64,000 nucleotides of DNA from the NCBI GenBank assembly GCA_031308135.1, contig JAHLJT010000631.1:147442580-147506579 (forward strand), read 5' to 3'. Source of the stretch: Acheta domesticus (lineage: Eukaryota; Arthropoda; Insecta; Orthoptera; Gryllidae). The notes under the pieces were generated by a model. It had not been told where the DNA came from. It ran no database searches and saw only the letters and a list, made by a program, of their open reading frames with translations. Position numbers and translations under genes: made by a program. Of the stretch, positions 1-64,000 are shown piece by piece; position 1 is the first letter of the stretch; each line of letters starts with the position of its first letter.

Positions 1-59
1 TTTGTGAAAATGGAAATAATTATTTCCGTGGCGAGAGTGTGAATAACTGATGTAATAGT

Positions 60-355
60 TTGTGTTGTATGAGCGTAATTCATTCGCCTAGGCATCACCT
101 GGAAGTGGTTTTAGTGCTACTTGTGCGAAATAATTTTCTGCACGAGTGAGGAGGTCGGGGTTTGTGTTAGAAGCTGTGGCCCATACCTCACACGCGTACA
201 ACCCCATGCTTCTTACGTACGCGAGGTAGAGGCAGATTTTATACTTTTCCTTAACGGAGCGGCTTCTAAAAAAGTGGCAGAAGAGAGGTAATGCGCCACG
301 TCATAGTTTTCGCCCTTCTTTTAAATGAGCTTTCCAGGTGAACCTACGATCGAAG
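60..355 (-). pseudogene. Jockey-like LINE fragment A, RT C-terminal end
   Basis: Read on the minus strand, this stretch resembles the region just after the reverse transcriptase palm of Jockey-clade non-LTR retrotransposons. Upstream (near 345-310) is a segment like FDRRFTWKAHL, matching the LDxxLTWxxHI motif of the family. Around 285-165 is a frame with LYLAYVRSMGLYACEVWATA, matching the family's LYxxxIRPxLTYACxVW thumb motif. It is homologous to, but distinct from, the piece at 392-694, so the region holds two copies of the same RT portion in the same orientation. No start or complete domain is present and the frame is broken, so this is a dead fragment. The element continues or ends beyond the left edge of the window. 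Confidence 0.6.
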
Positions 356-391
356 GAGCCCGTAGTTGGGGCTTTTAGTTTAATAGGCAGC

Positions 392-694
392 CTACGCCGA
401 TTGGCGCTCTTCCGCCGGGATTTTGGTGATGGGCTGCTGAGTCCTGATGATTCCTATTCGGATTAATCTGTTTTCAGCTTTCACTAGACAGTTGATGTTA
501 GATTTGGTAGCTGTGGCCCAGGAGGTGCAAGCGTATGTGCCAGCGCTGCGTATACACATGATGTATAATACAATTTTTGTTTTTTCCTTTATAGAGGATG
601 CTCTTCCTTTATAGAGGATATAGGCGAGCGGTATTAGTATCCATTTTTGTAGCAGCATGTTTGCAGTGGTTTGCCCAGGTGAACTTGTTGTCAA
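392..694 (-). pseudogene. LINE reverse transcriptase C-terminal (thumb) remnant
   Basis: A minus-strand frame of 100 codons carries IVLYIMCIRSAGTYACTSWA and then ATKSNINCLVKAENRLIRIG, which match the post-palm LYxxxIRPxLTYACxxW...NRxLR segment of Jockey-type RTs. Just upstream, in another frame (about 720-680), is LKFDNKFTWANH, the family's preceding LDxxLTWxxH motif, so at least one frameshift lies between them. The segment belongs to fragment B and is homologous to the fragment at 60-355. It is a broken remnant with no active site. Confidence 0.65.
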
Positions 695-899
695 ATTTAA
701 GTCTCAGTTAGGTTACACAATCACTCCAAGGTATGATCTTTCCTTGTAGCTGCATTGGGTCGAGTATTGCTTCTTGTCTCCAGCTAAAAATTATAGCCTG
801 GCATTTCTCTGTATTTAAAGAGACCATTTAATTTGCTTCAATTAGTTAGGTCTTCTGAGGCATTTTGTAACCTTTTTAACTGCGGCTTTAGTTCTCGCG

Positions 900-1446
900 A
901 ATTCAGAGGTAAAGGCCCCAGCAAACAGATAATTAGTAACATGAGGGGATTGTGGGAGACCGTGGAGATAAAGTGAAAATAGAAGTGGGGATAGAACAGC
1001 TCCTTGTGGAAGGATAGGTTTAGTAGTGGATCGATGTGATTGGCATTTGATTGTGAAGGTTCTATTGGAGAGATAGTTATGAATGAGGAGACATCTACTT
1101 AGGAAGAACTTTGATACATTATTCTAGAAGAATGTTATGATTTACATTATCAAAAGCTTGTGAAAAGTCAAAGAATATGGCTGGGAGAGAGCAGTGAAGA
1201 GAGGGTGGATGAAATTTCCAGAGCTACTCTGAGAGTGAGTTTCCGACGAGTGCCCCTTTCGAAATCCAAATTGGGTGATTGGCTACCAGATCCAGATTGT
1301 GTGATTGGGATGACGTTATTGGCTACCAGATAGCCTGTGATATTGGGTAGTAGAATTCTTTCGAAAATTTTTGATAGATGTGAGAGGAGACTGATGGGTC
1401 TGTAATTTGTTGGTTCTCTTGCATTTTTGTTAGGTTTGTTGATCAT
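900..1446 (-). pseudogene. LINE reverse transcriptase palm remnant, catalytic pair lost
   Basis: Reverse transcriptase fingers/palm motifs can be followed across frames on the minus strand. At 1446-1300 there is INKPNKNAREPTNYRPISLL followed by SHLSKIFERILLP (motifs 0-1). Around 1185-1125 is FDFSQAFDNVNHNILL (motif A, aspartate present). Around 1020-940 is PQGAVLSPLLFSLYLHGLP (motif B region). The YADD-equivalent at 911-925 reads FAGAF in place of the expected FADDT, so both catalytic aspartates are gone. A 14-base segment is duplicated at 1278-1291 and 1318-1331, where the frame breaks. The enzyme family is clear and the copy is inactive. Confidence 0.7.
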
Positions 1447-1682
1447 TATAATTGTTGCTGTTTTCCATTAGCGGATAGTATCCAATGATTAGGCATGCCT
1501 TCATTATTTGAAAAATAAGTTTGACTGCTATTTTTGGTGTTTTATCATTGTTCCACTAATGAAGTCAGGTTCGCAAGCTTTATTTGTACTAATAATTTTT
1601 ATTGGATTAGGGAGATCATCTTCGTTAATGTAAATTAATATCTTCCTCATTCATGAAAGCTGTTGGTTGAAATGGAAGATTT

Positions 1683-1880
1683 TTATGACTTCTTTAAAGG
1701 GGGTAATGTGTCAGGGAGTTGTACAAAATTGGTATTGGTTCGTACGAATGTTTTGGTTGACTTTGGAGTAAATCTGTCCTGAAGCAATGAAGCAAATATT
1801 TCGGCCTTTCGTTCTGGGTCGTATGTTATTAGATGTATGTGTTCAATAAGAGCGGTAATTGGTGGAACTGTGTTTTTCAA
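1683..1880 (-). pseudogene. LINE ORF2 linker between endonuclease and RT
   Basis: The minus-strand frame contains ITYDPERKAEIFASLLQDRF, then TPKSTK. This resembles the DxEKAExFAxxLxxxFTPN segment that sits between the endonuclease and reverse transcriptase domains of Jockey-type ORF2 proteins. It lies between the endonuclease (2950-2183) and RT (from 1446), as expected for one element. It has no independent function and is flanked by stops. Confidence 0.55.
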
Positions 1881-2182
1881 AACGTTTTGTAGTTTCGAAA
1901 TATATTTTCTATCTTTAACATCCGCATTGGTGAGAAACTTTTCCCATTATTTTTCTCTGTATTCAGCAAAAATTCTAGAGACTTCTCTTCGGTTTTTTTG
2001 AAAAATAGATTTGTCAGCGGGGTCACGCGATTAGTAGAATTGTCGTTGTGCTTTTTTTCTTTGTTGTATTAGCTGGTGAATATATGATGGCAGTTTATTT
2101 TCTTTATCTTGAGTTGTTGGTGAACTTGAAGCAAGCTTGAAAGCGGTGTTTATATGATAATTTAGAGTTTTTAATTTGGTTT

Positions 2183-2950
2183 CTATTTCCGAAGGTGAGC
2201 TAGGGCCTGTGTCTGGAAGTTTGATTTTGTGGGCAATCCTGTCTCTAAATTGTTTCCAATAGACTTTTGAATTTGCATAGAATTAGGGGAGGCTCCTAAA
2301 TAGATAGCTACTAAGATAGTTAGGTGAGCAGAGCACAGTTCGAAGAGTGGTGGAGGGGTGGTGGGTAGAAGTGAATTTGAGTGGATAATAAGGGCTAGTA
2401 TTTCATATGGACTATTTCTAAAATTATAGGTGGGGCCTGATGGAGGAAGGAGTGAAAATGAGTGATGTGATTCTAGGTATTGGTAAAGTATGTCCCCTGC
2501 TGTTGAATTGAAACGACATCCCCATTCAAGGCGTTTGACGTGTAAGTTTCCTCCCATAATGATTGTTGAATCGTTTGGTAATAAGACATAATCTTCTTTG
2601 GTTAACGTTTTTTGGGGACTTTTGTAGACAGAAATAAAGGAAACGTGACCCGTAACAGTGCCAGGTTCTACTATGGTTGCTTCTACTTGGTCTAAGTGCG
2701 GTGTTGGTATTCTTGTGTGAGGAAATGATTTCCTTATGGTGATGGCCGTGCCTCCTGAGATAGCCGTGCCTCTTCCTGGACGTGACTGCTTGTCATTGCG
2801 GAAAACTAAATATCCTTTGAGGTTGAAACTTCTGCTTGTTGAAAGGTGAGTTTCTTGCAGCACCAAAATTGCGACATTATAGTCTGCACAGAATTGTTCG
2901 GTAAGAGTGTAATCTTTCGTAAGGGTACCATTTGCATTCCATGATACCAT
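2183..2950 (-). pseudogene. LINE APE-type endonuclease domain remnant
   Basis: A 255-codon minus-strand frame begins MVSWNANGTL and continues with LVLQETHLS, a GGTAITIR block, and MGGNLHVKRLEWGCRFNSTA. These correspond to the N-terminal apurinic-like endonuclease of Jockey elements, which nicks the target for target-primed reverse transcription. The asparagine of WNANG and the glutamate of QETHL are present. The GDFN motif reads GGNLH, so the catalytic aspartate and the following asparagine are both changed. The C-terminal SDH box is not visible in frame: the expected region near residue 210 reads CSAHLTI. The domain is probably inactive. It is the best-preserved part of fragment B. Confidence 0.75.
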
Positions 2951-2989
2951 GTGGTATCTAGAATGGCACTGCGATGGCTTCGAGTGCCG

Positions 2990-3180
2990 TAAAAGCTTTT
3001 GTGGTAATATCTCCAGGTTATTTGAATATATTAAATTTGCTTTTAATTCCTCTTATGATTTTCCTCAGGTTCAGTCCTTTTAAGGAGTCAAGGAGTTCTT
3101 TAAATTCCCCAAATGTACTTGAAGTACTCGAAGTTTGAGAATTAGATGGGTTTTGAATTGTTTCTTTATTTTAGTTGTTA
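2990..3180 (-). pseudogene. LINE ORF1 (gag) C-terminal tail remnant
   Basis: Just upstream of the endonuclease start, a minus-strand frame reads SSTFGEFKELLDSLKGLNLR, followed by KIIRGIKSKF. Jockey-clade gag proteins commonly end in a similar leucine-rich FxELxxxLxxLN segment immediately before ORF2, so I infer this is the end of ORF1. It is short and the support is positional plus pattern only. Confidence 0.4.
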
Positions 3181-3255
3181 TATTTCTAATTTATCCAGAT
3201 TGAGTTGCCTATGTTTTTCTCCATTAATAGATGAGGAAATTCAATGACGGAAGAT

Positions 3256-3275
3256 AGGTTAGGTTAGGTTAGGTT
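3256..3275. repeat. (AGGTT)4 run, arthropod telomere-type pentamer
   Basis: Four perfect AGGTT units, equivalent to the insect/arthropod telomeric repeat TTAGG, lie between the gag remnants of the LINE. The run is too short to be a telomere. Runs of this size are common inside arthropod genomes, so it is only a weak pointer to the taxon. Confidence 0.7.
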
Positions 3276-3369
3276 GAAATTATGTTGGTTTTGAATGTTC
3301 TGCTTTTCCCTGATATGTTTGGTTTGTCTAATTGTTGTTGTCTAGCCCTTTTTGCCTCTATGTGAAAAC

Positions 3370-3480
3370 TTCATTCTGATTAATTGGCTAGATGATCTCC
3401 CGCGCAGTTGGCACATTTCGGTTTGGTGTTAAGTAGTGGATGCAGCGTGGTATGAGGTCCGTGCTGCGAATGCAACTACA
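3370..3480 (-). pseudogene. LINE ORF1 zinc-knuckle remnant
   Basis: The minus-strand frame around 3478-3376 contains TLHPLLNTKPKCANCAGDHL followed by AN and a stop. CxxCxGxHxA is the first half of the CCHC zinc knuckle in gag proteins of Jockey-like LINEs, which binds the element's RNA. The final cysteine and the second and third knuckles are not visible. The position upstream of the ORF1 tail and endonuclease fits one degraded element. Confidence 0.5.
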
Positions 3481-4910
3481 TACAGGTTCAGAACGGATTT
3501 CAGGGGATTGTTTCTTTAGAGGCAAATGAAAGGCAATGCACTTGTGAATTAATTTAAGCTTATTCCTTGAAAATAGTTACTTACACAAGTAGGTAATTTG
3601 GCAATAAGCCGGAGGACCAATGAATGTATAATAGTTTAAGTTTCGTCTTTGTGTAATAGTTGAAGTTTCTTCTTTCTTGAAGTTTACATTTACTCACAGA
3701 TTGATGAAAGTACAGCAAACACCAATGCAGGTCAGACGGCTGAATGTGTATGCCGTCGGTTGAAATGGGCTGCAGATGATACGGCTGGTAGGCTGGATGT
3801 CACCATGGGCGCGGACTCGACTACTGGAGCTCACTCGAGTACTGTTGACTTGGCCAGGTGAAGGCTGATTCACGGGTGGTCCAAATGAAGATCGCGGCCT
3901 GCTGGCCGCACTTATTGATTGCCGGAGCCTTGATAGGCAGAGCAAGGACAGCTGACTCGTTCGCAGGCTGTCTGACGAGTAGAGCGAGCATTGACACTCG
4001 TCCGGTGTATTGACAAATGTGTCAATGATAGTCGTTTGTCTCGTAGAAGTTGACTGAAGAAGTGACAGGCTAGTCTGACTGAAGAAGTTGCAGTAGTTTG
4101 TATTAGTGACTCAATAGTTTTCAGTAGCAGCGTAGAAATTACTGATAGAAGTTGACTGAAGTAGTTGCTTGGATCTTTGACTGAGAGTTGCAGTAGTTTG
4201 ACCGAGAGTGGCGCGTGGGAGCTAAGTTGCTGTATTTACTGAAACGTATGTTTCCGAGTGCAGAGTGGGAGGAGTCACGTGACATTTGCAGCTAGCCTAT
4301 GACGCAGTGAGACGCAGTGAGACGCAGTGTGCCGCGATAGTTGCACGCTATTTGTTGTTATTTTTGATGTGTGAAGTGCCTTTAGCGCGGCACTTGAGGT
4401 GCCTGCGATAGCTGCATCTCATTAGCAATGATTGGGATGTTTCTCACGGGAACCGCGGTACGCCGGTTGAGAGACGGGGCGGAAAGACGGGCGCAGGCGC
4501 GCCTGCCTGGCAGATGTGTTCGTGGTCGGCGAATGCTAACGCCAATATTGGTGCGGGAGGCACGTAGCGATATTTATGAATGTTTGTTAACACATCTGGC
4601 CGTCGAAGGCTGAGTAGAGGGCAGGTAGCCGGTTAATGGCGTGAGGCACCCGACCCACCGGCGCGTAGGCTAAGCCCTGGGTAATGACCTGTCGCCCCTT
4701 CCCGGACTATTACAATGAGTCCGCGGCGGTTCGGCGCACGCGGCAAAGAGGGTTCATCGAGAATTGTTTTGCTGCTTGGCCATCTGTGTTTCATTTTTAA
4801 ATTTTTGTATAGACATGTTAGTGCCGTGAGAAACTTTGAAGGTAGGGCAGCCGAAGAATGTTGGCCGCGCGGGGGTAAGACAATTTGTGAAGTGTGAATT
4901 TGTGAAGACA
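3481..4910. other. Unassigned spacer without recognisable gene
   Basis: No protein family, tRNA or rRNA is recognised here on either strand. Open frames exist (for example 3694-3945 and 4633-4965 minus, 4428-4613 plus), but they match nothing I know and overlap one another on opposite strands. The sequence is more GC-rich than the satellites to its right, especially 4400-4760. It holds imperfect direct repeats: GTTGACTGAAG near 4049 and again near 4151, and GTTGCAGTAGTTTG near 4087 and 4187. It may be the 5' part or 5' UTR of the LINE, another transposon, or unique host DNA. Confidence 0.5.
4301..4330. repeat. Three tandem decamers GACGCAGTGA
   Basis: GACGCAGTGA, GACGCAGTGA and GACGCAGTGT follow each other directly. 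The flanks do not continue the repeat. No function can be assigned. Confidence 0.85.
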
Positions 4911-7900
4911 ATAGTGAACATCCATTAGAAAGCACTATAAAAATCGTAAAATTCAACAAAGACAATTCTTTGAGGTAGTGTTGTTGAATATTTCTGGTAA
5001 TAACATTGCTGCACGACCTCGCGAAATTTTAACTTTCAACGAAATATCAGAAGTAAATAAAATGTCTAAAAACGTTTACAGACATCTCCGATGCCTTCAC
5101 ACAAATGTGGGACCAGTTTTATGAGTGAAACTCGCATCGTGAGTGCAAGATCAGATAGATAAAAGCAGTATTTACCTCAGTTTCTAGAAATAGTGTTTTT
5201 AGCCGTTTCAGCCACTAATAAAGCGTTTTTCGATATTTTAGAGAATTTCCTAATACATTTACAATGTTTTGGTATTGGAGATCTTCTTTTCGAACAATTA
5301 TAATAAACAGACTTTTAGCAAAGTATTTAGTCTTCACTAGCGATTTTATGTAATGTCATAACTGAAAATTTTCTCCTGAGAACAATCCAGAAACCTTTAA
5401 AATTTCTGGAAAATTTAAATATATTTTTTTTGAAATTATATTTTTCTAAATTCAGGTTCTAAGAGTTGGTTCAGGATCCTTCAAAATGGTTATGACAAAT
5501 TCATTTGTGTAAAGGTTTGATATATTTTACTTAAATTATTTTCTATGTAGGCTTTTGTGGGTGTAAAACTCTTACCACTACTTACCCTATGACTACTCCT
5601 AAACCAACTGCTTTATACCAAACTACCTGTCAAAAGTGACCATCCATGTGAAAGCACTATAAGAAACATAAAATTTAAACAAACAATTGTCTTGAGGAAG
5701 TGTTGAGAAATATTTCTGGCATTAATATTGCTGCACGACCTCGCGAAATTTTAACATTCAAGGAAATATCATAAGTAAAAGAAATATGTAAGAACGTTAC
5801 AGACATCTCCGATGCCTTCACCCAAATGTGGGAACAGTTTCATGAGTGAAATTCTCTTCGTGAGTGCAAGATCAGTTAGGTAAAAGAAGTATTTAACTTA
5901 GTTTCTTGAAATAGTGTTTTTAGCCGTTTCAGCCGCTAATAATGCGTTTCTCAATGTCTCAGAAGATTTCCTAATTAATGCACAATGTTTTCGTATTGGA
6001 GATCTTCTCTTCCAACAATTATAAAAAACGGACTTTTAGCAAAGTATTTAGTCTTCACTAGCGAATTCATGTAATGTCATAACTGAAATTTTTCTCTTAG
6101 GAACAATCCAGAAACCAGTAAAAAGTTCTGGAAAATTTAAATTTATTTTTTTTAGAAATTATTGTTTTTTTTTAAATTCAGGTTCTAAGAGCAGGTTCAA
6201 AATCCTTCAAAATGGTTATAACAAATTAATTTGTGTAAAGGTTTAAAATATTTTACTTAAATTATTTTCTAGGTAGGTTTTCGTGGGTGAAAAACTGCTA
6301 ACTCTACGTACCCTATGACTACTCCTACACCAACTGCTTTATACCAAACTACCTGTCAAAAATGAACATCCACGTGAAAGCACTAAAAGAATCGTAAAAT
6401 TCAACAAAGACAATTCTCATGCGGAAGTGTTGACGAATATTTCTGGTATTAACATTGCTGCAAGGCCTCGTGAAATTTTAACTTTCAACGAAATATCAGA
6501 AGTAAACAAATGTCTAAAAACGTTTACAGACATCTCCGATACCCTCAACAAACTGTGCGTCCAGTTTCATGAGTGAAACTCTCTTCGTGAGTGCAAGATC
6601 AGATAGGTAAAAGAAGTACTGACCTTTAGTTTCTTGAAGTACTGTTTTTAGCCGTTTCAGCCGCTAATAATGCGCTTTTCGATATCTCAGAAGATTTCCT
6701 AATAAATGCACAATGTTTTGGTATTGGAGATCTTCTCTTCGAACAATTATAAGAAACGGACTTTTAGAAAAGTATTTAGTCTTCACTAGTGATTTTATGT
6801 AATGTCATGACTGAAGAGTTTCTCCTGAGAACAATTCAGAAAAAGTTTAAAATTCTACAAAATTTAAATATATTTTTTTTAGTAATTTCTTTTTCAAAAT
6901 TCAGTTTCTAAAAGCAGGTTCAGGATCCTTCAAAATGGTTATGACAAATTAATTTTTGTAAAGGTTTGATATATTTAATCTTAATTATTTTCTATGTGAG
7001 CTTTTGTAGGTGTAAAACTCTTACCTCTACTTACTTTATGACTACTCCTACACCAAATGCTTTATAACAAAACTACCTTTCAAGAATGAACATCCACGTG
7101 AAAGCACTATAAGAATCGTAAAATTCAACAAAGACAATTCTCTTGAGGTAGTTTTGTTGAATATTTCTGGTATTAACATTGCTGCACGACCTCGCGAAAT
7201 TTGAACTTTCAACGAAATATCAGAAGTTAAAGAAAAGTCTAAAAACGTTGACAGTCATCTCAGAAGCGTTCACCTAACTGTGCGTCCTGTTTCATGAGTG
7301 AAACTCTCTTCGTGAGTGCAAGATCAGATAGGTAAAGGAAGTACTGAACTCAGTTTCTTGAAGTAGTGTTTTTAGCCGTTTCAGCCCCTAATAATGCGTT
7401 TTTCGATATATTCAGAAGATTTCCTAATAAATGCACAATATTTTGGTGTTGGTGATCTTCTCTTCAAACAATTATAAGAAACGGACTATTAGCAAAGAAT
7501 TTAGTCTTCACTAACGATTATATGTAAATTCATTACTGAAATTTTTCTCCTGAGAACAATTCAGAAACCTGTAAAAATTCTGGAAAAATTAAATTAATTT
7601 TTTTAGAAATTATTTTTTGTTCCAAATTCTGGTTCTAAGAGTAGGTTCAGGATCCAACAAAATGGTTACGACAAATGAATTTGTTTAAAGGTGTGAAATA
7701 TTTTACTTAAATAATTTTCTATTCAGGCTCTATTAAGTGTAAAACTCCTAACTCTACGTACCCTATGACTACTCCTACACCAAATGCTTTATTCCAAAAT
7801 ACCTGTCAAAAGTGAACATCCATGTGAAAGCAGTATAAGAATCGTAAAATTCAACAAAGACAATTCTCTTGAGGTAGTGTTGTTGAATATTTCTGGTATT

Positions 7901-8173
7901 AACATTGCTGCTCGACATCGCGAAATTTTAACTTTAAACGAAATATCAGAAGTAACAGAAAAGTCTAAAAACGTTGACAGACAACTCTGAAGCGTTCACC
8001 TAACTGTGCGTCCTGTTTCATGAGTGAAACTCTCTTCGTGAGTGCAAGATTAGATAGGTAATAGAAGTACTGACCTCAGTTTCTTGAAGTAGTGTTTTTA
8101 GCCGTTTCAGCCGCTAATAATGCGTTTTTCGATATCTCAGAAGATTTCCTTAAAAATGCACAATGTTTTGGTA
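4911..8173 (+). repeat. Satellite with unit of about 725 bp, 4.5 copies
   Basis: Successive units begin with a CATCCATGTGAAAG-like motif at 4919, 5641, 6367, 7091 and 7818, giving spacings of 722, 726, 724 and 727 bp. All are in the same orientation. Recognisable blocks recur in each unit: GCACGACCTCGCGAAATTTTAAC, a GAGTGAAACTCTCTTCGTGAG block, GCCGTTTCAGCC, and an AT-rich stretch with poly-T runs. Units differ by scattered substitutions and small indels. The fifth copy stops at about 8173, where the 148-bp satellite starts abruptly. A 68-codon open frame at 7784-7990 exists only in one copy and is not conserved between units, so no coding role is supported. I see no tRNA-like core in this unit. 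Confidence 0.9.
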
Positions 8174-9129
8174 ATTTAAAGAAGTTGGTTTTCGAACGCG
8201 ATAACACTCGCATGCTAAGCGACGTGTTACCTAACGGAGCTACGTCTCCCTTTTGCGGATTTTCAAGGTAATAGCTTTATATATCACAACATTTGTGTTC
8301 TATTTAGAAAAATTCATAGAAATATATAGAAGTTAAGTATCGAACGCGATAACACTCGCATGCTAAGCGAGCGCTTTACTAATGGAGCTGCGTCTCACCT
8401 TTGCAGATTTTAAAGGTAATAGATTTATATATCACAACATTATTGTTCTATTTTGAAAAATTCATAGAAATTTAAATAAGTTGCGTATCGAACGCGATTA
8501 CACTCGCATGCCAGGCAAGCGCTCTACTAACGGAGCATCGTCTATCGTTAGCGGATATTGAAGGTAATAGACTTATATATCCCAATATTTTTGTTCTATT
8601 TTGAAAAATTCATAGAAATTTAAAGAAGTTGGTTATCGAACGCGATAACCTTTGCATGCTAAGCAAGCGCTTTTCGAATGTAGCTACGACTCCCCTTTGC
8701 GGATTTTGAAAGTATTGGCCTTATATAACACAACATTTGTGTTCTATTTAGAAAAATTAATGGAAAGTTAAAGAAGTTAGGTATCGAACGCGATAACACT
8801 CGCATGCTAAGCAACAGCTTTACCAGTGGAGCTACGTCTCTCCTTACCGGGTTTTGAAGTTATTTGCCTTATATATCATAACATTTGTGTTCTATTTAGA
8901 AAAATTCATAAGAATTTAAAGAAGTTGGGTATCGAACGCAATAGCACTCGCATGATAAGCAAGCGCTTTACTAATGGAGCTATGTCCCTCCTTTGCGGAT
9001 TTTTAAGGTAATAGCCTTATATACTTTAACATTTGTGTTGTATTGAGAAAAATTCATAGAAATTTATAGAATTTGGGTATCGAACGCGTTAACACTCGCA
9101 TGTTAAGCAAGTGCATTACTAACGGAGCT

Positions 9130-9562
9130 ACGTGTTTCCTTTGCGGATTTTGAAGATATTAGCCTTATATAACACAACATTTGTGTTCTATTTAGAAAAT
9201 TCCATCGAAATTAAAAGAAGTTGGGTATCGAACGCGATAATACTCGCATGCTTAGCAAGCGCTTTACTAATGGAGCTACGTATCCCTTCGCGGACTTTGA
9301 AGTTATTTGCTTTATGTATCACAACATTTGTGTTCTATTTAGAAAAATTCATTGAAATTTATAGAAGTTGGATCGAACGCGATAACACTCGCATGCTAAG
9401 CAAGCGCATTGCGAATGGAGCTGTGCTTCCCCTTTGCGAAATTTTAAGGTATTAGCATTATATATCACAACATTTGTGTTCTTTTTAGAAAAATTCACAG
9501 AAATTTAAAGAAGTGGGGCATCGAACGCGATATCACTCGCATGCTAAGCAAGCGCTTTACCA
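9130..9562. repeat. Satellite block duplicated at 11632-12064
   Basis: About three consecutive units, including the variant TTATATAACACAAC at 9165 and an unusual run (TGGAGCTGTGCTTCCCC, then GTGGGGCATCGAACGCGAT), recur in the same order 2502 bp downstream. This marks a local multi-unit duplication. Confidence 0.65.
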
Positions 9563-12433
9563 ATGGAGCAACGAGTCTCCTTTGCGAATTTTGAAGGAAC
9601 TAGCCTTATATATCATAACATTTATGTTCTATTTAAAACAATTTATAGGAATTTAAAGAAGTTGGGTATCGAACGCGACACCACTCGCATGATAAGCAAG
9701 CGCTTTACTAATGGAGCTACGCCTTCCCTTTGCGGACTTCGAAGATATTAGCCTAATATATCACAAAATTTTTTTCTATTTAGAAAAATTCATAGAAATT
9801 TAAAGAATTTGGGTATCGAACGCGATAACACTCGCTTGCAAAGAAACCGCATTACTAATGGAGCTACGCCTTCCTTTTGCTTATTTTGAAGGTATTAGGC
9901 TTATATATCACAACATTTGTGTTCTATTAAGAAAAATTCATAGAAATAGAAGAAGAAGATACGTATCGAACGAGATAAAATTCGCATGAAGAGCAAGCGC
10001 TTTACTAATAGAGCTACGTCTATCCTTTGCGGATTGTAAAGGTATTAGTCTTATATATCCCAACATTTGTGTTCTATTTAGAAAATTTCATGGGAATTTC
10101 AAGAAGTTGGGTATCGAACGCGATACCACTCGCATGCTAATCAAGCGCTTTACTAATGGAGCTACGCCTCCCCTTTACGGACTTAGAAGGTATTAGCTTT
10201 ATATATCACAACATTTGCGTTCTATTTAGAAAAATTCATAGAAAGTTAAAGAAGTTGGTTATCGAACGCGATAACACTCAGATGCAAAGCAACCGCTTTA
10301 CCAATGGAACTACGTCTCTCCTCCACGGATTTTGAAGGTATTAGCGTTATATATCATAACATTTGTGTTCTATTTTGAAAAATTCATAGAAATTTAAAGA
10401 AGGTGGGTATCGAACGCGATAACACTCGCATGCTAAACAAGCGCCTTACTATTGGAGCTAGGTTTCGCCTTTGGGAATTTTTAAGGTATATATAAATATA
10501 ATTTTTAAGGCCTTATATATCACAACATTTGTGTTCTATTTAAAATAATTCATAGAAAGTTAAAGAACTTGGGTATCGAACGCGGTAACACTCACATTCT
10601 AAGCAACCACTTTACTAATTGAGCTACGCCTCCCCTTTGCGGATTTAAAAAGGTATTAGCTTCATATACCAAAACATTGGTATTCTATTTATAAAAATTC
10701 ATAGAAGATTAAAGAAATTGGGTATCGAACGCGATAACATTCGCATGCTAAGCAAACGCTTTACTAAAGGAGCTACGCCTCCCCTTTGCTGATATTGAAG
10801 GTCTATTTAGAAAAATTCTTAGCAATTTGAAGTATTTTAATTTCGAACGCCATACCACTCGCATGCTAAGCAAGCGCTTTACCAATGGAGCTACAACTCC
10901 CCTTTGCTGATTTTGAAGGTATTAGCCTTATATATCACATCACTTGTGTTCTATTTAGAAAAATTCATAGAAATTTAAAGAAGTTGGGTTTCGAAGGCGA
11001 TAACATTCGCATGCTAAGCAAGCGCTTACTAATGGAGCTACGCCTTTCCTTTGCGGATTTTGTAGGTATTAGCCTTAAATATCACAACATTTGTGTTCTA
11101 TTTGAAAAAATTCATAGTAATTTAAAGAAGTTGGGTATCCAACGCGATAACAATCGCATGCAAAGCAAGCGTTTTACTAATGGAGCTACGCGTTCCCTTT
11201 GTGGATTTAGAAGGTATTATCCTTATGTATCACAACGTTTGTGTACTATTTAGAGAAATTCATAGATATTTAAAGAAGTTAGGTATCGAACGCGATAACA
11301 CTCGCATGCTAAGCAAGCGCTTTACTAAAGGAGATACGTTTCTCCTTTGCGGGTTTTGAAGGAAATAGCCTTATATATCACAACGTTTGTGATCTATTTA
11401 GAAAAATTCATAGAAATTTATAGAAGTTGGGTATCGAACGCAATTACATCTGCATGCTAGGCAAGCGTTTTACTAATGGAGCTACGCCTCCCCTTTGCGG
11501 ATTTTGTAGGTATTAACCTTATATATCACAACATTTGTGTTCTATTTAGAAAAATTCATAGTAATTTAAAGAAGTTGGGTATCCAACGCGATAACACTCG
11601 CATGCTAAGCGAGCGCCTTACAAATGGAGATACGTGTCTCCTTTGCGGATTTTGAAGGTATTAGCCTTATATAACACAACATTTGTGTTCTATTTAGAAA
11701 ATTCCATCGAAATTTAAAGAAGTTGGGTATCGAACGCGATAACACTCGCATGCTTAGCAAGCGCTTTACTAATGGAGCTACGTATCCCTTCGCGGACTTT
11801 GAAGTTATTTGCTTTATGTATCACAACATTTGTGTTCTATTTAGAAAAATTCATGGAAATTTATAGAAGTTGGATCGAACGCGATAACACTCGCATGCTA
11901 AGCAAGCGCATTGCGAAAGGAGCTGTGCTTCCCCTTTGCGAAATTTTAAGGTATTAGCATTATATATCACAACATTTGTGTTCTTTTTAGAAAAATTCAC
12001 AGAAATTTAAATAAGTGGGGCATCGAACGCGATATCACTCGCATGCTAAGCAAGCGCTTTACCAATGGAGCTACGCCTCGCCTTTGCGGATTTTGAAGGT
12101 ATTAGCCTCATATATCACAACATTTGTGTTCTATTTAGAAAAAATCATAGAAATTTATAGAAGTTCGGTATCGAACGCGATAACACTCGCATGCTAAGCA
12201 AGCGCTTTACTAATGGAGCTACGCCTCCCCTTTGGGGATTTTGCAGGTATTAGCCCTAAATAACACAACATTGTGTTCTATTTAGAAACATTCATAGTAA
12301 TATAAAGAAGTAGGTTATTCAACTCGATAACACTCGCATGCTAAGCAAGCGCTTTTCTAATGAAGCTACGGCCCCCCTTTGCGGATTTTGTAGGTATTAG
12401 CCTTCTACATCGCAACATTAGTGTTCTATTTAG

Positions 12434-12438
12434 AAAAA
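12434..12438 (-). terminator. Candidate Pol III terminator (TTTTT) in the representative unit
   Basis: Five A on the plus strand give TTTTT on the minus strand, about 24 nt beyond the B box. That would end a transcript of roughly 90 nt starting near 12525. The A5 motif (TAGAAAAATTC) is part of the consensus and recurs in most units. Confidence 0.45.
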
Positions 12439-12460
12439 TTCATAGAAATTTTTAGAAGTT

Positions 12461-12525
12461 GGGTATCGAACGCGATAACACTCGCATGCTAAGCAAGCGC
12501 TTTACTAATGGAGCTACGCCTCCCC
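12461..12525 (-). other. Representative tRNA-Ala(AGC)-like core of the satellite
   Basis: A near-consensus unit. Minus strand from 12525: GGGGAGGC, then GTAGCTCCATTAGTAAAGCG (D-arm/A-box region), anticodon arm CTTGC-TTAGCAT-GCGAG with AGC at 12490-12488, then the B-box core GTTCGATAC near 12470-12462. Compared with the usual animal tRNA-Ala pattern (GGGGATGTAGCTCAGATGGTAGAGCG ... TTAGCAT ... ATCGATGCCC), the order and spacing match well. The anticodon stem pairs fully with one G-U. The acceptor 5' strand has two extra bases, the D stem has one mismatch, and the T stem pairs poorly. It is therefore a tRNA-derived relic rather than a working tRNA. A transcript, if any, is inference. Confidence 0.75.
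12462..12470 (-). promoter_or_regulatory. Pol III B-box match in the representative unit
   Basis: GTTCGATAC fits the eukaryotic B-box core GWTCRANNC at every position. It lies about 33 nt downstream of the A-box-like TAGCTCCATTAG, a normal tRNA-gene spacing. The A box itself has two departures from TRGCNNARYNGG. The same B-box core, as plus-strand GTATCGAAC, recurs in most of the units of the array. TFIIIC binding is inferred. Confidence 0.6.
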
Positions 12526-12639
12526 TTTGCGGATTTTGAAGGTACTTGCCTTATATATCACAACATTTGTGTTCTATTTAGAAAAATTCATACAAATTTA
12601 TAGAAGTTTGGTATCGAACGCGATAACACTCGCATGCTA

Positions 12640-14913
12640 AGCAAGCGCTTTACTAATGGAGCTACGCCTCCCCTTTGCGGATTTTGAAGGTATTAGTCTT
12701 ATATATCACAACATATGTGTTCTATTTAGAAAAGTTCATAGAAATTTAAAAAAGATGGGTATCGAACGCCATAACACTCGCATGCAAAGCAAGCGCTTTA
12801 CTAATGGAGCTACGAGCCTCCTTTGCGGATTTTGAAGGTATTAGCCTTATATATCACAACTTTCGTGTTCTATTTAAAAAAATACATTGAAATTTTAAGA
12901 ATTTGTGTATCGAACACGATAACACTCGCATGGTAATCAAGCGCTTTACTAATGGAGCTACGTCTCCCCTTCGGGGATTTTGAAGGTATTTGCCTTATGT
13001 ATCACAACCTTTGTGATCTATTTAGAAAAATTATTAGAAATTTAAAGAAGTTGGTTATCGAACGCGATAACACTCGCATGCTAATCAAGCGCTTTACTAA
13101 TGGAGCTACGGCTCTCCTTTGCGCATTTTGTAGGTATTTTTTTCTGTATCACAACCTTTGTGTTCCATTTAGAACAATTAATAGAAATTGAATGAGGTTG
13201 GGTATCGAACGCGATAACACTCGTATGCTAAGCAAGCGCAATACTAATGGAGCTACGCCTCCCCTTTGCGACTTTTATTGGTATTAGCCTTAAATATCAC
13301 AACATGTGTTCTATTTTAAAAAATTCAAAATAATTTAAAGAAGTTGGATATCCAACGCGATAACACTGGCATGCTAAGCACGCGATTTACTAATGCATCT
13401 GCGCCTCCCTTTTAAGATTTTGAATGTATTAGCCTTATGTATCGCAACAATTGTATTCTATTTAGAGATATTCATAGAAATTTAAAGAAGTTAGGTATCG
13501 AACGCAATAACACTCGCATGCTAAGCTAGCGCTTTAGTAATGGAGCTACGTGTCTCCTTTGCAGATTTTGAAGGTAGTAGCCTTATATATCACAACATTT
13601 GTGTTCTATTATAAAAAATTCACAGAAATTTAAAGAAGTGGAGCATCGAACGCGATAACACTCGCATGCTAAACAAGCATTTCACTAATGGAGCTACGCC
13701 TCCCCTTCGCTGTTTTTGAAGGTATTAGCCTTATATATCACATCATTTGTGTTCTATTTAGAAAAATTTGTTGTAATTTAAAGAAGTTGGGTATCGAACG
13801 CGATATCTCTCGCATGCTAAGCAAGCGCTTTACTAATAGAGCTAAGACTCCCCTTTGCGGATTTTGAAGGTATTAGTCTTATATATTACAACATTTGTGT
13901 TCTATTTAGAAAAATTCGTAGAAATTTATAAAAGTAGGATAACGAACGCGATAACACACGCAAGCTAAGCAAGCGCTTTGCGAAAGGAGCTGTGCTTCCC
14001 CTTTGCGAAATTAAAAGTATTAACCTTATATATCACAACATTTGTGTTCGTTTTAGAAAAATTCACAATAAATTTAAAGAAGTGGGACATCGAAAGCGAC
14101 AACACTCGCATGCTAAGCAAGCGCTTTACTAAAGGAGCTACGCCTCGCCTTTGCGGTTTTTGTAGGTATTAGCCTTAAATATCACAACATTTGTGTTCTA
14201 TTTAGAAAAATTCATAATAATTTAAAGAAGATGGGTAACCAACGCGATAACACTGGCATGCAAAGCAAGCGCTTTACTAATGGAGCTACGCCTCCCCTTT
14301 GAGGATTTTGAAGGTATTAGCGTTACGTATCGGTACATTTGTGTTCTATTTAGAGAAATTCATAGAAAATTAAAGAAGTTGGGTATCGAACGCGATAACA
14401 CTCGCATGCAAAGCAAGCGCTTTACTAATGGAGCTGCGTGTCTCCTTGGCGGATTTGGAGGTATTAGCTTTATATATCACTATATTTGTGTTCTATTTAG
14501 AAAAATTAATAGAAATTTAAAGAAGTTGGGTATCGAACGCGATAACACTCGCATGCTAAGCAAGCGCATTACTAATGGAGCTACTCCTCCCCTTTGCGGT
14601 TTTTGTAGGTATTAGCCTTAAATTTCACAACATTTGTGTTTTATTTAGAAAAATTCATAGTAATTTAAAGTAGTTGGGTATCCAACGCGACAACACTCGC
14701 ATGCTAAGCAAGCGCTTTACTAATGGAGCTACGCCTCCGCATTGAATATTTTGAAGGGGTTAGCCTTATGTATCACAACATTTGTGTTTATTTAGAGAAA
14801 TTCATATATATTTAAAGAAGTTGGGTATCGAACGCGATAACACTCGCATGCCAAGCAAGCGCTTTACTAATGGAGCTACGTGTCACCTTTGCGAATTTTG
14901 AGGTATTAGCCTT
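12640..14913. repeat. 2.3-kb satellite block duplicated at 16480-18748
   Basis: Some 15 units recur with a constant offset of 3834 bp (for example CACAACATATGTG at about 12706 and 16540, and the GTAGGTATTTTTTTCTGTATC variant near 13130 and 16964). Only a few substitutions separate the copies, far fewer than between neighbouring units, so the amplification unit here was a multi-monomer block. Boundaries are approximate. Confidence 0.75.
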
Positions 14914-14939
14914 ATATATCACAACTTTTGTGTTCTATT

Positions 14940-16440
14940 TTAAAAAATTCATAATAATTTAAAGAAGTCGGATATCCAACGCGATAACACTGGCATGCTA
15001 AGCAAGCGATTTACTAATGCAGCTGCGCCTCCCCTTTAAGTTTTTGAAGGTATTAGCCTTATGTATCGCAACAATTGTTTTCTATTTAGAGATATTCATA
15101 GAAATTTAAAGAAGTCGGGTATCGAACGCTATAACACTCGCATGCTAAGCAAGCGCTTTACTAATGGAGCTACCCCCCCCTTTGTGGATTTTGAAGGCTT
15201 TAGCGTTATATATCACAAAATTTGTATTCTATTTAGAAAAGTTCATAGAAATTTAAAAAAGATGTGTATCGAACACGATAACACTTGCATGCAAATCAAG
15301 CGCTTTTTAATGGAGCTACGTCTCTCCTCCGCGGATTTTGAAGGTATTTGCATTATGTATCACAACCTTTGTGTTATATTTAGAAAAATTAATAGAAAGT
15401 AAAAGAATTTGGGTATCGAACGCGATAACACTCGCATGCTAAGCAAGCGCTTTACTAATGGAGCTACGCCTCCCCTTTGCGGTTTTTGTAGGGATTAGCC
15501 TTAAATATCACAACATTTGTGTTTTATTTAGAAAAATTCATAGTAATTTAAAGAAGTTGGGTATCCAACGCGTTAACACCAGTATGCTAAGCAAGCGCTT
15601 TACTAATGGAACTACGCCTCCCCATTTAAGATTTTGAAGGTATTAGCCTTATGTATCACAACATTTGTGTTTATTTAGAGAAATTCATATAAATTTAAAG
15701 AAGTTGGGTATTGAACGCGATAACACTCGCATGCTAAGCAAGTGCTTTACTAATGGAATTACGTATCTCCTTTGCGGAATTGGAGGTATTAGCCTTATAT
15801 ATCAAAAGATTTGTGTACTATTTAGAAAAATCCATAGAAATTTAAAGAAGTTAGGTATCGAACGCGATGACAATCGCATGCTAAGCAAACGCTTTACTAA
15901 CGGAGCTACGTATCCCTTCGCGGATATTGAAGGTATTTGCCACATATATCACAACATTCGTGTTCAATTTAAAAAAATTCATAAAAATTTAAAGAAGTTG
16001 GGTATCGAACACGATAACACTCGCATGCAATTCAAGCGCTTCACTAATGGAGCTACGTTTCTCCTTCCCGGAATTTGAAGGTATTTGCCTTATGTATCAC
16101 AACATTTGTGTTCTATTTAGAAAAATTAATAGAAATTTAAAGAAGTTGGGTATCGAACGCGATAACACTCGCATGCGAGCAAGGGCTTTACAAATGGAGC
16201 TACGTGTCGCCTTTGCGGATTTAGAGGTATAAGCCTTATCTATCACAACATTTGTGTTCTATTTTGAAATATCTAAAAAAATTTAAAGAAGTTGGGTATC
16301 AAACGCGATAACACTCGCATGCTAAACAAGCGCTTTACTAATGGAGCTACGTGTCTCCTTTGCGGTTTTTGGAGGTATTAGCCATATATATCACAACATT
16401 CGTGTTCTATTTATAAAAAATTATTAGAAATTTAAAGAAG
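14940..16440. repeat. Satellite block duplicated at 20400-21605
   Basis: Variant units recur at 20400-21605. Examples are AAGTCGGATATCCAACGCG near 14967 and 20425, and AACACCAGTATGC near 15586 and 20750. The offset is 5458 bp at the left end and 5164 bp from about 15460 on. The two-unit (294 bp) difference is a contraction in the second copy or an expansion in the first. Confidence 0.7.
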
Positions 16441-19400
16441 TTTGTTATCGAACGCGATAACACTCGCATGCAAAGCAAGAGCTTTACTAATGGAGCTACG
16501 CCTCCCCTTTGCGGATTTTGAAGGTATTAGTCTTATATATCACAACATATGTGTTCTATTTAGAAAAGTTCATAGAAATTTAAAAAAGATGGGTATCGAA
16601 CGCCATAACACTCGCATGCAAAGCAAGCGCTTTACTAATGGAGCTACGAGCCTCCTTTGCGGATTTTGAAGGTATTAGCCTTATATATCACAACTTTCGT
16701 GTTCTATTTAAAAAAATACATTGAAATTTTAAGAATTTGTGTATCGAACACGATAACACTCGCATGGTAATCAAGCGCTTTACTAATGGAGCTACGTCTC
16801 CCCTTCGGGGATTTTGAAGGTATTTGCCTTATGTATCACAACCTTTGTGATCTATTTAGAAAAATTATTAGAAATTTAAAGAAGTTGGTTATCGAACGCG
16901 ATAACACTCGCATGCTAATCAAGCGCTTTACTAATGGAGCTACGGCTCTCCTTTGCGCATTTTGTAGGTATTTTTTTCTGTATCACAACCTTTGTGTTCC
17001 ATTTAGAACAATTAATAGAAATTGAATGAGGTTGGGTATCGAACGCGATAACACTCGTATGCTAAGCAAGCGCAATGCTAATGGAGCTACGCCTCCCCTT
17101 TGCGACTTTTATTGGTATTAGCCTTAAATATCACAACATGTGTTCTATTTTAAAAAATTCAAAATAATTTAAAGAAGTTGGATATCCAACGCGATAACAC
17201 TGGCATGCTAAGCACGCGATTTACTAATGCATCTGCGCCTCCCCTTTAAGATTTTGAAGGTATTAGCCTTATGTATCGCAACAATTGTATTCTATTTAGA
17301 GATATTCATAGAAATTTAAAGAAGTTAGGTATCGAACGCAATAACACTCGCATGCTAAGCTAGCGCTTTAGTAATGGAGCTACGTGTCTCCTTTGCAGAT
17401 TTTGAAGGTAGTAGCCTTATATATCACAACATTTGTGTTCTATTATAAAAAATTCACAGAAATTTAAAGAAGTGGAGCATCGAACGCGATAACACTCGCA
17501 TGCTAATCAAGCATTTCACTAATGGAGCTACGCCTCCCCTTCGCTGTTTTTGAAGGTATTAGCCTTATATATCACATCATTTGTGTTCTATTTAGAAAAA
17601 TTTGTTGTAATTTAAAGAAGTTGGGTATCGAACGCGATATCTCTCGCATGCTAAGCAAGCGCTTTACTAATAGAGCTAAGACTCCCCTTTGCGGATTTTG
17701 AAGGTATTAGTCTTATATATTACAACATTTGTGTTCTATTTAGAAAAATTCGTAGAAATTTATAAAAGTAGGATAACGAACGCGATAACACACGCAAGCT
17801 AAGCAAGCGCTTTGCGAAAGGAGCTGTGCTTCCCCTTTGCGAAATTAAAAGTATTAACCTTATATATCACAACATTTGTGTTCGTTTTAGAAAAATTCAC
17901 AATAAATTTAAAGAAGTGGGACATCGAAAGCGACAACACTCGCATGCTAAGCAAGCGCTTTACTAAAGGAGCTACGCCTCGCCTTTGCGGTTTTTGTAGG
18001 TATTAGCCTTAAATATCACAACATTTGTGTTCTATTTAGAAAAATTCATAATAATTTAAAGAAGATGGGTAACCAACGCGATAACACTGGCATGCAAAGC
18101 AAGCGCTTTACTAATGGAGCTACGCCTCCCCTTTGAGGATTTTGAAGGTATTAGCGTTACGTATCGGTACATTTGTGTTCTATTTAGAGAAATTCATAGA
18201 AAATTAAAGAAGTTGGGTATCGAACGCGATAACACTCGCATGCTAAGCAAGCGCTTTACTAATGGAGCTGCGTGTCTCCTTGGCGGATTTGGAGGTATTA
18301 GCTTTATATATCACTATATTTGTGTTCTATTTAGAAAAATTAATAGAAATTTAAAGAAGTTGGGTATCGAACGCGATAACACTCGCATGCTAAGCAAGCG
18401 CATTACTAATGGAGCTATTCCTCCCCTTTGCGGTTTTTGTAGGTATTAGCCTTAAATTTCACAACATTTGTGTTTTATTTAGAAAAATTCATAGTAATTT
18501 AAAGTAGTTGGGTATCCAACGCGACAACACTCGCATGCTAAGCAAGCGCTTTACTAATGGAGCTACGCCTCCGCATTGAATATTTTGAAGGGGTTAGCCT
18601 TATGTATCACAACATTTGTGTTTATTTAGAGAAATTCATATATATTTAAAGAAGTTGGGTATCGAACGCGATAACACTCGCATGCCAAGCAAGCGCTTTA
18701 CTAATGGAGCTACGTGTCACCTTTGCGAATTTTGAGGTATTAGCCTTATGTATCACAACATTTGTGTTCTATTTAGAAAAATCCATAGAAATTTAAAGAA
18801 GTTGGTTATCGAACGCGATATCACTCGCATGTTAAGGAAGCGCTTTACTATTGGGACTATGCTTCCCGTTTGCGAACTTTGATGGTTTTAGCCTTATATA
18901 TCACCACATTTGTGTTCTATTTGGAAAAATTCACAGAAATTTACAGAAGTGGGGCATTGAACGCGATAACATTCGCATGCTAAGTAAGCACTTTACTAAT
19001 GGAGCTACGCTTCTCGTTTGCGGATTTTGAAGGTTTTAGCCTTGTATATCACAACATTTGTGTTCTATTTAGAAAAATCAGTAGAAAATTAAAGAAGTTG
19101 GGTATCGAACGCGGTAACACTCGCTTGCTAAGCAAGCGCTTTACTGATGGAGCTACGTATCTCTTCGCGGATTTTGAAGGTATTTGCCTTATATATCGCA
19201 ACTTTCGTGTCCTAATTAAAAAAAATCCATAGAAATATAAAGAATATGGGTATGGAACACGATAACACTCGCATGCTAATCAAGCGCTTCACTAATGAAG
19301 CTACGTCTCTCCCTCGCGGTTTTTGAAGGTTTTTGCCTTATGTATCACAACTTTTGTGTTCAATTTAGAAAAATTAATAGAAATATAAAGAATTTGGGTA

Positions 19401-21984
19401 TCGAACGGGATAACACTTGCATGCTAAGCAAGCGCTTTACTAATGGAGCTAAGGGTCTCCTTTGCGTGTTTGGAGGTATTAGCCTTATATATCACTACAT
19501 TTGTGTTCTATTTAGAAAAATCCATAGAAATTTAAAGAAGTTGGGTATCGAACGCGATAACACTCGCATGCTAAGCAAGCGCTTTACTAATGGAGCTACG
19601 TCTCCCCTTCGCTGATATTGAAGGTATTTGCCTTATGTATCACAACCTTTGTGTTCTATTAAGAAAAATTAATAGAAGTTTAAAGAAGTTGGGTATCGAA
19701 CGCAATAACACTCGCATGCTAAGCAAGCGCTTTCATAATGGTGTTACGCCTCCCCGTTAAAGATTTTGAAGGTATTAGCCTTGTGTATCACAACATTTGG
19801 GTTTATTTAGAGACATCCATATAAATTTAATGAAGTTCGGTATCGAACGCGATAACACTCGCATGCTAAGCAAGCGCTTTACTAATGGAGCTACGTTTCT
19901 CCTTGGCGGATTTGGAGGTATTAGCCTTATATATCACTATATTTGTGTTCTATTTAGAAAAATTAATAGAAATTTAAAGAAGTTGGGTATCGAACGCGAT
20001 AACACCCGCATGCTAAGCAAGCGCATTACTAATGGAGTTACGCCTCCCCTTTGCGGTTTTTGTAGGTATTAACCTTAAATATCAAAACATTTGTGTTTTA
20101 TTTAGAAAAAATCATAGTAATTTAAAGTAGTTGGGTATCCAACGCGACAACTCTCGCATGCTAAGCCAGCGCTTTACTAATGGAGCTACGCCTCCCCATT
20201 GAATACATTAAAGGTATTAGCCTTATGTACCACAACATTTGGGTTTATTTAGAGAAATTCATATATATTTAAAGAAGTTGGGTATCGAACGCGATAACAC
20301 TCGCATGCCAAGCAAGCGCTTTACTAATGGAGCTACGCTTCCCCTTTGCGACTTTTGTTGGTATTAGCCTTAAATATCACAACTTTTGTGTTCTATTTTA
20401 AAAAATTCATAATAATTTAAAGAAGTCGGATATCCAACGCGATAACACTGGCATGCTAAGCAAGCGATTTACTAATGCAGCTGCGCCTCCCCTTTAAGTT
20501 TTTGAAGGTATTAGCCTTATGTATCGCAACAATTGTTTTCTATTTAGAGATATTCATAGAAATTTAAAGAAGTCGGGTATCGAACGCTATAACACTCGCA
20601 TGCTAAGCAAGCGCTTTACTAATGGAGCTACGCCTCCCCTTTGCGGTTTTTGTAGGGATTAGCCTTAAATATCACAACATTTGTGTTTTATTTAGAAAAA
20701 TTCATAGTAATTTAAAGAAGTTGGGTATCCAACGCGTTAACACCAGTATGCTAAGCAAGCGCTTTACTAATGGAACTACGCCTCCCCATTTAAGATTTTG
20801 AAGGTATTAGCCTTATGTATCACAACATTTGTGTTTATTTAGAGAAATTCATATAAATTTAAAGAAGTTGGGTATTGAACGCGATAACACTCGCATGCTA
20901 AGCAAGTGCTTTACTAATGGAATTACGTATCTCCTTTGCGGAATTGGAGGTATTAGCCTTATATATCAAAAGATTTGTGTACTATTTAGAAAAATCCATA
21001 GAAATTTAAAGAAGTTAGGTATCGAACGCGATGACAATCGCATGCTAAGCAAACGCTTTACTAACGGAGCTACGTATCCCTTCGCGGATATTGAAGGTAT
21101 TTGCCACATATATCACAACATTCGTGTTCAATTTAAAAAAATTCATAAAAATTTAAAGAAGTTGGGTATCGAACACGATAACACTCGCATGCAATTCAAG
21201 CGCTTCACTAATGGAGCTACGTTTCTCCTTCCCGGATTTTGAAGGTATTTGCCTTATGTATCACAACATTTGTGTTCTATTTAGAAAAATTAATAGAAAT
21301 TTAAAGAAGTTGGGTATCGAACGCGATAACACTCGCATGCCAAGCAAGGGCTTTACAAATGGAGCTACGTGTCGCCTTTGCGGATTTAGAGGTATAAGCC
21401 TTATCTATCACAACATTTGTGTTCTATTTTGAAATATCCAAAAAAATTTAAAGAAGTTGGGTATCAAACGCGATAACACTCGCATGCTAAACAAGCGCTT
21501 TACTAATGGAGCTACGTGTCTCCTTTGCGGTTTTTGGAGGTATTAGCCATATATATCACAACATTCGTGTTCTATTTATAAAAAATTATTAGAAATTTAA
21601 AGAAGTTTGTTATCGAACGCGATAACACTCGCATGCTAAGCAAGAGCTTTACTAATGGAGCTACGCCTCTTCTTTATGTATATTGTAGCTATTGGTCTTA
21701 TATATCACAACATTTGTGTTCTATTTAGAAATATTCATAGTAATGAAAAGTAGATGGGTATCCAACGCGATAACACTCGCATGCTAAGCAAGCGCTTAAC
21801 TAATGGAGCTACGTCTCTCCTTCGCGGATTTCTAAGGTATTTGCCTTATGTATCACAACATTCGTGTTCTATTTAGAAAAATTATTAGAAATTTAAAGAA
21901 GTTGTTTATCGAACGCGATAACATTCGCATGCTAACCAAGCGCTTTACTAATGAGGCTATGCTTCCCCTTTGCGAACATTGAAG

Positions 21985-22235
21985 ATATTAGCCTTATATA
22001 TCACAACAATTGTGTTCAATTTAGAAAAATTCATAGAAAGTTAAATATGTTGGGTATCGAACGCGCTAACACTCACAAGCTAAGCAAACGCTTTACCAAT
22101 GAAGCTACATCACTTCTTCGCGGATTGTGAAGGTATTAGCCTTATATATCACAACATTTGTGTTCTATTTAGAACAATTCATTGTAATTTAAAGAAGTTG
22201 TGTATCGAACGCGATAACACTCGCACGCTAAACAA
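21985..22235. repeat. Satellite block repeated at +740 bp (five-unit period)
   Basis: The variant AAGTTAAATATGTTGGG with ACTCACAAGCTAAGC, followed by an ACAAGCGC unit, occurs at about 22037 and again at about 22777. The offset is 740 bp, or five 148-bp units, which indicates a local pentameric higher-order period. Confidence 0.6.
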
Positions 22236-24964
22236 GCGCATTACTAATGGAGCTACGTGTCTCCTTTGCGGATCTTAAAGGTATTAGCCTTATATATCAC
22301 AACATTCCTGTTCTATTTAGAAAAATTATTAGAAATTTAAAGAAGTTTGTTATCGAACACGATAATACTCGCATGCTAAGCAAGCGCTTTACTAACGGAG
22401 CTATGCCCCCCCTTTGCGGGTTTTGTAGGTATTGGGCTTATATATCACAACGTTTGTGTTCTATTTAGAAATATTCATTGTAATTTAAAGAATTTGGGTA
22501 TCCGAAGCGATAACATTCGCTTTCTAAGCAAGCGCTTTACTAATGGATCTACGCCTCCCCTTTGAAGATTTTGAAGGCATTATCCTTATGTATCTCTACA
22601 TTTGTGTTCTATTTAGAAAAATTCATAGAAATTTAAAGAAATTGGGTATCGAACGCGATAACACTCGCATGCTAACCAAGCGCTTTACTAATGAGACTAT
22701 GCTTCCCCTTTGCGAACTTTGAAGATTTTAGCCTTATATATCACAACAATTGTGTTCAATTTAGAAAAATTCATAGAAAGTTAAATATGTTGGGTATCGA
22801 ACGCGATAACACTCACAAGCTAAGCAACCGCTTTACCAATGAAGCTACATCTTTCCTTCGCGGATTGTGAAAGTATTAGCCTTATAAATCACAACATTTG
22901 TGTTCTATTTAGAACAATTCATTGTAATTTAAAAAGTTGTGTATCGAACGCGATAACACTCGCACGCTAAACAAGCGCTTTACTAATGGAGCTACGCCTC
23001 CCCTTTGCGAATTTTGAAGGTATTAGCCTTATATATCACAATATTTGTGTTCTATTTAGAGAATTTCATAGAAATTTAAAAAAGATGGGTATCGAACGCG
23101 ACAACACTCGCATGCAAAGAAAGCGTTTTACTAATGGAGCTACGCCTCGCCTTTGCGGGTTTTGAAGGTAATAGCCTTATATATTACAACACTTGTGTTC
23201 TATTTAGAAAAATTCATAGAAATTTCAAGATGTTGGGTACCGAACGCGCTATAACTCGCATGCTAAGCAAGCGCTTTACTAATGGAGCTACGTCTCCCCT
23301 TTAGCAGATTTGAAAGGTAATAGCCTTATATGTCACAACATTTGTGCTCTATTTAGAAAAATTCGTAGAAATTTAAAGAAGTTGGGTATCGAACGCGAGA
23401 ACACTCGAATGCTAAGCTGGCGCTTTACTAATGGAGCTAGGGTATCCCTCTGCGGATTTTGAAAGTATTAGCCTTACATATCACAACATTTGTGTTCTAT
23501 TTAGAAAAATTCATAGAAAGATAGAGAAGTTGGGTATCGAACGCGATTACATTCACATGTTATGCAACCGCTTTACAAATGAAGCTACGTCTCTCCTTCG
23601 CGGATTTTGAAGGTATTAGCTTTATATATCACAACATTTGTGTTCTATTTAGAAAAATTCATAGTAATTTAAAGAAGTTGGGTATCGAACGCGATAACAC
23701 TCGCATGCTAAGCAAGCGCTTTACTAATGGAGCTACGTATCCCTTCGCGGATTTTGAAGGTATTAGCCTTATATATCACAACATTTGTGTTCTATTTAGA
23801 AAAATTCATAGAAATTTTTAGAAGTTGGGAAGCGAACGCGATAACACTCGCACGCTAAGCAAGCGCTTTACTAATGGAGCTCCGCCTCCCCTTTGCGGAT
23901 TTTGAAGGTATTTGCCTTATATATCACAACATTTGTGTTCTATTTAGAAAAATTCATACAAATTGAAAGAAGTTGGGTATGGAACGCGATAACACTCCCA
24001 TGCTAAGCAAGTGCTTTAGTAATGGAGCTACGCTTCCCCATTGCGAAATTTGAAGGTATTAGTCTTATATATCACAACATTTGTTTTCTATTTAGAAAAA
24101 TTCATACAAATTGATAGAAGTTGGGTATCGAACGCCATAAGACGCGCATGCAAAGCAAGCGCATTACTAATGGAGCTACGTGTCTCCTTTGCGGATTTTG
24201 AAGGTATTAGCCTTATATATCACAACATTCGTGTTCTATTTAAAAAAAATTCTTAGAAATTTAAGAAGTTGGGTATCAAACACGATAACACTCGCATGCT
24301 AATCATGCGCTTTACTAATGGAGCTACGTCTCCCCTTCGCGGCTTTTGAAGGTATTTGCCCTATGTATTACACCCTTTGTGTTCTATTTAGAAAAATTAT
24401 TAGAAATTTAAAGAAGTTGGTTATCGAACGCGATAACACTCGCATGCTAAGCAAGCGCATTACTAATGGAGCTACATGTAACCTTTGGGGACTTTGAAGG
24501 TATTAGCCTTATATATCACAACATTCGTGTTCTATTTAAAAAAATCCATAGATATTTAAAGAAGTTGGGTATCAAATACGATAACACTCGCGTGCTAAGC
24601 AAGCGCTTTACTAATGGAGCTACGTCTCCCTTCGCTGATTTTGAAGGTATTTGCCTTATGTAAACAACTTTTGTGTTCTATTTAGAAAAATTCGTAGAAA
24701 TTTAAAAAAGTTCGATATCGAACGCGACAACACTCGCATGATAAGCTAGCGCTGAACTAATTTAGCTTCGCCTCCCCTTTGCGGATTTTGAAGGTATTAG
24801 ACTTATTTATCACAACATTTGTGTTCTATTTAGAGAAGTTCATTGAAATTTAAAAAAGATGGGTATCGAAGGCGATAACGCTCGCATGCTAAGCAAGCGC
24901 TTTACTAATGAAGCTACGTCTCCTCTTTTGCACATTTTAAAGGTAATAACATTATATATCACAA

Positions 24965-25170
24965 CATTTGTGCTGTATTTAGAAAAATTCGTAGAAATTT
25001 AAAGAAGTTGGGTATCGAACGCAATAACACTCGCATGCTAAGCAAGCGCCTTACTAATGGTACTATGCTTCCGCTTTCCGATCTTTGAGGGTATTAGCCT
25101 TGTATATCACAACATTTGTGTTCTATTAAGAAATATTCACAGAAACTTAAAGAAGTGGAGCATCGAACGC
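24965..25170. repeat. Satellite segment recurring at 31395-31600
   Basis: The variant run ACATTTGTGCTGTATTTAG, GCGCCTTACTAATGGTACTA and CCGATCTTTGAGGGTATTAG recurs 6430 bp downstream. At 31390 the copy joins an otherwise different unit in mid-linker (CTCTTAAGAAAACATTTGTG), which looks like a recombination junction. Confidence 0.6.
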
Positions 25171-28100
25171 GATAACACTCGCATGCTAAGCAAGCACTTT
25201 ACTAATGGAGCTGTGTCTCCCCTTTGCGAATTTTAAAGGTATTAGCCTTATATATCACAACATTTGTGTTCAATTTAAAAAAATTCATAGAAATTTAAAG
25301 ATGTTGGGTATCGAACGCGAAAAATTCGCATGATAAGCAAGCGCTTTACTAACGGAGCTACGTGTCTCCTTTGCGGATTTTGACGGAAATAGCCTTATAT
25401 ATCACAACATTTGTGTTCTATTTAGAAAAATTCATAGAAATTTATAGAAGTTGGATATCGAACGCGATATTACTCGCATGCTAAGCAAGCGCTTTGCGAA
25501 AGGAGCAGTGCTCTCCCTTTGCGAAATTTTAAGGTATTAGCCTCATATATCACAACATTTGTGATCTATTTAGAAAAAATCATAGAAATTTATAGAAGTT
25601 GGGTATCGAACGTAATAACACTCGCATCCTAAGCAAGTGCTTTGCTAATTGATCTGGGCCTCTACTTTGCGGATTTTGTAGGTATTAGCCTTAAATATCA
25701 CAACATTTGAGTTCTATTTAGAAAAATTTAGAGAAATTTAACGCATTACTAATGGAGCTACGCCTCCCCCTTGAGCATTTTGAGAGGTATTAGCCTTATG
25801 TATCACAACATTTGTGTTCTATTTAGAGAAATTAATGGAAACATAAAGAAATGGAGCATCGAACGCGATAACACTCGCATGCTAAGCAAGCACTTTACTA
25901 ACGGATCTACGCCTCCTCTTTGCTGTTTTTGAAGCTATTATACTGACATATCACAACATTTGTGTTCTATTTAGAAAAATTCATAAAAATTTAAAGAAGT
26001 TGGGTATCGAACGCGATAACACTCGTATGCTAAGCAAGCGTTATACTAATGGAGATACGCCTCCTCTTTGCGGATTTTGAAGGTATTAGCCTTATATATC
26101 ACAGTATTTGTGTTCTTTTTAGAAAATTCCATAGAAATTTAAAGAAGTTGGGTACCGAACGCGATAACACCCGCATGACAAGCAAGCGCTTTACTAATAG
26201 AGCTACGCCTCCCCTTTGCGGATTGTGAAGGTATTAGCCATATATATCACAACATTTGTGTTTTATTTAAAAAACTCCATACAAATTTATAGAAGTTCGG
26301 TATCGATCACGATAACACTCGCACGCTAAGCAAGTGCTTTACTAATGGAGCTACGTCTTCCTTCTGCGCATATTGTAGGTATTAGCCTTAAATATCACAA
26401 CATTTGTGTTCTATTTTGAAAATTTCATAGTAATTTAAAGAAGTTGGGTATCCAACGCGATAACACTCGCATGCTAAGCAAGCGCTTTACTAATGAAGCT
26501 ATGCATCCCCTTTGCGAGCTTTGAAGGTATTACCCTTATATATCTCAACATTTGTGTTCTATTTGGAAAAATTCATAGAAATTTATAGAAGTTGGATATA
26601 GAACACGATAACACTCGCATGCTTAGCAAACGCTTTGCGAATGGAGCTGTGTGTCCCCTTTGCGGATTTTGAAGGTATTAGCCTCATATATGACAACATT
26701 TGTGTTCTATTTAAAAAAAATCATAGAACTTTACAGAAGTTGGTTATCGAACGCGATAACACTCGCATGCTAAGCAAGCGCTTTACTAACGGAACTTCGT
26801 TTCCCCTTTGAGGATTAAGAAGGTATTAGCCTTATGTATCACAACATTTGAGTTCTATTCAGAGAAATTCATAGAATTTTGAAGACGTTGGGTATCAAAC
26901 GCGATAACACTCGCATGCTAAGCAAGCGTATTACTGATGGAGCTATGCTTCCCCTTTGCGAATTTTGAATGTATTAGCCATTTATATCGCAGCGTTTGTG
27001 TTCTATTAAGAAAAATTCACAGAAAATTAAAATGTGGAGCATCGAACGCGATAACACTCGCATTCCAAGCATGCACTTTACTAATGGAGCTACGCCTACC
27101 AATTGCTATTTTTGAAAGTATTAGCCTTATGTATCACAAAATTTTTGTTCTATTAGGTAAATTCATAGAAATTCAAAGAAGTTGGGTATCGAACGCGATA
27201 ACACTCGCATTCTAAGCAAGCGTGAAACTAATGGAGCTACGCCTCGCCTTTGCGGATTTTGAAGGTATTAGCCTTATATATCACAACTATTGTGTTCTAT
27301 TTAGAAAATTTCATAGATACTTAACGAAGCTGGGTATCGAACGCGATAACACTCGCATGCTAAGCAAACGCTTTACAAATCGAGCTCTTCTTCCCCTTTG
27401 CGAATTTTGAAGGTATTAACCTTATATATCACCTTATATATCATTTGTGTTCTATTTAGAGAAATTCATTGAAATTTCAAGAAGTTGGGTATCGATCGCG
27501 ATAACACTCGCATGCTAAGCAAGCGCTTTACTAATAGAGCTACGCCACCATTTTGCGGATTTTAAAACTATTAGCCTTATATATCACAACATTTGTGTTC
27601 TATGTAAAAAAATCCATAGAAATTTAAAGAAGTTGGGTATCGATCACGATAACACTCGCTTGCTAAGCTAGTGCTTTACTAATGGAGCTACGTCTCCCCT
27701 TCGCTGATTTTGAAGGTATTTGCCTTATGTATCACAACTTTTGTGTTCTATTTAGAAGAATTAATAGAAATTTAAAGAAATTGTGTATCGAACGCGATAA
27801 CACACGCATGACAAGCAAGCGCTTTACTAATGGAGCTACGCCTCCCATTTGCGTATATTGAAGGTATTAGCATTAAATATCTAAAATTTGTGTTCCCTAT
27901 AGAAAAATTCATAGTAATTTAAAGAAGTTGGGTATCCAACGCGATAGCTCTCGCATGCCAAGCAAGCTCTTTACTAATAGAGCAACGCCTCCCTTTTGCG
28001 GATTTTGAAAGTATTAGCCTTATATATCACAACATTTGTGTTCTATTTAAAAAAATCCATAGAAATTTAAAGAAGTTGAGTATCGACCACGATAACACTG

Positions 28101-29619
28101 GCATGCTAAGCAAGTGCTTTACTAATGGAGCTACGTCTCCCCTTCGCTGATTTTGAAGGTATTTGCCTTATGTATCCCAACCTTTGTGTTCTATTTAGAA
28201 AAATTAATAGAAATTTAAAGAAATTGGGTATCGAACGCGATAACACACGCATGCTAAGAAAGCGCTTTACTAATGGAGCTACGTATTCCTCCGCGGACTT
28301 TCAAGGTATTTGCCTTATGTATCACAACATTTGTGTTCTATTTAGAAAAATTCATAGAAATTTATAGAAGTTGGTTATTAAACGCGATAACACTCGCATC
28401 CTAAGCAAGCTCTTTACTAATGGCGCTATGCTTCTCCTTTGCGAACTTTGAAGGTATTAGCCTTATATATCACAACATTTGTCTTCCATAAAAAAAATTC
28501 ACAGAAATTTAAAGAAGTGGAGCATCGAACGCAAAAACACTCGCATGCTAAGCAAGCACTTTACTAATGGAGCTAGGACTGCCGTTTGCGGATTTTGTAG
28601 GTATTAGCCTTAAATATCACAACATTGGTGTTCTATTTAGAAAAGTTCATAGTAATTTAATGAAGTAGGGTATCCAACGCTATAACACTCGCATGCTATG
28701 CAAGCGCTTTAGTAATGGAGCTACGCCTCGCTTTGCGGATTTCGTAGGTATTAGCCATAAATATCACAACATTAGTGTTCTATTTAGAAAAATTCATAGT
28801 AATTTGAAGATATAGTGCATCAAACGCGATAACACTCGCTTGCTAAGCAAGCGTTTTACTAATAAAACTACGCCTCGCCTTTGCGGATTTCGTAGGTATT
28901 TGTCTTAAATATCACATTAGTGTTCTATTTAGAAAAATTCATAGTAATTTAAAGAAGTGGTGCATCGAACGCGATAACACTCGCATGCTCAGCAAGCGCT
29001 TTACAAAAGGGGCTACGTTCCTCTTTGCGTATTTTGAAGGAAATAGCTTTATTTATCACAAAATTTGTGTTCTAATTAGAAAAAATTCATAGAAATTTAT
29101 AGAAGTTGGGTATCGAAAGCAATAACACTCGCATGCTAAGCTAGCGCTTTACTAATGGAAATACGCCTCCTCTTTGCGGATTTTGTAGGTATTAGCCTTA
29201 TATATCACAACATTTGTGTTCTATTTAGAAAAAATCATAGAAATTTATAGAAGTTGGGTATCGACCGCGATAACACTCGCGTGCTAAGCAAGGGCTATAC
29301 TAATGGAGCTACGTCTCTATTTTGCGGATTGTGACTATATTAGCCTTATGTATCACACCTGTGTTCTATTTAGTAAAATTCATAGGAATTTCAAAAAGTT
29401 GGGTATCGAACGCGATAACACTCGCAAGCTATGCAAGCGTTTTACTAATGGAGCTACGCCACGCCTTTGCGGTTTTTGAATGTATTAGCATTATCTATAA
29501 CATCTATTGTGTTCTATTAGTAAAATTCATAGAAAGTTAAAGAAGTTGGGTATCTAAAGCGATAACACTCGCATGCCCAGCAAGCGCTTTAATAATGGAG
29601 CTACATCTCCTTCTCGCGG

Positions 29620-29780
29620 ATATTGAAGGTATTAGCCTTATGTATCACAAAATTTTTGTTCTATTTAGAAATATTCATAGGAAACCTTCATTAGCCTTAT
29701 GTATAACAACATTTGTGTTATATATAGAGAAATTCATAGAAATTTAAAGAAGTTGGGTATCGAACGCGATGACACTCGCA
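29620..29780. repeat. Deleted monomer variant repeated at 30384-30544
   Basis: In this unit nearly the whole tRNA-like core is missing: ATTCATAGGAAACCTTCATT joins the linker to the next linker at about 29691. The same deletion junction recurs at about 30455 (offset 764 bp), so the defective unit has itself been copied. Confidence 0.7.
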
Positions 29781-32700
29781 TGCTAAGCAAGCGCTTTACT
29801 AATGGAGCTACGCCTCCCCATTGAGCATTTTGAGAGGTATTAGGCTTATGTATCACAACATTTGTGTTCTATTTGGAGAAATTCATAGAAACTTAAAGAA
29901 GAGGAGCATCGAACGTGATAACACTCGCATGCTAAGCAAGCACTTTTCTAATGGAGCTACGCCTCCGCTTTGCTGTTTTTGAAGGTATTAGCCCTGTATA
30001 TCACAACATTTGTGTTCCTTTCAGAAAAAATTCACAGAAATTTAAAGAAGTGCTACTTTCACAGAATTTTACTAATGGAGCAACGTCTCTCCTTTGCGGA
30101 TTGTGAATATATTAGTCTTATATATCACAACATGTGTGTTCTATTTAGAAAAATTCATAGCAATTTCAAAAAGTTGGGTATCGAACGCGACACCACACGC
30201 ATGCTAAGCAAGCGATTTACTAATGGAGCTACGTGTCTCCTTGGCGGATTTTGAAGGTATTAGCCTTATATATCACAACATTCGATTTCCATTTAAAAAA
30301 ATCCATCGAAATTTAAAGAAGTTGGGTATCGAACACGATAACACTCGCATGCTAAGCAAGCGTTTACTAATGGAGCTACATCTCCTTCTCGCGGATATTG
30401 AAGGTATTAGCCTTATGTATCACAAAATTTTGTTCTATTTAGAAATATTCATAGGAAACCTTCATTAGCCTTATGTATAACAACATTTGTGTTATATATA
30501 GAGAAATTCATAGAAATTTAAAGAAGTTGGGTATCGAACGCGATGACACTCGCATGCTAAGCAAGCGCTTTACTAATGGAGCTACGCCTCCCCTTTGAGG
30601 ATTTTGACGGTATTAGCCTTATGTATCCCAAACACTTGTGTTCTATTTAGAGAAATTCATAGAAATTTAAAGAAGTTGGGTATCTAACGCGATAACACTC
30701 GCATAGTAAGTAAGCGCTTTACTAATGGAGCTACGTGTCTCCTTTGCGGATTTTGAAGGTATTAGTCTTATATATCACAACATTTGTGTTCTATTTGGAA
30801 AAATTCATAGAAATTTATAGAAGTTGGGTATCAAACGCGATAACACTCGCATGCTAAGCAAGCGCTTTACTAATGGAGCTACGTCTCTCCTTTGCGGATT
30901 GTGAATATGTTAGCCTTATATATCACAACATTTGTGTTCTATTTAGAAAAATTCATAGGATTTTCAAACAGTTGGGTATCGAATGCGATAACACTCGCAT
31001 GCTAAGCAAGCGCTTTACTAATGGAGCTACGTCTCCCCTTCGCTGATTTTGAAGGTATTTGACTTAGGTATCACAATCTTGTGTTCTATTTAGAAAAATT
31101 AATAAAAACTTAAAGAAATTGGGTATTGAAACCGATAAAGCTCGCATGTTAAGCAAGCGCTTTAGTAATGGAGCTACGTCTCCCCTTCGCTAAATTTGAA
31201 GGTATTTGCCTTATGTATCACAACCTTTGTTTTCTATTTAGAAAAATTAATAGAAACTTAAAGAAGTTGGGTATCGAAAGGGATGTTGCTCGCATGCTAA
31301 CCAAGCGCTTTACTAATGGAGCTACGTGTCCCCATCGCGGATTTTGAACGTATTTGCCTTATGTATTACAACCTTTGTGTTCTCTTAAGAAAACATTTGT
31401 GCTGTATTTAGAAAAATTCGCAGAAATTTAAAGAAGTTGGGTATCGAACGCAATAACACTCGCATGCTAAGCAAGCGCCTTACTAATGGTACTATGCTTC
31501 CGCTTTCCGATCTTTGAGGGTATTAGCCTTGTATATCACAACATTTGTGTTCTATTAAGAAATATTCACAGAAACTTAAAGAAGTGGAGCATCGAACGCG
31601 ATAACACTCGCATGCTAAGCAAGCGCTTTACTAATGGAGCTACGCCTCCTCTTTGCGGATTTTGTAAGTATTAGCCTTATATATCACAACATTTGTTTTC
31701 TATTTAAAGAAATTCGTAGATATTTAGCGGAGTTGGGGATCGAACGCGATAACACTCGCATGCTAAGCATGTGTTTTACTATTGGGACGATGCTTCCTCC
31801 TTGCGAACTTTGATGGTATTAGCCTTATATATCACAACATTTGTGTTCTCTTAAGAAAAATTCAAAGAAATTTAACGAAGTGGAGCATCGAACACGATTA
31901 TATTTGCCTGCTAAGCAAAGTCTTTACTAATGGAGCTACGCCTCCCCTTGGCAGATTTTGAAGGTATCAGCCTGATATATCACATTATTTGTGTTCCATT
32001 GTGAAAAGTTCATAGAAATTTAAAAAAGATGGGTATCGAACGCGATTACACTCGCATGCTAAGGAAGCGCTTTACTAATGGAGCTACGTGTCTCCTTTGA
32101 GGATTTCGAAGGCATTAGCCTTATATATCAAAAAATTCGTGTTCTATTTTAAAAAATCCATAGAATTTTAAAGAAGTTTGGTATCGAACGCGATAACACT
32201 CGCATGCTAAGCAAGCGCATTACTAATGAGACTATGCTTCCCTTTGCGGTCTTTGATAGTTTTAGCCTTATATATCACAACACTTGTGTTCTATTAACAA
32301 CATTTCACAGAAATTTAAAGAACTGGGCCATCGAACGCGATAAAATTTGCATGCTAAGCAAGCACTTTACTAATGAAGCTACGCCTCCCATTTGCGGTTT
32401 TTGTAGGTATTAGCCTTAAATATCACATTTGTGTTTTATTTAGAAAAATTCATATTAATTTAAAGAATTTGGGTATCTAACGCGATAACACTCGCATGTT
32501 AAGCAAGCGCATTACTAATGTAGCTACGTGTCTCATTTGCGGGTTTGGAGGTATTAGCCCTATATATCACAACATTTGTGTTCAATTTAGAAAAATCCAT
32601 AGAAATATAAGGAAGTTGGGTATCGAACGCGATAGCACTCGCATGGTAATCAACCACTTTACTAATGGATCTACGCCTCCACTTTGCGGATTTTGAAGGT

Positions 32701-35189
32701 ATTAGCCTCCTATATCACAACATTCGTGTTCAATTTAAAAAAATCCATAGAAATTTAAAGAAGTTGGGTATCGAACACGATAACACTCGCATGCTAATCA
32801 AGCGCTTTACTAATGGAGCTACGTCTCCCCATCGCGGATTTTGAACGTATTTGCCTTATGTATTACAACCTTTGTGTTCTCTTAAGAAAAATTCACAGAA
32901 ATTTAAAGAAGTGGAGCATCGAACGCGATATCATTTGCATGCTTAACAAGCACTTTACTAATGGAGCTACGCCTCCCCTTGGCGGATTTTGAAGGTATCA
33001 GCCCTATATATCACAACATTTGTGTTCTATTTAGAGAAGTTCATAGACATTTAAAAAAGATGGGTATCGAACGCGAAAACACTCGCATAACACTACGCCT
33101 TCCCTGGGCGGATTTGAAGGTATCAGCCTAATATATCACAATATTTGTTTTCTATTTACAAAAATTCATAGAAATTTAAAAAAATGGGTATCGACGCGAT
33201 AACACTCGCATGCGAAGCAAGCGCTTTACTAATGGGGCAACGAGTCTTCTTTGCGGATTTTGAAGGTATTAGCCTTATATATCACAACATTTAGTTCTAT
33301 TTAGAAAAATTATTAGAAATTTAAAGAAGTTGGTGATCAAACGCGATAACACACGCCTGCTAAGCAAGCGCATAACTTATTTAGCTACGCCTCCCCCTGG
33401 CGGCTTTTGTTGGTATTAGCCTTAAATATCACAACATTTGTCTTCTATTTAGAAAAATTCATAATAATATAAAGAAGTTGGGTATCAAACGCGATAACAC
33501 TGGCATGCTAAGCAACCGCTTTTGTAATGGAGCTACGCCTCCCCTTTGAGGCTTTTGAAGGTGTTAGCCTTAAGTATCGCAACATTTGTGTTCTATATAA
33601 AGAAATTCGAAAAAAGTTGGGTATCGAAAGCGATAACACTCGCATGCTAAGCCTGCGTTTTACTATTGGGACGATGCTATCTCTTTGCGAACTTTGATGG
33701 TATTAGCCTTATATAACACAACATTTGTGTACTCTCCAGAAAAATTCACAGAAATTTAAAGAAGTGGAGCATCGAACACGATAATATTTGCATGCTAAGC
33801 AAGCATTTTACCAATGGAGCTACGCCTCCCCTTGGCGGATTCTGAAGGTATCAGCCTGATATATCACAACATTTGTGTTCCATTGAGAAAAGTTCATAGA
33901 AATTTTAAAAAGATGGATATCGAACGCGATTACACTCGCATGCTAAGTAAGCGCTTTACTAATGGAGCTACGTGTCTCCTTTGATGATTTCGAAGTTATT
34001 AGCCTTATTTATCTCAACATTTGTGTTCTATTTTGAAAAATTCATAGAAATTTATAGAAGTTGGGTATCGAACGCGATAACACTGGCATGCTAAGCAAGC
34101 GCTTTACTAATGGAGCTACGCTTCCCCTTTGAGGATTTTGAAGGTATTAGCCTTACGTATCGGAACATTTGTGTTCTATTTAGAGAAATTCATAGTAATT
34201 CAAAGAAGTTGGGTATCGAACGCGATAACACTCGCATGCTAAGCATGCGTTTTTACTAATGGGACTATGCCCCCCTTTGCGAACTTTGATGGTATTATCT
34301 CTATATATCACAACATTTGTGTTCTCTTAAGGGAAAATTCACTGAAAATTAAAGAAGTGGAGCATCGAACGCGATATTATTTGCATGCTAACCAAGCACT
34401 TTACTAATGGAGCTACGCCTCCCCTTGGCGGATTTTGAAGGTATCAGCCTTATATATCACAATATTTGTGATCTATTAAGAAAAATTCATAGAAATTTAA
34501 AAAAGATGGGTATCGAACGCGATAACACTCGCATGCGAAGCAAGCGCTTTACTAATGGAGCCACGTGTCTTCTATGCGGATTTTGAAGTTATTAGCCTTA
34601 TATATCACAACATTCGTGTTCTATTTAAAAAAATCCATAGAAATTTAAAGAAGTTGGGTATCAAACACGATAACACTTGCATGCTAATTAAGCGCTTTTC
34701 AAATGGAGCTACGTCTCCCCTTCGCGGATTTTGAAGGAATTTGCCTTATATATCAAAACCTTTGTGTTCTATATAGAAAAATTATTAGAAATTTAAAGAA
34801 GTTGGTTATCGAACGCGATAACACTCGCATGCTAAGCAAGCGCTTTACTAATAGTGCTACGCCTCCCCTTTGCGCATTTTGTAGGTATTAGCCTTATTTA
34901 TCACAACATTTATGTTCTATTTAGAAAAATTCATAGAAATTTATAGAAGTTGGGTATCGAACGCGATAACACTCTAATGCTAAGCAAGCGCTTTACTAAT
35001 GGAGCTACATCTCCCCTTCGCTGATATTGAAATTGTTTGTCTTATGTATCACAACCTTTGTGTTCTATTTAGAAAAGTTCATAGAAATTTAAAAAATGGG
35101 TATCAAACGCGATAACACCCGCATGCTAAGCAAGCGCTATACTAATGGAGCTACGTGTCTTTTTTGAGGATTTCGAAGGTATTAGTTTT

Positions 35190-35193
35190 ATAT
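35190..35193. repeat. 4-bp target-site duplication (left), ATAT
   Basis: ATAT directly left of the LTR is repeated at 36573-36576. Both fall in the TTATATATCAC linker motif of the satellite, so one copy is the original target. AT-rich repeats make chance agreement possible, but the restored unit is exactly full length. Confidence 0.7.
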
Positions 35194-36572
35194 TGTAACA
35201 CCCCCCCGTACACACGACCACTCATTGGTGTCGGCGGTGTTAACCTCTCTCAGGGCGTGACCCGACTCACCTGTGGATTCCCGTCTGCTGCAGGTTGCCT
35301 CATGTGTCCGGCTAGAATCTATTTAGGACGCATGCGTGACTGGGCATATTCATGCACTACACAGTAAAACGCTCTTTCATGATTTCTGAGTTTAATTCAA
35401 AGCAAAAAATAATCGGGTGAAGCCCCCTACAGTTCTTAATACTATCTTAACCTAATTTATAACTAGCTTAACTTAACAGTCCAACCCTTCCGGGTCATCG
35501 CACGGGCGCTCCGCCCCTCCGGGCGTCGGCATCGGCCCGGGTGTCGGGCGGCAGGGCAGCGGCGCTTCCCCCCGTTTCCTGGACTGGTCGGGCATCTGGT
35601 GGCCGCGGCGGCGGTGTAGCGGCACGCGAGCAGGCGTGCGCGGCAGGCGCAGGGCTGCGCGCGGGGCGGGCGCGCGCGGCAGGCGTTGACTGCGGCGGCG
35701 GCTTGGGGCTGTGCGCGGGCAGGCGCGCGCGGCACGCGGGCTAACGCGGCGGCGACGTCGGCGTGGCAGCGGCCCGGCGCGCGGCAGCGCTGGCTGCGGC
35801 GCGGCGCAGGGCTGCGCGCGGGTGTGCGCGCGCGGCAGGCATTGACTGCGGCGGCGGCTTGGGCTGTGCGCGGGCAGGCGCGCGCGGCAGGCGTGCTAAC
35901 GCGGCGGCGGCGGCCAGGAATCGCCACACCAAAGCGTCTTGTAGCAACGGCCGGCTAAAAGAACGCTTCTTCGTTCATTCGAGTGTCGGCACTCACACGG
36001 CGTTCCGCCTCTCCCTTCGGCGGCACCTGAGCGGGCGGTGAGGTGGCGACGATGCGTTGCCGGCGGCGATCTAGCGTCTCGCGGCGGTCGTTACCATCGG
36101 ACCCAACACCTCGGTCGTCGCTTACATCGGAAGGTAACACTCGCGGTCGTCGTTCGTCTCGGAATGGCCGAGTCTCGCGTTCGCAGCAACCTCCCTTGCT
36201 CGCGAGATCACATGTCTCACCCCCGCCTAGTGTTCGACTATTGGCGCAGCCAAACCGCGTGATGCGCGCCGTCCAATTGCCATGGGTCCATCGACGGTTG
36301 GAACCCGATTTCGAGTGGGCGTTCACGTCACCACGATTTCCGAGAAGACGCGGGGTGTGCTCTGACGCAGCGCTCGGAAATACCAGAGGTGTGGTAAACG
36401 GTATTGAACAAAGGGGACGCGCTCCCATCGGCGGCTGACGGCGAACCTTCGCGCACTCAGGTAGCGGAGAATCGATCATTTTCAGCCAGCTACGTTTTCC
36501 CGGACTCCCTGTTATATAAAATATTCATCTCGCACATGCCGAAATTAGTACGTGAGCAACCGTCGCATTACA
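35194..36572 (-). mobile_element. Solo LTR of an LTR retrotransposon
   Basis: A 1379-bp insertion lies inside one satellite unit. It starts TGTAACACCC and ends GCATTACA, giving TG...CA ends with a 5-bp terminal inverted repeat TGTAA/TTACA. It is flanked by ATAT on both sides (35190-35193 and 36573-36576). Removing it and one ATAT restores the normal linker TTATATATTACAAC. No gag/pol coding is present, so it fits a solo LTR left by LTR-LTR recombination. Minus orientation is suggested by TATAAA at 35461-35456 and ATTAAA at 35396-35391, which leave a U5-like stretch of about 190 bp. A plus-strand TATATAAAA at 36513 lies too close to the other end to fit. Family not assigned. Confidence 0.75.
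35648..35925. repeat. Two GC-rich direct repeats of about 155 bp inside the LTR
   Basis: GCGCAGGGCTGCGCGCG occurs at 35648 and 35804. AGGCGTTGACTGCGGCGG and its one-base variant occur at 35681 and 35836, with matching sequence between. The stretch is very rich in G+C and CpG, in sharp contrast to the AT-rich satellite. Overlapping open frames on both strands here reflect base composition, so no gene is called. Confidence 0.75.
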
Positions 36573-39500
36573 ATATATTACAACTTTCGTGTTCTATTTA
36601 AAAAAAATCCATAGAAATTTAAAGAAGTTGGGTATCGAACGCGATGACACTCGCATGGTAAGCAAGCGCTTTACTAATGGAGCTACGTGTCTCCTTTGCG
36701 AATTTGGAGGTATTAGCCTTATATATCACAACATTTGTGTTCTATTTAGAAAAAATCCATAGAAATTTAAAAAAGTTGGGTATCGAACGCGATAACACTC
36801 GCATGCCAGGCAAGCGCTTTACTAATGAGACTATGCTTCCCCTTTGCGGACTTTGATGGTTTTAGACTTTTATATCACAACATTTGTGTTCTATTAAGAA
36901 AAATTAATAGAAATTTAAAGAAGTTGGGTATCGAAAGCGGTAACACTGGCATGCTAAGCAAGCGCTTTTCTAATGGAGCTACGTCTCCCCCTGGCGGCTT
37001 TTGTAGGTATTAGCCTTAAATATCACAACATTTGTGTTCTATTTAGAAAAATTCATTATAAATTAAAGAAGTTGGGTATCCAACGCGATAACACTGACAT
37101 GCTAAGCAAGCGCTGTACTAATAAGTCTACGCCTCCCCCTAGGGGCTTTTGTAGGTATTAGCCTTAAATATCACAACATTTGTGTTATTTTTAGAAAAAT
37201 TCACAGAAATTTAATGAAGTGGGGCATCGAACGCGACAACACTCGCATGCTAAGCAAGCGCTTTACTAATAGAGATCCGCCTCGCCTTTGCGGATTTTGA
37301 AGGTATTAGACTTATATATCCCAACATTCGTGTTCTATTTGGAAAAAATCATAGAAATTTAAAGAAGTTGGGTATCGAACGCGATAACATTCGCATTCAA
37401 AGCAAGCGCTTTACTACTGGAGCTACGTGTCTCCTTTGCGGATTTTGAAGGTATTAGCCTTGAATATCACAACATTTGTGTTCTATTAAGAAAAATTCAC
37501 AGAAATTTAAAGAAGTAGAGCATCGAACGCGATAACACTCGCATGCTAAGCAAGCGCTTTACTAATGGAGCTACGTGTCTCCTTTGCGGTTTTGGAGGGA
37601 TTAGCCTTATATATAACAATATTTGTGTTGTATTTAGAAAAATCCATAGTAATTTAAAGAAGTTGGGTATCGAACGCGATAACACTCGCCTGCTAAGCAA
37701 GTGCTTTACTAATGGAGCTACGTGTTTCCTTATCGAATTATGAAGGTATTCGCCTTATATATCACAACATTTGTGTTCTATTTAGAAAAGTTCATAGACA
37801 TTTAAAAAAGATGGGTATCGAACGCGATAACACTCGCATAACACTACGCCTCCTCTTGGCGGATTTTGAAGGTATCAGCCTTATATATCACAATATTTGT
37901 GATCTATTAAGAAAAATTCATAGAAATTTAAAAAAGATGGGTATCGAACGCGATAACACTCGCATGCGAAGCAAGCGCTATACTAATGGAGCCACGTGTC
38001 TTCTATGCGGATTTTGAAGTTATTAGCCTTATATATCACAACATTCGTGTTCTATTTAAAAAAATCCATAGAAATTTAAAGAAGTTGGGTATCAAACACG
38101 ATAACACTTCATTGCTAATGAAGCGCTTTTCAAATGGAGCTACGTCTCCCCTTCGCGGATTTTGAAGGTATTTGACTTATATATCAAAACCTTTGTGTTC
38201 TATATAGAAAAATTATTAGAAATTTAAAGAAGTTGGTTATCGAACGCGATAACACTCGCATGCTAAGCAAGCGCTTTACTAATAGTGCTACGCCTCCCCT
38301 TTGCGCATTTTGTAGGTATTAGCCTTATTTATCACAACATTTATGTTCTATTTAGAAAAATTCATAGAAATTTATAGAAGTAAGGTATCGCACGCGATAA
38401 CACTCGCATTCTAAGCAAGCGCTTTACTAATGGAGCTACGTCTCCCCTTCGCCGATTTTGAAGGTATTTGCCTTATGTATTACAACCTTTGTGTTCTATT
38501 TAGAAAAATTAATAGAAATTTAAAGAAGTTGGGTATCCAACGCGATAACTCTGGCATGCTAAGCAAGCGCTTTACTAATTGAGCTACGCCTCCCCTTTGC
38601 GGCTTTTGTAGGTATTTACCTTAAAAATCACAACATTTGTGTTCTATTTATAAAAATTTATAATAAATTAAAGAAGTTGGGTATCCAACGCGATAACACT
38701 GGCATGCTAAGCAAGCGCTTTACTAATGGAGCTGTGTTTCCCCTTTGCGAATTTTGAAGGTATTAGCCCTATATATTACAACATTTTTGTTCTATTAAGA
38801 AAATTTCACAGAAATTTAAAGAAGTGGAGCATCGAACGCGATAACATTTGCATGCTAAGTAAGCGCTTTACTAATGGAGCTACGTGTCTCCTTTGAGGAT
38901 TTCAAAGGTATTAGCCTTATTTATCACAACATTTGTGTTCTATTTAGAAAAATTCATAGAAATTTATAGAAGTTGGGTATCGAACGCGATAACACTGGCA
39001 TGCTAAGCAAGCGCTTTACTAATGGAGCTACGCCTCCCCTTTGCGGATTTTGTGGGTATTAGCCTTATATATCACAACTTTTGTGTTCTATTTGGAAATA
39101 TTCACAGAAGTTTAAGGAAGTGGAGCATCGAACGCTATAACACTTGCATGCAATGCAAGCGCATTACTAATGGAGCTACGTCTCCCCTTCGCGGATTTTG
39201 AAGGTATTTGCTTTATGTATCTCAACATTTGTGTTCTATTAAGAAAATTTCACTCAAATTTAAAGAAGTGGAGAATCGAACGCGATAACACTTGCATGCT
39301 AAGCAAGCGCTTTACTAATGGAGCTACGTCTCCCCTTCGCGGATTTTGAAGGTATTTGCCTTATGTATCACAACCTTTGTGTTCTATACAGAAAAATTAT
39401 TAGAAATTTAAAGAAGTTGGTTATCGAACGCGATAACACTCGCATGCTAAGCAAGTGCTTTACTAATGGAGCTACGCCTCCCCTTTGCGGATTTTGTGGG

Positions 39501-39960
39501 TATTAGCCTTATATATCACAACTTTGGTGTTCTATTTGGAAATATTCACAGAAGTTTAAGGAAGTGGAGCATCGAACGCGATAACACTTGCATGCTAAGC
39601 AAGCGCTTTACTAATGGAGCTACGCCTCCCCTTTGCGAACTTTAAAGGTATTAGCTTTATATATCAGAACATTTGTGTTCTATTTAGAAAAATTTATAGA
39701 AAATTTAAAGAAGCTGGGTATCGAACGCGATAACACCCGCATGCTAAGCTAGCGCTTTATTAATGGAGCTACGTATCCCTTCGCGGATTTTGAAAGTATT
39801 TGCCTGATGTATCACAACATTTGTGTTCTATTTAGAAAAATTCATAGAAATTTCTAGAAGTTGGGTATCGATCGCGATTACACTCGCATGCTAAGCATGC
39901 GTTTTACTAATGGGACTATGCTTCTCTTTGCGAACTTTGATGGTATTAGTCTTATATATA
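36573..39960 (-). repeat. 148-bp tRNA-Ala-derived satellite, block 2
   Basis: The array continues in the same orientation after the solo LTR. It includes the deleted unit CTCGCATAACACTACGCC at about 37844, also seen at about 33090 and 53934. From about 36942 the unit order is the first copy of the large duplicated block (compare 53041 onward, offset 16099). The segment 37900-38390 also matches 34470-34960 (offset 3431). It ends at the LINE endonuclease fragment. Confidence 0.92.
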
Positions 39961-40877
39961 CGACGATATATATGACGATGACGACGGCGACGGAGACGAC
40001 GAGGGTGGAGACGACGGCGGCGGAGGCGACGACATAGGCAGCGACTTTGAGGGACGCGCCCTTTCAAGAACACTTTCAGGTGAGGAAGGGGTTCCTTAGG
40101 TTGTTGCAGGTGAACTGTCGTAGTATAATCAATAAAGAAATAGAGTTTTGGAATCTAGTTGATGCCTGCGATCGCGACATAGTGATAGTCACTGAGTCGT
40201 GGCTAACTGAGGAAATTGTGTCCTCTGAAATTTTTCATTCCCATTACAAGATCCTTCGGAGGGATAGAATTAGCAGAGGGGGCGGAGTCTTTATTTGCGT
40301 CAAAGAGGACATTAATATTAGATTAGAGTGGGTCAGTAGAGAGTTTGAAATGATGGGAATAGAAATTATTACGTCAGGAACTGTTTTAGAAATTATTGCA
40401 TGCTATAGGCCTCCGAGCGATGGATATGACATTTTAGATAACATCATTCAGAGAACGGGAAACGAAAATGGCCATGCTATTGTTATTGGAGGCGACTTAA
40501 ATATTCCGAGCGTAAACTGGGAGGGAACCGTTAGCGAAGGGAAAGTCCAAAATTTAGGAAACGGGCTAGTCCTGGGAAGAGGGTTTTGTCCAGGTAGTTC
40601 GGACCGGGACGCGACAGGATGCGATTTTGGATGTCTACCTAATTAGGCCGAAAGAACTTTTCATACCTTGTGAAGTTGTTGAGGGTATTAGTGACCACAA
40701 AGCTGTTCTTCTTGACTTAGACGGAAATATTTCAAGGAAAGGCATTACAATAGGAACGAAAGTACGGCAATACAAGAAAGCAAATGTAAGCGGGCTTCAA
40801 GGCTTCTTTAGGGAACAATATGACCGCTTTCTAAGAACAGAGGGCGGTATGGAAGAAATATGGGACGTGTTTAAAGA
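39961..40877 (+). pseudogene. LINE endonuclease fragment in the satellite, copy 1 (frameshifted)
   Basis: A 917-bp piece of a non-LTR retrotransposon replaces about 8 bp of satellite linker (TTATATATA before it, TTTGTGTTC after it). It opens with a GAC/GGC-rich stretch to about 40037. The endonuclease frame follows from about 40047: LLQVNCRSI (catalytic N), TESWLTEE (catalytic E), RGGGVFI, CYRPPSDG and GGDLNIPSVNW (catalytic D and N). An extra C at 40571-40572, relative to copy 2, shifts the frame; the rest (DVYLIRPKEL, GISDHKAVLLDL) reads from 40627 to 40938. There is no RT, no 3' UTR and no poly(A). The family is a LINE with an APE endonuclease, different from the Jockey fragment at the left of the window. 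Confidence 0.8.
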
Positions 40878-42827
40878 TTTGTGTTCCTATATGAAAAATT
40901 CACAGAAATTTAAAGAAGTGGAGCATCGAACGCGATAAGACTCGCATGCTAAACAAGCACTTTACTAATGGAGCTACGCCCCTCCTTTGCTGCTTTTCAA
41001 CCTATTAGCCTTATATATCACAACATTTGTGTTCTATTTAGAAAAATTTATTGTACTTTAAAGAAGTGTGGTATCGAAGGCCATAACTCTCGCATAGTAA
41101 GCTAGCGCTTTACTAATGGAGCTACGCGTTCCCTTTGATGATTTTGAAGGTATTAGCCTTATATATCACAACATTTGTGTTCTATTTAGAAAAGTTCATA
41201 GAAATTTAAAAAAGATGGGTATCGAACGCGATAACACTCGCATGCTAAGCAAGAGCTGTACTAATGCAGCTACGTGTCTCCTTTGCGGATTCTGAAGGTA
41301 TTAGCCTTATATATCACAACATTCGTGTTCTATTTAAAAAAAACCATAGAAATTTAAAGAAGTTGGGTATCGAACACGATAACACTCGCATGCAAATCAA
41401 GCGCTTCACTAATGAAGCTACGTCTCTCCTTCGCGGAATTTGAAGGTATTTGCCTTATGAATCTCAACTTGTGTGTTCTATTTAGAAAAATTAATAGAAA
41501 TTTAATGAAGTTGGGTATCGAACGCGATAACACTCGCATGCTAAGCAAATGCTTTACTAATGAAGCTACGCCTTCCCTTGCGGTTTTTGTAGGTATTAGC
41601 CTTAAATATCAAAACATTTGTGTTTTATTTAAAAAAATTCATAGTAATTTAAAGAAGTTGGGTAACCAACGCGATAACACTCGCATGCTAAGCAAGCGCA
41701 TTACTAATGGAGCTACGTGTCTCATTTGCGGATTTGGAAGTATTAGCCTTATATATCACAATTGTGTTCTATTTAGAAAAATCCATAGAAACTCAAAGAA
41801 GTTGGGTATCGAACGCGATAACACTCGCATGGTAAGCAAGCGCTTTACAAATGGAGCTACGTGTCTCCTTTGCGAACATTGATGGTTTTAGCTTTATATA
41901 TCACAACATTTGTGTTCTATTAAGAAAAATTCACAGAAATTTAAAGAAGTAGAGCATCGAACGCGATAACATTTGCATGCTAAGCAAGCACTTTACTAAT
42001 GGAGCTACGCCTCCCCTTTGCGGTTTTTGTAGGTATTAGCCTTAAATATCAAAACATTTGTGTTTTATTTAGAAAAAATCATAGTAATTTAAAGAAGTTG
42101 GGTACATATTGCGGTAACACACGCATGCTAACCAAGCGCATTACTATTGGAGCTACGTGTCTCCTTTGCGGATTTGGAGGTATTAGCCTTATGTATCGCC
42201 ACATTTGTGTTCTATTAAGAGAAATACATAGAAATTAAAAGAAGTTAGGTATCGAACGCGATAACACTCGCATGCTAAGCAAGCGCTTTACTAATGGAGC
42301 TACGTGTCTCTTTTGCAGATTTGGAGGTATTAGCCTTATGTATCGCAACATTTGTGTTCTATTAAGAGAAATACATAGAAATTTAAAGAAGTTAAGTATC
42401 GAACGCGATAACACTCGCATGCTAAGCAAGCGCATTACTAATGGAGCCACGCCTCCCCTTTCCGGAATTTGTAAGTATTAGCCTTATATATCACAACATT
42501 TGTTTTCTCTTTAGAAAAATCCATAGAAATTTAAAGAAGTTGGGTATCGAACGCAATAACACCTGCATGCTAAACAAGCGCTTTACTAATAGAGCTACGC
42601 ATCCCTTCGCGGATTTTGAAGGTATTTGCCTTATGTATCATAACATTTGTGCTCTATTTATAAAAATCCATAGAAATTTAAAGAAGCTGGGTATCGAACG
42701 CGATAACACCCGCATGCTAAGCAAGCGCTTTACTAATGAAGCTACGTATCCCTTCGCGGATTTTGAAAGTATTTGCCTTATGTTTCACAACATTTGTGTT
42801 CTATTTAGAAAAATTCATAGAAATTTC

Positions 42828-45800
42828 TAGAAGTTGGGTATCGATCGCGATTACACTGGCATGCTAAGCAAGCGCTTTACTAATGGAGCTACGTCTCCCC
42901 TTGGCGGATTTTGTAGGTATCAGCCTTATATATCACAACATTTGTGTTCTATTTAGAAAAGTTCATAGAAATTTAAAAAAGATTGGTATCGAACGCGATA
43001 ACACTCGCATGCTAAGCAAGCGTTATACTAATGGAGCTACGTGTCTCCTTTGAGGATTTCGAAGTTATTAGCCTTATATATCACAACACTCATGTCCTAT
43101 TTAAAAAAATCCATAGAAATTTAAAGAAGTTGGGTATCGAACACGATAACATTCGCATGCTAATCAAGCGCTTTACTAATGGAGCTACGTCTATCCTTCG
43201 CGGATTTTGAAGGTAATAGACGTATATATCACAACATTTGTGTTCTATTTCGAAAAATTCATAGAAATTTATAGAAGTTGGGTATCGAACGCGATTACAC
43301 TCGCATAAATAGCAAGCGCTTTACTAATGGAGCTACGCGTTCCCTTTGCGGATTTTGAAGGTATTAGCCTTATATATCACAACATTTGTGTTCTATTTAG
43401 AAAAATCCATAGAAATTTAAAGATGTTTGGTATCGAACGCGATAACACTCGCATGCTAAACAAGCGCTTTACTAATGGAGCTACGTGTCTCCTTTGCGGC
43501 TTTTGAAGGTATTAGCCCTATATATCACAACATTTGTGATCTATTTAGAAAAATCCATAGAAATTTAAAGAAGTTGGGGATCGAACGCGATAACACCCGC
43601 ATCCTAAGCAAGCGCTTTACTAATGGAGCTACGTATCCGATCGCGGATTTTGAAAGTATTTGCCTTATGTATCACAACATTTGTGTTCTATTTAGTAAAA
43701 TTCAAAGAAATTTATAGAAGATGGGTACCGAACGCGATAAAACTCGCAATAAAAACAAGCGCTTTACTAATGGAGCTATGCTTCCACTTTGCGAACTTTG
43801 AAGGTATTACCCTTATATATCACAACATTTGTGTTCTATTAGGAAAATTCTCAGTATTTTAAAGAAGTAGAGCATCGAACGCGATAATACTCGCATGCTA
43901 AGGAAGCGCTTTACTAATGGAGCTACGCCTCGCCTTTGCAAATTTTGAACGTATTAGACTTATTTATCACAACATTTGTGTTCTATTCAGAAAAATCCAT
44001 AAAATTTTAAGAATTTGGGTATCGAACGCGATAACACTCGCATGCTAACCAAGCGCTTTACTAATGGAGCTACGCCTCCCCTTTGCGGTTTTTGTATATA
44101 TTAGCCTTAAATATCACAACATTTGTGTTTTATTTAAAAAAATTCATAGTAATTTAAAGAAGTTGGGTAACCAACGCGATAACACTCGCATGCTAAGCAA
44201 GCGCATTACTAATGGAGCTACGTGTCTCATTTGCGAATTTGGAGGTATTAGCCTTATATGTAACAACATTTGTGTTCTATTTAGAAAAATCCATAGAAAC
44301 TCAAAGAAGTTGGGTATCGAACGCGATAACACTCGCATGGTAAGCAAGCGCTTTACAAATGGAGCTACGTGCCTCCTTTGCGAATTTGGAGGTATTAGCC
44401 TTATATGTAACAACATTTGTGTTCTATTTAGAAAAAATCCATAGAAATTTAAAGAAGTTAGGTATCGAACGCGATAACACTCGCATGCTAAGCAAGCGCT
44501 TTACTATTGAGACTATGCTTCCCCTTTGCGAACATTGATGGTTTTAGCTTTATATATCACAACATTTGTGTTCTATTAAGAAAAATTCACAGAAATTTAA
44601 AGAAGTGGAGCATTGAACGCGATAACAATTGCATGCTAAGCAAGCACTTTACTAATGGAGCTACGCCTCCCCTTTGCGGTTTTTGTAGGTATTAGCCTTA
44701 AATATCACAACATTTGTGTTTTATTTAGAAAAATTCATAGTAATTTAAAGAAGTTGGATATATAATGCGATAACACACGCATGCTAACCAAGCGCATTAC
44801 TATTGGAGCTACGTGTCTCCTTTCCGGATTTGGAGGTATTAGCCTCATAAATACTACAACATTTGTGTTCTATTGAGAAAAATCCATAGGAATGTAAAGA
44901 AGTTGGGTATCGAACGCGATAACACTCGCATGGTAAGCAAGCGCTTTACTAATGGAGCTACGTGTCTCCTTTGCGGATTTGGAGGTTTTAGCCTTATGTA
45001 TCGCAACATTTGTGTTCTATTTAGAAAAATTCATAGAAATTTATAGAAGTTGGATAACGAAGGCGATATCACACGCATGCTAAGAATGCGCTTTGCGAAT
45101 GGAGCTGTGCTTCCCCTTTGCGAAATTTAAAGGTATTAGCCTTATATACGACAACATTTGTGTTCTTTTTAGAAAAATTCACAGAAATTTAATGACGTGG
45201 GGCATCGAACGCGACAACACTCGCAAGCTAAGCAAGCGCTTTACTAATGGAGCCACGCCTCGCCTTTGCGGATTTTGAAGGTATTAGACTTATATATCAC
45301 AACCTTTGTGTTCTATTTAGAAAAATTAATAGAAATTTAAAGAAGTTGGGTATCGAACGCGATAACACTCGCATGCTAAGCAAGCGCATTACTAATGGAG
45401 CTACGCCTCCCATTTGCGATTTTTGTAGGTATTAGCCTTAAATATCTTAACATTTGTGTTTTATTTAGAAAAATTCATTGTAATTTAAAAAAGTTGGGTA
45501 TCCAACGCGATAACACTCGCATGCTAAGCAGGCGCATTACTAATGGAACTACGTGTCTCCTTTGCGGATTTGGAGGTATTAGCCTTATATATTACAACAT
45601 TTGTGTTCTATTTAGAAAAATTCATATACATTTAAAGAAGTTGGATATCGAAAGCGATAACACTCGCATGCTCAGCAAGCTCTTTACTAATGGGGCTACG
45701 CTTCCCCTTTGCGAAATATGAATGTATTAGCCTTATATATCACAACATTTGTGTTCTATTAAGAAAAATTCACAGATATTTAAAGAAGTGGAGTTTCGAA

Positions 45801-45930
45801 CGCGATAACACTCGCATGCTAAACAAGCACTTTACTAATGGAGCTATGTCTCCCCTTCTCGGATATTGAAGGTATTTGCCTTATGTATCACAACCTTTGT
45901 GTTCTATTTAGAAAAATTCATAGAAATTTC
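42828..45930. repeat. 3.1-kb tandem duplication, first copy
   Basis: A block of 21 units (3103 bp) beginning TAGAAGTTGGGTATCGATCG is repeated immediately at 45931-49033. The junction at 45925-45940 joins a unit that in the other copies continues AATATTAGAAATTT to the unit that starts the block, as expected for unequal crossing-over. The matching region at 59219-62320 has a single copy. Confidence 0.8.
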
Positions 45931-48900
45931 TAGAAGTTGGGTATCGATCGCGATTACACTCGCATGCTAAGCAAGCGCTTTACTAATGGAGCTACGTCTC
46001 CCCTTGGCGGATTTTGTAGGTATCAGCCTTATATATCACAACATTTGTGTTCTATTTAGAAAAGTTCATAGAAATTTAAAAAAGATTGGTATCGAACGCG
46101 ATAACACTCGCATGCTAAGCAAGCGTTTTACTAATGGAGCTACGTGTCTCCTTTGAGGATTTCGAAGTTATTAGCCTTATATATCACAACACTCATGTCC
46201 TATTTAAAAAAATCCATAGAAATTTAAAGAAGTTGGGTATCGAACACGATAACACTCGCATGCTAATCAAGCGCTTTACTAATGGAGCTACGTCTATCCT
46301 TCGCGGATTTTGAAGGTAATAGACGTATATATCACAACATTTGTGTTCTATTTCGAAAAATTCATAGAAATTTATAGAAGTTGGGTATCGAACGCGATTA
46401 CACTCGCATAAATAGCAAGCGCTTTACTAATGGAGCTACGCGTTCCCTTTGCGGATTTTGAAGGTATTAGCCTTATATATCACAACATTTGTGTTCTATT
46501 TAGAAAAATCCATAGAAATTTAAAGATGTTTGGTATCGAACGCGATAACACTCGCATGCTAAACAAGCGCTTTACTAATGGAGCTACGTGTCTCCTTTGC
46601 GGCTTTTGAAGGTATTAGCCCTATATATCACAACATTTGTGATCTATTTAGAAAAATCCATAGAAATTTAAAGAAGTTGGGGATCGAACGCGATAACACC
46701 CGCATCCTAAGCAAGCGCTTTACTAATGGAGCTACGTATCCGATCGCGGATTTTGAAAGTATTTGCCTTATGTATCACAACATTTGTGTTCTATTTAGTA
46801 AAATTCAAAGAAATTTATAGAAGATGGGTACCGATCGCGATAAAACTCGCAATAAAAACAAGCGCTTTACTAATGGAGCTATGCTTCCACTTTGCGAACT
46901 TTGAAGGTATTACCCTTATATATCACAACATTTGTGTTCTATTAGGAAAATTCTCAGAATTTTAAAGAAGTAGAGCATCGAACGCGATAATACTCGCATG
47001 CTAAGGAAGCGCTTTACTAATGGAGCTACGCCTCGCCTTTGCAAATTTTGAACGTATTAGACTTATTTATCACAACATTTGTGTTCTATTCAGAAAAATC
47101 CATAAAAATTTTAAGAATTTGGGTATCGAACGCGATAACACTCGCATGCTAACCAAGCGCTTTACTAATGGAGCTACGCCTCCCCTTTCCGGTTTTTGTA
47201 TATATTAGCCTTAAATATCACAACATTTGTGTTTTATTTAAAAAAATTCATAGTAATTTAAAGAAGTTGGGTAACCAACGCGATAACACTCGCATGCTAA
47301 GCATGCGCATTACTAATGGAGCTACGTGTCTCATTTGCGAATTTGGAGGTATTAGCCTTATATGTAACAACATTTGTGTTCTATTTAGAAAAATCCATAG
47401 AAACTCAAAGAAGTTGGGTATCGAACGCGATAACACTCGCATGGTAAGCAAGCGCTTTACAAATGGAGCTACGTGCCTCCTTTGCGAATTTGGAGGTATT
47501 AGCCTTATATGTAACAACATTTGTGTTCTATTTAGAAAAATCCATAGAAATTTAAAGAAGTTAGGTATCGAACGCGATAACACTCGCATGCTAAGCAAGC
47601 GCTTTACTATTGAGACTATGCTTCCCCTTTGCGAACATTGATGGTTTTAGCTTTATATATCACAACATTTGTGTTCTATTAAGAAAAATTCACAGAAATT
47701 TAAAGAAGTGGAGCATTGAACGCGATAACAATTGCATGCTAAGCAAGCACTTTACTAATGGAGCTACGCCTCCCCTTTGCGGTTTTTGTAGGTATTAGCC
47801 TTAAATATCACAACATTTGTGTTTTATTTAGAAAAATTCATAGTAATTTAAAGAAGTTGGATATATAATGCGATAACACACGCATGCTAACCAAGCGCAT
47901 TACTATTGGAGCTACGTGTCTCCTTTCCGGATTTGGAGGTATTAGCCTCATAAATACTACAACATTTGTGTTCTATTGAGAAAAATCCATAGGAATGTAA
48001 AGAAGTTGGGTATCGAACGCGATAACACTCGCATGGTAAGCAAGCGCTTTACAAATGGAGCTACGTGTCTCCTTTGCGGATTTGGAGGTTTTAGCCTTAT
48101 GTATCGCAACATTTGTGTTCTATTTAGAAAAATTCATAGAAATTTATAGAAGTTGGATAACGAACGCGATATCACACGCATGCTAAGAATGCGCTTTGCG
48201 AATGGAGCTGTGCTTCCCCTTTGCGAAATTTAAAGGTATTAGCCTTATATACGACAACATTTGTGTTCTTTTTAGAAAAATTCACAGAAATTTAATGACG
48301 TGGGGCATCGAACGCGACAACACTCGCATGCTAAGCAAGCGCTTTACTAATGGAGCCACGCCTCGCCTTTGCGGATTTTGAAGGTATTAGACTTATATAT
48401 CAACACCTTTGTGTTCTATTTAGAAAAATTAATAGAAATTTAAAGAAGTTGGGTATCGAACGCGATAACACTCGCATGCTAAGCAAGCGCATTACTAATG
48501 GAGCTACGCCTCCCATTTGCGATTTTTGTAGGTATTAGCCTTAAATATCTTAACATTTGTGTTTTACTTAGAAAAATTCATTGTAATTTAAAAAAGTTGG
48601 GTATCCAACGCGATAACACTCGCATACTAAGCAGGCGCATTACTAATGGAACTACGTGTCTCCTTTGCGGATTTGGAGGTATTAGCCTTATATATTACAA
48701 CATTTGTGTTCTATTTAGAAAAATTCATATACATTTAAAGAAGTTGGATATCGAAAGCGATAACACTCGCATGCTCAGCAAGCTCTTTACTAATGGGGCT
48801 ACGCTTCCCCTTTGCGAAATATGAATGTATTAGCCTTATATATCACAACATTTGTGTTCTATTAAGAAAAATTCACAGATATTTAAAGAAGTGGAGATTC

Positions 48901-49033
48901 GAACGCGATAACACTCGCATGCTAAACAAGCACTTTACTAATGGAGCTATGTCTCCCCTTCTCGGATATTGAAGGTATTTGCCTTATGTATCACAACCTT
49001 TGTGTTCTATTTAGAAAAAATATTAGAAATTTA
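45931..49033. repeat. 3.1-kb tandem duplication, second copy
   Basis: Second copy of 42828-45930, with a constant offset of 3103-3104 bp. Differences are few: for example 42870 GGCATGC against CGCATGC, and a GATCGCGATAAAAC unit near 46833. Marker variants such as GCAATAAAAACAAGCGC recur at the same place in both copies and at about 60138. Confidence 0.8.
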
Positions 49034-52000
49034 AAGAAGTTGGCTATCGAACGCGATAACACTCGCATGCTGAGCAAGCGCTTTAGTAACGGAGCAACGC
49101 CTCCCATTTGCGGATTTTGTAGGTAATAGCCTTATATATCACAACATTTGTGTTCTATTTAGAAATATTCATAGTAATTTAAAGAAGTAGGGTATCCAAC
49201 GCGATAACACTCGCATGCTAGGCAAGCGCTTTACTAATGGATCTACGCCTCCCCTTTGAATATTTTGAAGGTATTAGCTTCATGTATCACAACATTTGTG
49301 TTCTATTAAGAGAAATTCATATAAATTTAAAGAAGTTGGGTATCGAAAGCGATAACACTCGCATGCTAAGCAAGCGCTTTACAAATGGAGCTACGTATCC
49401 CTTCGCGGATTTTAAAGGTATTTGCCTTATGTATCACAACATTAGTGTTCTATGTAGAAAAATTCTTATGAAATTAAAGATGTTGGATATGGAAAGCGAT
49501 AACACTCGCATGCTATGCAAGCTCTTTACTATTGGGGCTATGCTTCCCCTTTGCGAAATTTGAAGGTATTAGCCTTATTTATCACAACATTTGTGTTTAT
49601 TTAGAAAAGTTGATAGAAATTTAAAAAGACGGGTATCGAAAACGATTACACTCGCAAGCTAAGCAAGCGCTTTACTAATGGAGCTACGTGTCTGCTTTGC
49701 GGATTTTGAAGGTATTAGCCTTATATATCACAACATTCGTGTTCTATTTAAAAAAATCCATAGAAATTTAAAGAAGTTGGGTATCGAACACGATAACACT
49801 CGCATGCAAATCAAGCGCTTCTCTAATGGTGCTACGTCTCTCCTTCGCGGATTTTGAAGGTATTTGTCTGATGTATTACAACCTTTGTGTTAAATTTAAA
49901 AAAATCCATAGATATTTAAAGAAGTTCGGTTACGAACACCATAACACTCGCATGCTAAGCTAGCGCTTTACTAATGGGACTATGCTTCCCCTTTGCGAAC
50001 ATTGATGGTTTTAGCATTATATATCACAACATTTGTGTTCTATTAAGAAAAATTCACAGAAATTTAAAGAAGTGGAGAATCGAACGCAATAACATTTACA
50101 TGCTAAGCAAGCACTTTCCTAATGGAGCTACGCCTCTTCTTTCCGTATTTTGAAGGTATTAGCCTTATATATCACTACATTTTTTTTACTATTTAGAAAA
50201 ATTCATAGAAATTTAAAGAAGTTGGGTATCGAACGCGATAACACTCGCATGCTAAACTAGCCCTTTATTAATGGAGCTACGTCTCCCCTTTGCTGATTTT
50301 GAAGGTATTAGCCTTATATATACATTTGTGTTCTATTTAGAAAAGTTCATAGAAATTTATAAAAGATGTGTATCGAACGCGATAACATGCGCATGCTAAG
50401 CAAGCACTTTACTAATGGAAATATGCCTCCCCTTTGAGGATTTTTAAGGTATTAGCCTCATGTATCGCAACATTCGTGTTCTATTTAGAGAAATTCGAAG
50501 AAATGTAAAGAAGTTGGGTATCGAACGCGATAACACTCGCATGCTAAGCAAGCGCATTACTAATGGAGCTACGTGACTCCTTTGCGGATTTTTAAGTTAG
50601 TCGCCTAATATATCACAACACTTGTGTTCTATTTAGAAAAATCCATAGAAATTTAAAGAAGTTGGGTATCGAACGCGATAACACTCGCATGCTAAGCAAG
50701 CGCTTTACTAATGGAGCTATGCTTCCCCTTTGAGAACTTTGAAGGTAATAGCCTTATATATCACAACATTTGTGTTCTATTAAGAAAAATTTACAGAAAT
50801 TTAAAAAAGTGTAGCATCGAACGCGGTAACACTCGCATGCTAAACAAGCACTTCACTAATGGAGCTACGCCTCCCCTTTGCTGTTTTTGAAGGTAATAGC
50901 CTTATATATCACAACATTTGTGTTCTATTTAGAAAAATTAATAGGAATTTCAAAAAGTTGGGTATCGGACGCGATAACACTCGCATGCTAAGCATACGCT
51001 TTACTAATGGAGCTACGTCTCCCCGTTTGCAGATTTTAAAAGTAATAGCTTTATATATCAATACATTTGTCTTCTATTTGGAAAAATTCATAATAATTTA
51101 AAGAAGTCGGTTATTCAACGCGATAACACTGGCATGCTAAGCAAGCGCTTTACTAATGGAAAAAACGCCTACCCTTTGAGGATTTTTAAGGTATTAGCCT
51201 CATGTATCGCAACATTTGTGTTCTATTTTGAGAAATTCGAAGAAATTTAAAGAAGTAGGGTATCGAACGCGATAACACTCGCATGCTAAGCAAGCGCTTT
51301 ACGAATGGAGCTACGTGTCTCCTTTGCGGATTGTGAATATATTAGCCTTATATATCACAACATTTGTGTTCTATTTAGCAAAATTCAAAGAAATTTCAAA
51401 AAGTTGGGTATCAGACGCGATAACACTCGCATGCTAAGTATGCGCTTTACTAATGGAGCTACGTCTGCCCTTTTCCACATTTTAAATGTAATAGTTTAAA
51501 TATCACAACATTTGTGATCTTTTTGGAAAAATTAATAGAAATTTATAGAAGTTGGGTATCGAACGCGAAAACACTCTCATGCTAAGCTTGCGCTATACTA
51601 ATGGAGCTACGCGTTCTTTTTGCGGATTTTGAAGGTATTAGCCTTATATATCACAACATTTGTGTTCTATTTAGAAAAATCCATAGAAATTTTAAGAAGT
51701 TGGGTATCGATCGCGATAACACTTGCATGCTAAGCAAGCGCTTTGTTAATGGAGCTAACCCTCCCCTTTGCGGATTTTGAAGGTCTCAGCCTTATATATC
51801 ACAATATTTGTGTTTATTTAGAAAAGTTCATAGAAATTTAAAAAAAGATGGGTATCGAACGCGATAACACTCGCAAGCTAAGCAAGCGCTTTACTAATGG
51901 AGCTACGTGTCTCCTTTGCGGATTTTGAAGGTATTAGCCTTATATATCACAACATTCGTTTTCTATTTAAAAAAAATCCATAAAAATTTAAAGAAGTTGG

Positions 52001-55000
52001 GTATCGAACACGATAACACTCGCATGCAAATCGAGCGCTACACTAATGGTTCTACGTCTCTCCTTCGCGGATTTTGAAGGTATTTGCTTTATGTATCAAC
52101 CATTTGTGTTCTATTTAGAAAAATTAATAGACATTTAAAGAAGTTGGGTATCGAACGCGATAACACTCGCATGTTAAGCAAGCGCTTTACTAATGGAGCT
52201 ACGCCTCGCCTATGCGGTTTTTGTTGATATTAGCCTTAAATATTACAACATTTGTGTTTTATTTAGAAAAATTCATAGTAATTTAAAAAGTTGGGTATCG
52301 AACGCGATAACACTCGCATGCTAAGCAAGCGCTTTACTTATGGAGCTACGTGTCTCCTTTGCGAATTTGGAGGTATTAGCCTTATATATCACATCATTTG
52401 TGTTCTATTTAGAAAAATTCATAGAAAGTTAAAGAAGTTATGTATCGAACGCGATGACACTCACATACTAAGCTTTAGCGATGGAGCTACGTCTCTCCTT
52501 CACGGATTTTGAAGGTTTTAGCGTTATATATCATAACATTGGTGTTCTATTTAGAAAAATTCATAGAAATTTAAAGAAGTTGGCTATCGAACGGGATAAC
52601 ACTCGCAAGCTAAGCATGCGTTTCACTAATGGAGCTACGCCTTTCCTTTGCGGGTTTTGAAGGTATAACCCTTATATATCACAACTTTTGTGTTCTATTT
52701 AGAAAAATTCATAGAAATTTAAAGAAGTTAGTTATCGAACGCGATAACACTCGCATGCTAAGCAAGCGCCTTACTAATGGAAGTGCGTCTCACCTTTGCG
52801 GATTTTTAAGGTAATAGACTTATACATCACAACATTTTTGTTTTATTATGAAAATTTCTTAGAAATTTAAAGAAGTTGGGTATCGAAAGCCATAACACTC
52901 GCATGCTAACTAGCGCTTTACTAATGGAGCTACTCCTCCCCTTTTCGGATTTTAAAGGTATTAGCTTTATAAATCACAACATTTGTGTACTATTAAGAGA
53001 AATTCATAGAAATTTAATGAAGTTGCGTATCTAACGCGATAACACTGGCATGCTAAGCAAGCGCTTTTCTAATGGAGCTACGTCTCCCCCTGGCGGCTTT
53101 TGTAGGTATTAGCCTTAAATATCACAATATTTGTGTTCTATTTAGAAAAATTCATTATAAATTAAAGAAGTTGGGTATCCAACGCGATAACACTGACATG
53201 CTAAGCAAGCGCTGTACTAATAAGTCTACGCCTCCCCCTAGGGGCTTTTGTAGGTATTAGCCTTAAATATCACAACATTTGTGTTATTTTTAGAAAAATT
53301 CACAGAAATTTAATGAAGTGGGGCATCGAACGCGACAACACTCGCATGCTAAGCAAGCGCTTTACTAATAGAGATCCGCCTCGCCTTTGCGGATTTTGAA
53401 GGTATTAGACTTATATATCCCAACATTCGTGTTCTATTTGGAAAAAATCATAGAAATTTAAAGAAGTTGGGTATCGAACGCGATAACATTCGCATTCAAA
53501 GCAAGCGCTTTACTACTGGAGCTACGTGTCTCCTTTGCGGATTTTGAAGGTATTAGCCTTGAATATCACAACATTTGTGTTCTATTAAGAAAAATTCACA
53601 GAAATTTAAAGAAGTAGAGCATCGAACGCGATAACACTCGCATGCTAAGCAAGCGCTTTACTAATGGAGCTACGTGTCTCCTTTGCGGTTTTGGAGGGAT
53701 TAGCCTTATATATAACAATATTTGTGTTGTATTTAGAAAAATCCATAGTAATTTAAAGAAGTTGGGTATCGAACGCGATAACACTCGCATGCTAAGCAAG
53801 TGCTTTACTAATGGAGCTACGTGTTTCCTTATCGAATTATGAAGGTATTCGCCTTATATATCACAACATTTGTGTTCTATTTAGAAAAGTTCATAGACAT
53901 TTAAAAAAGATGGGTATCGAACGCGATAACACTCGCATAACACTACGCCTCCTCTTGGCGGATTTTGAAGGTATTAGCCTTATATATCACAATATTTGTG
54001 ATCTATTAAGAAAAATTCATAGAAATTTAAAAAAGATGGGTATCGAACGCGATAACACTCGCATGCGAAGCAAGCGCTATACTAATGGAGCCACGTGTCT
54101 TCTATGCGGATTCTGAAGTTATTAGCCTTATATATCACAACATTCGTGTTCTATTTAAAAAAATCCATAGAAATTTAAAGAAGTTGGGTATCAAACACGA
54201 TAACACTTCATTGCTAATGAAGCGCTTTTCAAATGGAGCTACGTCTCCCCTTCGCGGATTTTGAAGGTATTTGACTTATATATCAAAACCTTTGTGTTCT
54301 ATATAGAAAAATTATTAGAAATTTAAAGAAGTTGGTTATCGAACGCGATAACACTCGCATGCTAAGCAAGCGCTTTACTAATAGTGCTACGCCTCCCCTT
54401 TGCGCATTTTGTAGGTATTAGCCTTATTTATCACAACATTTATGTTCTATTTAGAAAAATTCATAGAAATTTATAGAAGTAAGGTATCGCACGCGATAAC
54501 ACTCGCATTCTAACCAAGCGCTTTACTAATGGAGCTACGTCTCCCCTTCGCCGATTTTGAAGGTATTTGCCTTATGTATTACAACCTTTGTGTTCTATTT
54601 AGAAAATTAATAGAAATTTAAAGAAGTTGGGTATCCAACGCGATAACTCTGGCATGCTAAGCAAGCGCTTTACTAATTGAGCTACGCCTCCCCTTTGCGG
54701 CTTTTGTAGGTATTTACCTTAAAAATCACAACATTTGTGTTCTATTTATAAAAATTTATAATAAATTAAAGAAGTTGGGTATCCAACGCGATAACACTGG
54801 CATGCTAAGCAAGCGCTTTACTAATGGAGCTGTGTTTCCCCTTTGCGAATTTTGAAGGTATTAGCCCTATATATTACAACATTTTTGTTCTATTAAAAAA
54901 ATTTCACAGAAATTTAAAGAAGTGGAGCATCGAACGCGATAACATTTGCATGCTAAGCAAGCGCTTTACTAATGGAGCTACGCCTCCCCTTTGAGGCTAT

Positions 55001-56354
55001 TGAAGGTATTAGCCTTATTTATCGCAACATTTGTGTTCTATATAAAGAAATTCGTAGAAATTTAAAAAAGTTGGGTATCGAACGCGATAACTCTCGCATG
55101 CTAAGCCTGCGTTTTACTATTGGGACAATGCTATCTCTTTGCGAACTTTGATGGTATTAGCCTTATATAACACAACATTTGTGATCTCTTCAGAAAAATT
55201 CATAGAAAGTTAAAGAAGTGGAGCATCGAACACGATAACATTTGCATGCTAAGTAAGCGCTTTACTAATGGAGCTACGTGTCTCCTTTGAGGATTTCAAA
55301 GGTATTAGCCTTATTTATCACAACATTTGTGTTCTATTTAGAAAAATTCATAGAAATTTATAGAAGTTGGGTATCGAACGCGATAACACTGGCATGCTAA
55401 GCAAGCGCTTTACTAATGGAGCTACGCCTCCCCTTTGCGGATTTTGTGGGTATTAGCCTTATATATCACAACTTTTGTGTTCTATTTGGAAATATTCACA
55501 GAAGTTTAAGGAAGTGGAGCATCGAACGCTATAACACTTGCATGCAATGCAAGCGCATTACTAATGGAGCTACGTCTCCCCTTCGCGGATTTTGAAGGTA
55601 TTTGCTTTATGTATCTCAACATTTGTGTTCTATTAAGAAAATTTCACTCAAATTTAAAGAAGTGGAGAATCGAACGCGATAACACTTGCATGCTAAGCAA
55701 GCGCTTTACTAATGGAGCTACGTCTCCCCTTCGCGGATTTTGAAGGTATTTGCCTTATGTATCACAACCTTTGTGTTCTATTCAGAAAAATTATTAGAAA
55801 TTTAAAGAAGTTGGTTATCGAACGCGATAACACTCGCATGCTAAGCAAGTGCTTTACTAATGGAGCTACGCCTCCCCTTTGCGGATTTTGTGGGTATTAG
55901 CCTTATATATCACAACTTTGGTGTTCTATTTGGAAATATTCACAGAAGTTTAAGGAAGTGGAGCATCGAACGCGATAACACTTGCATGCTAAGCAAGCGC
56001 TTTACTAATGGAGCTACGCCTCCCCTTTGCGAACTTTAAAGGTATTAGCTTTATATATCAGAACATTTGTGTTCTATTTAGAAAAATTTATAGAAAATTT
56101 AAAGAAGCTGGGTATCGAACGCGATAACACCCGCATGCTAAGCTAGCGCTTTATTAATGGAGCTACGTATCCCTTCGCGGATTTTGAAAGTATTTGCCTG
56201 ATGTATCACAACTCTTGTGTTCTATTTAGAAAAATTCATAGAAATTTCTAGAAGTTGGGTATCGATCGCGATTACACTCGCATGCTAAGCATGCGTTTTA
56301 CTAATGGGACTATGCTTCTCTTTGCGAACTTTGATGGTATTAGTCTTATATATA

Positions 56355-57270
56355 CGACGATATATATGACGATGACGACGGCGACGGAGACGACGAGGGT
56401 GGAGACGACGGCGGCGGAGGCGACGACATAGGCAGCGACTTTGAGGGACGCGCCCTTTCAAGAACACTTTCAGGTGAGGAAGGGGTTCCTTAGGTTGTTG
56501 CAGGTGAACTGTCGTAGTATAATCAATAAAGAAATAGAGTTTTGGAGTCTAGTTGATGCCTGCGATCCCGACATAGTGATAGTCACTGAGTCGTGGCTAA
56601 CTGAGGAAATTGTGTCCTCTGAAATTTTTCATTCCCATTACAAGATCCTTCGGAGGGATAGAATTAGCAGAGGGGGCGGCGTCTTTATTTGCGTCAAAGA
56701 GGACATTAATATTAGATTAGAGTGGGTCAGTAGAGAGTTTGAAATGATGGGAATAGAAATTATTACGTCAGGAACTGGTTTAGAAATTATTGCATGCTAT
56801 AGGCCTCCGAGCGATGGATATGACATTTTAGATAACATCATTCAGAGAACGGGAAACGAAAATGGCCATGCTATTGTTATTGGAGGCGACTTAAATATTC
56901 CGAGCGTAAACTGGGAGGGAACCGTTAGCGAAGGGAAAGTCCAAAATTTAGGAAACGGGCTAGTCTGGGAAGAGGGTTTTGTCCAGGTAGTTCGGACCGG
57001 GACGCGACAGGATGCGATTTTGGATGTCTACCTAATTAGGCCGAAAGAACTTTTCATACCTTGTGAAGTTGTTGAGGGTATTAGTGACCACAAAGCTGTT
57101 CTTCTTGACTTAGACGGAAATATTTCAAGGAAAGGCATTACAATAGGAACGAAAGTACGGCAATACAAGAAAGCAAATGTAAGCGGGCTTCAAGGCTTCT
57201 TTAGGGAACAATATGACCGCTCTCTAAGAACAGAGGGCGGTATGGAAGAAATATGGGACGTGTTTAAAGA
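56355..57270 (+). mobile_element. LINE endonuclease fragment in the satellite, copy 2
   Basis: Counterpart of 39961-40877 at offset 16394, 916 bp, with the same junctions on both sides. By eye the two differ by about five substitutions and one single-base indel, so they derive from one insertion duplicated with the surrounding array. The first about 80 bp are GAC/GGC-rich and could encode an acidic tract in a frame different from the endonuclease. Confidence 0.85.
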
Positions 57271-57331
57271 TTTGTGTTCCTATATGAAAAATTCACAGAA
57301 ATTTAAAGAAGTGGAGCATCGAACGCGATAA
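56441..57331 (+). CDS. Open APE-type endonuclease domain of a LINE, reading into satellite
   Basis: An uninterrupted 296-codon frame. Visible endonuclease motifs are QVNCRS (N, about residue 23), TESWL (E, about 51), SRGGGVFI (about 79-86), CYRPP (about 118), GGDLN (D and N, about 148-150), LDVYLI (about 195) and SDHKAV (about 219-224). All the expected catalytic residues appear present. In intact elements this domain nicks DNA to prime reverse transcription. The frame opens at a TTG with no convincing start, and its last about 20 codons (LCSYMKNSQKFKEVEHRTR) come from satellite sequence. It is a fragment with no RT. Expression is not supported; the open state probably reflects a recent insertion. 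Confidence 0.7.
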   Translation: MRDAPFQEHFQVRKGFLRLLQVNCRSIINKEIEFWSLVDACDPDIVIVTESWLTEEIVSSEIFHSHYKILRRDRISRGGGVFICVKEDINIRLEWVSREFEMMGIEIITSGTGLEIIACYRPPSDGYDILDNIIQRTGNENGHAIVIGGDLNIPSVNWEGTVSEGKVQNLGNGLVWEEGFVQVVRTGTRQDAILDVYLIRPKELFIPCEVVEGISDHKAVLLDLDGNISRKGITIGTKVRQYKKANVSGLQGFFREQYDRSLRTEGGMEEIWDVFKDLCSYMKNSQKFKEVEHRTR

Positions 57332-60300
57332 GACTCGCATGCTAAACAAGCACTTTACTAATGGAGCTACGCCTCTCCTTTGCTGCTTTTCAACCTATTA
57401 GCCTTATATATCACAACATTTGTGTTCTATTTAGAAAAATTTATTGTACTTTAAAGAAGTGTGGTATCGAAGGCCATAACTCTCGCATAGTAAGCTAGCG
57501 CTTTACTAATGGAGCTACGCGTTCCCTTTGATGATTTTGAAGGTATTAGCCTTATATATCACAACATTTGTGTTCTATTTAGAAAAGTTCATAGAAATTT
57601 AAAAAAGATGGGTATCGAACGCGATAACACTCGCATGCTAAGCAAGTGCTGTACTAATGCAGCTACGTGTCTCCTTTGCGGATTCTGAAGGTATTAGCCT
57701 TATATATCACAACATTCGTGTTCTATTTAAAAAAAACCATAGAAATTTAAAGAAGTTGGGTATCGAACACGATAACACTCGCATGCAAATCAAGCGCTTC
57801 ACTAATGAAGCTACGTCTCTCCTTCGCGGAATTTGAAGGTATTTGCCTTATGAATCTCAACTTGTGTGTTCTATTTAGAAAAATTAATAGAAATTTAATG
57901 AAGTTGGGTATCGAACGCGATAACACTCGCATGCTAAGCAAATGCTTTACTAATGAAGCTACGCCTTCCCTTGCGGTTTTTGTAGGTATTAGCCTTAAAT
58001 ATCAAACATTTGTGTTTTATTTAAAAAAATTCATAGTAATTTAAAGAAGTTGGGTAACCAACGCGATAACACTCGCATGCTAAGCAAGCGCATTACTAAT
58101 GGAGCTACGTGTCTCATTTGCGGATTTGGAAGTATTAGCCTTATATATCACAATTGTGTTCTATTTAGAAAAATCCATAGAAACTCAAAGAAGTTGGGTA
58201 TCGAACGCGATAACACTCGCATGGTAAGCAAGCGCTTTACAAATGGAGCTACGTGTCTCCTTTGCGAACATTGATGGTTTTAGCTTTATATATCACAACA
58301 TTTGTGTTCTATTAAGAAAAATTCACAGAAATTTAAAGAAGTAGAGCATCGAACGCGATAACATTTGCATGCTAAGCAAGCACTTTACTAATGGAGCTAC
58401 GCCTCCCCTTTGCGGTTTTTGTAGGTATTAGCCTTAAATATCAAAACATTTGTGTTTTATTTAGAAAAAATCATAGTAATTTAAAGAAGTTGGGTACATA
58501 TTGCGGTAACACACGCATGCTAACCAAGCGCATTACTATTGGAGCTACGTGTCTCCTTTCCGGATTTGGAGGTATTAGCCTTATGTATCGCCACATTTGT
58601 GTTCTATTAAGAGAAATACATAGAAATTAAAAGAAGTTAGGTATCGAACGCGATAACACTCGCATGCTAAGCAAGCGCTTTACTAATGGAGCTACGTGTC
58701 TCTTTTGCAGATTTGGAGGTATTAGCCTTATGTATCGCAACATTTGTGTTCTATTAAGAGAAATACATAGAAATTTAAAGAAGTTAAGTATCGAACGCGA
58801 TAACACTCGCATGCTAAGCAAGCGCATTACTAATGGAGCCACGCCTCCCCTTTCCGGAATTTGTAAGTATTAGCCTTATATATCACAACATTTGTTTTCT
58901 CTTTAGAAAAATCCATAGAAATTTAAAGAAGTTGGGTATCGAACGCAATAACACCTGCATGCTAAACAAGCGCTTTACTAATAGAGCTACGCATCCCTTC
59001 GCGGATTTTGAAGGTATTTGCCTTATGTATCATAACATTTGTGCTCTATTATAAAAATCCATAGAAATTTAAAGAAGCTGGGTATCGAACGCGATAACAC
59101 CCGCATGCTAAGCAAGCGCTTTACTAATGAAGCTACGTATCCCTTCGCGGATTTTGAAAGTATTTGCCTTATGTTTCACAACATTTGTGTTCTATTTAGA
59201 AAAATTCATAGAAATTTCTAGAAGTTGGGTATCGATCGCGATTACACTCGCATGCTAAGCAAGCGCTTTACTAATGGAGCTACGTCTCCCCTTGGCGGAT
59301 TTTGTAGGTATCAGCCTTATATATCACAACATTTGTGTTCTATTTAGAAAAGTTCATAGAAATTTAAAAAAGATTGGTATCGAACGCGATAACACTCGCA
59401 TGCTAAGCAAGCGTTTTACTAATGGAGCTACGTGTCTCCTTTGAGGATTTCGAAGTTATTAGCCTTATATATCACAACACTCATGTCCTATTTAAAAAAA
59501 TCCATAGAAATTTAAAGAAGTTGGGTATCGAACACGATAACACTCGCATGCTAATCAAGCGCTTTACTAATGGAGCTACGTCTATCCTTCGCGGATTTTG
59601 AAGGTAATAGACGTATATATCACAACATTTGTGTTCTATTTCGAAAAATTCATAGAAATTTATAGAAGTTGGGTATCGAACGCGATTACACTCGCATAAA
59701 TAGCAAGCGCTTTACTAATGGAGCTACGCGTTCCCTTTGCGGATTTTGAAGGTATTAGCCTTATATATCACAACATTTGTGTTCTATTTAGAAAAATCCA
59801 TAGAAATTTAAAGATGTTTGGTATCGAACGCGATAACACTGGCATGCTAAACAAGCGCTTTACTAATGGAGCTACGTGTCTCCTTTGCGGCTTTTTGAAG
59901 GTATTAGCCCTATATATCACAACATTTGTGATCTATTTAGAAAAATCCATAGAAATTTAAAGAAGTTGGGGATCGAACGCGATAACACCCGCATCCTAAG
60001 CAAGCGCTTTACTAATGGAGCTACGTATCCGATCGCGGATTTTGAAAGTATTTGCCTTATGTATCACAACATTTGTGTTCTATTTAGTAAAATTCAAAGA
60101 AATTTATAGAAGATGTGTACCGAACGCGATAAAACTCGCAATAAAAACAAGCGCTTTACTAATGGAGCTATGCTTTCACTTTGCGAACTTTGAAGGTATT
60201 ACCCTTATATATCACAACATTTGTGTTCTATTAGGAAAATTCTCAGAATTTTAAAGAAGTAGAGCATCGAACGCGATAATACTCGCATGCTAAGGAAGCG

Positions 60301-63300
60301 CTTTACTAATGGAGCTACGCCTCGCCTTTGCAAATTTTGAACGTATTAGACTTATTTATCACAACATTTGTGTTCTATTCAGAAAAATCCATAAAAATTT
60401 TAAGAATTTGGGTATCGAACGCGATAACACTCGCATGCTAACCAAGCGCTTTACTAATGGAGCTACGCCTCCCCTTTGCGGTTTTTGTATATATTAGCCT
60501 TAAATATCACAACATTTGTGTTTTATTTAAAAAAATTCATAGTAATTTAAAGAAGTTGGGTAACCAACGCGATAACACTCGCATGCTAAGCAAGCGCATT
60601 ACTAATGGAGCTACGTGTCTCATTTGCGAATTTGGAGGTATTAGCCTTATATGTAACAACATTTGTGTTCTATTTAGAAAAATCCATAGAAACTCAAAGA
60701 AGTTGGGTATCGAACGCGATAACACTCGCATGGTAAGCAAGCGCTTTACAAATGGAGCTACGTGCCTCCTTTGCGAATTTGGAGGTATTAGCCTTATATG
60801 TAACAACATTTGTGTTCTATTTAGAAAAATCCATAGAAATTTAAAGAAGTTAGGTATCGAACGCGATAACACTCGCATGCTAAGCAAGCGCTTTACTATT
60901 GAGACTATGCTTCCCTTTTGCGAACATTGATGGTTTTAGCTTTATATATCACAACATTTGTGTTCTATTAAGAAAAATTCACAGAAATTTAAAGAAGTGG
61001 AGCATTGAACGCGATAACAATTGCATGCTAAGCAAGCACTTTACTAATGGAGCTACGCCTCCCCTTTGCGGTTTTTGTAGGTATTAGCCTTAAATATCAC
61101 AACATTTGTGTTTTATTTAGAAAAATTCATAGTAATTTAAAGAAGTTGGATATATAATGCGATAACACACGCATGCTAACCAAGCGCATTACTATTGGAG
61201 CTACGTGTCTCCTTTCCGGATTTGGAGGTATTAGCCTCATAAATACTACAACATTTGTGTTCTATTGAGAAAAATCCATAGGAATGTAAAGAAGTTGGGT
61301 ATCGAACGCGATAACACTCGCATGGTAAGCAAGCGCTTTACTAATGGAGCTACGTGTCTCCTTTGCGGATTTGGAGGTTTTAGCCTTATGTATCGCAACA
61401 TTTGTGTTCTATTTAGAAAAATTCATAGAAATTTATAGAAGTTGGATAACGAACGCGATATCACACGCATGCTAAGAATGCGCTTTGCGAATGGAGCTGT
61501 GCTTCCCCTTTGCGAAATTTAAAGGTATTAGCCTTATATACGACAACATTTGTGTTCTTTTTAGAAAAATTCACAGAAATTTAATGACGTGGGGCATCGA
61601 ACGCGACAACACTCGCATGCTAAGCAAGCGCTTTACTAATGGAGCCACGCCTCGCCTTTGCGGATTTTGAAGGTATTAGACTTATATATCACAACCTTTG
61701 TGTTCTATTTAGAAAAATTAATAGAAATTTAAAGAAGTTGGGTATCGAACGCGATAACACTCGCATGCTAAGCAAGCGCATTACTAATGGAGCTACGCCT
61801 CCCATTTGCGATTTTTGTAGGTATTAGCCTTAAATATCTTAACATTTGTGTTTTATTTAGAAAAATTCATTGTAATTTAAAAAAGTTGGGTATCCAACGC
61901 GATAACACTCGCATGCTAAGCAGGCGCATTACTAATGGAACTACGTGTCTCCTTTGCGGATTTGGAGGTATTAGCCTTATATATTACAACATTTGTGTTC
62001 TATTTAGAAAAATTCATATACATTTAAAGAAGTTGGATATCGAAAGCGATAACACTCGCATGCTCAGCAAGCTCTTTACGAATGGGGCTACGCTTCCCCT
62101 TTGCGAAATATGAATGTATTAGCCTTATATATCACAACATTTGTGTTCTATTAAGAAAAATTCACAGATATTTAAAGAAGTGGAGTTTCGAACGCGATAA
62201 CACTCGCATGCTAAACAAGCACTTTACTAATGGAGCTATGTCTCCCCTTCTCGGATATTGAAGGTATTTGCCTTATGTATCACAACCTTTGTGTTCTATT
62301 TAGTAAAAATATTAGAAATTTAAAGAAGTTGGCTATCGAACGCGATAACACTCGCATGCTGAGCAAGCGCTTTAGTAACGGAGCAACGCCTCCCATTTGC
62401 GGATTTTGTAGGTAATAGCCTTATATATCACAACATTTGTGTTCTATTTAGAAATATTCATAGTAATTTAAAGAAGTACGGTATCCAACGCGATAACACT
62501 CGCATGCTAGGCAAGCGCTTTACTAATGGATCTACGCCTCCCCTTTGAATATTTTGAAGGTATTAGCTTCATGTATCACAACATTTGTGTTCTATTAAGA
62601 GAAATTCATATAAATTTAAAGAAGTTGGGTATCGAAAGCGATAACACTCGCATGCTAAGCAAGCGCTTTACAAATGGAGCTACGTATCCCTTCGCGGATT
62701 TTAAAGGTATTTGCCTTATGTATCACAACATTAGTGTTCTATGTAGAAAAATTCTTATGAAATTAAAGATGTTGGATATGGAAAGCGATAACACTCGCAT
62801 GCTATGCAAGCTCTTGGGGCTATGCTTCCCCTTTGCGAAATTTGAAGGTATTAGCCTTATTTATCACAACATTTGTGTTTAGTTAGAAAAGTTGATAGAA
62901 ATTTAAAAAAGACGGGTATCGAAAACGATTACACTCGCAAGCTAAGCAAGCGCTTTACTAATGGAGCTACGTGTCTCCTTTGCGGATTTTGAAGGTATTA
63001 GCCTTATATATCACAACATTCGTGTTCTATTTAAAAAAATCCATAGAAATTTAAAGAAGTTGGGTATCGAACACGATAACACTCGCAGGCAAATCAAGCG
63101 CTTCTCTAATGGTGCTACGTCTCTCCTTCGCGGATTTAGAAGGTATTTGTCTGATGTATTACAACCTTTGTGTTAAATTTAAAAAAATCCATAGATATTT
63201 AAAGAAGTTCGGTTACGAACACCATAACACTCGCATGCTAAGCTAGCGCTTTACTAATGGGACTATGCTTCCCCTTTGCGAACATTGATGGTTTTAGCAT

Positions 63301-64000
63301 TATATATCACAACATTTGTGTTCTATTAAGAAAAATTCACAGAAATTTAAAGAAGTGGAGAATCGAACGCAATAACATTTACATGCTAAGCAAGCACTTT
63401 CCTAATGGAGCTACGCCTCTTCTTTCCGTATTTTGAAGGTATTAGCCTTATATATCACTACATTTTTTTAATATTTAGAAAAATTCATAGAAATTTAAAG
63501 AAGTTGGGTATCGAACGCGATAACACTCGCATGCTAAACAAGCCCTTTATTAATGGAGCTACGTCTCCCCTTTGCTGATTTTGAAGGTATTAGCCTTATA
63601 TATACATTTGTGTTCTATTTAGAAAAGTTCATAGAAATTTATAAAAGATGTGTATCGAACGCGATAACATGCGCATGCTAAGCAAGCACTTTACTAATGG
63701 AAATACGCCTCCCCTTTGAGGATTTTTAAGGTATTAGCCTCATGTATCGCAACATTCGTGTTCTATTTAGAGAAATTCGAAGAAATGTAAAGAAGTTGGG
63801 TATCGAACGCGATAACACTCGCATGCTAAGCAAGCGCATTACTAATGGAGCTACGTGACTCCTTTGCGGATTTTTAAGTTAGTCGCCTAATATATCACAA
63901 CATTTGTGTTCTATTTAGAAAAATCCATAGAAATTTAAAGAAGTTGGGTATCGAACGCGATAACACTCGCATGCTAAGCAAGCGCTTTACTAATGGAGCT
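57271..64000 (-). repeat. 148-bp tRNA-Ala-derived satellite, block 4
   Basis: About 45 units to the window edge, same orientation. The unit order follows 40878-50718 minus one copy of the 3.1-kb block. The last unit is cut by the window end at the D-arm part, so the array continues. Confidence 0.92.

Follow-up and report, generated by a model that had tools for sequence, protein, structure and literature searches.

A 148-bp satellite derived from tRNA-Ala(AGC), with relatives at graded stages of decay, in the genome of Acheta domesticus

Half of each unit of the satellite described here is a relic of tRNA-Ala(AGC). The satellite occupies positions 8174-64000 of the window, i.e. the whole stretch of 64,000 bp that was analysed (C392:147442580-147506579, in an assembly of 2.33 Gb). 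It was multiplied by tandem and block duplication; related repeats lie on seven large contigs, the window's own and six others, and their tRNA part is decayed to graded extents. We think it best read as a tRNA-gene-derived satellite, most likely an ordinary one and probably heterochromatic.

Results

A profile search recovered 360 head-to-tail units of ~148 bp in window 8174-64000, of which 339 cover at least 140 of the 145 model positions. This bears out the several hundred ~148-bp minus-strand cassettes claimed by the sequence-only reading, and TRF agrees: rows of 148 bp begin at 8173 (8173-25741, then several further stretches), and a single 444-bp row, equal to three units, covers 8173-64000. 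Three transposon-like pieces interrupt the array (35193-36573, 39960-40908 and 56354-57301), and the features of the window are as follows:

8174..35193, minus strand: satellite, first block of ~148-bp units (profile matches, TRF)
27487..27549, minus strand: example unit, the most tRNA-like in 8000-34000 (Rfam tRNA 22.4 bits, cut-off 29)
35194..36572, no strand assigned: solo-LTR-like insert, GC-rich (judged only from its ends, TGTAACA...TTACA, and the ATAT on either side)
36573..39960, minus strand: satellite, second block (profile matches)
39961..40907, plus strand: non-LTR retrotransposon fragment with an endonuclease reading frame (profile gap; its copy matches PF14529)
40908..56354, minus strand: satellite, third block (profile matches)
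56355..57300, plus strand: second copy of the non-LTR fragment (PF14529 match at 56432-57331)
57301..64000, minus strand: satellite, fourth block, the tract running on past the window (profile matches and flank sampling)

The tRNA sense is on the minus strand in 360/360 units, so that the single orientation claimed for all units holds within the window; it fails beyond, where the sampled tract keeps the same orientation at 147.515, 147.528 and up to ~147.538 Mb, is reversed from there to about 147.554 Mb, and then gives way to a run of N. Part of the copy number is supplied by block duplications, with offsets of ~16.4, 13.3, 3.8 and 3.1 kb; the two copies of the non-LTR fragment sit in a satellite block duplicated at an offset of ~16.39 kb.

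The 148-bp consensus was built from 317 full units (the remaining 43 were left out as incomplete), which show a mean identity of 83.8% with each other and of 90.8% with the consensus. It carries GTAGCTCCATTAGTAAAGCG, the loop TTAGCAT, GTTCGATAC and, 24 nt further on, TTTTT; all the elements initially pointed out, from the A-box-side sequence through the loop and the B-box core to the T-run at ~24 nt, are thus found in it.

Read on the minus strand, the consensus aligns without gap to a tRNA-Ala(AGC) gene of the same genome (contig C309, locus L071). The score is 65, compared with a mean of 13.3 and a maximum of 23 for 500 shuffled sequences. Among isotypes, tRNA-Ala(AGC) scores 66, tRNA-Ala(TGC) of contig C2070 scores 43 and nuclear Thr, Ser, Ile, Asn and Leu score at most 22, a comparison that covers those tRNA genes which the fetched loci contain, and hence part of all isotypes. 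Contig C2070 (1.45 Mb; L009-L012), where tRNA-Ala(TGC) stands beside tRNA-Ile(GAT), is probably bacterial, from a symbiont or a contaminant. Over the 55 core positions the window consensus is identical to the tRNA-Ala(AGC) gene at 44, and that of subfamily B, described below, at 47. The head of the satellite therefore derives from tRNA-Ala(AGC). A chance resemblance, or a different origin, would agree with the silence of Rfam and ARAGORN in the window at normal thresholds; against it stand the shuffle maximum, the isotype specificity, a related pattern with 1126 matches in the genome for 0 in the control, and sister arrays that keep GCGCCTCCA. We consider that the shuffle test, together with the sister arrays, rules it out, with virtually no probability left to it.

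The relic is worn. TRGY at the start of the A box and a T4 run at the terminator site are each present in 263/317 units, the B-box core GWTCRANNC in 200/317, and the three elements together in 156/317. An array of live tRNA genes in the window was rejected: ARAGORN finds 0 tRNAs in the window and in 0/317 units, and Rfam finds no tRNA reaching the cut-off over the whole window, the best match within 8000-34000 being that of the example unit listed above. Folding of the satellite RNA is at the level of shuffled sequences, with z of -0.27 for the window consensus and of -0.01, versus -3.01 for a real tRNA gene, so the window consensus has no stable cloverleaf. Of the acceptor and T stems, both initially described as poor, the T stem is indeed reduced to 3/5 pairs in the consensus, but the acceptor is only partly poor, with 6/7 (G-U allowed). 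By the same count the acceptor pairs at 7/7 positions in the gene, at 6, 6 and 5/7 in copies on contig C265, and at 4/7, 4/7 and 6/7 in subfamilies C, B and A. As the count for subfamily A is held up by G-U pairs, decay is plainer in the sequence than in the pairing.

The window array belongs to subfamily A. Subfamily B forms arrays on contigs C189, C149 and C6147, with a mean column conservation of 0.951, 0.981 and 0.986 respectively, compared with 0.908 in the window; these arrays are younger than that of the window. In the fetched stretches ARAGORN calls tRNA-Ala(AGC) in two units of C189 and one of C6147. It also calls two tRNA-Ala(CGC) and one tRNA-Phe(AAA) at locus L090, which we interpret as worn units in which another anticodon is read. 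At locus L073, about position 2460, arrays of subfamilies C and A meet in opposed orientation.

A pattern made of the tRNA 3' end followed by AAATTTC, with at most 3 mismatches, yielded the 1126 matches mentioned above, of which 100 places were listed. The fetched stretches of C1565, C1707 (71.07 Mb), C2357 and C2935 (63.73 Mb) are tandem repeats of 147-148 bp whose consensus keeps GCGCCTCCA exactly. The same sequence is exact in 2/4 units of a mini-array on C265; the fetched stretch of C3525 contains two units, and by eye C265 and C3525 resemble versions of one locus. Subfamilies A, B and C have lost GCGCCTCCA, their acceptor strand reading CTTCTCCA in C, CTACTTCA in B and CTTCTTTA in A. That several related arrays keep the whole 3' acceptor strand points to a full-length tRNA-Ala founder, which decayed later. 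The family was located at these positions:

C392: 147.5 of 267.2 Mb
C1707: 71.1 of 122.5 Mb
C6147: 114.2 of 225.4 Mb
C1565: 141.6 of 209.4 Mb
C2935: 63.7-67.2 of 221.8 Mb
C2357: 112.9-124.5 of 130.1 Mb
C3525: 23.9 of 105.6 Mb

Intact tRNA genes also occur in tandem in this genome. A series of 87 exact matches to the head on C1707 (2.178-2.191 Mb) advances in steps of 148 bp (146-151) and is interrupted by one gap. In three fetched pieces of this ~13-kb array (L080-L082) ARAGORN identifies 12 tRNA-Ala(AGC) genes; the units match at 96-99% and their spacer is GA-rich. Compared with the satellite spacer (2000 shuffles each), this spacer shows no significant similarity, globally (p 0.057 for B, which is borderline, and 0.106 for A) or locally (p 0.160 for B and 0.099 for A). 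At two more sites of C1707 tRNA-Ala recurs at steps of 287-293 bp. On C2935, intact tRNA-Thr(AGT) genes (L028-L038, L015-L022) form arrays with a period of 143 bp at 39.96 Mb and of 146-147 bp at 206.25 Mb, and in a third array, at 31.49 Mb, the genes are spaced by 144-147 bp or multiples; their spacers being alike by eye, we do not count the Thr arrays as mutually independent. Periods are thus 147-148 bp for subfamilies A, B and C, 148 bp for intact tRNA-Ala, 143-147 bp for tRNA-Thr and, at roughly double this length, 287-293 bp for the other tRNA-Ala.

Discussion

The relic was first proposed to be SINE-like, and the tRNA-Ala part of this proposal stands; for a SINE parent we found no candidate among the matches listed. 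A strict head pattern has 815 matches in the genome for 0 in the control, and the 100 listed are distributed over C392 (70), C189 (25), C149 (3), C265 (1) and C309 (1, the tRNA gene). Apart from this gene, all 100 sit in arrays or mini-arrays. On C392 the first listed is at 147.4509 Mb, so that, provided the listing is sorted by contig and position, as it appears to be, none of the 100 lies in the first 147.45 Mb of that contig. That a tRNA-Ala-headed SINE, rather than a tRNA gene, was tandemised is a reading to which the departures from the present tRNA-Ala genes lend some support: the subfamilies have in common a D-loop ATTAGTAA or AATAGTAA and a T-loop starting TTC, which suggests a founder already unlike today's genes, and a SINE head would fit this too. 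SINE-derived satellites are moreover known in squamates, as PMC10702118 describes, and a looser head pattern has 3863 matches, of which the first 100 were listed and placed. Against a SINE speak, besides the empty 147.45 Mb of C392 among the listed matches, the whole acceptor strand kept by several arrays and the spacer, which runs straight on from the tRNA 3' end and bears the T-run. The SINE origin thus appears unlikely; we call it only disfavoured, because 100/815 strict and 100/3863 loose matches are placed.

A gene, rather than a retrocopy, would then be the founder. The C265 copies have the discriminator base with no CCA after it, and are in this respect unlike a copy of a mature tRNA. 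Of 12 real tRNA-Ala genes that were fetched, none has flanks matching the spacer (best E 0.009, AT-rich), so that the founding gene was not found among these.

From a gene founder, the following history may be drawn. A complete tRNA-Ala(AGC), together with some 75 bp of flanking sequence in which its 3' T-run lies, would have duplicated head to tail to give the 148-bp unit. The arrays, growing probably through unequal exchange and block duplication, spread to several chromosomes and split into subfamilies, and the tRNA structure would have been lost at the acceptor strand and the T stem, the window array of subfamily A being one of the worn arrays. The Pol III promoter would be an inheritance, with no clear sign of its upkeep.

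The units might instead be functional, giving Pol III RNAs of ~90 nt or binding TFIIIC so as to serve as a barrier in chromatin or a platform at the centromere. Fission yeast centromeres have tRNA genes, and the 156 window units with A box, B box and T-run would be in line with such a role. So would the conservation of the whole A-to-B core in the window, which ranks 2/147 among circular shifts in the raw test. But this signal fades to 9/141 without the six most variable columns (10/141 base-corrected) and to 84/147 by rare variants, and four other arrays show no excess of core conservation (L069 78/148, L070 52/148, L074 54/148, L073 101/147). Head and spacer are conserved at 0.909 and 0.907 in the window units; the B box ranks 93/147 and the A box 51/147, so that the two boxes cannot convincingly be said to exceed the remaining sequence in conservation. 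Between subfamilies A and B the head has even diverged more than the spacer (9/73 versus 5/75 positions), and folding, as said, is no more stable than that of shuffled sequences. Conservation ranks, divergence and folding together give no firm sign of a selection keeping the promoter or an RNA. Concerted evolution could mask a weak selection, and as the boxes persist in roughly half of the units, some Pol III activity may remain. To our mind a Pol III function is quite improbable on these sequence grounds, and a probably heterochromatic satellite, likely devoid of function, is the reading we keep.

Satellites of this kind are already known: the window holds a head-to-tail array of many units whose tRNA-derived part carries A and B boxes, here worn. 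Besides SINE-derived satellites, PMC10702118 covers earlier tRNA-like tandem repeats from newt, Xenopus, Rana and Hydromantes, and PMC11955569 mentions fish satellites with parts of tRNA genes; in 2010, PMC2888827 gave tRNA tandem repeats as then reported from Entamoeba only. The newt PolIII/TAN (Hirt), Rana/polIII and Hydromantes Hy/polIII repeats are, as here, tandem with a tRNA-like part, and the newt and frog ones have no matching SINE according to PMC10702118. Their units are of ~360, ~250 and ~200 nt respectively compared with 148 here, and the newt repeat comes from tRNA-Glu instead of tRNA-Ala (PMC10702118). A further difference from these three is that the acceptor strand survives in full in sister arrays here, linking the repeat to a complete tRNA sequence. 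In Xenopus OAX/satellite I, a tRNA-derived part also lies within a tandem repeat, whose unit PMC10702118 deems too long for a proper satellite. The squamate satellites share with ours remnants of a Pol III-type promoter in tandem units, and some gecko units, near 143-151 nt, are close to 148; each unit there is, in the account of PMC10702118, part of a known dispersed SINE, and the terminal unit is mostly longer, whereas no such SINE appears here among the head matches listed. Tandem tRNA genes comparable to those of C1707 and C2935 are described in PMC2652664 for Entamoeba and in PMC4041453 for the human 1q23.3 tRNA VNTR, whose unit is 7.3 kb; these are arrays of tRNA genes, while the window array is a decayed satellite.

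In the open-access literature searched, we found no report of a 148-bp satellite derived from a tRNA gene or of the window array, no description of a series from intact genes to worn satellite in one genome, and none of a near-equal unit length of arrays with different spacers. The origin of a new satellite DNA is usually guessed from the end product. Here one genome has genes, intact arrays, arrays keeping the 3' end and worn arrays, so that the steps can be ordered and dated.

Intact tRNA arrays of almost the same unit length suggest that tRNA genes seeded satellites apparently more than once. A tentative extension, to which we give rather less than even credence, is that in this genome tRNA genes seed satellites recurrently, with a nucleosome-scale spacing setting the length of the unit. 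Satellites often have units of nucleosome length, as stated in PMC8122249, so the 143-148-bp period may reflect this general tendency. If the extension is true, the window would stand late in a life cycle, already decayed, while other loci of the genome still show the early stages alive. Two questions become testable: whether tandem amplification affects Pol III genes unusually easily, and whether the unit length of satellites is fixed by nucleosome spacing.

Finally, the surroundings of the array call for a few remarks. The insert at 35194-36572 may be a solo LTR, to judge from its ends only. The best named protein match of the inserted retrotransposon frame is from a termite, at 45% identity, and the best overall, at 93%, is nameless. 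A further non-LTR endonuclease frame lies at window 2183-3052 on the minus strand (PF14529 and PF03372), and a short GGTTA run at about 3255-3275; this run and the termite match both speak for an insect. A second satellite, at 4915-8173, adjoins the tRNA-derived array, to which it shows no clear similarity; its unit is of ~724 bp, in about 4.5 copies at ~87%.
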